Assembly: GCA_017398335.1 (NCBI GenBank) | Contig: JAFQGK010000018.1 | Location: forward strand, 62,001-126,000 | Reading direction: 5' to 3' | Source: Bacteroidales bacterium | GTDB taxonomy: Bacteria > Bacteroidota > Bacteroidia > Bacteroidales > UBA932 | Length of the DNA stretch: 64,000 nucleotides | Shown: positions 1-64,000 of the stretch, piece by piece | Layout: the number at the start of each line of letters is the position of its first letter | Numbering within the stretch: the first letter of the stretch is position 1 | The notes under the pieces: generated by a model | Seen by the model: only the letters and a program-made list of their open reading frames with translations | Told to the model about the DNA's origin: nothing | Database searches by the model: none | Program-made: the position numbers and the translations under genes

Positions 1-57
1 TGTGCCTCCGAATTTCAAAACCTGCATATGTCTTATCTTTTGTATTCTTGTTGTGTG

Positions 58-1080
58 TCAGGGTAATAATGGGCTTATTGCATTTATAAGCTGTTCATTT
101 TCAAGCAGAAAGCCGTCGTGTCCGAATTTTGAGGTGATTTCCATATATTCCGCATCCGGAATATTTGCAGCGAGGAACTTCTGCTCGCATACAGGGAAAA
201 GACGGTCGCTGTCGATGCCGATTACCAGGGTTTCAGCCTTTACGTCTGCCAGGGCTTTCTCCACGCCTCCGCGGCCTCTGCCCACATTATTGCTGTCCGC
301 CGATTTTGCCAGATAATAATATGAATATGCGTCGAAGCGGTCGGCCAGTTTCTTACCCTGATATCTCTGGTATGAGCCGGCTCTGTCTGCGAAGAGACAA
401 TCTTCATCAGCCTCTGCCTGCGTCAGATTATAGCCTTCATAGCTCCTATATGAGATCAACGCAATGCTTCTGGCGCATCTCAGACCTGCTTCTCCTCCCT
501 TCAGGCTGGCGCATTCACGGAAGGTCGGGTCTGCCTCAAGAGCGAGCCTCTGTGATTCCTCCCACGCCGTAAGCCATGGCGTGACCCTTCCGCTGCAAGC
601 GATGAGTACCATCTTCCTTATTCTTGATGGCTCCATCACACCCCATTCCACAGACTGAAATCCGCCGATAGAACCGCCTATCATCAGGTCAATGGCCTCT
701 ATGCCAAGGTGCTGACGTACCAGAATGTTTGCCCGTACGATGTCTCTGACGGTTATAAGAGGGAAATCAAAATAATACGGACGTCCGGTGTCCGGATTGA
801 CTGATGCGGGACCGGAAGAGCCGTATGCGGACCCCAGCATGTTTGCGCAGACTACAAAATATTTCTCTGTATCGAAGAATTTTCCCGGTCCGACCAGTTC
901 CGGCCACCAGTCCTCAGCATCAGAATTTGCCGTCAATGCATGGCAGATCCAGATGACCTTTCTTGAATCTCCCTTTGCCCAGGGCCTTTCAGAGGTGTGG
1001 TATACAACCTTAAGTCCTTCAATCCTTCCTCCTCCTTCAAATTCAAACTTATCGTTGTGTATATATTCGTGTCTGATCAT
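58..1080 (-). CDS. metX: Homoserine O-acetyltransferase family (MetX-like) alpha/beta hydrolase
   Basis: Alpha/beta-hydrolase of the MetX family, which acylates homoserine using acyl-CoA in methionine synthesis. Starting at the ATG at 1080 gives 340 residues, the usual MetX length. The nucleophile elbow GGSIGG (Ser about residue 137), an acid in GIDSD (about 290) and the His of KFGHDGF (about 321) form the expected triad, and the early NSDAEDWW and GSSGP segments also fit. An in-frame upstream extension of 19 residues is less likely because a TAAATTTG promoter element (minus strand, 1102-1109) lies inside it. The gene is divergent from an Lrp-type regulator, which could control it. Homoserine versus serine or another acceptor cannot be decided from sequence. 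Confidence 0.88.
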   Translation of the reverse strand: MIRHEYIHNDKFEFEGGGRIEGLKVVYHTSERPWAKGDSRKVIWICHALTANSDAEDWWPELVGPGKFFDTEKYFVVCANMLGSAYGSSGPASVNPDTGRPYYFDFPLITVRDIVRANILVRQHLGIEAIDLMIGGSIGGFQSVEWGVMEPSRIRKMVLIACSGRVTPWLTAWEESQRLALEADPTFRECASLKGGEAGLRCARSIALISYRSYEGYNLTQAEADEDCLFADRAGSYQRYQGKKLADRFDAYSYYYLAKSADSNNVGRGRGGVEKALADVKAETLVIGIDSDRLFPVCEQKFLAANIPDAEYMEITSKFGHDGFLLENEQLINAISPLLP

Positions 1081-1101
1081 ATATCTTCTGCAAAAAACAT
1101 A

Positions 1102-1109
1102 CAAATTTA
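1102..1109 (-). promoter_or_regulatory. Bacteroidota -7 promoter element for metX
   Basis: TAAATTTG on the minus strand, about 22 bases before the metX ATG, matches the TAnnTTTG consensus of the primary sigma factor in Bacteroidota. No clear -33 TTTG was found at the usual spacing. Confidence 0.5.
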
Positions 1110-1193
1110 CGGAAAAATCCGCCATAGAGGAATACAAAGATGATACTTAGAGTTTTATGATGCAACTATTCTGATAAATTAGGAAAAATATTC

Positions 1194-1201
1194 TATATTT
1201 G
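1194..1201 (+). promoter_or_regulatory. Bacteroidota -7 promoter element for the Lrp-type regulator
   Basis: TATATTTG matches the TAnnTTTG consensus and lies 33 bases before the ATG at 1235. It overlaps the in-frame TTG at 1199, which argues against that TTG as the translation start. Confidence 0.55.
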
Positions 1202-1234
1202 CTTGAAATTATTGGATTGTTAGATAAATATTCT

Positions 1235-1687
1235 ATGAATAATCAGTTAGATAGAACGGATTTTTTGATACTGAAGGAGCTGCAGAAGGATGCGAAGCTT
1301 ACGACGAAGGAGCTTGCCGCAAAGGTCAATCTTAGTCCGACCCCGGTCTTTGAACGCCAGAAAAGGCTCGAAAGGGAAGGGTATATCAAAAAATATGTGG
1401 CTGTTGTCGACCCCATCAAGCTGGGAAACGGAATAACCGTGCTATGCAATGTGCGTCTGAAATTTCACAGCAGGGAGTTCAGCCGGCAGTTCACATCTGT
1501 AATCTCTGAAATAGACGAGGTGGTGGAGTGTTACAATACTTCCGGAGACTATGATTATCAGATGAAGATACATGTCAGCAGCATGCAGCATTATCAGGAA
1601 CTGGTTCTGGACCGTCTTGGAGATCTTGATTGCGTCGGAAGCCTCCATAGTATCTTTGTAATAGGTGAAGTAAAGAACATTAAATAA
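1235..1687 (+). CDS. Lrp/AsnC family transcriptional regulator
   Basis: A 150-residue one-component regulator. The N-terminal winged helix-turn-helix (about residues 5-60) reads LDRTDFLILKELQKDA, then TTKELAAKVNLSPTPVFERQKRLEREGYI, the AsnC/Lrp pattern. The C-terminal half is the RAM/ligand-binding domain (VVECYNTSGDYDYQMKI, with a Gly-Asp-Tyr-Asp turn). Family members bind amino acids and form octamers. Divergent arrangement with metX suggests a link to methionine or sulfur amino acid metabolism, which is inference. The ATG at 1235 is preferred over the TTG at 1199 because a promoter element overlaps the latter. Confidence 0.92.
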   Translation: MNNQLDRTDFLILKELQKDAKLTTKELAAKVNLSPTPVFERQKRLEREGYIKKYVAVVDPIKLGNGITVLCNVRLKFHSREFSRQFTSVISEIDEVVECYNTSGDYDYQMKIHVSSMQHYQELVLDRLGDLDCVGSLHSIFVIGEVKNIK

Positions 1688-1693
1688 CATATT

Positions 1694-2656
1694 ATGAAAA
1701 AGCATTTTATATCATTAATGGCAGTCTTGTTTGCACTTGTTGCCATTTCAGGGTGCAATTCCGAAGAAAAGACCCTCAGACTCCTTCATTGGAACATCCA
1801 GAACGGAATGTGGGACGGTCAGAACGACAACTATGACCGTTTCGTCGAATTTGTAAAGGCTCAGGATCCGGATGTGTGTGTATGGTGCGAAGCACAGTCC
1901 ATCTGGAAGACGGATTCCGACCAGAAAATGGCTGCGGAGGACCGTTATCTTGTAGATAACTGGGGGGAGCTGGCTGCGCGTTATGGTCATCAGTATTGGG
2001 GGATCGGCGGTCATCGTGACAATTATCCTCAGGTCATAACTTCCAAGTATCCGATTACTTATATTTCAAAGATAACAGGCGACGAGTCTGATATCATAGT
2101 CTCACATGGTGCCGGATGGGCTACCATTGAGGTGAACGGAAAGACCGTGAACATAGTGACTCTTCACACATGGCCACAGGCATATGCCTATCGCGCGGAA
2201 GACAGGGAGGCATCCAAGGCGGAGCATGGTGGAGACAGGTACCGTGCAAAGGAGATCCAGTATATCTGTGAGCATACGATCGGTTCTGTTGAAAATGGTT
2301 CTGAGCAGCTCTGGATGATGATGGGTGACTTCAATTCACGTTCGAGGGTTGACAATGATGTGTATGGTTTTGCTGACGATGACACGAGACTTCTTGTCCA
2401 CGACTATGTAATCAACAATACGCCATATATAGATGTCATCAAGGAAAAACATCCGGATGAATTTATTCCAAGCGTAGGAAGCAAGACGTCAAGAATAGAC
2501 TTTGTATACTGTACAAAGCCTCTTTACGACCGGGTAACCCACGCAGAAATCATCTGGGACGAATATACCACACCGGTCCGCGACGCACAGGGACTTTCAA
2601 ACTTCTGGCGTCCTTCCGACCACCTCCCGATCTTCGTGGAGTTCGATATGAGATAA
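1694..2656 (+). CDS. Endonuclease/exonuclease/phosphatase-fold lipoprotein
   Basis: A 320-residue protein with a lipoprotein signal (hydrophobic stretch ending AISGC, Cys about residue 21), so probably anchored in the envelope. The mature part has EEP-superfamily motifs in order: RLLHWNIQNG (metal-binding Asn), VWCEAQ (catalytic Glu), GDFNSRS (Asp-x-Asn) and SDHLPIF (terminal Asp-His). The fold covers DNases, sphingomyelinases and inositol-phosphate phosphatases, so the substrate is unknown; secretion makes a phosphodiesterase or phosphatase acting outside the cytoplasm likely. It begins 6 bases after the Lrp gene and may be co-transcribed with it. A perfect inverted-repeat terminator follows. 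Confidence 0.85.
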   Translation: MKKHFISLMAVLFALVAISGCNSEEKTLRLLHWNIQNGMWDGQNDNYDRFVEFVKAQDPDVCVWCEAQSIWKTDSDQKMAAEDRYLVDNWGELAARYGHQYWGIGGHRDNYPQVITSKYPITYISKITGDESDIIVSHGAGWATIEVNGKTVNIVTLHTWPQAYAYRAEDREASKAEHGGDRYRAKEIQYICEHTIGSVENGSEQLWMMMGDFNSRSRVDNDVYGFADDDTRLLVHDYVINNTPYIDVIKEKHPDEFIPSVGSKTSRIDFVYCTKPLYDRVTHAEIIWDEYTTPVRDAQGLSNFWRPSDHLPIFVEFDMR

Positions 2657-2682
2657 TATCTGAAGGTCGGCCTGCAAAAACC

Positions 2683-2716
2683 AAACAAGCTTCTCAGATG
2701 TCTGAGAAGCTTGTTT
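2683..2716. terminator. Bidirectional rho-independent terminator
   Basis: Two perfectly complementary 16-base arms (2683-2698 and 2701-2716) separated by TG, with a T-run beginning in the right arm and an A-rich left flank. It lies between the convergent EEP lipoprotein and aquaporin genes and could serve both. Confidence 0.85.
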
Positions 2717-2742
2717 TTAGTAAATCGCGAGAGATCAGATGG

Positions 2743-3441
2743 TTATTCACATTTTCCCTTGCATTCATTTGACAGGCATTTCCATACGAGAGCACTGAGT
2801 GCAGCTCCTGCAAACGGAGCTACGATGAAAAGCCATAGCTGCTGGAGAGCCTGTCCACCGGCAAAGACAGCTGGACCAATGCTTCGTGCAGGATTGACTG
2901 AAGTTCCTGTGATAGGAATGCATACGATGTGTACAAGCACGAGGGTGAGGCCGATAGCAAGGCCGGCGAGATTTCCTGCACCTTTTTTCTCATCAGTAGA
3001 ACCGAGGACAACCAGCACGAAGACAAATGTGAATACGACCTCAGCTATGAGAGCCTGCCACATTTCACCAGCATCATAAGTATTGGCACCTGTTGCTGTG
3101 CATCCTGCGTCATTAGCACCGGTTGAAGTGAGTGCAAAAAGAATTGCCGAGCCGAGGAGCGCACCGAGTACCTGAAATACCATGTACATTCCGGCATCCT
3201 TTCCGTTCATTCGGCCTGACATCCACACACCGAGGGTGATAGCCGGATTGATGTGACATCCGGAAATATTGCCGATACAGTAAGCCATGGCAACAACGGA
3301 AAGACCAAAAGCGAGAGCCACTCCAATAGTACCGACACCTGCTCCGCATGCTGCAGCGGCATTGCCTGCAAATACAGCACTTCCGCAGCCCATAAGGACG
3401 AGAACCATTGTTCCCACCATTTCAGCTAGATATTTTTTCAT
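2743..3441 (-). CDS. aqpZ: Aquaporin (AqpZ-type water channel)
   Basis: Major intrinsic protein family, 232 residues, six membrane spans with the two half-helix NPA boxes HINPAIT (about 64-70) and SVNPARS (about 182-188). The residue pattern resembles AqpZ rather than GlpF: the selectivity-filter His is present in LVHIVCIPITGT and the Arg in NPAR, and the extra GlpF segments are absent. Water channelling is therefore more likely than glycerol. A monocistronic unit: its own TATATTTG element lies upstream and a bidirectional terminator follows. Confidence 0.93.
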   Translation of the reverse strand: MKKYLAEMVGTMVLVLMGCGSAVFAGNAAAACGAGVGTIGVALAFGLSVVAMAYCIGNISGCHINPAITLGVWMSGRMNGKDAGMYMVFQVLGALLGSAILFALTSTGANDAGCTATGANTYDAGEMWQALIAEVVFTFVFVLVVLGSTDEKKGAGNLAGLAIGLTLVLVHIVCIPITGTSVNPARSIGPAVFAGGQALQQLWLFIVAPFAGAALSALVWKCLSNECKGKCE

Positions 3442-3471
3442 ATTATAAAAATTTAGTTAATACTATTGCTT

Positions 3472-3479
3472 CAAATATA
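3472..3479 (-). promoter_or_regulatory. Bacteroidota -7 element for the aquaporin gene
   Basis: TATATTTG on the minus strand about 30 bases before the aquaporin ATG. It fits the TAnnTTTG consensus. Confidence 0.5.
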
Positions 3480-3523
3480 GCAAAAATTCCAGACATTGTT
3501 CGGAGAATATCCGTAAAAAATAT

Positions 3524-3552
3524 AATCCCTCTCAGGATTCCTGAGAGGGATT
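3524..3552 (-). terminator. Rho-independent terminator downstream of tRNA-Leu
   Basis: Perfect 13-base arms (3524-3536 and 3540-3552) with a 3-base loop. On the minus strand the hairpin is followed by ATATTTTTTA, a T-tract. It sits directly 3' of the tRNA and ends its transcript. Confidence 0.8.
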
Positions 3553-3554
3553 CG

Positions 3555-3640
3555 TGCTTCGGACGGGAATCGAACCCGTACGGGCATTGCTGCCCACGGG
3601 ATTTTAAGTCCCGCGTGTCTACCTATTCCACCACCAAAGC
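3555..3640 (-). tRNA. tRNA-Leu (anticodon TAA)
   Basis: A class II tRNA of 86 bases. The seven-base acceptor stem GCTTTGG pairs with CCGAAGC (one G-T pair), followed by discriminator A. The anticodon loop contains ACTTAAAAT, giving anticodon UAA. A long variable arm GGGCAGCAATGCCC and the T-loop GGTTCGATTCC are present. CCA is not encoded. A short cloverleaf-independent terminator follows. Confidence 0.95.
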
Positions 3641-3673
3641 GAACAGGATGCAAAGATAGTAAAATCTTGTTTC

Positions 3674-4756
3674 TTACCAAAAGAATCCGGTGGAGAGTCC
3701 GACTATTAAGGTGTTGATCCACGGTTCCCTGTCAGGCATGGATATGGAGTCGAATTCTCCGAATGTCTTGACTTTGAAATTATTGTCGGTTATAAGGCTA
3801 AGGCTGATGCTTGCTGAGAGGTCTGCTCCGCTTTTTCGGTGCATACCTGCCCATCCGGCCATGACCTTTGCCTGGAATTCAAGTATTCTGGCAAAATGAT
3901 AATTCCAGTATCCTCCGGCTCCCAATGTATAGAGGTCAGAGCAGATGCCGCCATTGTATATCATTCCGCTTGCCGTTGCTCTTGCGCAGATTCCCACGCC
4001 AGGAATGACCGGTACTTCGACTTGTAGCCCGGCAAGGCTTCCTCTTTGCGGCAGTATGCCCATGTTCTTGCGTCCTTCTGCTCCTATGACGAAGCGTCTT
4101 CCGAAAAGCAGTTCGGCTGTATAGTGCTTGACGTCAGGGTCGTAACAGAATGATGGTTCCTCGTATGCGGGATTCAACTGCCTGTCCTTGAATATTTTAT
4201 CTGTAATGAAATACCCCAGGTGTACGGAGCCGATTCCGATGGCAGCTCCTGCTGCTACATCAGTGAGCCAGTGCCTGTTGTTGAGGACTCTGGAAACCCC
4301 GGTAAGTGTTGCCAATGCGTATCCCCCGATGCTGAACCAGGGACTTCGACCCTCATATTCCTTATGCAGCATCGTTGCCGTCATGAACGCCGTGGCGGTG
4401 TGCCTGGAAGGGAAAGAATTGCTGGCGGATTCGTCTGGACGCAGGCGTTTGACCGTATGTTTCATTCCGGTGACAATGACAGCCATGGATGCCGCAGAAA
4501 ATGCGTCGGAAACCAGCATTCTGCCCCACTCGCTCCGTCCGTCATATCCGCACGTCTTCAGCCCGAGCATGATGATTCCGGGTACAAATGGGGTGTAGTC
4601 GTCATAGTGGTAATTGAATCCGGGAACAGCAGTATTGCGGAGCATCTGGATGTCAGTGTCAAGACTATATCTGGCAGGGATTGTCTGAGCTGTTACATCA
4701 GAATTTCCGGCAATCATCAGAGCCACGCTCAAGTATATGAACAGAAGCCTTTTCAT
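3674..4756 (-). CDS. PAP2-family phosphatase with signal peptide
   Basis: From the ATG at 4756 this is a 360-residue protein with an N-terminal signal sequence (MKRLLFIYLSVALMIAG). The type 2 phosphatidic acid phosphatase motifs are present in order: KHTVKRLRP, then PSRHT, then SRVLNNRHWLTDV, containing the two catalytic His and the Arg residues. The C-terminal third has no PAP2 motifs and reads like an alternating beta-strand extension. Likely reaction: dephosphorylation of a lipid phosphate (undecaprenyl-PP, PGP or lipid A) at the periplasmic face; the substrate is not resolvable. An in-frame start 26 residues further upstream would overlap the divergent promoter region and is rejected. Confidence 0.88.
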   Translation of the reverse strand: MKRLLFIYLSVALMIAGNSDVTAQTIPARYSLDTDIQMLRNTAVPGFNYHYDDYTPFVPGIIMLGLKTCGYDGRSEWGRMLVSDAFSAASMAVIVTGMKHTVKRLRPDESASNSFPSRHTATAFMTATMLHKEYEGRSPWFSIGGYALATLTGVSRVLNNRHWLTDVAAGAAIGIGSVHLGYFITDKIFKDRQLNPAYEEPSFCYDPDVKHYTAELLFGRRFVIGAEGRKNMGILPQRGSLAGLQVEVPVIPGVGICARATASGMIYNGGICSDLYTLGAGGYWNYHFARILEFQAKVMAGWAGMHRKSGADLSASISLSLITDNNFKVKTFGEFDSISMPDREPWINTLIVGLSTGFFW

Positions 4757-4764
4757 CGGTCGCG

Positions 4765-4795
4765 GTTGCATTGTCGACAAAATTAAGTAAATTTG
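4765..4795 (+). promoter_or_regulatory. Promoter (-33 and -7) for the 75-residue ORF
   Basis: GTTG at 4765-4768 and TAAATTTG at 4788-4795 with 19 bases between them, close to the Bacteroidota consensus spacing. It fires away from the PAP2 gene into the small ORF at 4815. Confidence 0.55.
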
Positions 4796-4814
4796 TAGAA
4801 AAGTATCCGAGGCA

Positions 4815-5042
4815 ATGAAGAAATACCGTGACACAGAAGGTAAGAAGGTAGTGGAAGTCAGTGACTTGAGTTATCTGACTGACAGGAATCATCGTTACAA
4901 CTGGTTCCAGCGCCATTTCTACCACCATCGTCTCAGACGCGCTCTTAAAAAGGCGTCAAAGATTATTGCAGCAGACAAAACCGTCGCCTACGATATCCAT
5001 CGTTTCTATTTTATCCCTATAAACAGGATTTTTCTTAAGTGA
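4815..5042 (+). CDS. Small basic protein of unknown function (75 aa)
   Basis: I do not recognise a family. The protein is rich in Arg, Lys, His and Tyr (RHFYHHRLRRALKKASK) with no signal peptide or membrane span, so it would be cytosolic and could bind nucleic acid. Support for it being real: a well-placed promoter 20 bases upstream, a purine-rich CCGAGGCA before the ATG, and a position divergent from the PAP2 gene. Against it: an opposite-strand reading frame also covers the 3' half. Confidence 0.45.
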   Translation: MKKYRDTEGKKVVEVSDLSYLTDRNHRYNWFQRHFYHHRLRRALKKASKIIAADKTVAYDIHRFYFIPINRIFLK

Positions 5043-5073
5043 GACCTTAGGTACATAGATACTCTCCCATCCA

Positions 5074-5090
5074 TGCCGGCTTGACCGGCA
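5074..5090. repeat. Small GC-rich palindrome downstream of the RAYT gene
   Basis: TGCCGG (5074-5079) and CCGGCA (5085-5090) with a 5-base spacer. Similar GGCC/GCCGGC palindromes occur on the other side of the RAYT gene, so this may be one of the REP-like elements it recognises. Confidence 0.4.
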
Positions 5091-5099
5091 ATCTTTGAT

Positions 5100-5190
5100 A
5101 TTGCACCCCTCCCACAACCCCTGATGTTGCCACGCTGATTCGGACGGAGGACGGAAAGCTTTTTCAAAGGGCAATTCAGGTCGCTTTGCC
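5100..5190 (-). pseudogene. Decayed duplicate of the comF 3' end
   Basis: On the minus strand, in one frame, this stretch reads FPSSVRISVATSGVVGG, matching FPPGVRISVATLGFVGG at the end of the intact comF (6527-7327). A 35-base stretch (5108-5142 versus 6534-6568) is identical at 27 positions without gaps, including the 13 bases GCCACGCTGATTC. The frame has stops just upstream and lacks the zinc finger and PRPP loop, so it is a remnant only. It lies on the far side of the RAYT gene from comF, which suggests duplication connected with insertion of that module. Confidence 0.5.
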
Positions 5191-5255
5191 AGCTCTGTGC
5201 TGCGGGCCTGTTGCAGGTGCTGCCCACAGGATTCACTGTTGCTGCGGACGGGAAA

Positions 5256-6188
5256 TTAAGGAAACAGTTCTTCCAAGACAGACAGGTCGAGCCGAAGCAT
5301 TCTTCTGAGTTGCTGGTTGGAGGCGTTGTAGCCAAAGTGCATGTGCCGGGCGGTGTCGATCTTTTGTTGGGCGTTGAGCTGTGCGGGCGTCTTGACAGAG
5401 TATTCTTTGCTGATATGTGAACATATTACGGAATAGAGTTCCTCGTCGGTGAGGAAGATGGAGTCTTTCAGCCTTGATGCGATCTGACTGAATGCTTCGG
5501 CGTTGCGTGTGAGTGAATTGAAATAGCTTCTGGCGTCCCTGAACATGCTTTCTCCGAGTTTGATGTTGCAGAAGGATGGGATGACGGGCATTGAGCCGAT
5601 TACTCTTAAATCCGTGAATGGTGCGATTTTCTTTGTATGTAGCAGGGCCCGTTGGGTCAGGATCGGTAAATCCTCTAATGGTGTGGCTGTCAGGTGTTTC
5701 AGCCAAGGGGAGAAATATGCACAACCACCTCCCCAAGGATATGAATCAGGTGTGTATGCCGGGTTGGCTACAAATGCGTTGCGATTGGTATAAATGATTT
5801 CATTGCGCAGTGCCTGGAGGCTTTCAATAGGCAGAATTTCCATTTTAAACTTGCTCCAGTCGATGGTGCGTTGTCTCTTTGGGAACGCCTGTCTGAGTCT
5901 CGCTGCAAACAGATCAAATGCTTTAATGCAATCCTCCCGTTGCCCGGCTACGATAAGGTGGGCGTGATTGCTCATCAATTCAAATGTGAGTGCTCGCGCA
6001 GATTTGCACAGATGCAGTGCTGAAGCAAGGCACCACATTCCGACTTTAAAGTCTTCCTCACAGCAGAAGATGTTCTGCATCATTGTGCCGTCAGTATACA
6101 CATGCCAATACGGACCGTTAGCGATAAATATGCTTTCGCAAACTCTTTCCTTCTCTGAAAAACTCAGAGCACTATAATCCTTCTTCAT
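5256..6188 (-). CDS. RAYT-type (REP-associated) HUH/Y1 transposase-like protein
   Basis: A 310-residue protein related to the IS200-like Y1 transposases. LMSNHAHLIVAGQ holds the HUH motif (His75, His77) and NEIIYTNRNAFVANPAY carries the candidate catalytic Tyr133 in the Y-x-x-N-x-x-A context of REP-associated tyrosine transposases, followed by SYPWGG. These enzymes nick single-stranded REP hairpins and are usually single-copy, domesticated genes rather than free insertion sequences. The C-terminal half (about 190-310) is a helical extension I cannot assign. The GC-rich palindromes on both flanks fit REP-like substrates. Confidence 0.75.
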   Translation of the reverse strand: MKKDYSALSFSEKERVCESIFIANGPYWHVYTDGTMMQNIFCCEEDFKVGMWCLASALHLCKSARALTFELMSNHAHLIVAGQREDCIKAFDLFAARLRQAFPKRQRTIDWSKFKMEILPIESLQALRNEIIYTNRNAFVANPAYTPDSYPWGGGCAYFSPWLKHLTATPLEDLPILTQRALLHTKKIAPFTDLRVIGSMPVIPSFCNIKLGESMFRDARSYFNSLTRNAEAFSQIASRLKDSIFLTDEELYSVICSHISKEYSVKTPAQLNAQQKIDTARHMHFGYNASNQQLRRMLRLDLSVLEELFP

Positions 6189-6526
6189 AAATACCTATAT
6201 TTTAATCATCCTTAAATCCTATTGGTTGGCCAGAATAATGGCCCTTTTCTTGGCCGCGGGCCTGTTTCAACCCTCGCCGGCCAGAAAACAGCCCGAATTT
6301 CTGGCCAGTTCTCGATTGCGAGATTGGAGACATAGCCGGCGAGTCCACGCGGCTGGCAAATACGCCGGCCAGCCGCTCAAATCAAACTGCGCGAGCTAGG
6401 CCGAAGGGCTCGCGCAGCCTGCTTTGTGCCCCGAGCCAAATCTCGGCACACTCTCTCATTTGTCGCGTCCTGTCCATCAAGCCCCCATTCCAGTGGACAG
6501 AAGCTACAAGACGGTGTAAGTGCTGC
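6189..6526. repeat. Gene-free 338-base segment with clustered GC-rich palindromes (REP-like)
   Basis: I see no gene here. It holds several inverted repeats: GGCCAGAAA (6279-6287) with TTTCTGGCC (6298-6306); a perfect 10-base stem CTGCGCGAGC (6387-6396) with GCTCGCGCAG (6408-6417); and multiple GGCC, GCCGGC and GGCCAG words at 6229-6375. Base composition is clearly richer in G+C than the neighbouring genes. The position between a RAYT gene and comF suggests REP/BIME-like elements. The second stem may also act as a terminator for comF, although no T-run follows it. Confidence 0.5.
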
Positions 6527-7327
6527 CTACGCCCCTCCAACAAACCCCAGCGTGGCCACGCTGATTCTCACGCCAGGAGGGAAAACCGTCCGCAGAGCCG
6601 TAAAGCAGGCAAACAAGGTACTGCCGGTTGTGAAAACATCATCGACGAGCAAGATGTGCCGGACTCCGGTCAACTCAGGTGGGATGTTGGCCCTGCATCT
6701 TCTGTGCAGTCCAAAAGCATTTTTTACATTCAGCGACTTTTCCTCTATGCTCAGCCGGGTCTGGCTTTTCGTCCTGCGAGAACGGACCAGTATGTCACAT
6801 CTTACCGTCGCTCCAAGCCTGGCAGCGATGCCGTCGGCAATCACCTCTGCCTGATTATACCCTCTCTGCCATCGCCTGTGCCAGTGTAGGGGGACAGGTA
6901 TCACCATATCAATATCCTGAAACAGCCCTCCCGCCGCCATCTTCTCTCCTAACAGGTTCCCGAAAAACGTACCGGCACTGATGTGGCCGTTATATTTTAT
7001 CCGTTGGGTTATATGCCTGTAATCAGATTCGGCACGGTAGAAGAACAGCGCGGCAGCATAGGCATATTCTTCTTTCTGTATCATCCCTTCGCATGAGTCT
7101 GTCGCGTCAATCTGGGCCTCCAGTCCTTTCTGGATAAGATCATTGAATCTGTCTGCCATCGGGTTGTTACGTAGCATCCAGTAATAAGTGTGTGGAATAT
7201 CACCCTTACAGTGTCCGCAAAGGTGTATTTCTTCAGATTCCAGAATCTTTCCGCATACGATGCATCTTCTGGGTAGGAGATAGTCCAGAACGGCAGCAGC
7301 GGAACTTTTCAAAACATTAATGTCCAT
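6527..7327 (-). CDS. comF: ComF family phosphoribosyltransferase-like protein
   Basis: A 266-residue ComF-type protein. An N-terminal four-Cys zinc finger (CIVCGKILESEEIHLCGHC, about residues 22-40) is followed by a type I PRTase domain with IPVPLHWHRRWQRGYNQAE and the PRPP loop LLVDDVFTTGSTL. Members are needed for DNA uptake in naturally competent bacteria, but are also found widely in non-competent species, so a role in competence here is unproven. Length is normal. The 3' end (RISVATLGFVGG) recurs as a decayed copy at 5100-5190. Confidence 0.9.
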   Translation of the reverse strand: MDINVLKSSAAAVLDYLLPRRCIVCGKILESEEIHLCGHCKGDIPHTYYWMLRNNPMADRFNDLIQKGLEAQIDATDSCEGMIQKEEYAYAAALFFYRAESDYRHITQRIKYNGHISAGTFFGNLLGEKMAAGGLFQDIDMVIPVPLHWHRRWQRGYNQAEVIADGIAARLGATVRCDILVRSRRTKSQTRLSIEEKSLNVKNAFGLHRRCRANIPPELTGVRHILLVDDVFTTGSTLFACFTALRTVFPPGVRISVATLGFVGGA

Positions 7328-7419
7328 CCTGCCAAATTAATCCAAGGAGGCAGAACGGACATTAAGATTCAGAAAATTCTATATTAAAAAAGATTGAATC
7401 CTTATAAAAAACAGAAAAA

Positions 7420-8166
7420 TCAGCAGTTCATTGCACCGCAGCAATGGATTACCTGACCGCTTACGTACGATGACAGGTCACTGGCGAGGAAGAGGGCCAC
7501 ATTTGCCACATCTTCCGGAGTACCGCCTCTGCGGAGAGGGATGGTCTTTGCCCATTCTTCCCTCACTTTTTCGGGGAGTGACATAGTCATGTCTGTAATG
7601 ATGAAGCCTGGAGCGATGCAGTTGGCACGTATTCCTCTTGGTCCCATCTCCTTGGCAATGGATTTGGCAAGTCCGATAAGACCAGCTTTGGATGCAGAAT
7701 AATTGCATTGTCCTGCATTGCCGGAAACACCTACAACAGATGACATGTTGATGATGCTGCCGCCTCTCTGCTTTGCCATTATCGGCGTGCAGGCGTGGAT
7801 GTAGTTGAAGGCAGACTTGAGGTTCACGGTAAGTACGGCATCCCACTGCTGTTCGCTCATCCTCATCATAAGTCCGTCTTTGGTTATGCCGGCATTGTTG
7901 ACAAGAATATCTATTCTGCCGAATTCGGCCTGTATCTCAGAAACGACAGTGTGTGCGGCTTCAAAATCAGATGCATCAGAAGCATATGCTTCAGCTTTTA
8001 CGCCAAAGGCCCTGATAGCCTCCAGAGTCTCTTTTACCGTGTCATTTATTTCAATGTCTGTAAATGCGATGTCAGCACCCTCTGAGGCATATTTGAGGGC
8101 AATCGCCTTTCCGATTCCCCTTGCTGCGCCCGTAATGAGGGCAACCTTTCCGTTAAGAAGTCCCAT
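7420..8166 (-). CDS. fabG: 3-oxoacyl-[acyl-carrier-protein] reductase
   Basis: Classical short-chain dehydrogenase of 248 residues, reducing 3-oxoacyl-ACP with NADPH in fatty acid elongation. Seen: the glycine-rich loop TGAARGIGKA (about 13-22), NNAG, and the catalytic Ser-Tyr-Lys set in SSVVGVSGNAGQCNYSASKAG. The late GFIITDM and GQVI segments fit FabG. The C-terminus reads CCGAMNC where many homologues have VDGGM. Upstream of comF on the same strand with a 92-base gap; divergent from ahcY. Confidence 0.9.
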   Translation of the reverse strand: MGLLNGKVALITGAARGIGKAIALKYASEGADIAFTDIEINDTVKETLEAIRAFGVKAEAYASDASDFEAAHTVVSEIQAEFGRIDILVNNAGITKDGLMMRMSEQQWDAVLTVNLKSAFNYIHACTPIMAKQRGGSIINMSSVVGVSGNAGQCNYSASKAGLIGLAKSIAKEMGPRGIRANCIAPGFIITDMTMSLPEKVREEWAKTIPLRRGGTPEDVANVALFLASDLSSYVSGQVIHCCGAMNC

Positions 8167-8187
8167 ATCCTAAGTTTTATTGAAATG

Positions 8188-8195
8188 CAAAATTA
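8188..8195 (-). promoter_or_regulatory. Possible -7 element for fabG
   Basis: TAATTTTG on the minus strand 21 bases before the fabG ATG fits TAnnTTTG. No convincing -33 box at the right spacing. Confidence 0.35.
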
Positions 8196-8215
8196 ATTAT
8201 AAGTTCAAAAATAGC

Positions 8216-8223
8216 TATATTTG
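8216..8223 (+). promoter_or_regulatory. -7 element for ahcY
   Basis: TATATTTG lies 25 bases before the ahcY ATG in the 82-base divergent region shared with fabG. Confidence 0.5.
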
Positions 8224-8248
8224 CGCTTGTCAAAATTAGTGAAATTTT

Positions 8249-9499
8249 ATGTCAAGTGAAATAAGGAATCCTCAGCTCTGGCAGGACGGCAGACTGAAAA
8301 TAGATTGGGTAAGGCATCATATGCCTTTGTTGAACGGACTTGAGGCGGAGTTCAGGCAGACGCTCCCGTTCAAAGGTCTTAAGGTCGCTCTTTCCGTTCA
8401 CCTCGAAGCCAAGACGGCGTATCTGTGTGAAGTGCTTGCTGCCGGTGGTGCGGAAATGTATGTGACCGGAAGCAACCCTCTTTCTACTCAGGATGATGTG
8501 GCAGCGGCCCTTGTGCAGGCCGGTCTCAATGTGTTTGCATGGTATGACGCGACTCCGGAGGAGTATGAGGCTCATATAAGAAGAGTGCTGGAGGTAGGCC
8601 CGAACATCATAATAGACGACGGAGGAGATCTGGTCAACCTTATGCACACCGAGTACAGGGAGCTTATCCCTAATGTGATCGGCGGATGCGAGGAGACGAC
8701 GACCGGTATCCTCAGGCTTATCCAGCTTAACAATGCGAAGGAGCTGTGCTTCCCGATGATGCTGGTGAACAATGCGGACTGCAAGCATCTTTTCGATAAC
8801 CGTTATGGTACAGGTCAGTCTGTGTGGGATGGCATCAACCGTACGACCAACCTTATTGTGGCTGGCAAGAATGTCGTTGTGGCCGGCTATGGATGGTGCG
8901 GCAAGGGTGTGGCCATGAGAGCGAAAGGCCTTGGTGCAGAGGTTATTGTGACTGAAGTGGATCCGATCAAGGCTATGGAAGCAGTGATGGATGGATTCAA
9001 GGTCATGAAGATGGAGCAGGCGGCGGAAACCGGTGATATATTTGTGACCGTCACAGGCTGTGATGCGGTGATTGTCAAGGAACATTTCCTTAAGATGAAG
9101 GACGGTGCGATATGCTGCAATGCAGGTCATTTTGATTGCGAGGTAGATGTGGCTGGCCTGAGAGAAATGGCCGTAGAGGTCAAGCCGGCCAGGAAGAATA
9201 TTGTTGGTTACAAGCTGGATAATGGCAACAGGATATATATAATAGCGGAAGGACGTCTCGTGAATCTCGCAGCAGGTGACGGACATCCTGCGGAAATCAT
9301 GGATATGTCTTTTGCAATCCAGGCTCTCAGTGCCAGATATCTTGTGGAAAACAGGGATAAGGTAAGCCGTGAACCTGGTTCTATGGTCAATGATGTTCCG
9401 TTGGAAATCGATCAGGAAGTTGCCCGTCGCAAGCTTGCATTCTGGGGTTGTGAGATTGATGTCCTCACACCTGAGCAGCGTCGCTACCTCTTCGGATAA
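8249..9499 (+). CDS. ahcY: Adenosylhomocysteinase, short form
   Basis: Hydrolyses S-adenosyl-L-homocysteine to adenosine and homocysteine in the methyl cycle. Seen: substrate-domain motif ALSVHLEAKTAYL, EETTTGILRL, the NAD-binding fold VVAGYGWCGKGVAMRAKGLGA and NAGHFDCEVD. At 416 residues it lacks the roughly 40-residue insert of the long bacterial form, and it ends LTPEQRRYLFG rather than the KPxxYRY tail, so it resembles the short form known from archaea and Thermotoga. A second methyl-cycle gene in the same window as metX, though 7 kb away. Confidence 0.92.
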   Translation: MSSEIRNPQLWQDGRLKIDWVRHHMPLLNGLEAEFRQTLPFKGLKVALSVHLEAKTAYLCEVLAAGGAEMYVTGSNPLSTQDDVAAALVQAGLNVFAWYDATPEEYEAHIRRVLEVGPNIIIDDGGDLVNLMHTEYRELIPNVIGGCEETTTGILRLIQLNNAKELCFPMMLVNNADCKHLFDNRYGTGQSVWDGINRTTNLIVAGKNVVVAGYGWCGKGVAMRAKGLGAEVIVTEVDPIKAMEAVMDGFKVMKMEQAAETGDIFVTVTGCDAVIVKEHFLKMKDGAICCNAGHFDCEVDVAGLREMAVEVKPARKNIVGYKLDNGNRIYIIAEGRLVNLAAGDGHPAEIMDMSFAIQALSARYLVENRDKVSREPGSMVNDVPLEIDQEVARRKLAFWGCEIDVLTPEQRRYLFG

Positions 9500-9547
9500 T
9501 CAACAGTAACAGTTAACCCACCTTCATAGAAGGTATAATGTAGAAAT

Positions 9548-10561
9548 ATGAAATACAGTACAATAGCAGTCATTTATGGCAGCGACTCCTCTGAATGGGA
9601 GGTGTCGGTCCGCAGCGGTGAGTTCACCTCGTCAAGGATAGACGGTCAGCTCTATGATGTGTATGAGATCTTTGCCCGTTTCGGCCAGTGGAGCGTAGCG
9701 GCATACAGGAAACGCAACTCAATGCGTGTAGTCTTCCCAAAGGACGAAAGGCCTCAGATCGACAAGACAGACTTTTCTGCTGTAGTTGAAGGACAGAAGG
9801 TGAAGTTCGATTATGTGTATATCATGCAGCATGGAACTCCTGGCGAGAACGGCCTGATGCAGGGATATCTTGAAATGCTCGGCATCCCTCACAGTGGCTG
9901 CAATGCATTTGTTTCAGCTGTGACTTTCGATAAATTCTCATGCAAGAGCTATCTGAAGGATGTCGACTATGTGAAATGTGCGGATGACATGTTTATCAGA
10001 AAGGGAGAATCGCTTGATGGCCTGGCTCAGAAGGCTGTAGCAAAGCTCGGCCTGCCGATGTTTGTCAAACCGACGGATGGAGGAAGCAGTTTCGGTGTGA
10101 CTAAAGTCAAGACCGAAGCTGATTTTGACAGAGCGGTGGAATATGCTTTCAGCGAAGGTAACATGATTATGGCGGAGGGCGCTATTGTGGGACGTGAACT
10201 GACCTGCGCAGTATATGACAATGGCAAGAATACAATAGCTTTGCCGGTGATCGAGATTATCTCAGATAACGAGTTCTTCGATTATGAGGCTAAATATAAC
10301 GGTCATAGCCGCGAGGTCTGTCCTGCTCAGATTCCGGACAGTCTCAGAGACGAGATACAGGAAGTTTCCAGGAAGATATATGCTCATTTCGGTTGCTCCG
10401 GACTTGTGCGCGTGGACTATATCAGTTCTGCAGAAGGCCTGTATTTCCTTGAAGTCAATACAATACCAGGCATGACAGCGGCATCTCTTGTGCCTCAGAT
10501 GGTGAGGGCTGCGGGCATGGATATGACTAATTTCCTTACATCTATCATAGAGAATTCATAA
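9548..10561 (+). CDS. ddl: D-alanine--D-alanine ligase
   Basis: ATP-grasp ligase of 337 residues that joins two D-Ala for peptidoglycan precursors. Seen: HGTPGENGLMQGYLEMLGIPHSG near residue 95-115, the flexible-loop segment KPTDGGSSFGVTKVK, and the metal-binding end RVDYISSAEGLYFLEVNTIPGMT. Starts 48 bases after ahcY, with prmC 12 bases downstream, so probably one transcript. Confidence 0.95.
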   Translation: MKYSTIAVIYGSDSSEWEVSVRSGEFTSSRIDGQLYDVYEIFARFGQWSVAAYRKRNSMRVVFPKDERPQIDKTDFSAVVEGQKVKFDYVYIMQHGTPGENGLMQGYLEMLGIPHSGCNAFVSAVTFDKFSCKSYLKDVDYVKCADDMFIRKGESLDGLAQKAVAKLGLPMFVKPTDGGSSFGVTKVKTEADFDRAVEYAFSEGNMIMAEGAIVGRELTCAVYDNGKNTIALPVIEIISDNEFFDYEAKYNGHSREVCPAQIPDSLRDEIQEVSRKIYAHFGCSGLVRVDYISSAEGLYFLEVNTIPGMTAASLVPQMVRAAGMDMTNFLTSIIENS

Positions 10562-10573
10562 AGGGATTCCCCA

Positions 10574-11464
10574 ATGCTGCTGAAGGACCTCATAAAGGAA
10601 GGAACCCATATAGTTTCCGCTTCATTTCCTGAAAGAGAAGCCCGCGAGATGGTTCTGGCTTATCTGGAGTCTGTAGCTGGAGTCAGGAGGCATACCCATC
10701 TGGTATATCCTGATTATGAGATAGATGAGGTTATCACAGAGTCGGTCCGCGCCGCTTGTAAGCGTATGTCAGGCGGTGAACCTTTGCAGTATGTCATTGG
10801 TAAGGCAGATTTTTATGGACGGACATTCATGGTCAATCCAGATGTCCTGATTCCCCGTCCTGAAACGGAACTTCTGTGTCGTGAAGCCATAACCCGCCTG
10901 AAGGCAAAGGGAGTTTCCTCCGACAAGCTTCGTATATTGGATCTATGCACCGGCAGCGGATGCATTGCCTGGACGATGGCTATGGAGTGTCCTGGAGCGG
11001 AAGTCGTTGCGGTGGATATTTCTGATGGGGCTTTAAGGACGGCTTCAACTCAGAATTTCGCAGGCGAGATGAATATAACTGGTGCGAAGGCACCGTGCTT
11101 TTTGAAAGCGGATGTGCTGAATTCTGCGGAACTTCTCGAGGATGCGGGCTCTTTTGATATAATTCTCAGCAATCCTCCATATGTAATGGATTCGGAGAAG
11201 AGCCTGATGAGAGCGAATGTTCTGGATCATGAACCTCATCTCGCGCTTTTTGTCCCTGATGATGATGCCTTGAAATTCTATAAGGCTGTGGCAGATATTG
11301 CTGTCCGTATTCTTTCGCCATCTGGCTTCGGTATCGTGGAGATCAATGAAGCTCTCGGTCAGGAAACAGCGGCAGTTTTCATCGATGCCGGATTTTCCGA
11401 TGTCTTCGTACTGAAGGACCTTTCAGATAAAGACAGGTTTGTGATGTTTTCCGGACATAAATGA
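10574..11464 (+). CDS. prmC: Release factor glutamine N5-methyltransferase
   Basis: HemK/PrmC family, 296 residues; methylates the GGQ glutamine of peptide release factors. Seen: an N-terminal helical domain (1-85), RPETELL, the SAM-binding loop ILDLCTGSGCIAW (about 117-130), VAVDIS, and the substrate-binding SNPPYVM. Begins 12 bases after ddl in a likely ddl-prmC transcript. Confidence 0.93.
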   Translation: MLLKDLIKEGTHIVSASFPEREAREMVLAYLESVAGVRRHTHLVYPDYEIDEVITESVRAACKRMSGGEPLQYVIGKADFYGRTFMVNPDVLIPRPETELLCREAITRLKAKGVSSDKLRILDLCTGSGCIAWTMAMECPGAEVVAVDISDGALRTASTQNFAGEMNITGAKAPCFLKADVLNSAELLEDAGSFDIILSNPPYVMDSEKSLMRANVLDHEPHLALFVPDDDALKFYKAVADIAVRILSPSGFGIVEINEALGQETAAVFIDAGFSDVFVLKDLSDKDRFVMFSGHK

Positions 11465-11563
11465 GTTTACACGGATAAACTAGGGTAAATATCTGTCACT
11501 CAGCGCATTAGGCTGTAAAGGGTGGCTGAAGATGCAATAAATTCAAACAAAAATGATCCGTAT

Positions 11564-11598
11564 AATCGGTCTTTGGCTATTGTCAGAGACCGATTTTC
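11564..11598 (+). terminator. Hairpin, probable terminator after prmC
   Basis: AATCGGTCT (11564-11572) and AGACCGATT (11587-11595) form a 9-base stem with a 14-base loop, then a short TTTTC. The T-tract is weak. It is the only strong stem in the roughly 200-base gap between prmC and the next gene. Confidence 0.5.
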
Positions 11599-11669
11599 AA
11601 ATTTATCCTCATACCATTTCGGTAAATGGATAATAGTCTGGACATTTGCAGCACAATAATACAAGTGCT

Positions 11670-12884
11670 ATGAAAAAGTTTGCTCTTTTAAATATTATGT
11701 TATCGGCAGTTCTGGTCCTTCCGTCCTGTGAAATCATTGACAACGATGAAGACACTCACATAATGGATAAGAACCCCAAATACATCTCACTATCGGAGGT
11801 AGCAGATATTCTAGCTTCTTTACAGATTACATCAGTGCAGGTACGGGAGGTTCAGGATGCCGTCAGATCTTCATCGGAGAATGGTTATGATGAGGAGTAT
11901 ACTATGAAAAACCTTTTTTCGGCTCCGGGTACAGGTGTCGGGGATGTTGCATCAAAGTCTTCGTCAGAATATGAACTCCCGTTGAGCAGAATGATTGAAG
12001 AAAAACTTCATAAAATGGCAGCATCCTCAACGAAGTCCTCTGTCAGCTCTACCTTGGACCGGCTGGGTGTCGACGGATTTCTTCAGGCTTTGGAAGACTC
12101 TGACATTCAGATATATTGGCCTTTTAATGAAAGACACGGCAGCGAGGATTTGCCAATAATAACGTTCGATCCGGAAGATGGGTCTGAAGTTAATATCGGA
12201 TATAGAATCGTGGATAATGGTGATGGTTTCCGCCAGGTGGAAGAAGTGATTGTTGATGAGGCGATGGCAGAGGAGTTTCCTGTCTGGGTAGTGAACAGGA
12301 ATTCAGATGCGGAGCATACTTCTCTGGAGATGTTGAGAAGGGAAGATCCGGATTGGGGCGAAGGAGGCGGAAACATCATCATTAAACCGAAGTCGGCCTC
12401 CGGACAGTCAAGGTCACTGATTCTTAAAGATTTCAAGATGAACAGGAATTATGATACGTGGTTTGCAGGTGCTTCTGAATTCTTCGTGAAAGTCGGGGCT
12501 GTGGAAGATTTTACGGCATCGACAGAAGCGGAATTAAGGCTCTATACTCCGGCAGTTACGGATTTCATGATCGTTGTGAAACGAAGTCAGAAAGGACAAC
12601 CCCTGCCTTTCAATGCTGTTCTTGTGTCGGACTGGTCTGATCAGATGACTCATTGCGCTTTTATGATCACCGAAGATGACGGAGGCACCATGACCACCTG
12701 GGATTGCAAGGCCTTGGTCCGTGTCGCATCCAAAAGCTATGGTGTGGAAATCAAGATTCCGTTCAACTCGCGTGATGATATTGTGTGGAGAGGTCAGCTG
12801 GCAGCCTCATGGCTGGAAGGAAACAGTGATCTGGCAGCCCACTTCGGAGATGTCGAGGCGACTTTCGATGTTGTTGAATATTAG
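11670..12884 (+). CDS. Lipoprotein of unknown function
   Basis: From the ATG at 11670 this gives 404 residues; a longer reading from a TTG at 11646 is unlikely because the signal sequence starts at MKKFALLNIMLSAVLVLPSC, which is a lipobox with Cys about residue 20. I do not recognise the family. The mature protein is acidic, Ser-rich between about 60 and 130, and beta-rich with several Trp in the second half (DGGTMTTWDCKA and similar). The C-terminus overlaps the U32 gene's stop by three bases on the opposite strand. Likely surface or periplasmic; no ligand can be inferred. Confidence 0.7.
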   Translation: MKKFALLNIMLSAVLVLPSCEIIDNDEDTHIMDKNPKYISLSEVADILASLQITSVQVREVQDAVRSSSENGYDEEYTMKNLFSAPGTGVGDVASKSSSEYELPLSRMIEEKLHKMAASSTKSSVSSTLDRLGVDGFLQALEDSDIQIYWPFNERHGSEDLPIITFDPEDGSEVNIGYRIVDNGDGFRQVEEVIVDEAMAEEFPVWVVNRNSDAEHTSLEMLRREDPDWGEGGGNIIIKPKSASGQSRSLILKDFKMNRNYDTWFAGASEFFVKVGAVEDFTASTEAELRLYTPAVTDFMIVVKRSQKGQPLPFNAVLVSDWSDQMTHCAFMITEDDGGTMTTWDCKALVRVASKSYGVEIKIPFNSRDDIVWRGQLAASWLEGNSDLAAHFGDVEATFDVVEY

Positions 12885-14722
12885 GCCTTTACGATCATTT
12901 CGCAGTTGCGGCAGTCAAAGATGAGAGTGAAGCGCTGGCCGTTGTTCAGCAGATACAGCGGTGTGGCAGCTGCGACTTTCTTTGGTGATTGTTTCGGACA
13001 CATGCCGAGTTCATGACGGATGCAGTATCTGCTTCTCATCAGTTCGGCATCCTTCTGGTGCTCCAGTTCGAATGCCTTTTCTATGGATTCTGCACCAGCA
13101 TCCCGATACATGTTTTCGGCAAGCTTATTGGATATGTTGAATCTGTATGAGGCATCTTTCACAGGTATGTTGTTCTTATATGATTCTCTGCCTAAGGTTC
13201 TGTGAAGGATGTCTCTTTTTTTACAAGGCAGCATGCCGAGCTTTCCTGCAAGTTCACGTCTTATTTCGTTCAAAGAGGATGCGTTCATGAATGGCAGGGG
13301 ACCCTCTGATATGATATCCTTGACTGAAAACCTGAAATGCTCAGCTGATTTGCCTATCTGAGTGCATATCATGCTTCTCATTCTTTCCTGATTGTCGGCA
13401 GATTGTTCACCGGTTTCAAATCTATGACAGACTTCTCTGCCATCTTCGGAAACCGCTTGTGCCATGCCTTCACCTTCGTTAAATGTCATGCATACTTCGA
13501 CTCCAAGCTCTCTTGTGCAAGGCTTTCTGTCCATCTCTTTTTCAAAGGCGGTGTCTATGTTTCTGAAAATGCGTGCACCTATGAAAAGTTCCGGTGTGCT
13601 TTTGCATCTGATGCTGTTGCCGTTGCATACATCTCCGCGAAATCCGCAGACACTCCCGTCTGACGCTACGAATGAGAAGCCGTCACCATTACGGAGGGTC
13701 GTGGATTTTCCGGTAAATCTGAGAGTGATCGAAGACTTGTCCTTGTTCAGGCTGCCGACTGTGCCGATTTCTTCACCCATGGATTTTGCGGCATCCATAC
13801 AGGCCCATTTCCCTTTGATGCCATCCAGATAAAGTTCAGTATATCCTCTGTTGAAGGTTTTGCAGGTATCAGGTATGAATCCTCCCGAAACAGAGCCGAA
13901 GGAGCCTCTTACATAGTCTCTTCTGCTGATGATTTCATCAATGGCAAGAGAATAGTCCCTCACGACGTTTCTCACGTATGAAGAATTCTTCAGACGCCCC
14001 TCAATCTTGAAAGAGGTGATTCCTGCGTCAGCGAGCTCTTCCAGCCTGCTGCGCAGATTGTAGTCTTTGAGCGAGAGAAGTGCCTTGTCCCTGACCAGAA
14101 TCCTGCCGGACTCATCTGTTAGGTCGTAACGCGACCGGCAGGCCTGTATGCAGGTCCCCCTGTTTGCACTTCTTCCGGCGATATGTTCGGATAGATAGCA
14201 TTGTCCGCTGTAGCAGACGCATAGAGCACCGTGAACAAAGAATTCAAGTTCACAGCTTACGGCTGCACGTATTGCCTTTATCTGTTCAAGTGAAAGTTCT
14301 CTTTCAAGAATGAGTCTGGAGAACCCGAGGCTTTCAAGAAACACGGCCTGTTCCGGGGTGCGGATGGCACATTGAGTGGATGCATGCAGAGGGAGGGAAT
14401 ATCCTCTGTCACGGGCCATGGCCACAATTGCCATATCCTGGACAATCAGTGCATCGGCTCCGGCCTCCTGTACGGCAATCATGTGCTGCCATGCTTCCTC
14501 CAGCTCATCATCGTAGAGGATTGTGTTCAGGGTTACAAAAATCCGTGCCCCGAATCGATGTGCATATTCACAGAGCTGCCTGATATCCTCCATTTCATTT
14601 CCGGCAGCCTGTCTGGCTCCGAACCGCGGCCCGGCTATATACACAGCATCGGCACCGCAGTCGATTGCTGCGATGCCGATATGTCTGTCTCTTGCCGGAG
14701 CAAGCAGTTCAAGCTGATTCAT
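12881..14722 (-). CDS. Peptidase U32 family protein (RlhA/TrhP-like)
   Basis: A 613-residue U32 protein. The family signature is present as EFFVHGALCVCYSGQCYLS (about residues 169-187), followed by RGTCIQACR, giving the Cys set that binds an iron-sulfur cluster. Modern members (TrhP/YegQ, RlhA/YdcP) hydroxylate tRNA uridine or 23S rRNA C2501 using prephenate-derived chemistry; older literature calls them collagenases. The extra C-terminal part (about 350-613) matches the length of the RlhA-type long form. Which RNA is modified cannot be decided here. Confidence 0.85.
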   Translation of the reverse strand: MNQLELLAPARDRHIGIAAIDCGADAVYIAGPRFGARQAAGNEMEDIRQLCEYAHRFGARIFVTLNTILYDDELEEAWQHMIAVQEAGADALIVQDMAIVAMARDRGYSLPLHASTQCAIRTPEQAVFLESLGFSRLILERELSLEQIKAIRAAVSCELEFFVHGALCVCYSGQCYLSEHIAGRSANRGTCIQACRSRYDLTDESGRILVRDKALLSLKDYNLRSRLEELADAGITSFKIEGRLKNSSYVRNVVRDYSLAIDEIISRRDYVRGSFGSVSGGFIPDTCKTFNRGYTELYLDGIKGKWACMDAAKSMGEEIGTVGSLNKDKSSITLRFTGKSTTLRNGDGFSFVASDGSVCGFRGDVCNGNSIRCKSTPELFIGARIFRNIDTAFEKEMDRKPCTRELGVEVCMTFNEGEGMAQAVSEDGREVCHRFETGEQSADNQERMRSMICTQIGKSAEHFRFSVKDIISEGPLPFMNASSLNEIRRELAGKLGMLPCKKRDILHRTLGRESYKNNIPVKDASYRFNISNKLAENMYRDAGAESIEKAFELEHQKDAELMRSRYCIRHELGMCPKQSPKKVAAATPLYLLNNGQRFTLIFDCRNCEMIVKA

Positions 14723-14727
14723 ATCTC

Positions 14728-15657
14728 TTAGAGAGACTGAAGCATCTGTTTTGCAGTAGCGCCGTACTGAGGGTCAGTAAGGATCTGCTGATAATATGCC
14801 TTAGCCTTCTCCTTGTCGCCTGATGTCTGAGCAAGTGCTGCGATAGTATACTTCACTCCTGTAGCATCCTTTGCATTAGGGTTGAGCTGGAGGTACTTCT
14901 CATAGCTTGCGATGCAGTCTGCGTTCTTGCCGAGCTGCTGGTATGCGCTTGCAAGCATTCTGTAAGCGTTTGCATTCTCAAGATATGTGTTCGACTTTGT
15001 TGCGAACTCAATAGCCTCCTGGAACTTCTTAGCCTTTACTGCTGCCTGAGTCTTCTTGAGGAAGAGGTTTGAGAGCTGCTTGTTTGCTGTCTTCTCCTGG
15101 CCGTTTGCAGCAGCCTGCTCGAATGCTGCCACTGCCTCGTTGAGCTTACCTGTAGCACCATATACCTGACCAAGTCTGAGAAGAGCGTTACCGTTCTTAG
15201 GGTCAAGCTCGACTACCTTGCTGTAAGCTGCCACTGCAGTAGCAAGATCCTTAGCCTGGTATGCAGTGTTACCTTTCTGCATATATACCTGAGGGATGAA
15301 CTCGGCAGCTTCAGCTGCGATATCAGGATTTTCATATTTGTTTGCAGCAGCGATTGTTGCATCGAGCTGTGCAAGAGCTCCGTCAAAGTTGTTGTCCTTG
15401 ATGTATCCCTTTGCAAGAGAGAACATTACCTGAGGAATTGCACCTTTACAGTTAGTTGCAATCTCTGCGCCCTGCTCTCCGAGAGCCTCTGCCATTTCGA
15501 GTGCTGACTGGAAGTTAGTGAGGGCAGCTTCCATGTTGCCCATCTGAAGTTCCATAGCTCCGTTATTGAATGTCTCAGTTGCTGTTGCAAGGTCCTGAGC
15601 AGATACTGAAATAGCGGTCATCACGACTGCTGACAATACAAGAAAAATCTTTTTCAT
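14728..15657 (-). CDS. Secreted TPR-repeat protein
   Basis: 309 residues from the ATG at 15657, with a signal peptide (MKKIFLVLSAVVMTAISVSAQ) and then tandem tetratricopeptide repeats spanning nearly the whole protein (for example AVAAYSKVVELDPKNGNALLRLGQVYGATGKLN, split by the usual A/G/Y positions). Likely periplasmic scaffold. Ends six bases from the U32 gene start on the same strand, so the two are probably co-transcribed, TPR first. Codon usage is strongly biased towards preferred codons (AAG, GCT, CTC-type), suggesting high expression. Confidence 0.85.
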   Translation of the reverse strand: MKKIFLVLSAVVMTAISVSAQDLATATETFNNGAMELQMGNMEAALTNFQSALEMAEALGEQGAEIATNCKGAIPQVMFSLAKGYIKDNNFDGALAQLDATIAAANKYENPDIAAEAAEFIPQVYMQKGNTAYQAKDLATAVAAYSKVVELDPKNGNALLRLGQVYGATGKLNEAVAAFEQAAANGQEKTANKQLSNLFLKKTQAAVKAKKFQEAIEFATKSNTYLENANAYRMLASAYQQLGKNADCIASYEKYLQLNPNAKDATGVKYTIAALAQTSGDKEKAKAYYQQILTDPQYGATAKQMLQSL

Positions 15658-15706
15658 CGTTATTGTATTTTTGTTAAACGTTATTTTCAATAAAGCCACA
15701 TTTCTG

Positions 15707-15714
15707 CAAAAATA
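15707..15714 (-). promoter_or_regulatory. -7 element for the TPR gene
   Basis: TATTTTTG on the minus strand, about 50 bases before the TPR ATG, fits TAnnTTTG. Confidence 0.4.
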
Positions 15715-15727
15715 GCAAATTTTGTTT

Positions 15728-15735
15728 TAATTTTG
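15728..15735 (+). promoter_or_regulatory. -7 element for the M16-like gene
   Basis: TAATTTTG fits the consensus and lies 18 bases before the ATG at 15754, in the divergent region shared with the TPR gene. It overlaps an in-frame TTG at 15733, arguing for the later start. Confidence 0.45.
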
Positions 15736-15753
15736 CATTGTTTATTGAGAAAT

Positions 15754-18384
15754 ATGCTGAAAATGAGTTTTAAATATATATTGACAATGATTATTCCGGC
15801 TCTGCTGGCCCTTTCGTCAAGTGCTGCGGATCTGCCCAAAATGGCCAATGACAAGGCTGTGACAAAGGGTAAGCTTCCGAACGGAATGTCATATTATATT
15901 GTAGCCAACCCTTCTGTGAAAGGTATGGCAGATTTTGCACTGGTACAGAAAACAGGAAGAATGACTTCCGATACCATATCCGCTTTAAATCTCGCCAGGG
16001 AGACCTTGGGCAAACTGCCATATGTTGCCGGGGGGATATCTCCCCAGAAATTCTTCATTTCTAATGGCGTGAACCCGGACAGAAACGGCTTCGTCGAGGT
16101 GGGAAAGGATTATACCGTATATCGTTTCTCAAACCTTCTGCTGGCACAGAAGGAATCTCTTCTGGATTCTGCCATAGTAGTGATGATGGGTATGACTGAC
16201 CGGTTGGCCCAGATGTCGGATCCTGAGTGCAGGAAATGGTATTCTGCAGCTGACAATGCCATAATCATTTCCGGGGACTTGGATTCCAAGGCTGTCGCCC
16301 AGAAGCTTAACCTGCTTTCCTATATTACTCCTGCGTCAGAATCATTGCAGAGACCAGCTTATGAGTGGGTCCCGGCAGATTCGGCACGTTTTAGTGTCTG
16401 CAGAGACTCTTCTGCTGTGTTCTCGGAAGTCCGGTTCAGTTGGGCTGCCCCGAGAGTTCCTGATAATTTCATCTGTACGATTCAGCCGTTCATACAGAAA
16501 ATGTATGTCGCTCAGCTTGGAGAGATAGCTGTGATGCGTATCAGGAAGAGACTTGAGCAGGATGCAATTCCGTGTGCATCTGTTTCATACAGACATTATC
16601 CGAGCTCCGAAGGTGCCGGTGATGAGACATTTACTATAAGTCTGGTACTGGAGGACAGTCATATGAAGGACGCTTTGGCTGTTGTATCGGAGACCTTGTC
16701 TTCTCTTGAAACATCAGGGGCAGGAACTGAGGAACTGGAGATTGTCCGCAGGAGGCGGATCCGTACTTTAGGTGACAGAGTGACAGATCCGGTAAAATCG
16801 AACAGGCGTTATGTAGACCTTTGTATCAGATCCTTTCTTTATGGTGCACCGGTGGCATCTGATTCGGATATTCTGAAAGTATATACTTCACGCGCAGTGG
16901 CTCCGGATACGGAGCAGGCACTGTTCAGAGAGGTTACTGATGCTCTGCTGGATCCGGAAAAGAATCTTTCCGTTACCTGCCGTACAAAAGAAGAACTTAC
17001 GGCAGATCAGGTGTCGGCCATAATTGATGAAGCATGGAGCAGAGGCAAGGAATTGCAGGCTCCGGCAGCAATAATGGTCAGCGATACGTTGTACAGTATC
17101 TCGCCATCTCCGAAAGTCAGTGTCAAGTCTCCGAAGAAGGACCCGATGTCCGGAGGTCTGGTATGGACTTTTTCAAATGGATTCAAGGTCGTTTACAGGA
17201 ATATGGCCACTTCAGGTAAGATTTATTGGTCTATGGGACTGAATTCCGGTTTCGGTAATATTGAGGATCTTGAAAGGGGGGAAGGTGCGTTTGTCGGCGA
17301 CCTGCTGTGGCAATACAGAATTGCCGGAATGAAGGGAGAAGATTTTCGTAAATTTCTGGAACTTAATGATATAGAGATGAGTGCGCGCGTGAGTCTGTCG
17401 GCAACGGCACTGAGTGGTACAGTGCAGAAGGAGGATGTCAGACTGTTGCTCAGGGTGCTGACAGCTGTGGCCAATGAGCGTGAACCGGATCCTGAGGCCT
17501 ATGCCGCCTATATGAGAAACGAGAATATGCGTCTCAAGGCTTCTGCAGGCACTAATGAGGACCGTAAAGTTGTTATTGACAGCCTTATGTGCCCGGATTA
17601 CAACTATTCTTCGATAAAGTCTTCAGGAAAACTTACGGATAATCTTGCAGAGAAGGCAGACCGTTTCTATGATGATTGTTTTTCCCGGATGAACGATGGT
17701 GTTCTGGTTGTCGTAGGTGATATAGACGAGACTGAACTGAAAAAGGAACTCCTTATGAGAGTCGGTTCGTTCCGGACACAGAAATCAGCTTTCTACCGTC
17801 CTGCCGTAAACTACCAGCCGGTTTCGGGATGGTCTACTCACATTGATGCCGGAAATGAAAACAGCGTATATCTGGCACTTTCTGTACCTATGCCTCTTAC
17901 CGCAGAGAATAAGATGGCTTCTCAGATAGCTTCAAATGTACTCAGGAACAGAATATCCTCTGCTCTGGAGGATGCGGGCATGTATGTCGGTCTGCATTCG
18001 AATACCAGGACAAGCCCCCAGGAGAGATTCAATGTAATGATATACATCAAGGAGGCTTCTGAAGATGGTTTTGCTGAGCAAAGGACAGCAGATCCTCTGG
18101 AGGCCCTGAGGGCTGTCCGCTCGACTCTTCGTGATCTGGAGACAGCAGATATCTCCGATGCTGTTATCAAGGCATATAAGGAGTGGCTGAAGAACGACAT
18201 TGCCTACAGGCAGAAGGATCCTCGTTACTGGACGTCAGCAATATCTATGCGTTATCTCGAAGGAAAGGATTTTACTACAGGCTATAAAGTCAAGATAGAT
18301 GCTGTCACAGCTGATAAGGTAAGGCAGATTCTGGTTTCTCTGAACAACGCAAGTAAAGTTGAATATATAATAACAAGAAAATGA
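15754..18384 (+). CDS. M16-like peptidase-fold protein, apparently inactive
   Basis: 876 residues with a signal sequence (about 1-25) and the M16 opening GKLPNGMSYYIVANPSVKGMADFALVQKTG. Active M16 enzymes then carry HxxEH in a helix; here the equivalent helix reads ALNLARETLGKLP, with no His pair, so zinc binding is lost. Two M16 halves are visible: the second begins near WTFSNGFKVVYRNMATSGKIYWSMGLNSGFG. The protein is therefore likely a non-catalytic partner or chaperone, as in heterodimeric M16B systems, although its partner is not in this window. The start at 15754 or 15763 is equally possible. It overlaps the next gene by ATGA. Confidence 0.8.
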   Translation: MLKMSFKYILTMIIPALLALSSSAADLPKMANDKAVTKGKLPNGMSYYIVANPSVKGMADFALVQKTGRMTSDTISALNLARETLGKLPYVAGGISPQKFFISNGVNPDRNGFVEVGKDYTVYRFSNLLLAQKESLLDSAIVVMMGMTDRLAQMSDPECRKWYSAADNAIIISGDLDSKAVAQKLNLLSYITPASESLQRPAYEWVPADSARFSVCRDSSAVFSEVRFSWAAPRVPDNFICTIQPFIQKMYVAQLGEIAVMRIRKRLEQDAIPCASVSYRHYPSSEGAGDETFTISLVLEDSHMKDALAVVSETLSSLETSGAGTEELEIVRRRRIRTLGDRVTDPVKSNRRYVDLCIRSFLYGAPVASDSDILKVYTSRAVAPDTEQALFREVTDALLDPEKNLSVTCRTKEELTADQVSAIIDEAWSRGKELQAPAAIMVSDTLYSISPSPKVSVKSPKKDPMSGGLVWTFSNGFKVVYRNMATSGKIYWSMGLNSGFGNIEDLERGEGAFVGDLLWQYRIAGMKGEDFRKFLELNDIEMSARVSLSATALSGTVQKEDVRLLLRVLTAVANEREPDPEAYAAYMRNENMRLKASAGTNEDRKVVIDSLMCPDYNYSSIKSSGKLTDNLAEKADRFYDDCFSRMNDGVLVVVGDIDETELKKELLMRVGSFRTQKSAFYRPAVNYQPVSGWSTHIDAGNENSVYLALSVPMPLTAENKMASQIASNVLRNRISSALEDAGMYVGLHSNTRTSPQERFNVMIYIKEASEDGFAEQRTADPLEALRAVRSTLRDLETADISDAVIKAYKEWLKNDIAYRQKDPRYWTSAISMRYLEGKDFTTGYKVKIDAVTADKVRQILVSLNNASKVEYIITRK

Positions 18385-18977
18385 GACACGGTACCATCAT
18401 CCAGATTGACGATTGTCTTGTGTCAGAAGAAGTTCTGACTGAATATTTTGCGTGCGACTATGAAAAGTGCAAGGGCTGTTGCTGTGTGATCGGTGACAGC
18501 GGTGCTCCGATGGAGGAATGTGAGGCGGAAGCGATAGAGAAGAATTATCATATATTCTCTCCGATCATGTCCGAGGAGGGGCGTAAGGCAGTGGCAGACA
18601 AAGGTTTCTATGAAATTGACATGGACGGGGACATGGTGACTCCGCTGGTTCCGGGCAGCGAAGAGTGTGCGTATACCCTCTTCGATGAAGATGGCAACTG
18701 CTTCTGTTCTATGGAGAGATGCTGGTTTCAGGGAAAAGGTGACTTCCGTAAGCCTATCTCATGCTGGCTTTATCCTATCCGCATAACCCCGTTGAGCAAC
18801 GGAACACGTGCCTTGAACCTTCACCGCTGGCATATCTGTCAGGATGCTTTTGCCAAAGGTAAAAAAGAAAAGGTCCGCGTATATGAATTCTTACGCGAAC
18901 CTATCGAACGTTATTTCGGCGAGGAGTTCTACTCGGCCTTGTCAGAGGCAGCCAAGATGCTTAATGCAGATTCGTAG
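18381..18977 (+). CDS. DUF3109 family protein (Cys-rich, YkgJ-like)
   Basis: 198 residues. Clustered cysteines typical of DUF3109: CDYEKCKGCCCVIGDSG at the N-terminus, later CAYTL, CFCSMERCWFQG and SCWLYPIRI, then HRWHICQDAF. The arrangement suggests a bound zinc or iron-sulfur centre. The function of the family is unknown. The start codon overlaps the stop of the M16-like gene (ATGA), so it is translationally coupled. Its last 49 bases overlap the convergent DUF2007 gene. Confidence 0.85.
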   Translation: MRHGTIIQIDDCLVSEEVLTEYFACDYEKCKGCCCVIGDSGAPMEECEAEAIEKNYHIFSPIMSEEGRKAVADKGFYEIDMDGDMVTPLVPGSEECAYTLFDEDGNCFCSMERCWFQGKGDFRKPISCWLYPIRITPLSNGTRALNLHRWHICQDAFAKGKKEKVRVYEFLREPIERYFGEEFYSALSEAAKMLNADS

Positions 18978-19147
18978 TCTGCAGCATTGACTTTCAGCGA
19001 AATATCCTGCTCACTCATGTTGAGCGAAGGATATGGTGACACTGCTCCGAACACTTCGGCCTTGATGCCGCTGGATTCGAGCAGGCCTTGAGCGATGCTG
19101 GCCCTCATAGGGTCTGCAAAATTCGCAACTGTCTTCAACTCTTCCAT
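18929..19147 (-). CDS. DUF2007 domain protein
   Basis: 72 residues matching the small DUF2007 (putative signal-transducing, PII-like fold) family: LKTVANFADPMRASIAQGLLESSGIKAEV, then a central loop and LKVNAADYESALSIL. Members bind or deliver a conserved pair of residues at protein ends but the function is unknown. The 3' end overlaps the convergent DUF3109 gene by 49 bases, which is unusual enough to mean both C-termini are constrained. Confidence 0.8.
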   Translation of the reverse strand: MEELKTVANFADPMRASIAQGLLESSGIKAEVFGAVSPYPSLNMSEQDISLKVNAADYESALSILAASDKAE

Positions 19148-19177
19148 AATCCGGATTTTTAAATGTATATAATGGCC

Positions 19178-19651
19178 TTACTCAGGCTGTCCGTTTCTTA
19201 AAAAACGGGTTTCAAGACCGGCAGCCAGACGTAACAGATCCTTTCTCAAGCCTTCCATGGTGAAGCCTTCGGCATTCCATCTGAAGGTCACTCTGTCCTC
19301 ATACATTTTCGAGAGCTTTCCGGCAAGGGAGCGTACTCTGAATGTCATGCCTTCTGATGTGTCGCTTTCAAGCTCATACCTGCGCTCTTTCATGAACTCT
19401 GTTATCTCATCTTTGACAGAGTCTCTTGGAGCATCGGTGTCCACCTGCCTGGTAATGAATGCCAGATTCGGGTATACAGCAGCGACCAATGCAAAAAATA
19501 TGGCAATCTTCCACAGATCCTCATATCCGTTTTCAAAAACAGCATTGATGTCTGCCTCAACGATCCCGACAAGTATCAGAGCGAGGATGATGGCTGTTGC
19601 AAAGAATGCAAAATAGAAGAAATACTTTATGGCTCTAATCAGATATTTCAT
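19178..19651 (-). CDS. Two-span membrane protein of unknown function
   Basis: 157 residues from ATG 19651. Two hydrophobic helices (about 8-32 and 50-70, the second IAIFFALVAAVYPNLAFI) and then a soluble C-terminal domain of alternating charge (VTFRWNAEGFTMEGLRKDLLRLAAGLETRF). I do not recognise the family. It is 30 bases upstream of the DUF2007 gene on the same strand, so the two are probably co-transcribed. A TATATTTG element (minus strand, 19689-19696) precedes it. Confidence 0.7.
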   Translation of the reverse strand: MKYLIRAIKYFFYFAFFATAIILALILVGIVEADINAVFENGYEDLWKIAIFFALVAAVYPNLAFITRQVDTDAPRDSVKDEITEFMKERRYELESDTSEGMTFRVRSLAGKLSKMYEDRVTFRWNAEGFTMEGLRKDLLRLAAGLETRFLRNGQPE

Positions 19652-19688
19652 AGCATAAAATTTGTAGTTTGCGTTTTCTGTATTCACA

Positions 19689-19724
19689 CAAATATAGCAA
19701 AAATCTTAGATTTTCTTATCTTTG
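19689..19724. promoter_or_regulatory. Divergent promoter pair
   Basis: TATATTTG on the minus strand (19689-19696) faces the two-span membrane gene, and TATCTTTG on the plus strand (19717-19724) faces the coiled-coil gene at 19765. Both fit TAnnTTTG. Confidence 0.5.
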
Positions 19725-19764
19725 CGCCTTTAAGGACAATATATAAATCAAAAAATATAATTTT

Positions 19765-20628
19765 ATGGAAGAGAAGAACTTGAAAAACGTGATGTATGCA
19801 CTGGTGGCTGTCGCCGTCGTACTTGCCGGTACCCTTGCATACATATGGTATCAGAAGACCTCTCTTGTAAATGAGCTTACAATTGATAAAGAGAACCTTA
19901 CCAGAGAGATGATAGAGCTTCAGAATGATTACGCAACGCTTTCATCTGATTATGATACAATCAATTCCCAGCTGGATTCATCACGTGAGGAGGTGTCGCA
20001 GCTGATTGAAAGAATCAAGAAGACCGAGGCTACCAACAGGAGCATGATGAGAAAGTACGAGAAGGAGCTAGGTACCCTCAGAAGTATAATGAAGACATAT
20101 ATCGTACAAATCGACTCACTGAATACTCTCAACAAGAGGCTGACGGCTGATGCTGCAGCTGCGCGTAGGGAAGCGGCAGAAAGCAGGAAGCATTCAGAGA
20201 AGCTCAGCAAGGAGGTTGAGGAGCTTACAGGACAGGTGGCGGCAGGATCTGTCATCAAGGCACGCGGTCTGAAGCTTGAGGCCTATAATTCTTCAGACAA
20301 GGTGACGGACAGAAGCAGCAGGGTTACATATATGATCGCTACGCTTATCCTCAGCGAGAACGACCTTGCGCCTAAGGGCCCGGTAAGAGTCTACATAAGA
20401 GTCAAGAGCCCGGATGGAATTCTTCTTGTGAACAGCAGTCAGAAGACGTTTGAAGTAAATGGCGAGCCGCTCATATGCTCTGCTTCCCGTGAGGTGGACT
20501 ATCAGGGCAAGGATGTCGAACTCGGCATTTATCTTAACGAGATTCCTGAATTTGTCAAAGGTATATATACCATCGAGGCATATACCGCTCAGGGCAAGGT
20601 GGGATCAGCTGAACTGATGCTCAGATAA
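19765..20628 (+). CDS. Membrane-anchored coiled-coil protein
   Basis: 287 residues. A single N-terminal membrane span (VMYALVAVAVVLAGTLAYIWY, about 9-29) is followed by a long coiled coil (about 30-155, with heptad-like Leu/Ile spacing in TREMIELQNDYATLSSDYDTINSQ and LNKRLTADAAAARREAAES) and a C-terminal beta-rich domain (about 165-287, ending GIYTIEAYTAQGKVGSAELMLR). Family not recognised. Topology suggests a periplasmic spacer carrying a binding domain. hemW follows after 8 bases. Confidence 0.75.
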   Translation: MEEKNLKNVMYALVAVAVVLAGTLAYIWYQKTSLVNELTIDKENLTREMIELQNDYATLSSDYDTINSQLDSSREEVSQLIERIKKTEATNRSMMRKYEKELGTLRSIMKTYIVQIDSLNTLNKRLTADAAAARREAAESRKHSEKLSKEVEELTGQVAAGSVIKARGLKLEAYNSSDKVTDRSSRVTYMIATLILSENDLAPKGPVRVYIRVKSPDGILLVNSSQKTFEVNGEPLICSASREVDYQGKDVELGIYLNEIPEFVKGIYTIEAYTAQGKVGSAELMLR

Positions 20629-20636
20629 TTCCGGTT

Positions 20637-21809
20637 GTGATTTACGTCCACATCCCTTTCTGCAGGAGTTTCTGCACATATTGTGATTTCTACTCGGAAA
20701 TCGCCTCATCTTCGTGCAGAAGCAGAGAAAGCCTTGACACTTATATCAAGGCTCTGTGTAGAGAAGTGGAATTGCGGTCAGCAGAAATCAGGGAGAATCT
20801 GGTGACCCCGGGAGCAGTAAATACGCTGTATATAGGAGGCGGCACCCCATCGGTGCTGCCCCTTTCTGTATTCAGAGACCTGCTTGAAGCCCTGCATAAT
20901 GTCGGAGTCGGAAAATCATTCAGGGAATTTACAGTGGAAGTCAACCCGGATGATATCGTTGAGAAGGGGCATAGTTATGTTGAGGGTCTGCTGGACATGG
21001 GTGTAAGCAGGATAAGTATGGGAGTCCAGTCGTTTGACGATGGCATCCTGAAGTGGATGAACCGCCGTCATGATGCAGATGCAGCTGTGAAGGCGTATCG
21101 GATTCTGGAAGAAGCCAGCATGGAAAATATAAGCATAGATCTGATCTTCGGCCTTCCGCAGTTGTCGGATACCCTTTGGCAGGAAACGTTGGAAAAGGCT
21201 CTGACAATATCTTCCAAAGGCAACCTTCCGAAACATATTTCCTCTTATCAGCTTTCTGTCGAACCCGGCAGCGCCCTCGCACAGCTTATGGAACAGGGGA
21301 AATGGGCGGAAGCGTCGGAGGAACTATGTTCAAGGCAGTACGACCGGCTTTGCGCCAGTCTGAAGACGGCCGGCTATCATCATTATGAGATATCCAACTT
21401 TGCACTTCCAGGTTATGAGGCTGTCCATAATTCCGCTTATTGGAACCATGTGCCATATGTCGGACTCGGGCCGGGGGCGCACAGCTTTGTCGTCAGGGAT
21501 GATACCTATGTCCGCAGATGGAACAATCCTGACCTGAATGGATATCTTAAAGCGGTCAATAAGGGCGATATGTCCTTGGCAAGCGGCTCGGAGAACCTTT
21601 CCGAAGAACAGATCGTCATGGAGAAAATCATGCTGGGGTTGCGCACATCTTCCGGTGTAAGCAAATCTCTGCTTATGGGAGCCTGCTCTCCTCAAAATGT
21701 GCTTTCGGCTATCTCTGACGGTGATTTGGAGAGTGTGGGAAATGACGGCCTGCGTATTCCTGAAAGTCGTTTTTTTGTTTCGGATGCAATAATAATGTCT
21801 ATTATCTGA
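20637..21809 (+). CDS. hemW: Radical SAM protein HemW (heme chaperone-like)
   Basis: 390 residues with the HemW-type start IYVHIPFCRSFCTYCDFYS, giving the CxxxCxxC cluster motif plus the extra HemW Cys. Further motifs: YIGGGTPSVLP, EVNPDDIVE, GVSRISMGVQSF, DLIFGLPQ, YEISNFA. Formerly annotated as oxygen-independent coproporphyrinogen oxidase, HemW homologues lacking the HemN-specific residues act in heme handling. The start codon is GTG (20637), eight bases after the coiled-coil gene; no better ATG exists before the Fe-S motif. Confidence 0.9.
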   Translation: MIYVHIPFCRSFCTYCDFYSEIASSSCRSRESLDTYIKALCREVELRSAEIRENLVTPGAVNTLYIGGGTPSVLPLSVFRDLLEALHNVGVGKSFREFTVEVNPDDIVEKGHSYVEGLLDMGVSRISMGVQSFDDGILKWMNRRHDADAAVKAYRILEEASMENISIDLIFGLPQLSDTLWQETLEKALTISSKGNLPKHISSYQLSVEPGSALAQLMEQGKWAEASEELCSRQYDRLCASLKTAGYHHYEISNFALPGYEAVHNSAYWNHVPYVGLGPGAHSFVVRDDTYVRRWNNPDLNGYLKAVNKGDMSLASGSENLSEEQIVMEKIMLGLRTSSGVSKSLLMGACSPQNVLSAISDGDLESVGNDGLRIPESRFFVSDAIIMSII

Positions 21810-21817
21810 TAAAAGTC

Positions 21818-23620
21818 ATGTCAATAAGTTACACATCCAGAATAGAAGCCCTTCGTGAACTTATGAAGTCAAAGGGCTGGGATGCAGTGGTGATCTGTGG
21901 TACGGATCCTCATTCAAGCGAATATCCGGCTTCACGATGGAAGCAGGTGGAATGGCTTACCGGTTTTACAGGTGAGGCCGGTGATGTCGTCATAACGGCA
22001 ACAGAAGCGGGCCTATGGACAGATTCCCGATATTTCATCCAGGCTGAATCTCAATTGGCGGGTACGGGCGTCGTTCTGCATAAGACTCGCCAGCCGGACT
22101 CTGTCTACATTCCTCAGTGGCTATCGGAAAAAGGTCTGAGAACGATTGCTGTTGATGGTCTGTGCTTGTCAGTGGATTTTGCCGAGGCTATAGAAACTGC
22201 CTCTGCCGGCTCTGAACTTGTTGAAGTCCCGGATATCCTGTCTGCGATCTGGACAGATCGTCCGGATATTCCGGTCACTCCGATAGTGACTCTGGATGTT
22301 GAATGCTTCGGTGGAGAGCAACGTCAGGATAAGATCGCCTGGCTCCGTGGATGGATGCTTCAGCATGAATGCTCCCATATGCTCCTGTCTTCATTGGATG
22401 AGATTGCGTGGATGTTGAATGTCCGTGGCAATGATATAGAATATAATCCTTTGGTAATCTCGTATCTCCTTGTAAGTCAGGAAGAAGTGCGATGGTTTGT
22501 CAGGAAGGAGGTCGAGCATCCGGACCCTGATACGGAGGATAGCTTTGCCGAGTTGGAAGCAGATGACATCATTATTGATGATTATACTGCTCTGGAGGAT
22601 GCTCTTTCTGTAATCTCTGAAGATCCGGAAACCAGACTGTTTATAGACCCGTCTACGCTGAATCATCATATATCTTCGCATATTTCAAATATTTTCGAGC
22701 GGGAATCTGTAATCAACGGCAGATCTCCTGTAATTCTTAGAAAGTCAGTCAGGACAGAAAGCGAAATAAAGAATCTCCGTCAGACATATATTGAAGACGG
22801 AGTGGCTATGGAGTGCTTCCTCTATTGGCTTGACAAGGAGGTTTCAAGCGGGCGTGAAGTCACTGAATGGGAGGCTTCAGAACGGCTGACGGCTTTCAGA
22901 GAGCAGATTCCGGGCTATAGGGGAAACAGTTTCGAGAATATCTCTGCTTACGGCCCGAATGCCGCATTGCCACATTATTCCACTCCTCGTGAAGGTTCTG
23001 CCGTAATCAGACCCAAGGGCCTGTATCTGGTGGATTCGGGAGGGCAATACCTCACGGGAACGACGGACATTACCAGGACAGTTCCTATGGGAGAATGCTC
23101 CGATCTGGAGAAGGAAGACTATACGCTAGTGCTCAAGGGAATGATAGACCTCTCGATGGCTGTATTCCCTAAAGGAACTGCCGGATGTCAGATCGATGCC
23201 ATGGCACGTATGCCTTTATGGCGTGCACGTAGGAATTTCGGTCATGGAACAGGTCATGGCATAGGCTATTGGCTTTGTGTTCACGAGGGACCTCAGGATA
23301 TCAGGCAGAATTTCAATGCTCAGCCTCTTCTTCCGGGAATGGTGACCTCGAACGAGCCCGGACTCTATCGTGAGGGTTGTCACGGAATCAGACATGAGAA
23401 TATTGTCTTATGCCGCGAGGCCGGAACTTCGGAATTCGGCGACTGGCTCTCTTTCGAGACCCTCACCTGCTGTCATATCGACACCTCGGCAGTAATACCT
23501 GAACTCCTTGGTAAAGATGCTCTGGAATGGCTGGATGAATATAACAGCCGGGTGTATGAAACCTTGAGCCCGCTTCTTCCACAGGAGGTCGCAGAATGGC
23601 TGGCCATACGGATAAGTTAA
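21818..23620 (+). CDS. pepP: Aminopeptidase P family (M24B) Xaa-Pro peptidase
   Basis: 600 residues, the length of the three-domain APP1-type enzyme. Two N-terminal creatinase-like domains (about 1-310) precede the pita-bread domain. Metal ligands appear in YLVDSGGQYLTGTTDITRT (two Asp), FGHGTGHGIGYWLCVHE (His), NEPGLYREG (Glu) and RHENIVL (Glu). It removes an N-terminal residue in front of proline, normally with two Mn ions, in the cytoplasm. Starts 8 bases after hemW, so the same transcript is likely. The gene ends the housekeeping region before the signalling locus. Confidence 0.92.
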   Translation: MSISYTSRIEALRELMKSKGWDAVVICGTDPHSSEYPASRWKQVEWLTGFTGEAGDVVITATEAGLWTDSRYFIQAESQLAGTGVVLHKTRQPDSVYIPQWLSEKGLRTIAVDGLCLSVDFAEAIETASAGSELVEVPDILSAIWTDRPDIPVTPIVTLDVECFGGEQRQDKIAWLRGWMLQHECSHMLLSSLDEIAWMLNVRGNDIEYNPLVISYLLVSQEEVRWFVRKEVEHPDPDTEDSFAELEADDIIIDDYTALEDALSVISEDPETRLFIDPSTLNHHISSHISNIFERESVINGRSPVILRKSVRTESEIKNLRQTYIEDGVAMECFLYWLDKEVSSGREVTEWEASERLTAFREQIPGYRGNSFENISAYGPNAALPHYSTPREGSAVIRPKGLYLVDSGGQYLTGTTDITRTVPMGECSDLEKEDYTLVLKGMIDLSMAVFPKGTAGCQIDAMARMPLWRARRNFGHGTGHGIGYWLCVHEGPQDIRQNFNAQPLLPGMVTSNEPGLYREGCHGIRHENIVLCREAGTSEFGDWLSFETLTCCHIDTSAVIPELLGKDALEWLDEYNSRVYETLSPLLPQEVAEWLAIRIS

Positions 23621-23646
23621 AAATAGGATTATAATATACTATTTTC

Positions 23647-23676
23647 TTTGCTTAAATCGTTTTTTTGCTAAATTTG
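23647..23676 (+). promoter_or_regulatory. Near-consensus Bacteroidota promoter upstream of the structured RNA
   Basis: TTTG at 23647-23650 and TAAATTTG at 23669-23676, spaced 18 bases apart: the best -33/-7 pair I see in the window. The start point would be near 23680-23684. It drives the structured RNA and, if that RNA's terminator is read through, the whole array from 23904 onward. No other promoter is visible between 23869 and 23903. Confidence 0.7.
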
Positions 23677-23679
23677 CAT

Positions 23680-23868
23680 ACGAAAAGACGAAGCTTTTCT
23701 TATTTACATATATTGAAAACGATAGTTTTCTTATTGCTAAACTCTAAAATCGCCAAATTTTATGTTCGCAGCAATGAGGAAACCCACACCGTTAGGTGTG
23801 GGCATTTCTTTGCGAATAAGGGTGTTTGGCGATACCTAAGAGTTTAAAGAAATGCCTACGCCTTTTTT
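23680..23868 (+). ncRNA. Structured RNA, possible switchable leader of the signalling operon (or stand-alone ncRNA)
   Basis: An approximately 190-nt gene-free transcript region rich in pairing. One fold is a nested rod: TAAACTCT (23738-23745) with AGAGTTTA (23839-23846), ATCGCCAAA (23749-23757) with TTTGGCGAT (23825-23833), TTCGCA (23765-23770) with TGCGAA (23811-23816), and an apical hairpin CCCACACC (23783-23790) with GGTGTGGG (23795-23802). A competing fold pairs 23795-23811 with 23846-23862 and ends at a T-run. Two small hairpins (GAAAAG/CTTTTC and GAAAAC/GTTTTC) sit at the 5' end. Rod shape and length also resemble 6S-type RNAs, so an independent regulatory RNA is the main alternative. 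Confidence 0.65.
23795..23868 (+). terminator. Terminator with long-range stem, mutually exclusive with the rod fold
   Basis: Arm 23795-23811 pairs with arm 23846-23862 over 17 positions (15 Watson-Crick, two G-U), followed immediately by six T (23863-23868). The left arm shares eight bases with the apical hairpin of the alternative fold, so only one can form. The loop is long (34 bases), which is unusual for a simple terminator. Confidence 0.55.
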
Positions 23869-23903
23869 ATTATTCATATATGTAAATATTAAAAACTTCT
23901 TGT

Positions 23904-24656
23904 ATGAGATGTGATAATTGCGGATGGAGCAATCCTGAAGGCTTGACCAAGTGTCAAAAATGTAATCAAGAACTTATTCCTGCTCCTGTATCATCTTCTT
24001 CAGCACCAGCAAATCAAGGCGCTTTCAATCAGACAATCATTGATCAGACCAAGGTACATTCTGTATCACAGGATCAGCAGGCTGTAGCTTGTCCTCGTTG
24101 TGGGTATCCATTGTCATCATCGAATACATTCTGTCCGAATTGCGGAACCCAGGTAAGTGTAGAAAAGCCATCCGAGCATGTTGAGTATGCTAAGACGGTA
24201 AGGATTCTTCCGGAAGAATTTCTCGAGACGGAATCTCCTGAAATTGTTGAGGAACATCTTAAAAAGACAGTTAGGGAAATACCTGCAGACCTTATGAATG
24301 CTACACAAAATTCCCAGACAGTCAGGGTGCTTCCAGAGGAAATGCTATGCGATGAAGAGGATGCTCAGCCGAAAGAGCCATCTTTCAGACTGATCCCAAT
24401 GGATAATTTCGATGGAGCTACGCCTCTTGCTAAAAAGTTCGAGGGTGCCGATACTATAATTAATGGAGAAGCACTCGTTTCTGAGGGATCCTATGTGCCA
24501 GAAGGACTGGAAGTCGAGTTTACATATGCAGATGATATGTGGACGTTAACAGATAAGACGGTTGAAAAAGCCGTGTATGTTTCGGCGGCCAACGGAGTAA
24601 ATGTGAAGTCGGGCGATATCATAGTTATAGGCAATCGTAGATATATATTCGAGTAA
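23904..24656 (+). CDS. Double zinc-ribbon protein with C-terminal FHA-like segment
   Basis: 250 residues. Two zinc ribbons: CDNCGWSNPEGLTKCQKC (residues 2-19) and CPRCGYPLSSSNTFCPNCG (about 63-81). The middle (90-170) is acidic with two repeated TVR(I/V)LPEE(F/M)L segments that look like peptide motifs. The C-terminal 75 residues end SGDIIVIGNRRYIFE, the typical last strands of an FHA domain, but the phosphothreonine-binding GR and SxxH motifs are not obvious. First gene after the structured RNA; its stop overlaps the kinase start (TAATG). The threonines in the repeats are possible kinase targets (inference). Confidence 0.65.
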   Translation: MRCDNCGWSNPEGLTKCQKCNQELIPAPVSSSSAPANQGAFNQTIIDQTKVHSVSQDQQAVACPRCGYPLSSSNTFCPNCGTQVSVEKPSEHVEYAKTVRILPEEFLETESPEIVEEHLKKTVREIPADLMNATQNSQTVRVLPEEMLCDEEDAQPKEPSFRLIPMDNFDGATPLAKKFEGADTIINGEALVSEGSYVPEGLEVEFTYADDMWTLTDKTVEKAVYVSAANGVNVKSGDIIVIGNRRYIFE

Positions 24657-25975
24657 TGCAGGGATACATACCGAACATTGTTCCGGAAAGGCACATCTGT
24701 AAGGTTGGCGAGATTATAAACTCTCGCTATACAATCGTGTCCCTTCTGGGTGAGGGATCGTTTGGTCATGTATTCATGGTAAAGGATTTTTCTGGCAGGG
24801 AGTTCGCTCTTAAGCTTCTGCATTTATGGGATGTCCCTTCAGACATACGTCAGCCGTTAATTGACCGATTCGAAATGGAGTATAGGACTGGGCGTATAGT
24901 CAGCGACTATCTTGTTCACTCTGTGGATATCGGCTATCTTGCTGGTAATCCATATATAGTAATGGAATATTGTAGCGGGGGAGATCTCAGTTCAAGGTTA
25001 GGTGATGGGGGCGTTCAAACTTTAAGGTATGCCCGCGATATCCTTCGTGGTTTGAATGATCTTCATATAAACGGAAAAGTACATCGTGATCTGAAACCGG
25101 AAAATGTGCTTATAAAATCCGATGGTATTGCGGCTTTGACGGATTTCGGCATCTCTGGTGACCGAAATAAAAGAATGACCGAAAGAAATATTTTCGGAAG
25201 ACCATATCAGGTGTTCGGTACATATGCGTATATGCCACCAGAACAGGTTAATAGAGCGAGAGGTGGCAGTACAGTACTCCCGACGACGGATGTCTTTTCT
25301 TTTGGAGTACTCTTATATCAGATGATAACAGGAAAACTACCGTTTGGTAAACTGGAGAGCCAAAATGACCTTGTGTGGTATCAGAAGAAAGGAAAGGCAG
25401 GAGACTGGGATAAAATAACCTTATACAATACTCCTAATGGAAAATGTTGGGAACCTGTGATTGAAGGATGTCTTCAGCCAGATTATAAGAATCGCTTGCA
25501 GAATGCTGCTGCAGTAATGGAACTTTTGCCGGATTTCGGTCTGGTAAATAATCAATCTCCAAATACTCTAAAGACGGTAAATGTTTCCAATGAAGGCGAT
25601 GTGGCTTCAATCAGAGGTTGCAGAATCATGATTCTGCAGGGATTGGAATATGGAAAGATCTACGATCTGAGTGCTATGGTAAAGCAAAACAAACGTTTTC
25701 TTCTGACACTTGGTAGAGGCGAAGATAATTCGATACAACTTATGGATTATCAATCTTTCTATACGTCGAGGTACCATTGCACGATTGAAATCGGACAAGA
25801 CTTGCGTTCTGCCACAATAAGAGATGGACAATGGGATGTGGAGTCACGTTGTTGGAGGTCTTCTTCGAATGGAACATACGTCAATTCGACAGAAGTTTCA
25901 TCAGTTGGACAGCAATTGAGAGAGGGTGATATTATAACAATCGGTGAAATAACCATAAGATTTGAATCCTATTAA
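24656..25975 (+). CDS. Ser/Thr protein kinase with C-terminal FHA domain
   Basis: 439 residues. Hanks-type kinase (about 25-290): G-loop LGEGSFGHVF (31-40), ATP Lys53 in FALKLL, catalytic HRDLKPEN (143-150), DFGIS (163-167), and PPEQ of the P+1 region. All key residues are present, so it should be active. C-terminal FHA domain (about 345-439): LGRGEDNSI, SRYHCTIEI and SSNGTYVNSTEV carry the conserved Gly-Arg, Ser-x-x-His and Asn residues that read phosphothreonine. No membrane span. Start codon overlaps the stop of the zinc-ribbon gene. Probably the central kinase of the locus. Confidence 0.92.
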   Translation: MQGYIPNIVPERHICKVGEIINSRYTIVSLLGEGSFGHVFMVKDFSGREFALKLLHLWDVPSDIRQPLIDRFEMEYRTGRIVSDYLVHSVDIGYLAGNPYIVMEYCSGGDLSSRLGDGGVQTLRYARDILRGLNDLHINGKVHRDLKPENVLIKSDGIAALTDFGISGDRNKRMTERNIFGRPYQVFGTYAYMPPEQVNRARGGSTVLPTTDVFSFGVLLYQMITGKLPFGKLESQNDLVWYQKKGKAGDWDKITLYNTPNGKCWEPVIEGCLQPDYKNRLQNAAAVMELLPDFGLVNNQSPNTLKTVNVSNEGDVASIRGCRIMILQGLEYGKIYDLSAMVKQNKRFLLTLGRGEDNSIQLMDYQSFYTSRYHCTIEIGQDLRSATIRDGQWDVESRCWRSSSNGTYVNSTEVSSVGQQLREGDIITIGEITIRFESY

Positions 25976-25994
25976 CAACTTAATATTAAACGCT

Positions 25995-27710
25995 ATGGAC
26001 ACAAATTACAAAAGAACAGTTGCCGGCTCAGTAGGAGCAGGTCTGGGTGCCATCTTTAATGCGACAGGACGTACTTACTATATTCTGGAGCATAAGACGA
26101 ACTCAAAGTATCATCATGCAGGTGAATCTCAGAAGATCATCGTAGATCAAATCGAGCTTGGACGTGATTCAAGTTGTCAGGTAAGATTTGATGAGGCATT
26201 TGAGACAGTAAGTAGAAGGCATGCTGCTATTGTTCGCGATGGTTCTAACTGGAAACTTATTCCACTTTCCAACACGAATGCTACTCTCGTAAACGGTCAG
26301 CCGATTTCAAACGAAAGGATCCTAAATTCCGGTGATGAAATCAGACTTTCCAGCCAGGGACCTGTTATGGGATTCATCATGCCACAGGGACAGCAGAGTC
26401 TTGTAAAGAGTATAGGTCTTACGGAGAGAATGAACCTTTTCCGCAAACAGGCACTTCGCCCATATAAGACTGCTATCTGGATACTTTTCATTGTCCTTAT
26501 ACTTGCAGTAGGCGGTCTGGTAGGATGGAATGTATGGCAGTCAAAGAATTATGAAGCGCAGCTTGCTGATATGCAGTTCGAGCAGCAGATGATTTCTGAT
26601 GAAATGGCAGCAAAGGAGGCTGAAATATCAGCTCTTACGTCAAAGCTTAACAATGCAGAGACAAGAGCCAGAATGACAGCATCTGATGTTCGTAAGGCAA
26701 ATGAGGCGATCCAGCAGTATGAGGCAGAAAAGGCAGAACTCGCAAAGAAGCAGCAGGAGATTGAAGCTTCAATCAATGAGTTGAATAAGAAAGTGGAAGA
26801 AGAACCTGTAGCTCCTGTGGTTGAAGAAAAGAACCAGCTTGAAAAAGTTGCCGAGACAGAAACTCCGGTAGCGCAGGCTGCAGATATTCAGGATTGCTAC
26901 AATTCTGTTTATTATGTCAAGATGGATGAAGTTACTGTCTTTGATAAGGATAATAAGGAACTTGTAAGGTTCACTACAGATTATCTAATTGGTGGAACAG
27001 GATTCATTCTTGATAACGGTCGCTTCATAACTGCACGTAGAGTTGTAGAGCCTTGGTTCTATTATAGTGGCAGCAAGGTGCTTGGTAAAGACCGTCGTGG
27101 TGTTTCTTGGACATTCAAGGATATCCAGGCAGCTTTGTCAAGAGAAGGTTATAAGGTTGTTGCCAATTATACTGCGTATGCTCCAAATGGTATGAACTTC
27201 AAGTTCAAGAATACTGATGTAAGAGGAGATCGCGGATTTGAAAGCACAGACAGCTATTATGTTCTGGAGGCTTATAAGCTTAATGCATCATTATACAGAT
27301 TGTTCCGTACCCAGGAGATAAAGCTCAAGAGCTATGACAAGACTACCAAGGCAGACTGGGTTTCAATGGCTAAGGCTGATCAGCTTCAGAAAGGCAATGG
27401 TCTTCCATTTGACGCATCATACTCAGTTTCTCCAGTCAGCGGTACTGAGGTTGTAATCCTTGGTTATCCTCTTGGAGCAGGTATGAAGAATTCAGAGTCA
27501 GTTAACCCTGACAAGAGAATAAACAATGTCAATGTTACCGGCCTTAATGATAAAGGTGTAATCGAACTTTCTAGCCGCAGGTATCAGGAAGGAAATGATG
27601 GAGCTCCTGTTCTTATCAACAAGGATGGCAAATGGGTTGTAATCGGAATCCTCAGCCATACAGATAGCTCTGATAGAGATGTGGTAGTTCCTATCAGTTA
27701 TACAAAATAA
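25995..27710 (+). CDS. FHA-TM-coiled-coil protein with degenerate trypsin-like domain
   Basis: 571 residues from ATG 25995. Cytosolic FHA domain (about 45-125: ELGRDSSCQV, SRRHAAIV, NTNATLVNGQPI, all key residues present), one membrane span (IWILFIVLILAVGGLVGW, about 165-185), a coiled coil (about 190-270), and a periplasmic S1-trypsin-like domain (about 300-571). The latter shows GGTGFILDNGRFITARRVV, where the catalytic His is Arg349, and EGNDGAPV, where the nucleophile Ser is Asp535. It should therefore bind rather than cut. It links cytosolic phospho-reading to the periplasm. A start 11 residues upstream would overlap the kinase gene. Confidence 0.8.
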   Translation: MDTNYKRTVAGSVGAGLGAIFNATGRTYYILEHKTNSKYHHAGESQKIIVDQIELGRDSSCQVRFDEAFETVSRRHAAIVRDGSNWKLIPLSNTNATLVNGQPISNERILNSGDEIRLSSQGPVMGFIMPQGQQSLVKSIGLTERMNLFRKQALRPYKTAIWILFIVLILAVGGLVGWNVWQSKNYEAQLADMQFEQQMISDEMAAKEAEISALTSKLNNAETRARMTASDVRKANEAIQQYEAEKAELAKKQQEIEASINELNKKVEEEPVAPVVEEKNQLEKVAETETPVAQAADIQDCYNSVYYVKMDEVTVFDKDNKELVRFTTDYLIGGTGFILDNGRFITARRVVEPWFYYSGSKVLGKDRRGVSWTFKDIQAALSREGYKVVANYTAYAPNGMNFKFKNTDVRGDRGFESTDSYYVLEAYKLNASLYRLFRTQEIKLKSYDKTTKADWVSMAKADQLQKGNGLPFDASYSVSPVSGTEVVILGYPLGAGMKNSESVNPDKRINNVNVTGLNDKGVIELSSRRYQEGNDGAPVLINKDGKWVVIGILSHTDSSDRDVVVPISYTK

Positions 27711-27726
27711 ATCCATTTAATGCTAG

Positions 27727-27756
27727 GATATGGTACGGGGTACCTGTGCCATATCC
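27727..27756 (+). other. Intercistronic hairpin
   Basis: GGATATGG (27727-27734) with CCATATCC (27749-27756), plus an alternative inner pairing GGTAC/GTACC, in the 73-base gap between the pseudoprotease and phosphatase genes. There is no T-run, so an RNA processing or stabilising structure is more likely than a full terminator. Confidence 0.4.
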
Positions 27757-27783
27757 GGCATTCTTATTATAAGAAAACATAAA

Positions 27784-28899
27784 ATGTCAGAAATGTTATT
27801 TAAGTTGACGGCCAGTACCAATGTGGGATGCGTCAGGACAAACAATGAAGACAACTTTATTGTAAATGAGAATCTGAGCAGTGGGAATTGGTTTGTCCCA
27901 AGCGATCTTTCCAAGACTATCTCTTTGGGAGAGAGTGGAGCAATACTAGTCGTCGCTGATGGAATGGGAGGGATGAATGCAGGAGAAGTTGCTTCTGCTA
28001 TTGCCATTGACACGATAAAGTCTGTTTTTTCTTTGGATGATTATTCAAAGATAATAGTATCAGATAAAAAAATCGAAGCATTTCTGAAGGATGCTATCAT
28101 TGATGCGGACACGAAAATCAAAGCGAAAGTAAAGGAAGATGATTCTACGTCCGGCATGGGAACGACGATAGTTATCGCCTGGATTTTAAAAGATGTAGCT
28201 CATATCGCTTGGTGCGGTGATAGCAGAGCTTATCTTTTCAATCCTAGTTCAGGCCTGGTCCGATTGTCAAAGGACCATTCATATGTTCAGGAGTTGGTAG
28301 ATGCAGGAAAACTTGATCCGGAACTTGCATTCGATCATCCTAACAGTAATATCATTACAAGAAGTCTTGGCGATTCTCCGGCTAAGGCTCGTCCGGATTA
28401 TGTCTCTAGGGTACTTACAGAAGGAGACAGCATTTTACTTTGCAGTGATGGACTTTGCGGCTTGTGCAGGGATGAGGAAATAGCCCAGATAATGATTGAT
28501 GCAGAGGATATAGAAAACTGTAAGAACAATCTTATCAAGGCAGCGCTTGAGGCAGGTGGATATGATAACGTCACTGTGGCATTGTTTGAGGTAGACTCGC
28601 TTGATAGTGAAGAGGTTGTGGTGACGGATACAACTAATGACCTAAAGACGGTCAAAAATCGGAAACGTCGTAGCCGCCGTCTGACATCATTGATTGTAAT
28701 ACTCGTGCTGGCAGCATTAGTGGGAGGACTTTATTATACCGGTAATTTAAAGCCGGTTCTAAGATATGTCAAGGATAAATTAGAGTATCTCCTTGATGAA
28801 TCTCCTAAGTCTCAGAATTCTTCTGAGATAGGTATGTTAAATATGGAAAATGCTAAGGATACATCGGATGTTGCGCCGGTGGATTCAATAAATATATAA
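27784..28899 (+). CDS. PP2C-family protein phosphatase with C-terminal membrane anchor
   Basis: 371 residues from ATG 27784. PP2C motifs: TNNEDNFIV (metal Asp), VADGMGGMNAGE (57-68), SGMGTTIV, AWCGDSRAYLF, LSKDHSYV, LCSDGL and GYDNVTVALF. The Mn/Mg ligands look intact. After the phosphatase domain (about 1-265) comes a basic stretch (KNRKRRSRR) and one span (LIVILVLAALVGGLYY, about 300-315) with a short outer tail, so it is a tail-anchored inner membrane phosphatase facing the cytoplasm. It would reverse the two neighbouring kinases. Confidence 0.92.
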   Translation: MSEMLFKLTASTNVGCVRTNNEDNFIVNENLSSGNWFVPSDLSKTISLGESGAILVVADGMGGMNAGEVASAIAIDTIKSVFSLDDYSKIIVSDKKIEAFLKDAIIDADTKIKAKVKEDDSTSGMGTTIVIAWILKDVAHIAWCGDSRAYLFNPSSGLVRLSKDHSYVQELVDAGKLDPELAFDHPNSNIITRSLGDSPAKARPDYVSRVLTEGDSILLCSDGLCGLCRDEEIAQIMIDAEDIENCKNNLIKAALEAGGYDNVTVALFEVDSLDSEEVVVTDTTNDLKTVKNRKRRSRRLTSLIVILVLAALVGGLYYTGNLKPVLRYVKDKLEYLLDESPKSQNSSEIGMLNMENAKDTSDVAPVDSINI

Positions 28900-28906
28900 T
28901 AGAGAT

Positions 28907-30004
28907 ATGCAATATTCGATAGGACAATTATTGGACGGGAGATATTCCTTGACCAGGTTCATCGGAAGTGGCAGTTTCGGTGAAGTATGGGTTGCGGTAG
29001 ATCGTGCGACAGATCTCGAAGTGGCAATCAAGATATATTTGTCGATGGATCCTAAGGGACTTGCTGACTTTAAGAAAGAGTTTCAGGTGTCTTTTGATCT
29101 GAACCATACTCATCTGTTGCATGCCAATTATTTAGGTACTGCATCTGAGGATAACAGACCTTATCTTGTCATGCCTCTCTGTCCGGAGGGCTCTGCAAGC
29201 CGGTATATCGGAAAGGCGGATGAGTTCATTCTATGGAAATTCATAAAGGACGTAGCAGCTGGTCTTGCATATCTGCATGAGCAGCATCCGCCGCTTATAC
29301 ATCAGGATATCAAGCCGGATAATATCCTTATTTCAAAGAATGGAGATTTTCTCATTACAGACTTTGGTATCAGTAAGCAATTGAGAAATACTCTAAAGAA
29401 GAGTGCTGGCCATCTCAGTTCCGCAGGATCGGTATCTTATATGGGACCGGAAAGATTCAGTAAACAGAGTATGCCGATCAAGGCTAGTGACATATGGTCA
29501 TTAGGTGCGACCTTGTATGAGTTGGCTACAGGAGATCTTCCGTTTTGTGGAATGGGAGGTAGTATGCAGAAGAAGGGTGCCGATATACCTGAACTTCCTG
29601 ACACCTTCTCGGATACATTGAACCTTGTTGTCATGTCTTGTATGGCAAAGGAAACATGGGAACGTCCGACTGCCAGACAACTCGAAGATTTTGCCTCAAA
29701 ACAATTGATGGGAGATTCTCCAAAGATAACATGGACATTGCCGACTTCGGCAAGTACCTCCAATCTTGTCCCTGTACAGCAGACAGTTTCTGTGCAGAGT
29801 GTTGAGTTAAGACAGAAACCGGTTGTAAATTCTAAACTTAAAAAAACGGTAGCCGTAGGATCTGCTCCCGTCATTGATCAATCACCGCAACAACCTCAGG
29901 TATTACCGGAAATAAAGGAATCGAAGCCTATTCCTGTGATTTTCTGGCTGTTGTCCGCTATAGCTGGATTGACAACAGGTTTTTTGTTGAACATCTTCAT
30001 TTAA
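28907..30004 (+). CDS. Membrane-anchored Ser/Thr protein kinase (HQD variant)
   Basis: 365 residues. Kinase domain 12-265: FIGSGSFGEVWVA (18-30), VAIKIY with Lys42, catalytic loop IHQDIKPDN (131-139), DFGIS, GPER, DIWSLGATLYEL. The catalytic Asp134 is present but the preceding Arg of HRD is Gln133, so it belongs with non-RD kinases, which generally do not need activation-loop phosphorylation. A Pro/Val-rich linker (270-335) leads to one C-terminal span (IPVIFWLLSAIAGLTTGFLL), leaving almost nothing outside. Starts 7 bases after the phosphatase gene. Confidence 0.9.
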   Translation: MQYSIGQLLDGRYSLTRFIGSGSFGEVWVAVDRATDLEVAIKIYLSMDPKGLADFKKEFQVSFDLNHTHLLHANYLGTASEDNRPYLVMPLCPEGSASRYIGKADEFILWKFIKDVAAGLAYLHEQHPPLIHQDIKPDNILISKNGDFLITDFGISKQLRNTLKKSAGHLSSAGSVSYMGPERFSKQSMPIKASDIWSLGATLYELATGDLPFCGMGGSMQKKGADIPELPDTFSDTLNLVVMSCMAKETWERPTARQLEDFASKQLMGDSPKITWTLPTSASTSNLVPVQQTVSVQSVELRQKPVVNSKLKKTVAVGSAPVIDQSPQQPQVLPEIKESKPIPVIFWLLSAIAGLTTGFLLNIFI

Positions 30005-30008
30005 TGGT

Positions 30009-31601
30009 ATGAAGCATCTGATAACATTATGTGCTCTTGTTTCGATGTGTCTGATGTCTTTTACTACTGTTGCGCAGACATTGACAAATAAGGAACGCAG
30101 ACATATTAATACTAAAGCGCTGTCTGTCATAGAGGATTATGAGCGCTATGCAACCTTATATGATGAGGATGCAGAATATGCTTTTATAAACCTTTTTGAT
30201 AATGAGCACACAATGGTTGTCTGTGATATTCTGGGGTTTGCCGGATATCTTGAAAAGATACCGTTAAGCGAATATGTCGATGCTTTGAGAAGAGATGCGG
30301 CAACGGTGACGATGGAAGTAAAGAATGTGCGTAAAGGAGAAATGACCTATGATGGTGAAGAGTGGGTGATTCCCATAATCTTCCAAAAAAGCATATCATA
30401 CATAGACAAGAATGATTATGTGTTTTCTACTGATGCGTTTTATGGAAAGGACTTAGAGATGCAGATGACTATTCACTACAATCCGGAGAGTGACATATGT
30501 CGTATTATCTCTCTGAGTGGCAGTATTGATTCAGATATTGCCTTTCCTGAGGGACGTTTTGTGATGCTCAATAAGGCAGATGTAAATAATGTGCCGGAAA
30601 AGTATCAGAAATATATTCCGGAACTGGAGGTGAACGGAGCCGTAATATCTTATAATCAATTCGATCAGGCTATTCTTCCTTCCGGGGAGCCATCAGTTAA
30701 GGATATAGATGTGCTTGTTTTTCAAGATACACTGCTAAAGGGCCCTAATTATGATGTAATGAAGTTTGATTTCAAACAAAGAAAGACAAGGCTGAAATTG
30801 CATTATGGAATTGCACCATTCGAGGCATATAAACTGTTGGAAAATAATAATATGGGCGATAGCTCGAAAGCTATGGAGGCAGGTGTTGATATTGGTTTCA
30901 CCTGGCGTGCAGGAAAGACGGGAAAGATGGGCTTCTTCTTGGGTGCAGGTCTGTCAATGAGTGAGTTGTCCTTGAGTTTGACAACCCCACCCCCCTTGAG
31001 CTATAATTATAAGACATCTGTGCAAGACAAATCTTCCGGATTGTTCAAAGATCTTAAATTAACTTATGATTTAAGGTCAGCATCAGAGGCATTGAAATTT
31101 ATGGATTTATATGTTCCTCTTTATTTTGAGATAGAGCATAAGGTTGGAAAGCATCTTTTGATTTCATGGAACTTAGGAGTAAAAGGATATTATAACTTTT
31201 CTGCAAAGCTGCAGCCTTATATGGTTGATGGCACCTTAAAAATAGAGGATAATGTGACATCTGAGGTCTCTAACAAGCCGATAGAAGGGCCATTTACGAA
31301 GTATATTTCTCCATCCTCATATAATAAGAGAATGTTTGATGTAAGTCTTATCGGTAATATCGGTTTTGATATAAATCTTCTGAAACGGAAGGTATATCTA
31401 AGTGTGAAAGGCGGATATGAATATGGTTTATTGCCTTCTTATATCGGTAATGGTAATAAGTATTTTGTTTATGAACATATTTTCCCTGTCGTATATGATC
31501 CGATTGAGGAAATGATTGTACCGACACATTCTCTGATTAGCAATATTTCACTTCGTCGTCAGGCTATCTGGCTTGAGACAGGACTCAAATTTAAGATATG
31601 A
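30009..31601 (+). CDS. Exported protein with probable C-terminal outer-membrane beta-barrel
   Basis: 530 residues; signal peptide MKHLITLCALVSMCLMSFTTVAQ. I do not recognise the N-terminal domain (about 25-260). The second half (about 270-530) is built of alternating strands (GVDIGFTWRAGKTGKMGFFLGAG, VPLYFEIEHKVGKHLLISWNLG, VSLIGNIGFDINLLKRKVYLSVKGG) ending in LETGLKFKI, as outer-membrane barrels do. Five bases after the kinase gene, and the stop overlaps the next start (ATGA). It could supply the outer-membrane end of the system (inference). Confidence 0.65.
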   Translation: MKHLITLCALVSMCLMSFTTVAQTLTNKERRHINTKALSVIEDYERYATLYDEDAEYAFINLFDNEHTMVVCDILGFAGYLEKIPLSEYVDALRRDAATVTMEVKNVRKGEMTYDGEEWVIPIIFQKSISYIDKNDYVFSTDAFYGKDLEMQMTIHYNPESDICRIISLSGSIDSDIAFPEGRFVMLNKADVNNVPEKYQKYIPELEVNGAVISYNQFDQAILPSGEPSVKDIDVLVFQDTLLKGPNYDVMKFDFKQRKTRLKLHYGIAPFEAYKLLENNNMGDSSKAMEAGVDIGFTWRAGKTGKMGFFLGAGLSMSELSLSLTTPPPLSYNYKTSVQDKSSGLFKDLKLTYDLRSASEALKFMDLYVPLYFEIEHKVGKHLLISWNLGVKGYYNFSAKLQPYMVDGTLKIEDNVTSEVSNKPIEGPFTKYISPSSYNKRMFDVSLIGNIGFDINLLKRKVYLSVKGGYEYGLLPSYIGNGNKYFVYEHIFPVVYDPIEEMIVPTHSLISNISLRRQAIWLETGLKFKI

Positions 31602-32302
31602 TTATGAGAAAAGGTTTACAGATTACCATGATGGTATTATTATATGTCGCATTTGCTGTTTGTGGATTCTTCCTGCAGGATGTTCTTATGGATGTTCTGA
31701 ATCATAGCAGTACGACAGAGATCAGTGATATGTCTGATACTTCGGGCGTACAGGAAATCAGTCCGGTACCTGTAATCGACAAGATATCATCTCCGGTTCG
31801 GGATGCTTCCGGAAAATATGGTTTTGAGGTCTTCGCAGCGGTAGCGACTGGAGACCAGATGATTTTCGTAGTCTATTCTGATCAGGAGTGCATCAATGAG
31901 GTCGCTAAGGAACTGCTTGGAAAATTCGAGTCGATACCTGCAAAAACCGATGGAAAATATTTTGTGAGGGTTCAAAATGCTACCACTAAAGATTATTCAG
32001 AGATTGTGGCAGTAAATGGTCTGGTGCCGTTGATCATGTACGAAAAAATATCGGCATTGGAGATTGAAAGAATTTGTAATTCAGGAGATTACGGAACAGC
32101 TCCAGTGAAATTCAACCATCGTATAGCACCAGGATGTCAGATTATCCCTCAAGGAATGAATGCAGAAGAAAGAAACGTCTCTACTGTTGCTGATGTATGC
32201 CAGAAGGTAATGATGGGAATATGGGAATCCATATCTGTCGTGAACATAGAATATGACTCCCAGAACAGAATGAAGAAACTTGTCATCAGGATTAACTATT
32301 AA
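31598..32302 (+). CDS. Single-span envelope protein of unknown function
   Basis: 234 residues with an N-terminal hydrophobic segment (ITMMVLLYVAFAVCGFFLQDVL, about 9-30) that could be an uncleaved anchor, then a soluble domain (about 60-234) with no recognised motif. ATGA overlap with the barrel gene shows translational coupling; a second ATG at 31604 is also possible. The end abuts the next gene (TAATG). Only its position in the array suggests a role. Confidence 0.65.
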   Translation: MIMRKGLQITMMVLLYVAFAVCGFFLQDVLMDVLNHSSTTEISDMSDTSGVQEISPVPVIDKISSPVRDASGKYGFEVFAAVATGDQMIFVVYSDQECINEVAKELLGKFESIPAKTDGKYFVRVQNATTKDYSEIVAVNGLVPLIMYEKISALEIERICNSGDYGTAPVKFNHRIAPGCQIIPQGMNAEERNVSTVADVCQKVMMGIWESISVVNIEYDSQNRMKKLVIRINY

Positions 32303-32306
32303 TGTT

Positions 32307-32912
32307 ATGAAGAGACTGATACTTATATTCATTTTGGGGATAGTTGCGCTCACAGGATTTGCTCAAAGACAATCTTTTGAGTTCTATTATATCGCGCATG
32401 ATAGGACCACGCCAGTCGGTAATCTGTGCAGACGTCTTGAAGAGATTTACGATATGGCTCGCAGTTATGATGACTTGGCGACAGTCTTTTATTTTCCAAA
32501 TTATGATAAACCCAAAATAGTCAAGATTAATCTGCCGGGAGATAATCGTAGTGAATTCGAAGAAATCATAAGTGAATTACGTATCAAGGACTCTCATGAG
32601 ATATATGCCGATCTGGATTATGAGAATATTCTGAATATCGTTAACGAGCACGATTTTATAGACGAATCTGGCTCACGGACCTACACTTCTGTGCTGTTCT
32701 GTTGGTATGTCAATCCTGATTTCTGGAGATTTGGATATAATGAGAAACTTATTGCCTCAATTTATTTCAGTCTGGAGTTAAATAAATATTTGGATTATGT
32801 CGCGATGCAGATCTGGCATGCTGATGATGACGGACTTGAGGTTGACAAGGAACTGCCTTTCGGTCATAAGAATCTGTGTCCGGAAGTAAAATTCATATTA
32901 CAGCAATATTAG
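32307..32912 (+). CDS. Small exported protein of unknown function
   Basis: 201 residues from ATG 32307 with a signal peptide (MKRLILIFILGIVALTGFAQ). The mature part is rich in Asp, Tyr and Phe (SFEFYYIAHDRTTPVG, VLFCWYVNPDFWRFGYNEK), with no cysteine pattern and no repeats. Family not recognised. Four bases after the previous stop and 19 bases before the VWA gene. Likely periplasmic. Confidence 0.65.
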   Translation: MKRLILIFILGIVALTGFAQRQSFEFYYIAHDRTTPVGNLCRRLEEIYDMARSYDDLATVFYFPNYDKPKIVKINLPGDNRSEFEEIISELRIKDSHEIYADLDYENILNIVNEHDFIDESGSRTYTSVLFCWYVNPDFWRFGYNEKLIASIYFSLELNKYLDYVAMQIWHADDDGLEVDKELPFGHKNLCPEVKFILQQY

Positions 32913-32931
32913 ACGAATAAAAAAAGAATAT

Positions 32932-35301
32932 ATGAAAAGGAATGTGTTATTGATTCTTATTATGTTATTTTGGGGCATTGTGGCATATGCGCAGCCATCA
33001 TTGCCGAGTAAAAATGAAGTGGTTTATCCTGAGATATTGCAATCGTCAGTAGTCTTGTCGGAGAGAAATGCCGATGCTTTGGTCAATTCTTCTGATTTCG
33101 GGCAGGCAGGTTCAGGTAATAATCCGAAATTCTGGGTTGTTTACAGTGATAGGGAAGATAATACGACTTATACAGAACCTGGTGGGTCTAAGAAGTTTTC
33201 TTCTTTAGGCTTCAATGAGCAACTTAGAATCGCTCAGATCAAGGATGGATATGCATTGGTTTATAATGAACCCCAAGCTGGTATAGAGTACCCCAAGATT
33301 TCACAATATGCAGAGTGTAAGGGATGGGTATCAATGAAGAATCTGCTACTCTGGCATTCATGCCCTGCTGATGATGCCGGAATTTATAGAAAGGCCCTTC
33401 TTTGCGTAAATATTGATGAGGATTCTGGAACAGATCTAGGAAAGATTTATTACAACCCTCAAAATAAATATCATTTTTCCCGTCTGAAGACAGATATGAA
33501 GTTCTACTTCATCATGAAGCGTGAGGGCGATCTGGTCCTTCTTGCAAATACCCATACGATGGATGGAACATCTGATAAAGTTTTGTATGGATGGGTTGCC
33601 TCGCAGTCGTATGTCCCATGGAACCAGAGATCCTGCCTTGAGCCAACTTGGGATCATGAGGATGTAGAGTATTTTGCGTCAAAGGAAGGACATGCGAAGA
33701 TAAGAATCTGTTCAAATAAAGATCTGGACCGTGTTGTAACAACTATTCCATTCAGACTTAAGGAATCAGAAAAGTTTGACAAGCATCTTTACAGAATGAA
33801 TCCTGACGATCTCAGGTATCCTATACTTGATGATGGAACAGATGAATTGTACAATTGTTCTTCTTTTGGTACTCCTGGCGGTGAGTCACCGATGGAGCTT
33901 GTTTCAAACAATACGAACGAAGAGACACCTTTAGGTTTTTCTGAGCAGGTGCTCAACGAAATGCTGAATATCAACATTGGTATTGTTATAGATGGAACAT
34001 CTTCAATGGAATCTTATTATCCTGCCGTAAAGCAGGCTATAAAGGAAGGAAGAAAATTTTTCGGTAATAAAGACAAGGTCAAGTTTGGAGTTGTTATTTA
34101 TAGGGATTACGGTGATGGAGAATATGTTACGGAATACTTACCTCTGACAAATCCAGACAATCCTCGTCTTGATCAGTTCTTGGATTCCGGAGGACGCTAT
34201 GGCATCAGAAGTGCTGGAGGTGACAGGACTCTGGAAGAGGCGATGTATCAAGGAATAAATGTGGCCCTTGATAAACTGGGATTTAAACCAAGTCATAGCA
34301 ACCTTGTTCTGGTTGTTGGAGATTGTGGTAATGACCGTTCTTATACGGAAATTTCACAGGAATCTTTGGTTAATAAGATTGTTGACAAGAATGTCCATGT
34401 AATGGGTTTCCAGGTACGCAACGGAGCAGAAGATGCGTATGGCCTGTTCAACGCACAGCTCCAGCAGATAATGAAGCAGAGTCTTGAAAGAAAGTATCAG
34501 AAACTGATCAAAACAATGAACGTCAGGTTCGTGGAAACGAAAGATGGATATAAACTGGATAATGATAAAAAGAGTAACATCTATATCGGATACCATTACT
34601 TCCCTCTTTCCGGTCAGCAGATGCTTGTATCAAAACTTTCTTCATTGATGTTGGATGCAATAAGATATTGTTCTGATTCTGTTGAATATCAGAAGGGCTT
34701 GGTTCATGATTGGCAAAGCCGGTCTTTCGAGCCTACACCGGATATTGACGGACCAGACATTGACGAGCAGTATCTGATCGAAAAGCTCGGTAAAGAGCGC
34801 TATGAACAGGTCAAGAAGGCGAATTCTCTCATTACCTTCAAAGGATATACTCAGAAAGTGCATAAGTCGGGTCGCTCTTTATTCAAGCCGGTAGTCTTCA
34901 TTTCTTCAGATGAATTGAATGCGCTTATAGAGCGTCTGGCGCCGGTTAATAATGCTGCCGTTGTCCAGACAAATGACAGAGAACCATACGTCAGGGCACT
35001 CAAGGCCTTAATTCAGTCTATGGTGCCGGATATTACTGATGAGAGGATGAATTCAATGGGTTATAATGAAGTAATGGCGACAGTAGCAGGCCTTAATGAG
35101 GCAGCCTCAGCTCTGAAAGGACCTTCAGTTTTGGAGATAGCCAATCCGCAAGCCGTTTCTCATACTGAATATGCCAGCATCGTAAGTGACTTCAGAAGAA
35201 AATTCCAGAAACTTACCCGACTCAAGACTGAAAAGTACAAATATACGAGAATATTCAATGGCATCAAGTATTACTGGTTGCCGGTAGAAGACCTTCCGTA
35301 A
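32932..35301 (+). CDS. Periplasmic VWA-domain protein, TssR-like
   Basis: 789 residues: signal peptide (1-20); an N-terminal SH3-like part (about 70-140, ending GWVSMKNLLLW) with a second related segment ending YGWVASQSYVPW near 230; a von Willebrand A domain (about 345-520) with MIDAS DGTSSM (Asp354, Thr356, Ser358), an RDYGDG segment and DCGND; and a helical C-terminal region (560-789). Size, secretion and the SH3-VWA order resemble TssR, the periplasmic component of Bacteroidota (subtype iii) type VI secretion. That link rests on recalled architecture and needs a profile search. Metal-dependent adhesion is the probable activity. Confidence 0.65.
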   Translation: MKRNVLLILIMLFWGIVAYAQPSLPSKNEVVYPEILQSSVVLSERNADALVNSSDFGQAGSGNNPKFWVVYSDREDNTTYTEPGGSKKFSSLGFNEQLRIAQIKDGYALVYNEPQAGIEYPKISQYAECKGWVSMKNLLLWHSCPADDAGIYRKALLCVNIDEDSGTDLGKIYYNPQNKYHFSRLKTDMKFYFIMKREGDLVLLANTHTMDGTSDKVLYGWVASQSYVPWNQRSCLEPTWDHEDVEYFASKEGHAKIRICSNKDLDRVVTTIPFRLKESEKFDKHLYRMNPDDLRYPILDDGTDELYNCSSFGTPGGESPMELVSNNTNEETPLGFSEQVLNEMLNINIGIVIDGTSSMESYYPAVKQAIKEGRKFFGNKDKVKFGVVIYRDYGDGEYVTEYLPLTNPDNPRLDQFLDSGGRYGIRSAGGDRTLEEAMYQGINVALDKLGFKPSHSNLVLVVGDCGNDRSYTEISQESLVNKIVDKNVHVMGFQVRNGAEDAYGLFNAQLQQIMKQSLERKYQKLIKTMNVRFVETKDGYKLDNDKKSNIYIGYHYFPLSGQQMLVSKLSSLMLDAIRYCSDSVEYQKGLVHDWQSRSFEPTPDIDGPDIDEQYLIEKLGKERYEQVKKANSLITFKGYTQKVHKSGRSLFKPVVFISSDELNALIERLAPVNNAAVVQTNDREPYVRALKALIQSMVPDITDERMNSMGYNEVMATVAGLNEAASALKGPSVLEIANPQAVSHTEYASIVSDFRRKFQKLTRLKTEKYKYTRIFNGIKYYWLPVEDLP

Positions 35302-35320
35302 TGTCCATATAAGTTGACTG

Positions 35321-36193
35321 ATGAATAAATTGTTTGAAATAGATAATCTAAGATGTTCCTATGACAGGAATTATAAAGAAGGTGTCTCCAAGGTTGTTCT
35401 TGAAATACGGCATCTGGATATTCCTGTCGGCAAGAAAGTCTTTATTGTCGGTGAGTCTGGTATAGGTAAAAGTACTATTCTTGAGGTCTTGGGACTTATG
35501 AATAATACCATAGTGCCTCAAGATGATGCCAGATTCGTATTCTATGATGACAACAGAGAGGAAATAGATCTAATCAAGCTATGGAGTGAAGGAACTGATG
35601 ATGATCTTTCTGAGTTCAGATTGAGGCATTTCAACTTCATTTTCCAGAGTACGAACCTTATGCGTAATTTCACTGCTTATGAGAATATAGCCTTGACGCG
35701 TATGCTACAGGGGTATTCTCGTAAAGATTCTTTCAGAAAAGCAGCAGAGGTATTGACAGACTTGGGCTTAGGACATATTTCCGAAGACAGGATGGCTCAG
35801 GAATTGTCGGGAGGGCAGCAGCAGAGACTGGCATTCGCTCGTGCGATATTGCCTGATTTCACTGTTTTATTCGGAGATGAGCCGACGGGAAATCTGGATA
35901 GTGACAATGCTGTGAAGGCTATGGAATTGTTGTCACAGAAACTGAACGATCTGAGAGGGAGCTCGGCTATCATAGTTTCACATGACATGCATCTGTCAGT
36001 CAGGTTTGCTGATATAATAATCAAGATAAGAAAAGAAAGCCGTACTGAAAAAAATGTCGAGGATGAAGTGCCCTTTTATGGTATTATAGACGGTTCAAGT
36101 GTTTTTACTCCTTCTGAAGATAGAAAGACGTGGACAAATGGTGTTGAGGAGTACGGCACCAAGGATTTTGAACTTTATCTTAAGAAAGTCTGA
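35321..36193 (+). CDS. ABC transporter ATP-binding protein (LolD/MacB type)
   Basis: 290 residues. Walker A GESGIGKST (44-52), Q-loop FQSTN, signature ELSGGQQQRLAFARA, Walker B VLFGDEPTGNLD and H-loop SHDMH. The order and the TGNLD ending are typical of the LolD/MacB/FtsE branch. An insertion of about 35 acidic residues lies between Walker A and the Q-loop (VPQDDARFVFYDDNREE), and a 50-residue C-terminal tail follows. Pairs with the permease 6 bases downstream. Confidence 0.9.
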   Translation: MNKLFEIDNLRCSYDRNYKEGVSKVVLEIRHLDIPVGKKVFIVGESGIGKSTILEVLGLMNNTIVPQDDARFVFYDDNREEIDLIKLWSEGTDDDLSEFRLRHFNFIFQSTNLMRNFTAYENIALTRMLQGYSRKDSFRKAAEVLTDLGLGHISEDRMAQELSGGQQQRLAFARAILPDFTVLFGDEPTGNLDSDNAVKAMELLSQKLNDLRGSSAIIVSHDMHLSVRFADIIIKIRKESRTEKNVEDEVPFYGIIDGSSVFTPSEDRKTWTNGVEEYGTKDFELYLKKV

Positions 36194-36199
36194 TCATCG

Positions 36200-37774
36200 A
36201 TGAAGATAATAGATTTAATAAAGAGCGATTATTTCCTTCTGTTTGTTAAAAGAGAGGGGAAAGTGGTGCTGGGAAAGAGCTATTCAAATCTATGGCTTCT
36301 TACAGCCGTTCTTTCTGCAACTTTCCTTGCCATAGCATTCAGTAATGCCAGTCTTGACTATCTGTCATATAAGATGGATGATCCGTTCATCAATTGGGTC
36401 GATATCAAGAATGAGTATGGTGAAGGAGACTTCTATGGACTTGAATATGCACTTGACCTGGATGAGAATAAAGAAAGGTATCACTACTATGACTATCAGG
36501 CTGATCACTCCTATACCTATATGTTTTTCGGCCAGGAGGAACATAATATTCAATATCTTAAATGTCGTTTCTTTCAGAACCTGAACACTTCTTTGGTTGA
36601 GGCAATCCTCAGCAAGGATAATGTTGTGAAGAACTGGAAGGTAGATAACATTTCTGATGTCAATCCCAATACGATAGGTGTTATCATTACAGAGGAAGTA
36701 ATGAAGAAAATGGGATATGATTCTGCCCCGTCTTTCATAGATTACATGAGTTATGCTCCAGGGGCGGATGCTTTGGGGTTTGATCTGCTTGAAGATGAGT
36801 TTGCAAGACTACCTGTGCCTGTTCTGGCAGTAGTCAAGAGGTTGCCAGGAAATGTTGATATGATATCTACTTCATATTTCTATCAGCAGGCGTGTAATGA
36901 CAACACATATCCATTCAATATGTGTAATCCGGATTATGCCGGAAACCTTACTTATTTCATACCGGCAGATCTGAAAATGGATAGATTCCGTAAAATTGTT
37001 GAAGATGTCGGAGTGCAATATACTGAGTCTGAACTTGAGATTGACGAATATAGTTTCTATTCTCCCGAACTTATTCCATTTAGAGATGGACAGTTTGTAA
37101 TAGTCAACTGCTTTGACGATTATCTCGATTACGAAGAATTGAAATCCATTAATGAAAAGATATTGGATGAATTGGCGGACGATGGCTTATATCGTGTATA
37201 TTCATATGCTTTCAGCGATTATCCACTTACTCAGAAGGCTTTTCTTTCTGTCCATTTTGAAGATCTTGATATGATACGTGACTTTGAAAGTTATGTCAGA
37301 GATACGTTCAAAGTTAGGATAGAGATGTCTCAGATCAATGCAAAAGAGAACTTTAATGCCGTGAGTGCAATGGGCAACATCCTTTCTTGGGTAATAATTG
37401 TTTTTGCCATCGTATGTATCGTCCTGTTCATTGTCAATCTTCTACAGTCATATTTCCAGAAGGTCAAAAGGAATCTCGGTACATTCAAGGCGTTCGGCAT
37501 AAGCGACAAAGCCTTGATAAGCGTTTATGTGATTATCTTGGCCGCTATAATGTTGGTAGCTATAATTGTCTCTATTACAGTGACTTGGTTGGCGGAGGGG
37601 TGCTTGCATCTTTGTGGAGTTCTCAAGGATGGTGTCTTTGACTATCTGTCTCTATGGAGTATAAAGACCGGTTGTTCTATAATCATTATAATATTTGCAT
37701 CAACCTACACGGTATATTTTGTAATGAGCAGACTATTGAAGTCTACGCCAGGTGATTTGATATATGATAGATAG
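36200..37774 (+). CDS. ABC transporter permease (FtsX/MacB/LolE type)
   Basis: 524 residues with the MacB-type layout: one N-terminal span (LWLLTAVLSATFLAIAFSN, about 30-48), a large periplasmic domain (about 50-390), then three C-terminal spans (about 392-420, 440-470 and 495-515), the FtsX core region with KRNLGTFKAFGIS. Such transporters act mechanically on envelope proteins rather than move solutes through a pore. Immediately after its ATPase and followed by the BACON lipoprotein, which suggests a link to that lipoprotein or to the VWA protein (inference). Confidence 0.85.
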   Translation: MKIIDLIKSDYFLLFVKREGKVVLGKSYSNLWLLTAVLSATFLAIAFSNASLDYLSYKMDDPFINWVDIKNEYGEGDFYGLEYALDLDENKERYHYYDYQADHSYTYMFFGQEEHNIQYLKCRFFQNLNTSLVEAILSKDNVVKNWKVDNISDVNPNTIGVIITEEVMKKMGYDSAPSFIDYMSYAPGADALGFDLLEDEFARLPVPVLAVVKRLPGNVDMISTSYFYQQACNDNTYPFNMCNPDYAGNLTYFIPADLKMDRFRKIVEDVGVQYTESELEIDEYSFYSPELIPFRDGQFVIVNCFDDYLDYEELKSINEKILDELADDGLYRVYSYAFSDYPLTQKAFLSVHFEDLDMIRDFESYVRDTFKVRIEMSQINAKENFNAVSAMGNILSWVIIVFAIVCIVLFIVNLLQSYFQKVKRNLGTFKAFGISDKALISVYVIILAAIMLVAIIVSITVTWLAEGCLHLCGVLKDGVFDYLSLWSIKTGCSIIIIIFASTYTVYFVMSRLLKSTPGDLIYDR

Positions 37775-37781
37775 TATATTT

Positions 37782-40700
37782 ATGAAATATTTGAGAAAGT
37801 TTGGAGCTGTCACTATATCACTATTGTATGTGTTGTGTGCCTGTTCTGATGATTTTATGCAGGATTCTATAACTGATGCTGTCCTACCTATGTCTGACAT
37901 TACTGTTGATCCCTTGGGAGACCGGCTCCAGGTTGCATATACATCAGGAACAAAGTGGCAATGTGTTGTTGGCCCAGATTCCTGGGTAAGTTTCAGTGAT
38001 AACTCAGATGCCATGTCGGGAGATCCCGGTACAACAATAATCACATTAGAAATTAAGCCTAATTTAACAGAACATGATAGAGAGCTGACCTTGAAATTCA
38101 TCAAATGTGATAAGTATGGGAAAATGCTTGCAACTGATTCTGATGGCGGGTCATTTAAAATTTCTCAGAACTATGCCTATTTGAATCTGGAAGGTGATGT
38201 TTTCATGAAGGACCAGGAATGGCAGGTGGTTATGGGCTGGCATAAGGAAGAGATGCCGAAGCAAATATCGGTTAAATCCAACATAAAGTGGATTCCTCGC
38301 TTTGCCGGCAACGGCGAAAAGATAACAGTCTCTGATATTGAACATAAACTAGATGGAGACCATATGCTTAATGTTGAATTCAAGGACAACAATTTAAGCC
38401 TGAATCCATATCTTGCAACCGTTACATTGACTCCGTATAAAGAGAAGGTTAATGGCGATGTTGAAACTCTTCCAACAGAAGTTGTCGAAGCATTGGAAAA
38501 GAAAATAGCAATCATCCATGAAAATCTGGTGTTTCTTGTTGAGGGGAAAGCAGAAGATTATACTCTTCCTGCATTCAGTGAATTGGGACAGGAATGGATG
38601 GTTGATTCACAGATGCAGACGTTGACAATAAAATCAGAAGAAGAGTGGGAATTAGAAGTATATCCGGATTGGGTGAACTGTTCACAAGACCCAACGGGAA
38701 ATGAGACAGTTGGAGAAAAGGAACTTGCGGTTACGTTATTGAGCTTAAATGTTCATGAAGCTAATCCTGATTCTACTGATAGGAATGGTCTGGTAGTATT
38801 GCAATCTGTCAGAGATAATAGGGCAAAGAGAATAATCAATGTTAAGCAGAGCGGGTATAAGTTGGAAGGTCGTCTATATCGTGATGATTATGAAGTCAAA
38901 TATATGCCGGTTGATACCAGTGGCACGGCTCAACTTAAGATCGAAACAAACGGACCATGGAAGATTATAGCATGGCCGGAATGGATGTCAATTCCAGAAG
39001 ACGGTCTGTCCGGTACAGGAAATGCTGAGATATCTGTAACAAGTACTGTCTGGAATCTTAGTCAGGATGAGTTGCCGGGTAATATATTGATTGTTCCTGA
39101 AAACTCAAACGGTGCCCGTCCTAATAATCTTGAAAGGATTGTTGATGTCAGAAAAGCCCCATTCATATTCAGAATGGGTGAGAATGTGGTAAACAATAAG
39201 AAGGTCAAGGATATCTTGTCTCAGCTACCGATGAAGAACACAAGCACCTACAAGCTATATGTTGAGACTTCGGGACCATGGGATCTTCTGCCAATAGAAT
39301 ATGTCGCACCGGAAAACGGGACTTCAGATTGGTTTGAGGTTTCGGAAACAAGCGGAGAAGAGAGTAAGTATATAGATGTAAGGGCGCTTAGTGTGAATCC
39401 TGATAAGGATAATGACAGGACGGCCAAAATGACATTTGTCAGTCGTCTACATCAGCAGATGGGGCAGTCTCTTTCTATAGATGTTCCCGTTACTCAAGAA
39501 AAACTTATCTTTGAGATAGGGGAGTCAAGCCTTAGAGTACCGGCTTATAAGAAGAATGGTATTCAGAAACAGCTGGAATTCAAATGTTCATATGACTGGA
39601 CACTTACTGCTCCTGATTGGATTTATGTAACATCTGACCCTCAAGGTCTGAATCCAATGTATTCTGGTGATGGTCTGGATTATCCGACACTATATATGAA
39701 TATAGAGACGAATACGTCCAAAAATGAAAATCCAGGAAGAATAGCAATAACTAATCACTACGATAACGAAGTAAAATATATTGATGTTACTCAAGATGGG
39801 TTTGTCTTTGATGTAAATATGCCGTCTGTTCCGTCCTTGTTGAGTTATAAGAACGCAGGAACTTATACTATAGGTGTCACGACGACAGATGAGGCGGAAT
39901 GGGAGGTTATACCTGAAGAGGAATATGATTGGATAGAGAAGACGAAGGATGCAAGCTCTCTGGTTCTGACCGTATTGGATAATAGAACTCAAAAAGAGCG
40001 CACGGGTAAGTTTGCCATAAAGAGTAATGTGAGTGGTGAAACAAAGCCTCTGACGTTAAAGCAGGAGAATTATTTGTTCAATGTACCCGACAAGACTTTC
40101 AGCAACTTCGATGAACTGGCGTCAAATTCTCAAACTCAGTGTTTCAATGTTGAATGTAAGGATTCATGGGAAATAATCAACAGCCACGACTGGCTTTTAG
40201 TAGAACCGAAATCAGAAAGTGGAAACCAGGAGGTGTCTGTAAAAGTTATTAAGAATAATTTGGGAGATTCTGAGCGTTCGGCAACGATCACGGTAAAAGA
40301 CCATTTTGGGGGCTATTCCAAGAATCTGACATTTAAACAAAATGGCTATATCTTTAATCTGACAGATAATTCAGACATCCAACTGAACGATAATAATGCT
40401 ACAACCAAAAAAGTTACACTTAAATCAAGTGATAAATGGACCGCATCGTCAGATAAAGATTGGATAACCCTCGACCCATCTTCAGGTGAAGCATCAAAGA
40501 CTTCGGGAGCAGATATTAATCTAAAGATAGAAAAGAATCTGATCAATGAGAAAAGGACGGCGACACTCACATTCAAGAGTGAATACTATTCGGATGATAA
40601 TCCTTTAACGAATCTTATAAATACAATAACTGTTATTCAACCGGAGTATCAGTTCAGTGTCGCAGAGCGTGACTCAATTGAAGTCAGTGCCGCTGGCATT

Positions 40701-40985
40701 GAGCAGAATGTGGATGTCATTTGCTCGGGTTCTTGGAAAGTTGAGTCAGACAAGTCCTGGTGTAATGTTGGAATCGGCACACGTGCTGCAGTAGAAGCCA
40801 CAGGCAATGGAACAATTGTCCTGAAAATCGACCCTAACAGATCTGATGGAAAAACTCCAAGTGAGGAGCGCAAAGCAATTGTTACAATAAGTACGACCGA
40901 TGGCTCGAAGTTCAGTGACGGCTCTAGCTTAAGCAAGAGAATCACTGTCATTCAGTTCGGCGAGCAACCACCTGCAAACAATTAA
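37782..40985 (+). CDS. Giant lipoprotein with about ten BACON-type repeats
   Basis: 1067 residues from ATG 37782; lipoprotein signal MKYLRKFGAVTISLLYVLCAC. The rest is a chain of about ten Ig-like BACON modules of 80-110 residues, each with the W-x-V/I...W signature, for example SDKWTASSDKDWITLDPSSG, CKDSWEIINSHDWLLVEP, CSYDWTLTAPDWIYVTSDP and TNGPWKIIAWPEWMSIPE. BACON domains are common in Bacteroidota surface proteins and are proposed to bind carbohydrate or mucin. A start at 37764 would overlap the permease gene and break the signal peptide. By eye this is the most AT-rich gene in the window. Confidence 0.85.
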   Translation: MKYLRKFGAVTISLLYVLCACSDDFMQDSITDAVLPMSDITVDPLGDRLQVAYTSGTKWQCVVGPDSWVSFSDNSDAMSGDPGTTIITLEIKPNLTEHDRELTLKFIKCDKYGKMLATDSDGGSFKISQNYAYLNLEGDVFMKDQEWQVVMGWHKEEMPKQISVKSNIKWIPRFAGNGEKITVSDIEHKLDGDHMLNVEFKDNNLSLNPYLATVTLTPYKEKVNGDVETLPTEVVEALEKKIAIIHENLVFLVEGKAEDYTLPAFSELGQEWMVDSQMQTLTIKSEEEWELEVYPDWVNCSQDPTGNETVGEKELAVTLLSLNVHEANPDSTDRNGLVVLQSVRDNRAKRIINVKQSGYKLEGRLYRDDYEVKYMPVDTSGTAQLKIETNGPWKIIAWPEWMSIPEDGLSGTGNAEISVTSTVWNLSQDELPGNILIVPENSNGARPNNLERIVDVRKAPFIFRMGENVVNNKKVKDILSQLPMKNTSTYKLYVETSGPWDLLPIEYVAPENGTSDWFEVSETSGEESKYIDVRALSVNPDKDNDRTAKMTFVSRLHQQMGQSLSIDVPVTQEKLIFEIGESSLRVPAYKKNGIQKQLEFKCSYDWTLTAPDWIYVTSDPQGLNPMYSGDGLDYPTLYMNIETNTSKNENPGRIAITNHYDNEVKYIDVTQDGFVFDVNMPSVPSLLSYKNAGTYTIGVTTTDEAEWEVIPEEEYDWIEKTKDASSLVLTVLDNRTQKERTGKFAIKSNVSGETKPLTLKQENYLFNVPDKTFSNFDELASNSQTQCFNVECKDSWEIINSHDWLLVEPKSESGNQEVSVKVIKNNLGDSERSATITVKDHFGGYSKNLTFKQNGYIFNLTDNSDIQLNDNNATTKKVTLKSSDKWTASSDKDWITLDPSSGEASKTSGADINLKIEKNLINEKRTATLTFKSEYYSDDNPLTNLINTITVIQPEYQFSVAERDSIEVSAAGIEQNVDVICSGSWKVESDKSWCNVGIGTRAAVEATGNGTIVLKIDPNRSDGKTPSEERKAIVTISTTDGSKFSDGSSLSKRITVIQFGEQPPANN

Positions 40986-40996
40986 AACATAACTAT

Positions 40997-41707
40997 ATGA
41001 AAAAGATTACAATCGGACGCAACACGGATAATGACATCGTCATTATGGATCAGTCGGTAAGCGGATATCATGCAGACTTGGAGATTTTGGATAATGGGGA
41101 GATGATATTCAGAGATCATAGTACCAATGGTACGATGGTTAATGGTAATCATCTTCATAATGATTTCTGTTATGTATTCGGGACGGATAAAATCGTTTTC
41201 CCAGGACAGCATAGATTTGATTGGACAGAAATCGAACTCCCGAAACAGATGGATGAGGTTCTGGTGGCTTCAGGCCCGCAGTGCCAGCCACAATTACAGC
41301 CGCAGCCACAGGTCCCTCAGCCTCTCCCTAAGTATCAGCAGCCAGTTTCTCCTCAGCAGCTGGAACGTTACGGAGAAATAGGTTTTGTCGGAGTATTAAA
41401 GAGCTTCTGGGTGAATTATTTCAATTTCTCAGGCCGTGCAAGAAGAAAGGAATACTGGCTAATGGCAGTATGGAATATGATATTCTCATTAATTCCTATT
41501 ATCGGATGGCTTGTAATCATTGCTGGGTGCATAGGTTATATATCTCTTGCTGTGAGACGCTTGCATGATATAGGCAGAAGCGGATTACTATTGTTATTAG
41601 GTTTGATACCATTTATCGGATCCATCATTCTATTTGTTTTCTATTGTATGGATTCGGAGCTAGGACAGAACAAATGGGGTGCATCTCCTAAGTATATGAA
41701 CAACTAA
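40997..41707 (+). CDS. FHA domain fused to a DUF805 membrane domain
   Basis: 236 residues. N-terminal FHA (about 2-75: ITIGRNTDNDIVIMDQSVSGYHADLEI, RDHSTNGTMVNG) with the conserved Gly-Arg, Ser-x-x-His and Asn residues, a Gln/Pro-rich linker (90-125), then DUF805 (about 130-236): FNFSGRARRKEYW, spans around 145-165 and 190-215, and AVRRLHDIGRSG. DUF805 proteins are small membrane proteins of unknown function; FHA recruitment suggests this one responds to the neighbouring kinases. Starts 11 bases after the BACON gene; the WG gene follows after one base. Confidence 0.88.
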   Translation: MKKITIGRNTDNDIVIMDQSVSGYHADLEILDNGEMIFRDHSTNGTMVNGNHLHNDFCYVFGTDKIVFPGQHRFDWTEIELPKQMDEVLVASGPQCQPQLQPQPQVPQPLPKYQQPVSPQQLERYGEIGFVGVLKSFWVNYFNFSGRARRKEYWLMAVWNMIFSLIPIIGWLVIIAGCIGYISLAVRRLHDIGRSGLLLLLGLIPFIGSIILFVFYCMDSELGQNKWGASPKYMNN

Positions 41708-41708
41708 A

Positions 41709-44700
41709 ATGAGGAAATACAACGTAATATTCAATGTGCTGATTTTAATCCTGAGTACTGTCTCCCTGAGTGCTCAGAACCTTGCTGATCTCCCTAATAT
41801 GAGAGAAATCAAGGGAAAGAAACTATTGGAGAAGATCGTACCGAAGCAGAATCCGAAGGATGGTCTTTGGGGATATGTGAATCAGGAAGACAAGTTTAGT
41901 GTAAGGCCGATTTTTACCGATGCTTGTCAGTATGAAGGCAAGGTCGCAAGAATCAGTCTGGCGCATAAATGGGGTGCTATTAATGAAAAAGGTCTGTTTC
42001 AGATTCTTCCGATATATGAGGCATTGGAGCCGTTCTCAGAAGATAGTCTTGCTGTCTTTAAGATAAATGGCAAATACGGAATTATAAATGCCAAGGGTGG
42101 TACGGTACTGAAGCCAGTTTATGATTCGTTTGAATATACAGACTATGGCTATGTTGTAGAAAAGGACGGGCTTTTTGGCACTGTTGACAAGTTGGGAAAG
42201 CCGCTTCTGGAACCTCAATTTGAAAAGATAGAATTACTTGATAAGCAGAAAGGCATTTCACATATCCGAAAGGGCGGTAAGTGGGGTGTGATGTCTGACG
42301 GACGTGACGTTCTTACTATCAAATGGGATGCTCCTATTACTTTCCTGCAAAGTGGAACGGGAAATCTTCCGGATTTGTATCTTGCTAAGCAGAATGGATC
42401 TTTAGGTGTCGTTTCTCTTTATGGAGATTATGTCGTTCAGCCGATATATGATAATATAGAATTATCCACTTCTGGAGACTATTACATAACGTCTGATAAG
42501 CATAAGTATGGTGCCCTATCCCTCAATATGGCAGAGATTTTCCCTGCTATAATGGATACGAAACCGTTTTTGGGTGAAAATATATTTAAAGTCCACGATG
42601 ATGGCCGGTTTTATTGTGCGAATGTCAAGGGGGCGATAGACTTCGATAAATGCGCGGATCTATATCAGCTTTTCAAACCAGAGGAGTATATAACCACTAA
42701 ATATTTTCCGCAATGGGCAAAAACGCATGTTATAGAAGAGAACCTGCTGTCTCGTCAGGATCGATTGGATAAGGCTGCGACTGTCTGTGACAAAATGATG
42801 CGCTATGATTACGATGTTAAAGCGGCATCTATGGATAAAGAAATTCCCTCAGGATTTAGATTGCATTTTCCAGAAAGTTGGAATGAAAAGTACGGCATAA
42901 TGAAAAAAGGTGTCTTCAGCAAGACATCGCAGAGCGGAATTCTATATAGGGCATATGAAGATACTGAAAATAATGTGACTTTGGAATATAATCCATATAG
43001 GTCTGAGTATGTCATAAAAGTGGATGATTGTAGTTTTTCAATGCAGGATGTTGTCCGTAAGTTCAATATTAAGGAGTTTGTCGGATTCTATCCAAAAGAA
43101 TATGCAAGGGTGAATGAAAGTGAAATCATGGTCAACTTTGCCTTTGTCCGTTCGGCTAACGATGTTGCCACACCGCTGATAGAAACAGAAGCATATATGC
43201 TCCCTCTCTCTGCATATCCTGTGAAGGTTTACAATGGACCTCAAAATCCTTCATTAGAAACTTCTGCAGTAATTACTTTCTCCCTAGACAGCCTTAAGGC
43301 TACGTCATGTTTAGAACTGGTATCGGGAATTAAGCTTGATCTAGTATTCTCAAGATTCGGGGGATTCTATACTCGTTCCGATGCTAGGATACTCGCAGAT
43401 AAAGACTCTCCACTGAAAAAATATGATAGGCATGGAAGACTGGATTGGGAGTATAGACCACCTTATAATGAGGTGTATTACGATATTGAAGAAACCGAGA
43501 ATTACATATATATATGCGGTAGTGTCAATGATGGAAATAAGGAAATGCCTATAGTGCGACAGCTAAGCAAACGTGGCAAGTCAGAACGTGTTTTGCATGG
43601 CACCAGTGATAATGCCAGATATACAGGAATATTATGTGATAATTATATCCTGTATGTCAGTACGACATTTCTTAAGAATACGCCGTCTTATGGCAGAGAT
43701 TATTATCCGGTATATTGTCTTGATCAGATGAACGATAATGTCGGGGTATGGTATAAATGCATATGGGAAGATTGGGGAACAGGAAAGGTTGGTGGAATGG
43801 GTTTGACGGACATGAATGGTACCTGGCTTCAGACACCGAATCTTTCGGAACAGGTAAGTTCTGCTTTTGACTGGGAGTTCGGCCGCTTCTCAGGTGATGA
43901 TAATTATCTGGTAGTAAGGCATATGGGTAATTTCGGACTTGTCGGAAGGGACGGAAGCATGTTGATCGATCCTAAATATGAACTTTTGGAAACTCTGGAT
44001 AATCCTCAATATTTTAGAGGACGATTTAATGGATATTATGGAGTTGTTGATATTAATGATAGGGTTATTGTTCCATTTGAATATTCATATGTAGGAAGTA
44101 TGAGTGAAGATATTATTGTTGTTTCAAAAGACGGGCTATACGGCTGTTATGACAAAAATGGAAAAATGACGGTTCCTATGGAATATGAGGAGATAAGGGA
44201 GTATGTGGATGGAATGGCTCGTATACGATTCAAGAAACGTTTTGGATTCATCGATAAGAAAGGAGAAACCGTCGTTGCACCATTCTCTGACGAGGTGGAG
44301 AATTTCTCTGAAGGTTTTACTTTGGTGACTATCAAAGGAAAGAAGGGATTTGTCTCATTCTCCGGTGATTGGATCGCAGCTCCTATGTATGATGACGGAA
44401 AGAATTTCTCAGCTGGTCTTGCTCCATTGTCTCAATCCGGTAAATATGGCTATATAGACAAGTCAGGTAACTTCGTTATACCTATGCAGTTCAATAATGC
44501 TTTGGAGTTTGATGTGGCTTCTGGTCTTGCATGTGTCGCTACGGCTGGGAAGTGGGGAATTATCAACACTTCTGGAATGACTGTCATCCCTATGGAATTC
44601 GATAAGGTGGAGATTTGTACCGATGGCTATGTCTATGTTGAGAAAAATGGTAAATGTGGCATTTATTCTCATAGAGGGAAAGTCATTTTTGAACCTATAT

Positions 44701-44846
44701 GTGATAGCATTGAGCGTCTTAAAGGAGGCAAGCTTTTCCGCCATGGTGTTGCTAATGCACGTTTGGATGGTAATAGAATAAAGATTGATGAGTATGGAAA
44801 TATTATTCATCAATATACGATGTTGACAGATGTACAACCAAAATAA
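41709..44846 (+). CDS. Exported WG-repeat protein
   Basis: 1045 residues with a signal peptide (1-22, LILILSTVSLSAQ). WG repeats, a (K/L)(W/Y/F)G(V/I/Y) unit of about 40-50 residues, form two blocks: residues about 50-290 (KWGAINEKG, KYGIINAKG, LFGTVDKLG, KWGVMSDG, SLGVVSLYG) and about 730-1035 (NFGLVGRDG, YYGVVDIN, LYGCYDKNG, RFGFIDKKG, KYGYIDKSG, KWGIINTSG, KCGIYSHRG). The 440 residues between are a different, unrecognised domain. WG arrays are thought to form beta-propeller-like binding surfaces. Confidence 0.85.
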   Translation: MRKYNVIFNVLILILSTVSLSAQNLADLPNMREIKGKKLLEKIVPKQNPKDGLWGYVNQEDKFSVRPIFTDACQYEGKVARISLAHKWGAINEKGLFQILPIYEALEPFSEDSLAVFKINGKYGIINAKGGTVLKPVYDSFEYTDYGYVVEKDGLFGTVDKLGKPLLEPQFEKIELLDKQKGISHIRKGGKWGVMSDGRDVLTIKWDAPITFLQSGTGNLPDLYLAKQNGSLGVVSLYGDYVVQPIYDNIELSTSGDYYITSDKHKYGALSLNMAEIFPAIMDTKPFLGENIFKVHDDGRFYCANVKGAIDFDKCADLYQLFKPEEYITTKYFPQWAKTHVIEENLLSRQDRLDKAATVCDKMMRYDYDVKAASMDKEIPSGFRLHFPESWNEKYGIMKKGVFSKTSQSGILYRAYEDTENNVTLEYNPYRSEYVIKVDDCSFSMQDVVRKFNIKEFVGFYPKEYARVNESEIMVNFAFVRSANDVATPLIETEAYMLPLSAYPVKVYNGPQNPSLETSAVITFSLDSLKATSCLELVSGIKLDLVFSRFGGFYTRSDARILADKDSPLKKYDRHGRLDWEYRPPYNEVYYDIEETENYIYICGSVNDGNKEMPIVRQLSKRGKSERVLHGTSDNARYTGILCDNYILYVSTTFLKNTPSYGRDYYPVYCLDQMNDNVGVWYKCIWEDWGTGKVGGMGLTDMNGTWLQTPNLSEQVSSAFDWEFGRFSGDDNYLVVRHMGNFGLVGRDGSMLIDPKYELLETLDNPQYFRGRFNGYYGVVDINDRVIVPFEYSYVGSMSEDIIVVSKDGLYGCYDKNGKMTVPMEYEEIREYVDGMARIRFKKRFGFIDKKGETVVAPFSDEVENFSEGFTLVTIKGKKGFVSFSGDWIAAPMYDDGKNFSAGLAPLSQSGKYGYIDKSGNFVIPMQFNNALEFDVASGLACVATAGKWGIINTSGMTVIPMEFDKVEICTDGYVYVEKNGKCGIYSHRGKVIFEPICDSIERLKGGKLFRHGVANARLDGNRIKIDEYGNIIHQYTMLTDVQPK

Positions 44847-44879
44847 ATCTTATTATTAACTTTTAAAAACAAAAGCATT

Positions 44880-45569
44880 ATGAAAAAGATTCTTTTATTT
44901 GTAGCTGCGATGTTCGCAGGTGTATCAATGTCAGCCCAACTTAAGGGTGACATGAGCATTTCTGGTAATTTCCTGTTTGATACAGGTAAAACAGTTGCCA
45001 CTACTAAAGCAGGTTCGACAACAAGCACAGACAAGACTCCACAGCCGCTTCAGTTTGGTGCTGGAGTATCCTTCGGATATTTTGTTGCAGAGAATTGTGA
45101 GATTAACCTCGGTCTTGGTTATGATCTGACAAGAAAGTGGCTCAACTATGCGGATACAGATGCCAATAAGAAACACTATGATTTTACAAACGGATTTTCT
45201 TTGACACCTGGCTTCAAGTATTATGTGTCGCTTGTAGACGATGTTTTCTACTATACACCTAATGTGTATCTCGGCTTAGGTTTCAATTTCGGAAAGACAC
45301 ATACAAGCGATACAGAGACTACCAAGAAGGAGAATCTTCCTTTTGTTTTCAGTGCAGGTCTTGATGTCGCATCATTTGAAATCAAACCTAGCTATAATGT
45401 GGGTATTACATTCAGCCTTGGTGGAATCTATTACACAAACAGCACTGTAAAGTATGAAATTGGCTCCGGTGATAACCTTATAAAGTTCAAGTCAACAGAA
45501 AGCAATTTCAATATCAGTCTTGACGACTTCTTCACACCTAAGATCGGTGTCAAGTTCTACTTCTTTTAA
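44880..45569 (+). CDS. Outer-membrane beta-barrel protein
   Basis: 229 residues; signal peptide MKKILLFVAAMFAGVSMSAQ, then strands with alternating hydrophobic residues: MSISGNFLFDTG, FGAGVSFGYFVAENCEINLGLGYDL, TPGFKYYVSLVDDVFYYTPNVYLGLGFNFG, ending FTPKIGVKFYFF with the C-terminal Phe typical of BAM substrates. Eight to ten strands are expected. Codon use is more biased than in the preceding genes, suggesting strong expression. Last gene of the array (33-base gap after the WG gene), closed by a terminator. Confidence 0.85.
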   Translation: MKKILLFVAAMFAGVSMSAQLKGDMSISGNFLFDTGKTVATTKAGSTTSTDKTPQPLQFGAGVSFGYFVAENCEINLGLGYDLTRKWLNYADTDANKKHYDFTNGFSLTPGFKYYVSLVDDVFYYTPNVYLGLGFNFGKTHTSDTETTKKENLPFVFSAGLDVASFEIKPSYNVGITFSLGGIYYTNSTVKYEIGSGDNLIKFKSTESNFNISLDDFFTPKIGVKFYFF

Positions 45570-45598
45570 TAGTGTAGCATCATAAGACTTGATTACAC

Positions 45599-45636
45599 GA
45601 AGAAGCCGACCCATTCGAGTCGGCTTCTTCCTTTTA
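45599..45636 (+). terminator. Rho-independent terminator closing the signalling array
   Basis: Perfect 12-base arms (45599-45610 and 45619-45630), 8-base loop, then CTTTTATATT. Lies between the barrel gene and the convergent sdhC and may act in both directions, although the minus-strand T-tract is poor. Confidence 0.85.
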
Positions 45637-45654
45637 TATTTCTTATGTCTGTTC

Positions 45655-46347
45655 TTAGCAGCATCCGCAGCAGCAGTTTGCCTGAACGAATGCGTTTACA
45701 GCTACAGCGATGAAGCCGAGAACGATGATTGCTACGAAAGCGTATCCGATGTAGGTGAGTCTCTTCTCCCAGATCTTGTTGCTGAAGCCGATTGTCTGGA
45801 ATGCGCTCCAGAAACCGTGGCAAAGGTGGAAGCCGAGTGCGCAGAACCATACGATGTAGATGAGAAGCATCCACCAGTTCTGGAATGTAGCCTCAAGGAG
45901 TGCGTAAGGGTTTTCTGCATGCTCACCCATGAACTCGTTCAACTGCATTTTTGCCCAGAAATGGTTGAGGTGGAATGCGAGAAGACCGAGAACGATGATT
46001 CCGAGAACGAACATATTCTTTGATGCCCAAGATTCAGCCTTAGCCTTGCTTGCCACTTCATATCGGTTGTAGCCGCCACGTGCCTTCATGTTACCTGCAG
46101 TAAGGATGATGGCATAAACGATGTGTACGAGGAAACCTGCAGCAAGTACAGGGACCATGATTGTCACGATAGGAAGTGCCATGAAGTCACATCCTGCCTG
46201 GAAAAGTCCGTCAGCAGCACCATACTTGCCTGTGAAAGAGTCGATCACAGAGAAGAAGTTGATGGTCATGTGAAGGAGAAGGAATACAATAAGGAACAGG
46301 CCGCTTATACTCATGATAAGCTTCTTGGTAATTGAAGAAAGTGCCAT
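45655..46347 (-). CDS. sdhC: Succinate dehydrogenase/fumarate reductase cytochrome b subunit
   Basis: 230 residues from ATG 46347 with five membrane spans, matching the b558-type di-heme subunit of Bacteroidota and Epsilonproteobacteria. His residues in the spans (LLLHMTINFFS, GFLVHIVYAII, LLAFHLNHFW, ALGFHLCHGFWSAFQ) are the heme ligands. It anchors the flavoprotein and iron-sulfur subunits in the inner membrane. Odd features: sdhA and sdhB are not downstream as usual, because a terminator and the convergent barrel gene follow, and the C-terminus is NCCCGCC, five Cys in seven residues. Confidence 0.92.
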   Translation of the reverse strand: MALSSITKKLIMSISGLFLIVFLLLHMTINFFSVIDSFTGKYGAADGLFQAGCDFMALPIVTIMVPVLAAGFLVHIVYAIILTAGNMKARGGYNRYEVASKAKAESWASKNMFVLGIIVLGLLAFHLNHFWAKMQLNEFMGEHAENPYALLEATFQNWWMLLIYIVWFCALGFHLCHGFWSAFQTIGFSNKIWEKRLTYIGYAFVAIIVLGFIAVAVNAFVQANCCCGCC

Positions 46348-46402
46348 AGTTGTTATAATATTTACAGTTAATAATCCAATCGGAATTATCCATTCTATCG
46401 TG

Positions 46403-46410
46403 CAAAGATA
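46403..46410 (-). promoter_or_regulatory. -7 element for sdhC
   Basis: TATCTTTG on the minus strand, 55 bases before the sdhC ATG, fits the consensus. Confidence 0.45.
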
Positions 46411-46419
46411 TATTCTTTC

Positions 46420-46450
46420 TTGCAAGTTTCATAATAATTCGATACTTTTG
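46420..46450 (+). promoter_or_regulatory. Promoter for pyrH-frr
   Basis: TTG at 46420-46422 and TACTTTTG at 46443-46450, spaced 20 bases, 31 bases before the pyrH ATG. Confidence 0.5.
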
Positions 46451-46480
46451 TTTGCTTGAAAATTTAAACGGAACACAGTT

Positions 46481-47191
46481 ATGGGTGCATATAAGAGAGT
46501 TCTTCTGAAACTCAGTGGCGAAAGTCTTGGAGGCCCTTCGGGAAAGGGTATTGATGAAAACTGGCTTGCTGCATATGCTGAAGAAGTTGCAGAAGCGGTA
46601 AGGAACGGTCTTCAGGTGGCGATTGTCATCGGTGGAGGAAACATATTCAGAGGCCTGCAGGGAGTGGGAAAAGGATTTGACAGGGTCAACGGAGACAAGA
46701 TGGGAATGCTTGCAACTGTCATTAACTCACTGGGCCTTGCTATGGCGATCCGTTCTGCTGGAGTTGAGGCGGAAGTGTTTACGGCAACACCTATGATGCC
46801 TGTAGCACGTTATTATATGAGAGATGATGCCGTTGCTGTCATGGAGAAAGGCGGTGTCGCCCTCATTGCCGGCGGCACAGGAAACCCATATTTCACGACT
46901 GATTCCGGAGCTGCATTGAGAGCTCTGGAAATCGGTGCGGATGCTCTTCTTAAGGGCACCAGAGTAGATGGTGTGTATACAGCTGATCCTGAAAAGGACC
47001 CGACTGCCGTCAAATATGACGAACTGACCTTCGACAAGGCTATCGAGGACCGTCTCAAGGTGATGGATCAGACGGCTTTCGCTCTATGCCGCGAAGGAAA
47101 TATGCCGATCATTGTATTCGATATGAATCAGAAAGGCAATCTTACCAGCCTTGTAAAAGGTGAGAAGGTAGGAACTCTCGTTCATGTATAA
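46481..47191 (+). CDS. pyrH: UMP kinase
   Basis: 236 residues of the amino acid kinase fold; phosphorylates UMP to UDP with ATP. Seen: YKRVLLKLSGESLGG, VAIVIGGGNIFRG, DKMGMLATVINSLGLA, LIAGGTGNPYFTTDSGAALRALEI, KGTRVDGVYTADP. Usually hexameric and regulated by GTP and UTP. Followed by frr after an 18-base gap, a conserved bacterial pairing. Confidence 0.95.
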   Translation: MGAYKRVLLKLSGESLGGPSGKGIDENWLAAYAEEVAEAVRNGLQVAIVIGGGNIFRGLQGVGKGFDRVNGDKMGMLATVINSLGLAMAIRSAGVEAEVFTATPMMPVARYYMRDDAVAVMEKGGVALIAGGTGNPYFTTDSGAALRALEIGADALLKGTRVDGVYTADPEKDPTAVKYDELTFDKAIEDRLKVMDQTAFALCREGNMPIIVFDMNQKGNLTSLVKGEKVGTLVHV

Positions 47192-47209
47192 TCTTAAAAC
47201 CACTATAGT

Positions 47210-47773
47210 ATGATTACAAAAGCTAAAGAAATTCTTGCAGGAGCGAAGGACAAGATGGCTCATGCAATCAATCACCTCGACGAGGAGCTCAAGACATATC
47301 GTGCCGGAAAGGCTAATCCGCTTGTATTCAACAATGTGATGGTTGACTACTATGGAAGCCCTACTCCTGTCCCTCAGGTGGCTTCCGTGACTACTCCGGA
47401 TGCCAAGACCCTTATGCTCCAGCCATGGGAGAAGAAGATGATTCCAGCTATCGAGAAGGCAATTCTTGATGCAAACATCGGTCTTACTCCTTCAAACAAT
47501 GGCGAGAGCATCCGTTGCACCGTACCACCTCTTACAGAGGAGCGTCGCAAGGAGCTTATCAAGAGGGCTAAGGCTGCCGGAGAGAATGCGAAGGTCAGTG
47601 TCCGCAACTCGCGTCGTGATGCTATCGAGCAGCTCAAGAAAGCTAACAAGGAAGGAATGCCTGAGGATCTTCAGAAAGAGTACGAGCAGCTTGTTCAGAA
47701 GGAGACTGATGCTTTTTCAAAGAAGGTTGATGAACTTGTTTCTTCAAAAGAGAAGGAAATAATGACAGTGTAA
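47210..47773 (+). CDS. frr: Ribosome recycling factor
   Basis: 187 residues, the standard length. Seen: HLDEELKTYRAGKANPLVFNNVMVDYYGS, VPQVASVTTPDAKTLMLQPWEK, and the helical end RKELIKRAKAAGENAKVSVRNSRRDA. Works with EF-G to split post-termination ribosomes. Only 11 bases separate its stop from the -7 element of the next operon. Confidence 0.96.
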   Translation: MITKAKEILAGAKDKMAHAINHLDEELKTYRAGKANPLVFNNVMVDYYGSPTPVPQVASVTTPDAKTLMLQPWEKKMIPAIEKAILDANIGLTPSNNGESIRCTVPPLTEERRKELIKRAKAAGENAKVSVRNSRRDAIEQLKKANKEGMPEDLQKEYEQLVQKETDAFSKKVDELVSSKEKEIMTV

Positions 47774-47784
47774 GGAAATTTTAC

Positions 47785-47792
47785 TATATTTG
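47785..47792 (+). promoter_or_regulatory. -7 element of the aromatic amino acid operon
   Basis: TATATTTG nine bases before the leader-peptide ATG. The transcript would start within a few bases of that ATG, so the leader mRNA is nearly leaderless. No clear -33 TTTG. Confidence 0.55.
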
Positions 47793-47800
47793 TTACCGTT

Positions 47801-47863
47801 ATGGGAACTTATCGATTTAGCAGCTTTGGTTTTTCTTATTTCTATTTCCAGAAAAGGGGATAG
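47801..47863 (+). CDS. Phe/Tyr-rich leader peptide (attenuator)
   Basis: A 20-codon ORF ending in TAG, in the gap before pheA. Of 20 residues, five are Phe and three are Tyr, with SYFYF as a run (codons 12-16); such density is characteristic of pheL-type control peptides. A stem TCTATTTCC (47841-47849) with GGGGATAGA (47856-47864) overlaps these codons and the stop, and a terminator follows at 47907-47934. Ribosome stalling when charged tRNA-Phe or tRNA-Tyr is scarce would alter which hairpin forms and let transcription enter the operon that makes these amino acids. Confidence 0.75.
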   Translation: MGTYRFSSFGFSYFYFQKRG

Positions 47864-47906
47864 ACCGGAAGTCGCGTATCGAAGAATATAGTATGATAGA
47901 TATAGG

Positions 47907-47936
47907 GCTGTCCGGGATTCCGGACAGCTTTTTTAT
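47907..47936 (+). terminator. Attenuator terminator before pheA
   Basis: GCTGTCCGG (47907-47915), loop GATT, CCGGACAGC (47920-47928), then six T. It stands just 10 bases before the pheA ATG, so it cannot end the frr transcript only. CCGGAA at 47865-47870 could pair with TTCCGG at 47918-47923 (or CCGGA with TCCGG at 47911-47915) as the antiterminator. Confidence 0.85.
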
Positions 47937-47945
47937 TTTAAGTTT

Positions 47946-48779
47946 ATGAATAGAAAGATAGCGATACAGGGCGTCAAAGGATGTTTTCATGAGCAGGCTG
48001 CGCGGCTCTTTTATGAGGGGCACGGGCTCGGTGCTCCGGATATTGTGGAGTGTGCGACATTCGAAGACTTGTATAAGTCGATGGATAACGGCCTGGCCGA
48101 CTCTGCCGTAATGGCTATTGAAAACACGGTGTCTGGCGGACTTCTGCCGAACTTCGAACTGCTCAGAAAATATGACCGCAAGATAAAAGGAGAGGTCTTT
48201 CAGCGTATACAGCAGAATCTGATGGCTCTTCCCGGTCAGAATATTGAGGATATAAAGGAGGTCAGGACTCATTATATGGCTATAAACCAGACCCGTGAGT
48301 TTTTCAAGGATTATCCGTGGATCAGGCTTGTGGAGTCGGAGGATACGGCGAAAAGTGCAGCTGAAGTTGCTGGCAATGGCCTCCTTGGTGTCGGTGCAGT
48401 AGCTTCGGAGCTGGCAGCTGAACTTTATGGACTGGAGATTCTGGCAGAAAGTATTGAGACTTATAAGCAGAATTTCACGAGATTCCTTATCCTTGATGAT
48501 TCGCTGGAGGTCGAGGCTGATAAGATAAACAAGGCTTCATGGTGCTTCACACTCTGCCATAAACCGGGATCTCTGGCTCACGTTCTGACAATCCTGTCAT
48601 TCTATGATATGAATCTCACAAGAATCCAGTCGCTTCCGATACCGGGCCAGGAGTGGCAGTACTTTTTCTATGTAGACATCAAGTTTGACGATTATCTCCG
48701 TTACAGGCAGGCATTTTCAGCAGTACGTCCGCTTATGGAGGATATCGATATATTGGGAGAATATGTAGCAGCAATATAA
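47946..48779 (+). CDS. pheA: Prephenate dehydratase
   Basis: 277 residues. Catalytic domain (1-180): IAIQGVKGCFHEQAA, ADSAVMAIENTVSGGLLPNFELL and a VESEDTAKSAAEVA segment (the TRF-like active site is replaced by NFTRFLIL). The ACT domain follows (about 195-275: WCFTLCHKPGSLAHVLTILSFYDMNLTRIQSLPI), where phenylalanine normally binds for feedback inhibition. Converts prephenate to phenylpyruvate. First structural gene after the attenuator. Confidence 0.95.
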   Translation: MNRKIAIQGVKGCFHEQAARLFYEGHGLGAPDIVECATFEDLYKSMDNGLADSAVMAIENTVSGGLLPNFELLRKYDRKIKGEVFQRIQQNLMALPGQNIEDIKEVRTHYMAINQTREFFKDYPWIRLVESEDTAKSAAEVAGNGLLGVGAVASELAAELYGLEILAESIETYKQNFTRFLILDDSLEVEADKINKASWCFTLCHKPGSLAHVLTILSFYDMNLTRIQSLPIPGQEWQYFFYVDIKFDDYLRYRQAFSAVRPLMEDIDILGEYVAAI

Positions 48780-48787
48780 TATCCATT

Positions 48788-49978
48788 ATGTTCATAAAAC
48801 CGGCAAAAAGGACTGAGAGTGTCCAGGAATATTATTTTTCCAGAAAACTGAAGGAAATCGCATCGATGAATGAGGCGAGAAGAGCTTCCGGGCAGGAACC
48901 GGTCATCAATCTGGGTATAGGATCACCGGATGGCATGCCTCCGGCAGAGGCAATCGAAGGACTGTGTGAGGCTGCACGGCAGCATGGGAATCATACCTAT
49001 CAGAGTTATGTGGGCATTCCTGAGTTGCGGGAGGCCTTTGCAGGATGGTATTCGAGATGGTATGGTGTAGATCTGAATCCAGCTACGGAGATTCAGCCTC
49101 TGGTAGGCTCTAAAGAGGGAATTCTTTTGATTTCGTTGGCTTTTCTGGATAAAGGCGACAAGGTTCTTGTGCCGGATCCGGGATATCCTACATATTCCTC
49201 AGCATCAAGATTGGCGGAAGCGGAGATATTGACATATGACCTGAAGGAAGAGAACGGCTGGTATCCGGACTTCGAGGAATTGGAGAAGATGGATCTTTCC
49301 GGGGTCAAGATAATGTGGACCAACTACCCCCATATGCCTACCGGCGCTCCTGCTTCAGAAACTTTGTATGCCAGGTTGGTTGAGTTCGGCAGGCAGCATA
49401 ATATATTGATATGCAACGATAACCCATATAGTTTCATTCTCAACGACCGTCCTTTGTCGATACTGGCACAGCCGGGGGCTAAGGAGTGCTGTCTGGAACT
49501 TAACTCCCTCAGCAAGGCCCATAATATGGCCGGATGGAGAATCGGTATGGTTGCAGGTAATTCTGAAATCATCTCCCAGATTCTCAAGGTAAAGAGCCAG
49601 ATGGACTCAGGAATGTTCAAGCCGCTCCAGCTGGCTGCGGTCGAAGCATTGAGGCAAGGACCCGAATGGTTCGCTGAGCTTAATGCAGAATATGCCCGCC
49701 GCCGTGTTCTGGCCGGTAATATCTTCGATCAGCTGGGGGTGGAATACGACAGGACGTCTACCGGAATGTTCCTTTGGGGAAAGGTCGGTACGTCTTCCGG
49801 TGAGGCGCTTTCCGATAGAATATTATATGATGCCGGAGTGTTCATCACACCAGGTTTCATTTTTGGCAAGAACGGGGAGGATTATGTACGTATCTCTCTT
49901 TGTGCCGCGCCGGAAACGTTGAAGAATGCAGCGGAACGTATCAGTAAGATAACAGATCTGGAAAGTACAGCGATATGA
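48788..49978 (+). CDS. Class I/II aminotransferase, probably aromatic amino acid aminotransferase
   Basis: 396-residue PLP enzyme of fold type I. Seen: INLGIGSPDGMPP, PLVGSKEGI, VPDPGYPTY, NYPHMPTGAP, NDNPYSFI, and the PLP lysine in ELNSLSKAHNMAGWRIGM. Resembles the LL-DAP aminotransferase/DapC-like branch, but position between pheA and tyrA indicates the last step to phenylalanine and tyrosine. Eight bases after pheA; overlaps tyrA by ATGA. Confidence 0.88.
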   Translation: MFIKPAKRTESVQEYYFSRKLKEIASMNEARRASGQEPVINLGIGSPDGMPPAEAIEGLCEAARQHGNHTYQSYVGIPELREAFAGWYSRWYGVDLNPATEIQPLVGSKEGILLISLAFLDKGDKVLVPDPGYPTYSSASRLAEAEILTYDLKEENGWYPDFEELEKMDLSGVKIMWTNYPHMPTGAPASETLYARLVEFGRQHNILICNDNPYSFILNDRPLSILAQPGAKECCLELNSLSKAHNMAGWRIGMVAGNSEIISQILKVKSQMDSGMFKPLQLAAVEALRQGPEWFAELNAEYARRRVLAGNIFDQLGVEYDRTSTGMFLWGKVGTSSGEALSDRILYDAGVFITPGFIFGKNGEDYVRISLCAAPETLKNAAERISKITDLESTAI

Positions 49979-50826
49979 AGACAGGTATAATTGGACTAGG
50001 ATTGATAGGAGGTTCGATGGCCATAGATCTTCGGCGAAGAGGATTTGCTGAAGAAGTCATTGGCGTTGAGGCGGAGCCTGTAAATGCCTCTGCGGCACTC
50101 AAGATCGGTCTGGTGGACAGGATTGTGAGTCAGGAAGAGTGCGTGAAAGAAAGCGACATCATCGTGCTGGCGGTGCCTGTAGGAACGGCTTCAAGGCTCT
50201 TGCCGGAAGTGCTTGATGCAATAAGCCGGTCAGAGTCCGGAAAGACGGTCATAGATGTCTGCTCGACAAAGGAGCAGCTGGTGAATGTGGTCAGGAACCA
50301 TCCGGCGCGAAGACGCTATGTGGCTACCCATCCCATGGCCGGAACCGAGTATAGCGGACCGTGGGCAGCGATGCCGGGACTTTTTGATGGTCATGCCTGC
50401 ATCATATGCGATCCGGAAGATTCTGACCCTCAGGCTGTGGAACTCATTGAGGAGCTGTACAATGTGCTGAATATGAGGACAATAGAAATGCCGGCCGTCA
50501 GTCATGACGTTCATACGGCTTATGTGTCTCATATTTCACATATAACTTCCTTTGCACTGGCTCTTACGGTTCTTGACAAAGAGAAGGACGAAAAGCATAT
50601 CTTCGATCTTGCATCGGGAGGTTTTTCTTCTACGGTCCGTCTGGCGAAGAGCAGCCCTGACATGTGGACGCCGATTCTTTCGCAGAACAGGGAAAACGTG
50701 CTGCATGTGATGGATACATATATTGAAAAGATGAATGCCTTCAGGGAGGCTATCGCTGAAGGAGATGAGGAGAAGGTGCGCAGTCTGATAGAGGAGGCGA
50801 ACCGAATCCGTAGGATAATACGATAA
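49975..50826 (+). CDS. tyrA: Prephenate dehydrogenase
   Basis: 283 residues. N-terminal NAD(P) fold with IIGLGLIGGSMAIDLRR, IIVLAVPVG, DVCSTK and the catalytic THPMAGTEYSGPW, then a helical dimerisation domain (VSHISHITSFALA, FDLASGGFSSTVRLAKSSPDMW). Makes 4-hydroxyphenylpyruvate from prephenate. No ACT domain. Start overlaps the aminotransferase stop. Confidence 0.95.
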   Translation: MKTGIIGLGLIGGSMAIDLRRRGFAEEVIGVEAEPVNASAALKIGLVDRIVSQEECVKESDIIVLAVPVGTASRLLPEVLDAISRSESGKTVIDVCSTKEQLVNVVRNHPARRRYVATHPMAGTEYSGPWAAMPGLFDGHACIICDPEDSDPQAVELIEELYNVLNMRTIEMPAVSHDVHTAYVSHISHITSFALALTVLDKEKDEKHIFDLASGGFSSTVRLAKSSPDMWTPILSQNRENVLHVMDTYIEKMNAFREAIAEGDEEKVRSLIEEANRIRRIIR

Positions 50827-50848
50827 TGAACAGATAAAGCATAGAACT

Positions 50849-51958
50849 ATGGCTAACAAGAAATTGGAACTGGTCCCTCTATACGATTGGGGAATGTTCA
50901 CAGAACCGAGACCGAGCGTCGTGGCCGGTCCGTGCAGTGCAGAGACCGAAGAACAGGTAATGGAAACTGCCAGGGGACTCAAGGAAATGGGTATCAACGT
51001 TTACCGTGCCGGAATATGGAAGCCAAGAACTCACCCGGGTTCATTTGAAGGTATAGGAACAGAGGGACTCAGGTGGATGCAGAGGGCCAGAAAGGAGTTC
51101 GGACTCAAGATTGCGACGGAGGTGGCCAGCGAGCGCCATGTCATGGAGTGTATCAAATTTGGAGTCGACCTTGTATGGATAGGAGCAAGAACAACAGCAA
51201 ATCCATTCCTTGTTCAGGAAATTGCAGATGCTCTCAAGGATACTGACATTCCGGTTCTTGTGAAGAATCCGGTCAATCCTGATCTGGAACTCTGGATCGG
51301 AGCTCTTGAGCGTCTGAATCGTGCAGGTGTCAGGAAACTGGGAGTCATCCACAGAGGATTCTCGACATTTGAGAAGATCAAGTACCGTAATGACCCGCAG
51401 TGGCAGATCGCTATTGAATTGCGCAGCCGCTATCCTGAGCTGCCGTTCTTTGTGGATCCGTCTCATATGGGAGGAAGCACTGACTATATCCGTGAGATAT
51501 CTCAAAGATCGCTTGACCTGGGTTTTGAGGGACTTATGGTAGAGTCTCACTGCAATCCGTCCTGTGCCATGAGCGATGCCAAGCAGCAGCTTACACCAGA
51601 CCAGTTGAGCGACCTTCTCTATAATCAGATAGCTGTCAGGGATGCAGATTCGGATTCTCCTCAATGGAAGGAGAATATCGATCAGCTCAGGGCAAAGATT
51701 GATGTTATCGATGAGAATCTGCTTTATGTGCTGGCTTCCCGTATGAAGGTCAGCCGTCAGATAGGACAATATAAGAAAGATAATAATATCGCCATTCTAC
51801 AGGCTTCACGCTGGGATTCCGTCCTTGCCAAGGTTGTGGAAAAAGGTGCGGATTACGAACTGTCGGAGAAATTCCTTACAGCAGTGTTCAATGCAATTCA
51901 TGAGGCTTCTGTGGAGGCCCAGAATGAAATCATTTCAGGCCGTCCTTCAGAACTTTGA
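50849..51958 (+). CDS. Bifunctional DAHP synthase (type I beta) / chorismate mutase
   Basis: 369 residues. DAHP synthase domain (about 1-265) with VVAGPCSAETEEQ, YRAGIWKPRTHPGSFEG, IGARTTANPFLVQE, PVLVKNPVNPD, FVDPSHMGGSTDY and VESHCNPSCAMSDAKQQL. A C-terminal type II chorismate mutase (about 270-360: IDQLRAKIDVIDENLLYVLASRMKVSRQIGQYKKD). The fusion catalyses the first step of the shikimate pathway and the branch to prephenate, with the mutase domain often acting as the feedback sensor. Last gene of the operon; 29 bases overlap the convergent lpxK. Confidence 0.95.
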   Translation: MANKKLELVPLYDWGMFTEPRPSVVAGPCSAETEEQVMETARGLKEMGINVYRAGIWKPRTHPGSFEGIGTEGLRWMQRARKEFGLKIATEVASERHVMECIKFGVDLVWIGARTTANPFLVQEIADALKDTDIPVLVKNPVNPDLELWIGALERLNRAGVRKLGVIHRGFSTFEKIKYRNDPQWQIAIELRSRYPELPFFVDPSHMGGSTDYIREISQRSLDLGFEGLMVESHCNPSCAMSDAKQQLTPDQLSDLLYNQIAVRDADSDSPQWKENIDQLRAKIDVIDENLLYVLASRMKVSRQIGQYKKDNNIAILQASRWDSVLAKVVEKGADYELSEKFLTAVFNAIHEASVEAQNEIISGRPSEL

Positions 51959-53060
51959 TGAATGTTTCCTTTTCGTTTTCGGTAAGGAAAGCAGTCTTGA
52001 TAGGGGAGTAGAACATTCTTTGTTTCAACTCCTCTTTTATTTTATGGCAGTCTCTGACTCTCTGACAATCCTTCTCTGTGGTCATTATGACAGATGTCGG
52101 GAACTCTCTGGCAGCAGACGCTATTGTGTTGATGTCTGATCTTGAGAACTTGTGATGGTCTGGAAATCTGAAATGTCTTACAATCTTGTAATCGCTGCTG
52201 AGATAGCTTAGAAGAGGCGCATCGTTGGCTATTCCGGAGAAAAGGATAAGCCTTTTGGTATAAATGTATCTTGGGTCTCCTTCCGGAAATACCGCTTCTG
52301 CGCCATCGTAGCATATTGTGGAGAAGAAGATATGTTGCCTGCGTCCGTTTCTGCGGATTCCGCTGCATGAGGCTGCATCAAAATTTCTGATGCCCAGGTT
52401 TTCTGCCCAGCTGCATTTCTCCCATGCATTCAGTTCATTCGGGCATTTCGATACTATGATGATGTCAGCGGCACCAATCCTTTCCGGGAGGTCGCGTAAT
52501 CTGCCGAACGGCAGCAGGTGGTCATTATAGACAGGACGGCTGTAATCTACCAGAACTATTGAAACAGTCGGCTTGAGAGCCCTGTGCTGATATGCGTCGT
52601 CAAGAATGATCAGGTCAGCAGCCTGCAGATTCTTGTCAATGCATTTGCGTGCTTTCTTGGAGGTCTGCAGTTTTTCCGGATGGACAAGGAAATCACATCC
52701 TTCGATACGTGATTTGTCTACAGCTACAGTAATTCCAGGGAATTTCTTCTTGATCTGAAGAGGCTCGTCGCCGTATGCGAGAGCGCTGCCGTCCGCCGTC
52801 ACCTGCTGAAAGCCCTTGGTCTTGCGCTTGTAGCCGCGTGAAAGGACTGCCAGATTCTTTCTTCCCCAGTCTTCATCGTTCAGGAGAGTCCTTATGAGCA
52901 TCTCTGTGTGAGGGGTCTTGCCGGTTCCTCCCACAGTTACGTTGCCTATGCATATGGTAGGTACGTCGGCGCTGCTGACTTTCTTGAGTCCGCTGTCGTA
53001 TAGAAAATGTCTGATCTTAAGGCTAAGCCAATAAGGAAAAAGCAGTATCTTGTCAATCAT
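51930..53060 (-). CDS. lpxK: Tetraacyldisaccharide 4'-kinase
   Basis: 376 residues from ATG 53060. Phosphorylates the lipid A precursor at the 4' position at the inner membrane. Seen: an N-terminal membrane-associated segment (LLFPYWLSLKIRHFLYD), the Walker A GNVTVGGTGKTPHTEML, VLSRGYKRKTKG, GDEPLQIKKKF, ILDDAYQHR and MTTEKDCQR. A GTG at 53069 that overlaps the stop of the upstream dus gene is an alternative start. Convergent with the DAHP synthase gene. Confidence 0.93.
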   Translation of the reverse strand: MIDKILLFPYWLSLKIRHFLYDSGLKKVSSADVPTICIGNVTVGGTGKTPHTEMLIRTLLNDEDWGRKNLAVLSRGYKRKTKGFQQVTADGSALAYGDEPLQIKKKFPGITVAVDKSRIEGCDFLVHPEKLQTSKKARKCIDKNLQAADLIILDDAYQHRALKPTVSIVLVDYSRPVYNDHLLPFGRLRDLPERIGAADIIIVSKCPNELNAWEKCSWAENLGIRNFDAASCSGIRRNGRRQHIFFSTICYDGAEAVFPEGDPRYIYTKRLILFSGIANDAPLLSYLSSDYKIVRHFRFPDHHKFSRSDINTIASAAREFPTSVIMTTEKDCQRVRDCHKIKEELKQRMFYSPIKTAFLTENEKETFIKVLKDGLK

Positions 53061-53065
53061 AGCAA

Positions 53066-54100
53066 TCACAGGTTATAAATGTTTCCGGCCATAGGGGCTT
53101 CTTCTTCACCCCATCTGTCCGCGATGCCGTCCAATGTCAGGAACAGTTCTTCCGGGTCGTTCAGTGTCACCAGCTTGAGTCTTGTTTCCTTGAAGTCCGG
53201 AAGGCCCTTGAAATAACATGAAAGATGTCTTCTCATCTCAAGAACTCCAACTCGGTCTCCCTTGATCTCCAGAGACTTGGCAAGATGCCTTTTGGCAAGT
53301 CCGACTCTTTCTGTCACACTCATCTGCGGAAGGATCTCTCCTGTCTGCAGATAATGTTTTATTTCTTTGAATATCCACGGATGGCCATAGGTGGCGCGTC
53401 CTATCATGATGCCGTCGACTCCGTAGCGTTCAAAATGTTCCTTGGCTTTCTGAGGTGAGTTGATGTCTCCATTTCCGATGATGGGAATCTTCATGCGCGG
53501 ATTCTCCTTCACTTTGCCTATCAGGGTCCAGTCCGCCTCTCCCTTGTACATCTGGCATCTTGTTCGCCCGTGTATGGTCAGTCCCTGGATTCCGACGTCC
53601 TGAAGTCTTTCAGCAAGCTCTACTATAATCTTGGAGTCCTCGTCCCAGCCGAGTCTGGTCTTCACGGTCACAGGAAGCTTTACGGCTTCTACCACGCGTC
53701 TGGTGATTTCTACCATTTTGTCCGGCTCCCTCATCATTCCGGAACCAGCTCCGCGTCTGGCAATCTTGCTGACCGGACATCCGAAATTGATGTCTACAAG
53801 GTCAGCACCATGGCTTGAGGTTATTTCTGCAGCCCTTTCCGCCATCACTGCGGCATCAACCATGGCCTCCGGAATATTGCCGTAGATCTGAATGCCTATA
53901 GGTGCTTCATAGTCGTATGTTACGAGTTTTTCAAGGGATTTGCGCGCATCCCGTATCAGCCCGTCGGAAGAAATGAATTCCGTGTACATCATATCTGCGC
54001 CGAATTCCTTGCAGATGAATCTGAAGGATGCGTCCGTCACGTCTTCCATAGGTGCCAGCAGAAGCGGCTTGTCTCCGAGATCTATGTTTCCTATCTTCAT
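53066..54100 (-). CDS. dusB: tRNA-dihydrouridine synthase (DusB-type)
   Basis: 344-residue FMN enzyme that reduces uridine in tRNA. Seen: LLAPMEDVTDASFR, DMMYTEFISS, DINFGCPVSKIARRGAGSG with the catalytic Cys, PVTVKTRLGW, IHGRTRCQMYKG and IPIIGNGDI, then the helical C-terminal domain. Immediately upstream of lpxK on the same strand with overlapping ends, so one transcript. Confidence 0.93.
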   Translation of the reverse strand: MKIGNIDLGDKPLLLAPMEDVTDASFRFICKEFGADMMYTEFISSDGLIRDARKSLEKLVTYDYEAPIGIQIYGNIPEAMVDAAVMAERAAEITSSHGADLVDINFGCPVSKIARRGAGSGMMREPDKMVEITRRVVEAVKLPVTVKTRLGWDEDSKIIVELAERLQDVGIQGLTIHGRTRCQMYKGEADWTLIGKVKENPRMKIPIIGNGDINSPQKAKEHFERYGVDGIMIGRATYGHPWIFKEIKHYLQTGEILPQMSVTERVGLAKRHLAKSLEIKGDRVGVLEMRRHLSCYFKGLPDFKETRLKLVTLNDPEELFLTLDGIADRWGEEEAPMAGNIYNL

Positions 54101-54148
54101 ACAATCTGCAAAAATACAAAAGTTAGATAATATCTTGGTGATTTTTGG

Positions 54149-54156
54149 TAAATTTG
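54149..54156 (+). promoter_or_regulatory. -7 element for mlaE-mlaF
   Basis: TAAATTTG 16 bases before the mlaE ATG, in the divergent region shared with dusB. Confidence 0.5.
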
Positions 54157-54172
54157 CCGTTGATAAAGAACT

Positions 54173-54925
54173 ATGAAAATGATAAAAAAGTTTCTTGAGT
54201 CGATAGGTGAATATTTCCTTTTCCTGAAAATGGTCTTCAGGAAGCCTGAAAAGTGGAAAATATTCTGGAGACAGCTGGTTGTCGAGTCAGATAAACTGAT
54301 ACTTTCTTCAATCCTTCTTGTCGGTGTGATATCTCTCTTCATCGGAGGAGTCCTTGTGATTCAGACTGCTTCAAACCTTGAGAATCCTATAATCGACAAG
54401 ATGTACATCGGCTATATGGTCAGGGAGAGTCTCATTCTTGAGTTCTGTTCGACAATGATCGCTCTTATCCTCGCAGGCAAGATGGGTTCGAACATATCTT
54501 CTGAAATCGGAAGCATGCGCATAACCGAGCAGATCGATGCCATGGAGATGATGGGTGTCAATTCTGCCGGTTTCCTTGTACTTCCGAAGCTGGTAGCGAC
54601 TACTGTTCTCAGTCCGCTGCTGATGTTGCTGAGCCTTGCCTTGGGACTTGTCGGCGGCTGGATAGTGGTGGAATCCACCTATATAATCCCACCTCCGTCA
54701 TACATTACCGGAATCAAGGCTTTCTATAACGGATTCTATATTTTCTACAGCTGCTTCAAGATGTCCTTATTCTGCTTCATGATATCTTCCATTGCGGCTT
54801 TCAACGGATATTACGCCAAAGGCGGATCTCTTGGCGTCGGACAGTCCAGCACGAGGTCGATTGTCATAACAAGCATACTGATTCTGCTGGCAGACCTGAT
54901 AGTCACTCAGCTTATGCTCTATTAA
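54173..54925 (+). CDS. mlaE: MlaE-type ABC transporter permease
   Basis: 250 residues, five or six spans. The MlaE/YrbE family segment is clear: IALILAGKMGSNISSEIGSMRITEQIDAMEMMGV (Glu-rich cytoplasmic EQIDA motif), LVLPKLVATTVLSPLL, GFYIFYSCFKMSLFCFMISSIAAFNGYYAKGGSLGVG. Works with MlaF and an MCE protein to move phospholipids between the membranes. Begins with MKMIKK; 15 bases before mlaF. No mlaD is adjacent, since the next gene is on the other strand. Confidence 0.93.
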   Translation: MKMIKKFLESIGEYFLFLKMVFRKPEKWKIFWRQLVVESDKLILSSILLVGVISLFIGGVLVIQTASNLENPIIDKMYIGYMVRESLILEFCSTMIALILAGKMGSNISSEIGSMRITEQIDAMEMMGVNSAGFLVLPKLVATTVLSPLLMLLSLALGLVGGWIVVESTYIIPPPSYITGIKAFYNGFYIFYSCFKMSLFCFMISSIAAFNGYYAKGGSLGVGQSSTRSIVITSILILLADLIVTQLMLY

Positions 54926-54940
54926 TCAATCTGTTACGCT

Positions 54941-55693
54941 ATGATAAAAGTAGAACATCTATATAAGGGATTTGACGGTACGCCGGTGCTTAAAGATATA
55001 TCGGTGACATATGAACCGGGCAAATGCAATATGATAATCGGTGCCAGCGGATCGGGAAAGACGGTCCTTCTCAAGAACCTTATCGGTCTGATGGAGCCGG
55101 ATAGCGGTGATATATATTACGGCGACAGGAGGATGAGTGAACTGACTTCCCGGGAGAAGATGAAACTCAGGCAGAGGATCGGTATCCTCTTTCAGGGCAG
55201 TGCGCTTTTCGATTTTGCTACGGTCATTGAGAATGTCATGTTTCCGATGGAATTCTTTACGGACTGGTCGCCGGCTCAGAGAAGGGAGAGGGCTCAGTAT
55301 TGTCTGGAAAAGGTAAATGTCATTGGATCGGATGACAAGTATCCTAACGAACTCAGCGGCGGAATGCAGAAAAGGGTCGGAATTGCCCGTGCAATAGCTT
55401 TGAATCCGGAGTTCCTGTTCTGTGACGAACCGAATTCAGGACTCGACCCTTACACGTCGATTCTGATAGACAGGCTCATCAGCGATCTCACCAAGGAATT
55501 CAATATGACAACTGTGGTAAACACCCACGATATGAACTCCATTCTCGAGATTGGGGATAAAATCGGATTCATTCATCAGGGAACTCTGCTTTGGCAGGGA
55601 GACCGTCATTCCATACTCGAAACCGACTGCAGGGAACTGAGGGATTTCGTGTGTGCCAATACTCTGGCAAGAAATATCATAGAAGGACGCTGA
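54941..55693 (+). CDS. mlaF: MlaF-type ABC transporter ATP-binding protein
   Basis: 250 residues. Walker A GASGSGKTVLLK, Q-loop LFQGSALFD, signature LSGGMQKRVGIARA, Walker B EFLFCDEPNSGLDP, H-loop NTHDMN. The GSALFD and SGLDPYTS words are typical of MlaF. Ends one base from the convergent beta-barrel gene. Confidence 0.95.
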   Translation: MIKVEHLYKGFDGTPVLKDISVTYEPGKCNMIIGASGSGKTVLLKNLIGLMEPDSGDIYYGDRRMSELTSREKMKLRQRIGILFQGSALFDFATVIENVMFPMEFFTDWSPAQRRERAQYCLEKVNVIGSDDKYPNELSGGMQKRVGIARAIALNPEFLFCDEPNSGLDPYTSILIDRLISDLTKEFNMTTVVNTHDMNSILEIGDKIGFIHQGTLLWQGDRHSILETDCRELRDFVCANTLARNIIEGR

Positions 55694-56932
55694 TCAGAGC
55701 CTTGCTCTAAGTCCCATTTCGAAACCAAGCATCAGCGGCTGTGCTGTCCTGATGCTCTTTGGCTGGTTGCAGTTGAAGTAATATCTAAGGCTTGGATCCA
55801 GATAGATGCCAAGATGCTTTCCAAGCATGAATTCAACACCGATACCGAGGTCTGCGGATAACTGTACACCTTTGACCGGCTCTTTGTGGATGATGTCTTT
55901 TGCAAGGACGCGGTATTCGTCAGTCACGCATTTTTCCACAGCTCCACCGGCATATGCATAGAAATTCACAAATCTGTTCTCTACTATGTTATAATAAGCA
56001 TTTACAGGGATTCCCACGTAATGCTGGGTGTTGCGTATGTTGGATCTCACCGGTTCGGTAATCTGTCCGTTCTCGACTTTAGTGTATTCGCCGTAGAATT
56101 TTCTTGAGAGAAGGGTGTAGTTGAGTCCCACTCCGAGTGACCATCTTGAATTGAAGCCGATCTTGACTCCGGCACCGAATGAGAGAGGAATTCCATAGGT
56201 GTCACCTGCTTCAGTCTGTGTTATGCCTGTCTTTACAGGAGCAGCAGATAAAGTAGGTCTTCGCACTATTCCTGCCTTACCTGTATTCTGTGCGGAGTTT
56301 GTGCCGGTTATTCCTGAAAGGACCAATGAAACATTAGCTCTTCTGTCCTTGATTTCAGATTCGTCATCAATCCAGCTGTCTTCTGCCGCAATGGTTTCTT
56401 CGCTATGGGTACTGCCGGTGCTTTCGTTTGTAGGGGTTGCTGTAACATCCTCAGACTGAGCGGCTTCGGGGGTCTGGTTGTGCTCTGGCGTTTCTGTGGC
56501 CTCAGCAATCTCAGTCGTTTCAGTTGTTTCAGCTGTTTCAGTTGTTTCGGCATTCCTGACAGCAGATAATATTGTTGTCGGCCTGATGGATTCCGCTTCC
56601 GGAGCCATGGCGGTCAGATTATCTTCTGCAGGCATCTCAGTCACGACAGACACCTCATGTTCAGAAACCGGTTCGACGATCTCAGCAACAATATTTTCGT
56701 CGCTGATTTCCGGAGCAGGATGTGCAAGGAACACTCCGAAAGCAAGAGCAGCAGCTGCCGAAATGCCGATAGCTGCACGTCTCCAGAATATCACGGCTTT
56801 TTTACGCTGCGCGATTCTGTCGAGCTCCGATGAAACACCGTCCCAGATGTGAGCAGGAACTTCTTCCTGTCCACCTTCCAGAATTGACTTCATCAAAAGG
56901 TCTGTTTCGTTATGTTGCTGTCCGTCAAACAT
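55694..56932 (-). CDS. Putative anti-sigma protein fused to an outer-membrane beta-barrel
   Basis: 412 residues. N-terminal cytosolic part (1-46, HNETDLLMKSILEGGQEEVPAHIWDGV), one span (AAIGISAAAALAFGVFLAH, about 52-70), a long periplasmic Glu/Thr-rich linker (about 75-210, with ETTETAETTETTE built from 9-base DNA repeats), and a C-terminal barrel (about 235-412, FGAGVKIGFNSRWSLGVGLNYTLLSR ... MLGFEMGLRARL). Overlaps the upstream ECF sigma gene by 8 bases, so anti-sigma function is inferred from position; the barrel would put both ends of one chain in different membranes. Confidence 0.7.
   Translation of the reverse strand: MFDGQQHNETDLLMKSILEGGQEEVPAHIWDGVSSELDRIAQRKKAVIFWRRAAIGISAAAALAFGVFLAHPAPEISDENIVAEIVEPVSEHEVSVVTEMPAEDNLTAMAPEAESIRPTTILSAVRNAETTETAETTETTEIAEATETPEHNQTPEAAQSEDVTATPTNESTGSTHSEETIAAEDSWIDDESEIKDRRANVSLVLSGITGTNSAQNTGKAGIVRRPTLSAAPVKTGITQTEAGDTYGIPLSFGAGVKIGFNSRWSLGVGLNYTLLSRKFYGEYTKVENGQITEPVRSNIRNTQHYVGIPVNAYYNIVENRFVNFYAYAGGAVEKCVTDEYRVLAKDIIHKEPVKGVQLSADLGIGVEFMLGKHLGIYLDPSLRYYFNCNQPKSIRTAQPLMLGFEMGLRARL
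56511..56551. repeat. Short tandem repeat (9-base units) in the linker
   Basis: Units like TTTCAGTTG and TTTCAGCTG repeat across this stretch and encode Thr-Glu-Thr/Ala runs of the linker on the minus strand. In-frame length change would alter the linker only. Confidence 0.55.
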
Positions 56933-57467
56933 TTTCTGTCTTCTGTATCTTGTTCTGCAGCCAGGCTCTTGCCCTGCTGAACTGAGTCCTTGATGTCGTT
57001 TCGGATATTCCCAGAATATCTGCGATTTCCTTATGGGAGTATCCTTCTATCGCATACATGTTGAATACGGTCCTGAATCCGGGCGGGAGCGACATTACCA
57101 GCTCCATCAACTCCTTGTATCCTATGTTCTGCATCTGGGATGTGGTCTCCGCCTTCATGCCTCTGACAGCCTCCAGCTCGTCGCTCATTTTCAGGGCGTC
57201 CTTTTTTCTGAGACTCATCAAGGCTGTCGTCACAAAAATCCTCCTTGCCCATCCCTCAAAAGAACCTTCTCCCTTATAGCTGTCCAGCCTTGTGAAGAGG
57301 GTTATGAACCCATCCTGAAGGACATCTTCAGCTGCTGTCCGGTCACCGATATACCTTATGCAGACGGGAAACATACGGGGAGCCAGACGATCATAAAGGA
57401 TCTTCTGAGCCGCCCGATTTCCTTTCTTGCAGGATTCAATCAGTTGAAGGTCAAAGGTTTCAGCCAC
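56925..57467 (-). CDS. ECF-type RNA polymerase sigma factor
   Basis: 180 residues. Sigma-2 region: DRLAPRMFPVCIRYIGDRTAAEDVLQDGFITLF with the SYKGEGSFEGWARRI segment; sigma-4 region: MELVMSLPPGFRTVFNMYAIEGYSHKEIADILGISETTSRTQFSRARAWL. Length fits ECF factors. The overlap with the putative anti-sigma/barrel gene suggests an envelope-stress or nutrient signal relay. Divergent from the TPR gene. Confidence 0.93.
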   Translation of the reverse strand: MAETFDLQLIESCKKGNRAAQKILYDRLAPRMFPVCIRYIGDRTAAEDVLQDGFITLFTRLDSYKGEGSFEGWARRIFVTTALMSLRKKDALKMSDELEAVRGMKAETTSQMQNIGYKELMELVMSLPPGFRTVFNMYAIEGYSHKEIADILGISETTSRTQFSRARAWLQNKIQKTENV

Positions 57468-57596
57468 TATCTGATAAATTGCGTCCGAAGCGCCTCCATT
57501 CTAACCTCTGCCCCAAAAAGATGCACTCCGGACAATAAATGTTGCATTCAGGGCAAATTTTTCCAAAGATGTGTATTTTTTCCGGATTTTGAGTAT

Positions 57597-57604
57597 TATT
57601 TTTG
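57597..57604 (+). promoter_or_regulatory. -7 element for the TPR-EnvC operon
   Basis: TATTTTTG 29 bases before the TPR ATG at 57633, matching TAnnTTTG. Confidence 0.4.
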
Positions 57605-57632
57605 TACGATTTCATCACCTTACAGTGAAACT

Positions 57633-59345
57633 ATGACAAGATTGCAAATAATATTACTGACCTTTGTAACCCTGTTCATCATTCCGTTCTACGGAGTGTC
57701 GGCTCAGAGTCCTCAGGCACAGGATGAGAATCTGATTGTGTCTGCGGTGACCCTGTATGATGCCGGAGATTTCGACGGGGCGGCAAAGATACTCAGACCG
57801 ATAATCGAGAGGAATCCCAAGTGCGATGCGGCATATTATTATCTGGCATTGTGTTCTCTGGCCAAAGGAGATGCTGAGCTGGGGGAAGCCTATTTTAGGG
57901 AGGCTGTGGCTATCGATCCGGGAAATTTCTGGTATCGTCATCGCCTGGCTGCCCTTTATGCAGCTACAAAGCGTCCGGAACTGGCTATATCCATATATGA
58001 AAAGCTCCTGAAGGATTTTCCTAAGAAAAGCGACCTGTATTTTGAACTGGTGGAGCTATATGTCGCTCAAGGTGAGAACGATAAGGCTCTCAAGACTCTG
58101 GATGAGATAGAAACAGTTTTCGGCAAGACGGAATCCATAACCGTATATCGCTTCAATCTTCTGCGTCGAATGAACCGTGCGGAAGAGGCGTTCAAGTCAC
58201 TTGAAGAATATAATCAGGAATATACATCACCTTATGTGCTTACAGCTCTTGCTGACTGGCAGATATCGATGTATAATGATTCGACCGCCCTTCGATATTA
58301 TGATGAAGCTCTCGAGGCGGCTCCGGACTATGCACCGGCCCTGCTGGGAAAGGCAGAGACACTGAGGATGACCAGAAAATACAATGATTATTTCAAGGTG
58401 CTGGATAAGTTCGTGTCAGATCCGTTTACTCCAGTAGAAGGCAAAAGCGACTATCTGATGGCCATAATCCAGAGGACTGACCCTAAGTTCATGAGGTCTT
58501 TCATGTCTCAGATGGACAGTGTGGTCGTCAGGACTCTTCAGGTGCACCCGTCAGACAGTACGGCGATGAATCTCGCAGGAGTGTGGTATTATTCTACAGA
58601 CAGGCGTGACGAGGCCGGAGAGTGGTTCCGCCGCAATGCGGAAACCTATTCCGAGAGTCTTGCTGCAAGTGCCTCATATGTCGAGTATCTGATGTATGCA
58701 GAGAAGTGGGACGAGCTTTCGGCAGCTGGCCGCAGTGCCTTTGAAAGATTTCCGGAGGAGACGGCCTTCCTCGAAATGGCCAGCGTGGGAGACTTCAATC
58801 TCAAACGTTATGACAGTGTTCTTGCGATATGTGACAAGGTGCTTGAAATAGCTCCGGCGGACACTTCCAAGACCCTTCGGGCCTGGTCTACAAAGGGGGA
58901 TATATATTATAAGCTGGGCGATTCCAAGAAGGCATACAAGGCATATGACAAGGCTCTGAAGATAAATCCGGACAATGTCTATGTCCTGAATAATTATGCA
59001 TATTACCTCAGCGAGGGGAGAAAGAAACTGAAGAAGGCTTATGAAATGAGCAAGAAGGTCGTGGAGGTGGAACCGGATAATGCTACATATCTGGATACTT
59101 TCGGATGGATTCTGTTCCTTCAGGGCAAGGCATTGGAAGCTAAGCCTTTCTTCAAGAAAGCCATGCTGTACGGTGGAAAGGACAGTGCAGTGATAATGGA
59201 CCATTATGCCGAGGTACTGTATGCTCTCAAAGAGTATGATCTGGCTTTCGTCTACTGGAATCTGGCGAAGAAGAAAAACGTAGATGGTGAAATACCAGAT
59301 CTGGATGCAAGAGTAGCCGTGCGTAAAAAGGAGATGAAGAAATGA
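57633..59345 (+). CDS. Exported TPR-repeat protein
   Basis: 570 residues from ATG 57633; a longer reading frame extends far upstream across the sigma gene but the signal sequence (MTRLQIILLTFVTLFIIPFYGVSAQ) marks the true start. The mature protein is nearly all TPR repeats (about twelve), e.g. AAYYYLALCSLAKGDAELGEAYFREA, YFELVELYVAQGENDKALKTL and NYAYYLSEGRKKLKKAYEMSKK. Probably a periplasmic assembly factor. ATGA overlap with the EnvC-like gene suggests a joint role in cell-wall remodelling. Confidence 0.88.
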   Translation: MTRLQIILLTFVTLFIIPFYGVSAQSPQAQDENLIVSAVTLYDAGDFDGAAKILRPIIERNPKCDAAYYYLALCSLAKGDAELGEAYFREAVAIDPGNFWYRHRLAALYAATKRPELAISIYEKLLKDFPKKSDLYFELVELYVAQGENDKALKTLDEIETVFGKTESITVYRFNLLRRMNRAEEAFKSLEEYNQEYTSPYVLTALADWQISMYNDSTALRYYDEALEAAPDYAPALLGKAETLRMTRKYNDYFKVLDKFVSDPFTPVEGKSDYLMAIIQRTDPKFMRSFMSQMDSVVVRTLQVHPSDSTAMNLAGVWYYSTDRRDEAGEWFRRNAETYSESLAASASYVEYLMYAEKWDELSAAGRSAFERFPEETAFLEMASVGDFNLKRYDSVLAICDKVLEIAPADTSKTLRAWSTKGDIYYKLGDSKKAYKAYDKALKINPDNVYVLNNYAYYLSEGRKKLKKAYEMSKKVVEVEPDNATYLDTFGWILFLQGKALEAKPFFKKAMLYGGKDSAVIMDHYAEVLYALKEYDLAFVYWNLAKKKNVDGEIPDLDARVAVRKKEMKK

Positions 59346-60514
59346 GGTGGATTTCAATAATAATTCTGTTCATTTCGTTATCAACTGCAGCCCAGGGGCA
59401 GAATATCAAGGCTCAGGAGGAAAAGAGGGCCAGGCTGGAAAGGGAGATTGAGATCCTGGATCGCCAGCTCTCCGAGAACGCATCCAAGAGCAGCAGCATG
59501 CTTTCCAATCTGACGCTGATACGCAAGAAGGTGTCAAACAGAAAGGCTCTGGTGGCGGAAAGCGACCGTGAAATCAGGGTGCTGTCAGACAAGATATATC
59601 TTAAGCAGCGTTCCATCAACCGCATGCAGGCAAGGATTGACACTCTTTCAAACCATTATTCAAAGCTGGTGCTGAGTGCATATAAGAACAGGGATGCACG
59701 TCTCTGGTATATGTATATGCTGGCAAGCGATAATCTGGGACAGGCTTTCCGAAGAATGTCATATTTCAAGAATCTTTCATCACAGATGAATCAGGAGGCC
59801 AGGAGGATAAAGGAAGCCAAACTGGAACTCGAGAAGGAAAGGGAAGATCTGAAGGTACTGAAAAAGGAGGCTGAGTCTGTAAAGGCAGTGAGGTCTGCGG
59901 AACTGGTCAAGCTTCAGGGAGAGGAAAAGCAGTCTGATAAGATTGTCAAGCAGCTTCAGAAGAACCGCAGGATGTATCAGAACCAGCTGGCAGCCAAGAA
60001 GAGGCAGGTAGATGCCTTGAACCGTGAGATTGAGAGGATGGTGTCTTCGGCTATGAATGGAGGTACATCTAAGGGATCTTCCGGCAAGACGGACTTTGAC
60101 AGAAAGCTTGCCGCTGAATTTTCCAAGAATAAGGGAAATCTTCCTTGGCCGGCAGACGGACCGATTGTCGACAGATTCGGTCAGAAATTCCATCCTGTAT
60201 ACAAGAATCTTAAGCTTCCGCCTAATAACGGAGTGGATATAGCGCTCGCTAAAGGTGCGAAAGTCAGGGCTGTATTTGATGGGGTGGTAAGGCAGATTGT
60301 CGTAATGCCGGGATATAACAAGTGTATCCTTGTTCAGCATGGAAACTATTTTACATTCTATTGCAAGCTCGGAAGTACTTCGGTCAAGGCGGGGGATAAG
60401 GTAAAGACTGGCGACCTGCTTGGAACCGTTGATGTTATAAATGATCAGATACAGCTCCATTTCCAGGTATGGCAAGGCAATAAGCCGCAGGATCCGGAGC
60501 ATTGGCTAAGATAG
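59342..60514 (+). CDS. EnvC-like murein hydrolase activator (M23 domain)
   Basis: 390 residues; signal peptide (1-19), a long coiled coil (about 25-230, KAQEEKRARLEREIEILDRQL and KLELEKEREDLKVLKKEAE), then an M23/LytM domain (about 265-390): NNGVDIALAKGAKVRAVFDGVV, GYNKCILVQHGNYFTFYCKL, LHFQVW. Active M23 enzymes use HxxxD and HxH; here the first ligand position is NNGVD and the later one is FYCKL where HLS would be, so zinc ligands appear incomplete, as in EnvC, which activates amidases without cutting. Start overlaps the TPR stop. Confidence 0.88.
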   Translation: MRWISIIILFISLSTAAQGQNIKAQEEKRARLEREIEILDRQLSENASKSSSMLSNLTLIRKKVSNRKALVAESDREIRVLSDKIYLKQRSINRMQARIDTLSNHYSKLVLSAYKNRDARLWYMYMLASDNLGQAFRRMSYFKNLSSQMNQEARRIKEAKLELEKEREDLKVLKKEAESVKAVRSAELVKLQGEEKQSDKIVKQLQKNRRMYQNQLAAKKRQVDALNREIERMVSSAMNGGTSKGSSGKTDFDRKLAAEFSKNKGNLPWPADGPIVDRFGQKFHPVYKNLKLPPNNGVDIALAKGAKVRAVFDGVVRQIVVMPGYNKCILVQHGNYFTFYCKLGSTSVKAGDKVKTGDLLGTVDVINDQIQLHFQVWQGNKPQDPEHWLR

Positions 60515-60542
60515 TTTCTGAGGGCCTGAAAATTTAGACGTT

Positions 60543-61709
60543 ATGAAGAAGACTACAGTATTTTTGACAGGTGGAACCGGCAATATGGGGTGGGCCGGCT
60601 TTCAGGAGTTATATAAGAGAAAGGAAAGATTCAACATCAGGCTTCTTGCCCGCGACAGCAAAAAGAATCACAAGATGCTTGACAAGTATGCCGACGACCC
60701 TTCTGTCGCTGTCATATGGGGCGACCTTACCCGCTATGAGGATGTGCTGGCAGGAGTGACAGGTTCCGATTATGTCCTCCATGTTGGTGGAATGGTTTCG
60801 CCGGCAGCGGACTACTATCCGGAAAAGACCCTAAAGGTCAACGTGCTTGCGGCAGAGAATGTGGTCAAGGCCGTACAGGCTCAGACAAATTCCGATGATA
60901 TAAAGGTGGTATACATAGGTTCTGTCGCCCAGTATGGTGACAGAAACCCGCCTCGCCACTGGGGAGATGCGAATGACCCGCAGACTCCTGCGAAATTCGA
61001 TATGTATGCCCTTTCCAAGATCAGGTCAGAGGAAATCTTTGCAAAGGCAGGATTCAGGAACTGGGTTTCTCTCCGTCAGAGCGGTATTCTTTATCCCGGC
61101 ATACTCAAGGTCGTGAATCCTACGGCTTTTCATGTGCCTGTGGGAGGCGTGTTGGAGTGGGCTACCATTGAGGACTCCGGCCGTCTGCTTGCACAGGTCT
61201 GTGAGGACTGGGTGCCTGATGAATTCTGGAACAAAGCCTATAACATCAGCAGCGGAGAACAGTACAGGATGACCAATTATGAGTTTGAGACCCGCCTGCT
61301 GAATGCTCTCGGGCTTCCTGGCCCGGAGAAGGTTTTCGAGCCTCATTGGTTCGCCTTGAAGAACTTCCATGGAATGTGGTATACTGATGCAGACAAACTC
61401 GAGGAGTACCTTCATTTCCGTGCGAATGTTCCTGTGGATGAATATTTTGCAACTATGAAATCAAAGCTGCCGTGGTTCTACTCTCTTGCTTTTCTTGCTC
61501 CTTCCTGGGCGGTGAAGATGTTCATGAGGCCTTATGCTTTCGAAAAAGGTATGGGAACCCAGTGGTGGAAGGAGAATGACCTGGAGAAGTTCAATGCCTA
61601 CTATGGTTCTCGTGAGGACTATGATGCAATCAAGTCGTGGGATGATGTGCGTCCGGCGCCTCTTGAGAAAAATCTGGAAGCAGCACGAAGAAAAGGAGAA
61701 CTGAAATGA
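60543..61709 (+). CDS. NAD-dependent epimerase/dehydratase family protein
   Basis: 388 residues, extended SDR. Rossmann loop TGGTGNMGWAGF (9-20), DLTRYEDV, VYIGSVAQYGDRNPPRHWGD, and the catalytic Tyr-x-x-x-Lys in MYALSKIRSEE. The C-terminal half is longer than in sugar epimerases and includes an unfamiliar segment (LPWFYSLAFLAPSWAVKMFMRPYAFEKGMGTQWW). Substrate unknown; sugar-nucleotide or steroid-like substrates are both possible. Overlaps nrdG by ATGA, an odd partner. Confidence 0.85.
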   Translation: MKKTTVFLTGGTGNMGWAGFQELYKRKERFNIRLLARDSKKNHKMLDKYADDPSVAVIWGDLTRYEDVLAGVTGSDYVLHVGGMVSPAADYYPEKTLKVNVLAAENVVKAVQAQTNSDDIKVVYIGSVAQYGDRNPPRHWGDANDPQTPAKFDMYALSKIRSEEIFAKAGFRNWVSLRQSGILYPGILKVVNPTAFHVPVGGVLEWATIEDSGRLLAQVCEDWVPDEFWNKAYNISSGEQYRMTNYEFETRLLNALGLPGPEKVFEPHWFALKNFHGMWYTDADKLEEYLHFRANVPVDEYFATMKSKLPWFYSLAFLAPSWAVKMFMRPYAFEKGMGTQWWKENDLEKFNAYYGSREDYDAIKSWDDVRPAPLEKNLEAARRKGELK

Positions 61710-62197
61710 AGATAAGGATTCTCGATATAGCATACGAAACAATGGCCGACGGCCCGGGTCTGCGTACATCAATCTATTGTGCAGGCTGTGCGCATCATTG
61801 CCCTGGATGTCATAATCCTCAGTCGTGGGATTTCGCTGCGGGCCAGGAAATGGACGTGGAAGAACTGCTGATGATTGTCAAGGACGACGAGTTTGCCGAT
61901 GTCACTTTTTCAGGAGGCGATCCGTTATATCAGGTTGAGGCATTTACTGAACTTGCCCGTCGCATCAAGGAGGAGACAGGCAAGAATATATGGTGCTACA
62001 CAGGATTCAAATATGAGGATATACAGGCGGATGACCGTATGAGCCGGATACTTCCATATATAGACACCCTTGTCGACGGGCCTTTCGTCGCAGATCTTCG
62101 CGACCCTGACCTTCCGTTCCGCGGAAGCTCCAACCAGCGCATCATCCATCTGACAAAAAAAGAAGACGATGCCATTCCCGGCACCGTCTCCATATAG
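61706..62197 (+). CDS. nrdG: Anaerobic ribonucleotide reductase activating protein
   Basis: 163 residues, radical SAM. The Cys motif is CAHHCPGCHNP (CxxxCxxC), preceded by DGPGLRTSIYCAGC and followed by FSGGDPLYQ, IWCYTGFKYEDI and LVDGPFVADLRD. It generates the glycyl radical on NrdD with SAM and a reduced iron-sulfur cluster. Convergent with nrdD across a 13-base gap, whereas the two genes are usually in the same direction. Confidence 0.95.
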   Translation: MKIRILDIAYETMADGPGLRTSIYCAGCAHHCPGCHNPQSWDFAAGQEMDVEELLMIVKDDEFADVTFSGGDPLYQVEAFTELARRIKEETGKNIWCYTGFKYEDIQADDRMSRILPYIDTLVDGPFVADLRDPDLPFRGSSNQRIIHLTKKEDDAIPGTVSI

Positions 62198-62210
62198 ATT
62201 AAGGTCTGGT

Positions 62211-64000
62211 TTATTTGTGAACCACTCTGTCCTTGAGCTCAGCAAGCTTGGCGCTGTTCCAGCGGCCTGTCGTGCCGACAAGGTAACCAGTGATTCTCTG
62301 AAGCTTGTCGATCTTGTTGCTCTTGCAATGAGGGCATTTCTCAAGATTTGCATCAGCATTCTCATATCCGCAGTCAAGACAACGGTTGCGGTTGTGGTTA
62401 ACTGAACCGTATCCGATATTGTACTTGTCCATAAGGTCAACGATGGCCATGATAGCTTCAGGGTTGTGAGTTGCATCTCCGTCAATCTCCACATAGAAGA
62501 TGTGGCCACCACCGGTCAGTGCGTGATAAGGTGCCTCGACCTCAGCCTTGTGCTTAGGAGTGCACTTGTAGTATACAGGCACGTGGTTGGAGTTGGTGTA
62601 GTAGTCCTTGTCTGTAATTCCCGGGAGTACACCGAATTTCTTGCGATCTCCTCTTGTGAACCTGCCTGAAAGGCCCTCTGCAGGAGTTGCCAGAACACTG
62701 AAGTTGTGTCTGTACTTCTCTGAGAATTCACCCACCTTGTCTTTCATGAATGTAACAATGCGGAGTCCTAGTTCCTGAGCCTCAGCAGATTCGCCATGGT
62801 GCTTTCCGCAGAGAGCGATGAGGGTTTCGGCAAGTCCGATGAATCCGATACCGAGGGTTCCATGGTTGATTACTGCCTCGATTGTGTCGTTCTCGCCGAG
62901 TTTCTCGCTGTCAAGCCAGAGAGCGCCCATGAGCAGCGGGAACTGCTTCTTGAGAGCGGTCTTCTGGAAGTTGAATCTTTCGTTGAGCTGTTTTGCTGCG
63001 ATGTCAAGAGCCCAGTCGAGCTTGTGGAAGAACTCGTGGATCCTGTCCTCCTGATCCGGAATGTTCATACACTCGATCGCGAGCTTCACTATATTGATCG
63101 TAGTGAACGAAAGGTTTCCTCGGCCGATCGAAGTCTTAGGTCCGAATCTGTTCTCGAATACGCGGGTACGGCATCCCATTGTGGCAACCTCATACTGGTA
63201 TCTCTTAGGGTCGTCTGCCTTCCAGAGCTCGTGCTGGTTGAAAGGAGCGTCAAGATTCACGAAGTTCGGGAAGAATCTTCTTGCAGATACCTTGCATGCG
63301 AACTTGTAAAGGTCATAGTTGCGGTCCTCAGGCAAGTAGCTTACTCCTCTCTTCTTCTTCCAGATCTGGATAGGGAAGATGGCTGTAGATCCGTTACCCA
63401 CACCTTCATAGGTTGTGTTCAGGATCTCGCGGATGACGCAACGTCCTTCGGCAGATGTGTCGGTTCCATAGTTGATGGAACTGAACACCACCTGATTTCC
63501 TCCGCGTGAGTGGATGGAGTTCATGTTGTGCACGAATGCTTCCATAGACTGGTGTACACGGCTCACTGTCATATTGATAGCGTGCTGAATGACCCTGTCG
63601 TCTCCCTGTATACCCACGAGGTCACGTCTGATATAGTCGTCGATGCTTACGTTATATAGTCTTGAATAATCTTCTCCGTTGATTTCTCCGATCTTGTCCA
63701 ACTCTTCCTGGAATGAGCGTCTTACGAATGGCGCCATATAGAAGTCGAATGCCGGGATAGCCTGTCCGCCGTGCATTTCGTTCTGTACGGTCTCCATGGA
63801 AATACATCCGAGGATGCTGGCAGTCTCGATTCTCTTGGCAGGACGGGACTCGCCGTGGCCTGCAAAGAAACCGTCCTCAAGAATCTTGTCAAGAGGATGC
63901 TGGATACAGGTAAGGCTCTTGGTAGGGTAGTAGTCCTTGTCGTGGATGTGGATGTAGTTGTTCTTTACCGCATCCTTCACCTCTTCAGACAGCATGCACT
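62211..64000 (-). CDS. nrdD: Anaerobic ribonucleoside-triphosphate reductase (partial)
   Basis: The reading frame is open to the window's right edge, so the N-terminal part (including any ATP-cone domain) is missing. The visible 596 residues include IHIHDKDYY, SRGGNQVVFSSINYGTD, NLSFTTINIVKLA, TLGIGFIGLAE, and the C-terminal zinc site CLDCGYENADANLEKCPHC followed by RITGYLVGTTGRWNSAK, which holds the radical Gly. Reduces NTPs to dNTPs without oxygen, marking anaerobic life. Activated by the adjacent NrdG. Confidence 0.95.
   Translation of the reverse strand, partial: CMLSEEVKDAVKNNYIHIHDKDYYPTKSLTCIQHPLDKILEDGFFAGHGESRPAKRIETASILGCISMETVQNEMHGGQAIPAFDFYMAPFVRRSFQEELDKIGEINGEDYSRLYNVSIDDYIRRDLVGIQGDDRVIQHAINMTVSRVHQSMEAFVHNMNSIHSRGGNQVVFSSINYGTDTSAEGRCVIREILNTTYEGVGNGSTAIFPIQIWKKKRGVSYLPEDRNYDLYKFACKVSARRFFPNFVNLDAPFNQHELWKADDPKRYQYEVATMGCRTRVFENRFGPKTSIGRGNLSFTTINIVKLAIECMNIPDQEDRIHEFFHKLDWALDIAAKQLNERFNFQKTALKKQFPLLMGALWLDSEKLGENDTIEAVINHGTLGIGFIGLAETLIALCGKHHGESAEAQELGLRIVTFMKDKVGEFSEKYRHNFSVLATPAEGLSGRFTRGDRKKFGVLPGITDKDYYTNSNHVPVYYKCTPKHKAEVEAPYHALTGGGHIFYVEIDGDATHNPEAIMAIVDLMDKYNIGYGSVNHNRNRCLDCGYENADANLEKCPHCKSNKIDKLQRITGYLVGTTGRWNSAKLAELKDRVVHK

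What the first reader, a model, noticed from the sequence alone, without database searches (positions are those of the whole stretch)
23904..45569. A phospho-signalling system spanning the envelope: kinases, PP2C, four FHA or FHA-like proteins, VWA, ABC transporter and BACON/WG/barrel proteins in one array
Seen: fourteen same-strand genes with gaps mostly under 35 bases or overlapping, containing two Ser/Thr kinases, one PP2C, three clear FHA domains plus one likely, a pseudoprotease, a TssR-like VWA protein, a MacB/LolD-type transporter pair, a roughly 1067-residue BACON lipoprotein, a WG-repeat protein and two barrels. Known: kinase/phosphatase/FHA triads control T6SS in other bacteria (PpkA, PppA, Fha), and TssR belongs to the Bacteroidota T6SS. 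Inference: a self-contained relay in which cytosolic phosphorylation is read by FHA proteins that cross the inner membrane and drive periplasmic and surface components. I know of no described system with this set; absence of T6SS sheath, Hcp, VgrG and ClpV genes argues against an ordinary T6SS.
Basis: partly seen in the sequence, partly recalled or inferred. Interest (0 to 1): 0.9.

Follow-up and report, generated by a model that had tools for sequence, protein, structure and literature searches.

The report
Phospho-controlled TssR–ABC envelope machine without T6SS
A Bacteroidales genome carries a 15-gene operon that joins protein kinases, a phosphatase and phospho-reading proteins to what looks like an envelope machine built around a relative of a type VI secretion anchor protein and an ABC transporter, although no secretion harpoon was detected in the genome; relatives of it may show where that anchor came from.

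Summary
The array is real: 15 same-strand genes (23904-45569), terminator-like hairpins at both ends, GC 40.7% against about 48% in the flanks. It holds two Hanks kinases, a PP2C, three FHA proteins (one with a pseudoprotease), a TssR homologue, a MacB/LolD-type ABC pair, and BACON and WG proteins. It is not a T6SS: TssC and TssP profiles find nothing in this genome (86% complete) but find all 11 T6SS controls. The core array recurs in six named Bacteroidales MAG loci. Across Bacteroidota, TssR forms two lineages (100/100): T6SS-locus TssR, and one followed directly by an ABC transporter in 17 of 18 uncut loci. TssC is absent from 12 of 14 such genomes tested. Three of these clusters also hold a TssP homologue, but two of those three genomes have a T6SS elsewhere; one further genome has a hybrid T6SS locus. 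A 2024 paper reports no membrane-complex homologues outside T6SS loci. Best reading: a phosphorylation-gated, ABC-powered envelope complex serving a giant surface protein. Function is inferred; whether T6SS recruited from it or the reverse is unresolved.

The parts
23783..23802 (+). Terminator-like hairpin before the operon
   Evidence: 2 terminator-like sites found in the region, 0.8 expected; consensus match only
23904..24656 (+). Gene 1: double zinc-ribbon protein with three TVR..P repeats; candidate multi-site phosphothreonine acceptor (inference)
   Evidence: zinc ribbons; repeats; FHA not supported
24656..25975 (+). Gene 2: Hanks kinase + C-terminal FHA; HRD and DFG motifs present
   Evidence: Pkinase 126 bits, FHA 48 bits
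25962..27710 (+). Gene 3: FHA - one predicted TM (170-188) - coiled coil - trypsin-like pseudoprotease; true start probably ATG 25995
   Evidence: FHA 60 bits; Trypsin_2 27.0 bits, just below its cut-off 27.6; His to R, Ser to D; TM
27730..28899 (+). Gene 4: PP2C phosphatase with a predicted TM near the C-terminus; start probably ATG 27784
   Evidence: PP2C 2.3e-16; Stp1-type 224.3 bits, cut-off 230
28907..30004 (+). Gene 5: Hanks kinase with C-terminal TM; HQD and DFG motifs
   Evidence: (150 bits)
30009..31601 (+). Gene 6 (OMb1): exported protein with N-terminal domain and probable OM beta-barrel
   Evidence: (96.6% profile match to the equivalent protein of deep relatives); no direct Pfam hit
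31598..32302 (+). Gene 7 (p234): N-terminal hydrophobic segment (probable anchor) plus periplasmic domain; lies in the slot that TssP holds in three deep relatives, homology to TssP not shown
32280..32912 (+). Gene 8 (p210): exported ~200-aa protein, just before the TssR-like gene in 7 of 7 arrays of this type; start probably ATG 32307
   Evidence: deep homologue 92% over 164 columns
32932..35301 (+). Gene 9: TssR homologue (N-barrel, VWA with the four MIDAS residues checked, C-domain); signal peptide without an obvious lipobox (by eye)
35321..36193 (+). Gene 10: ABC ATPase, best curated relatives LolD / bacteriocin-export / MacB type, all far below cut-off
36200..37774 (+). Gene 11: FtsX/MacB-type permease, 4 predicted TMs with a large extra-membrane domain between the first two
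   Evidence: (FtsX 33.7 bits)
37764..40985 (+). Gene 12: large BACON-domain lipoprotein (1067 aa from ATG 37782), candidate surface client (inference)
   Evidence: lipobox read by eye
40997..41707 (+). Gene 13: FHA + DUF805 membrane protein
   Evidence: FHA 52.3, DUF805 77.2 bits
41709..44846 (+). Gene 14: exported WG-repeat protein (accessory; among the six named loci matched only in L096)
44880..45569 (+). Gene 15: small exported barrel-like protein (accessory; matched in none of the six named loci)
45599..45630 (+). 12-bp-stem terminator-like hairpin just after the last gene
   Evidence: consensus match only

Best explanation
The operon encodes one envelope-spanning machine with its own phospho-switch. 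Core: a MacB/LolD-type ABC pair in the inner membrane, an inner-membrane-anchored periplasmic protein (p234), two periplasmic proteins (p210 and a TssR homologue whose VWA domain keeps its MIDAS residues) and an outer-membrane barrel-like protein (OMb1). ATP hydrolysis by the ABC pair, passed on mechanically as in MacB/Lol/FtsEX-type transporters (recalled), would drive the TssR-like VWA protein to capture and move or release a client at the outer membrane. The likely client is the giant BACON lipoprotein. Control: membrane-tethered Hanks kinases phosphorylate threonines (candidates: the repeated TVR motifs of the zinc-ribbon protein and the invariant KRTVAGS tail of the FHA-TM protein); FHA domains read the mark; the single-pass FHA protein passes the state across the inner membrane to its periplasmic pseudoprotease; PP2C resets it. 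Shown by sequence: gene content, catalytic motifs, hydrophobic segments, conservation of the core as a unit, no T6SS marker found in this genome. Inferred: physical complex, client, phosphosites, direction of the signal.
For: Catalytic motifs of both kinases and PP2C present, three scored FHA domains. Six named MAG loci keep the order kinase-OMb1-p234-p210-TssR, and ABC-ABC-BACON follow in the four whose contigs go on (L095 and L099 end after TssR, L098 is cut upstream). TssR homology 99.95% over 728 columns, in a lineage apart from T6SS TssR (22 B vs 13 A rows, 100/100). A TssR-family gene or block is followed directly by the ABC genes in 17 of 18 uncut B loci (20 in all); window ABC queries match nothing in 14 of 14 T6SS-type loci fetched. 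OMb1 and p210 homologues beside TssR in deep relatives. Large proteins with T9SS tails (SprB, PKD or GEVED) in the three deep B clusters where I scanned the large protein (G503, G203, G1060). MIDAS residues complete in 15 of 22 B and 0 of 13 A rows. TssC profile: 0 of 10 B genomes including the window's, 11 of 11 T6SS genomes (5 of the 11 gave rows to the profile, 6 did not; Pfam confirms it as TssC). No full-length TssP in the same 10, full-length in the same 11 (8 of the 11 gave rows). A second lineage, G114, also links TssR-ABC with two kinases, PP2C and FHA.
Against: In 12 of 20 B loci no kinase lies in the stretch fetched (several are short), so phospho-control is not part of the core; six of the eight kinase-linked loci came from a window-like query, so that count is biased. 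The single kinase of L097, L098 and L100 has DYG in place of DFG. In G1060 and G1160 a T6SS locus without adjacent tssP/tssR exists elsewhere, so there the TssR-ABC cluster may serve the T6SS. The scanned proteins of G114 and G056 show no T9SS tail, and G156:C1 has a B-type TssR without ABC. The window genome is 86% complete. No structure could be predicted. p234 has no detectable homology to TssP. The Thr-Val enrichment was chosen after seeing the sequences; PP2C and kinase-1 linkers are not enriched and exported proteins of L095/L096 are. No expression, interaction or phosphoproteomic data exist here.
Confidence: 0.42

Rival explanations
1. It is the detached membrane-complex or control module of a type VI secretion system encoded elsewhere (split T6SS-iii loci are known, PMC10781749 section 11).
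For: TssR homologue; kinase/PP2C/FHA triads regulate a subset of T6SSs (PMC5995506, passages read). G1125 has a T6SS locus with a TssR of the B side, and G1060 and G1160 hold T6SS loci lacking adjacent tssP/tssR.
Against: TssC and full-length TssP are not found in the window genome and 9 other B genomes while found in 11 T6SS genomes. Within one genus, G905 and G1079 have the cluster but no TssC while G1160 has both. No ABC match lies in the 14 T6SS-type loci fetched.
Confidence: 0.12
2. A specialised lipoprotein or large-protein export path: the ABC pair works like Lol/MacB and the TssR-like, p210 and OMb1 proteins form the periplasmic and outer-membrane route for the BACON lipoprotein, with kinases acting only on expression or stability.
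For: LolD/MacB-type ATPase and FtsX-type permease, BACON directly downstream in 5 of 5 uncut window-type loci, large exported proteins next to deep relatives.
Against: In the deep clusters scanned the large proteins carry T9SS C-terminal signals and would use T9SS; no MacA/LolA-like partner was recognised in the array; it does not explain the VWA/MIDAS or the TM-FHA protein.
Confidence: 0.25
3. An anti-phage or abortive-infection kinase module (KKP or MADS-like) with envelope parts.
For: Kinases score against PADLOC mad6 and PD-T4-6 models; KKP is a kinase-kinase-phosphatase module with an FHA kinase (PMC11341870, passages read); lower-GC array, patchy distribution.
Against: The PADLOC hits are to the kinase domain; no cold-shock-domain kinase in Pfam; most of the operon is envelope proteins conserved with TssR-ABC.
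Confidence: 0.07
4. Envelope-stress or cell-surface sensing: BACON, WG, OMb1 and the TssR VWA sense an outside ligand and signal inward to the kinases through the pseudoprotease/FHA protein; the ABC only gates the sensor.
For: Pseudoprotease where three relatives have an intact HtrA-like triad fits a sensor; kinase 2 and PP2C have predicted TMs; MIDAS vWA domains bind peptides (PMC7159879, passages).
Against: Neither kinase has a sizeable periplasmic part; no transcription regulator scored in the array.
Confidence: 0.14

Closest known systems
Bacteroidota T6SS-iii membrane complex TssNQOPR (PMC10781749: abstract, passages and section 11 read)
   Same: TssR homology over 728 profile columns; three related ABC-linked clusters (G1060, G1160, G905) also hold a TssP homologue.
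   Different: No tail, sheath or Hcp genes in the array and no TssC or TssP detected in the genome; TssR-like is followed by an ABC pair; MIDAS residues complete; no obvious lipobox; TssR_M model not reached; no TssN/O/Q model scored in the array; kinase/PP2C/FHA module present.
Threonine phosphorylation pathway (PpkA-PppA-Fha) of T6SS-i (PMC5995506, passages read)
   Same: Ser/Thr kinase, phosphatase and FHA reader encoded with an envelope complex; a working analogy.
   Different: Not linked to a T6SS here; two kinases, three FHA proteins, one a FHA-TM-pseudoprotease; no TagF or TssL scored in the array.
MacB / LolCDE / FtsEX-type (mechanotransmission) ABC transporters (recalled; Pfam/NCBIfam hits)
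   Same: LolD/MacB-like ATPase, FtsX-type permease with four predicted TMs and a large domain.
   Different: All scores far below the curated equivalog cut-offs; encoded with TssR, p210 and OMb1 and no MacA/LolA-like partner recognised.
KKP kinase-kinase-phosphatase module (PMC11341870, passages read)
   Same: Two kinases, one with FHA, plus PP2C.
   Different: Different gene order, no cold-shock-domain kinase, coupled to an envelope complex and not to prophage control.

Membership tests
Type VI secretion system (T6SS-iii) | Sheath protein TssC in the genome | tested here: not met
   Profile A8: 0 in G000, 11 of 11 T6SS genomes found, 6 of them not used to build it; the A8 member scanned is Pfam TssC. 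Pfam VipB misses all 11 and is not usable.
Type VI secretion system (T6SS-iii) | TssP present | tested here: not met
   Profile A7: no match in G000, full-length in 11 of 11 T6SS genomes, 3 of them not used to build it; p234 lies in the slot but profile probability is 1-3%.
Type VI secretion system (T6SS-iii) | TssR present | tested here: met
   Three of four TssR Pfam models match, two above cut-off; hhalign 99.95% over 728 columns. A homologue, not a member of the T6SS-locus lineage (next row).
T6SS-locus TssR lineage | Window TssR groups with TssR of T6SS loci in a tree | tested here: not met
   Separated by a 100/100 branch; 99/98 in the smaller tree.
Hanks kinase / PP2C / FHA signalling module | Catalytic motifs of kinases and phosphatase, scored FHA domains | tested here: met
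   activity itself not testable here.
MacB/LolCDE-type ABC transporter | ATPase plus FtsX-type permease with large extra-membrane domain | tested here: met
   no named equivalog reached (LolD 134.5 of 307.75 bits).
KKP defence module | PP2C followed by two kinases, one fused to a cold-shock domain | tested here: not met
   Order STK-FHA, FHA, PP2C, STK; no cold-shock domain in Pfam.
Trypsin/HtrA-like active protease | His-Asp-Ser triad | tested here: not met
   R and D at the His and Ser positions in the window; triad intact in L097, L098, L100; domain absent in L095, L096, L099.

The most novel reading that the evidence does not exclude
The TssR(-TssP)-p210-OM-barrel-ABC cluster is a free-standing envelope machine older than the Bacteroidota T6SS membrane complex. 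TssP and TssR were recruited from it into the T6SS (with loss of VWA MIDAS residues, and G1125, G1060 and G1160 as intermediate forms), and in Bacteroidales the same machine was put under kinase/PP2C/FHA control. The window operon would be a living relative of the unknown ancestor of the T6SS-iii anchor.
Probability: 0.3. Interest if true: 0.92.

Novelty: categorically new. Interest (0 to 1): 0.82.

Why it matters
A 2024 study states that no T6SS membrane-complex homologues are detected outside T6SS loci and that the complex's origin is therefore hard to identify. Here a TssR homologue lies in an ABC-linked cluster outside T6SS loci, and 12 of 14 such genomes tested have no TssC; three of the clusters also hold a TssP homologue (one of those three genomes lacks TssC, two have it). 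That makes the origin of the T6SS-iii anchor, or its release from T6SS, directly testable. It also adds a phospho-controlled envelope system in uncultured Bacteroidales with conserved MIDAS residues, an unknown client and specific testable phosphosites.

Tried and rejected
Pfam VipB (PF05943) as T6SS marker: no hit in the window genome but none in 11 T6SS genomes either, so discarded; own TssC (A8) and TssP (A7) profiles used instead. Of A8's 5 rows and A7's 8 rows, all come from genomes that also served as controls; 6 and 3 of the 11 controls are independent of them. TssP-profile hits other than full-length ones (list truncated by the tool) are PKD domains, many in large proteins; a few lie in ORFs of about 220-340 aa (for example G176:C149, G597:C11, G503:C44) and were not followed up. 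In one search only 150 of 271 (G1160) and 150 of 156 (G1060) candidates were scored. Hits covering only the VWA domain or one end (for example G157, G245, G391, G635, G824) are not counted as TssR; G245 and G635 share another VWA protein. Of 33 genomes, neighbourhoods of 11 were fetched, counting G635 but not the window's own; of 23, eight new ones; the rest are unclassified. Rows left out of the trees: G577 (split over two fetched pieces) and short TssR paralogues of G114 and G056; G478 entered as a fragment. The labels TssP, TssQ, TssK, ClpV, Hcp, VgrG and PAAR for fetched proteins are mine, from gene order and recall; Pfam confirms TssC, TssO, TssN, TssR, a VipA-type TssB and a VasE-type TssK for the proteins scanned, gives PKD for TssP, and calls my 'TssQ' a weak TssO. 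Fourth FHA in gene 1: not supported. p234 as a TssP homologue: not shown. Solved-structure searches with TssR, p234, p210, OMb1 and the permease: nothing useful. Plasmid collection: no match to the TssR-like protein.

Site check: in 3 of 8 same-genus stretches fetched (L120, L123, L126) the flanking M24 and sdhC genes lie within 4 kb of each other without the array (in L120 a 330-aa gene and, by eye, a RelA-like gene lie between); in the other five sdhC is not in the stretch. Insertion versus loss is open.

Full report
WHAT IS THERE. The window lies at bases 62001-126000 of contig C6 of a 2.2-Mb, 86%-complete genome. Its order is Bacteroidales: genome G389, of the same family, has the same 27,464-base contig as Ca. 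Coprenecus pullistercoris, a Bacteroidales species. Fifteen same-strand genes run from 23904 to 45569. Terminator-like hairpins lie just before (23783-23802) and just after (45599-45630) the array. GC is 40.7% inside against 47.8% and 48.1% in the flanks, changing at the array's ends. In 3 of 8 same-genus stretches the two flanks lie close together without the array, and the ten other same-genus genomes listed have no TssR match. The array is a discrete, patchily distributed unit.

PARTS. Pfam gives two Hanks kinases (one with FHA), PP2C, a FHA protein with a weak trypsin-like domain, a FHA-DUF805 protein, a TssR-like protein, an ABC ATPase, a FtsX-type permease, BACON and WG proteins. Kinase and PP2C motifs are present (kinase 2 has HQD in place of HRD). 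The trypsin-like domain has lost His and Ser of its triad; three relatives keep the triad and three lack the domain. Hydropathy gives one TM in the FHA-pseudoprotease, PP2C and kinase 2, an N-terminal segment in p234, four in the permease. Gene 1 is a zinc-ribbon protein with three copies of a TVR..P motif; Thr-Val motifs also occur in kinase-2 linkers and at the invariant N-terminus of the FHA-TM protein. I read these as candidate phosphosites; the statistics are post hoc.

CONSERVATION AS A UNIT. A two-sequence TssR alignment found six named MAG loci (titles name water deer caecum, goat rectum and water buffalo rumen, Ca. Coprenecus pullistercoris, and two samples of unstated origin). In all six, kinase - OMb1 - p234 - p210 - TssR-like stand in this order (L095 has two TssR-like genes, L099 two OMb1). 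ABC ATPase, permease and BACON follow in the four whose contigs go on (L096, L097, L098, L100), so in 5 of 5 uncut loci with the window. PP2C and FHA genes are seen in five of the six; L098 is cut upstream. WG is matched in L096 only, gene 15 in none. A DUF805 part was not found in the one counterpart scanned (L097).

TWO LINEAGES OF TssR. Searches, own genome included: order, 10 of 295 genomes; family, 5 of 149; phylum with profile A1, 33 of 395; class, 23 of 395 at 1e-10. I fetched neighbourhoods of all hits and of the stronger or illustrative ones of the others. Fourteen loci have a TssP-type gene directly upstream of TssR, other T6SS-type genes nearby, and no match to the window's ABC genes. 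Twenty loci (window included) are of another type ('B'): in 17 of the 18 not cut by a contig end, a TssR-family gene or block is followed directly by ABC ATPase and permease, fused in seven; the exception is G156:C1. The tree separates 22 B rows from 13 A rows with 100/100 support (99/98 with fewer rows), and profile comparison shows homology over 728 columns. The four MIDAS residues checked are complete in 15 of 22 B rows, all from the window's order, and in 0 of 13 A rows (one A row has the last Asp but not the Ser/Thr set).

DEEP CORE. In G1060, G1160 and G905 the order is exported protein(s) - barrel-like protein - TssP homologue - 200-aa protein - TssR - fused ABC. The large protein of G1060 carries GEVED and a T9SS tail. 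That TssP is homologous to T6SS TssP over 271 columns (99.7%) and has PKD domains. The barrel-like family matches window OMb1 (96.6%, 361 columns) and the 200-aa family matches p210 (92%, 164 columns) (both families include the G1125 member). p234 sits where TssP sits but shows no profile similarity. G503 and G203 clusters carry large T9SS-tail proteins (SprB repeats in G503). G056 has SrfB and SrfC homologues. G114 links two kinases, PP2C and FHA proteins. A kinase lies in the fetched stretch of 8 of 20 loci: the window group of seven and G114.

T6SS TEST. TssC profile: 0 of 10 B genomes including the window's and 11 of 11 T6SS genomes; among four later B genomes, 2 (G1060, G1160) have TssC. 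So 12 of 14 B genomes tested lack it; the MAGs other than Coprenecus were not tested. In G1060 and G1160 the T6SS locus lies on another contig without adjacent tssP/tssR, and in G1160 the only full-length TssP hit among the candidates scored is the one beside the ABC, so the cluster may serve the T6SS there. G905 and G1079, same genus as G1160, have the cluster without TssC. G1125 is a hybrid: T6SS-type genes, a large T9SS-tail protein, barrel-like protein, TssP, 200-aa protein and a TssR that branches first on the B side, with no ABC match in the stretch.

COMPARISON WITH PRINT. PMC10781749 (abstract, passages, section 11 read) defines TssNQOPR, reports no MC homologues outside T6SS loci and no genome with a complete MC lacking all other T6SS genes, and says the origin is hard to identify. 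The loci here are partial (TssR, or TssP+TssR), so they do not contradict the 'complete MC' statement but do not fit the wider one. Paper searches showed no description of this set; the library holds only open-licence papers. PMC5995506 and PMC11341870 (passages read) give the nearest phospho-control parallels. PMC7159879 (passages) states that MIDAS vWA domains bind extended or unstructured peptides, which supports a client-capture role for the TssR-like VWA.

MECHANISM AND LIMITS. My reading is a phosphorylation-gated, ABC-powered envelope complex serving the giant BACON lipoprotein. Gene content, motifs, conservation and the lack of detected T6SS markers are shown; complex formation, client, phosphosites and direction of signalling are inferred. 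Complete MIDAS residues only in B rows suggest that T6SS TssR lost them, which favours recruitment by T6SS. But the tree is unrooted, all B rows outside the window's order, including those nearest the T6SS-linked ones, lack the full set, and two of the three genomes with an ABC-linked TssP hold a T6SS, so release from a T6SS is not excluded.

Noticed in passing
L034/L035 (G056:C15): TssR-ABC cluster contiguous with SrfB and SrfC ('virulence factor') homologues and a subtilase on one side and an FGE-sulfatase protein on the other, with three TssR-family genes in tandem.
   Followed up: partly
L129 (G1125:C100): T6SS locus with a B-side TssR, TssP, p210- and barrel-like proteins, a 1560-aa T9SS-tail protein and a PAAR-like gene: a hybrid of the two TssR contexts.
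   Followed up: partly
L033:1863-3248 (G114): A TssR paralogue with the N-barrel and C-domain but no VWA match; a 492-aa protein of G056 is its homologue.
   Followed up: no
window 25962-27710 versus L097, L098, L100: HtrA-like triad intact in sister arrays, degenerate in the window, whole domain absent in L095, L096 and L099.
   Followed up: partly
PF05943 (VipB) family search: The Pfam VipB model misses the sheath of all 11 T6SS-iii genomes, so it is unsafe as a T6SS absence test in Bacteroidota; PF17541 TssC matches it.
   Followed up: yes
L095:9986-14719: Two tandem TssR-like genes in the water-deer MAG.
   Followed up: no
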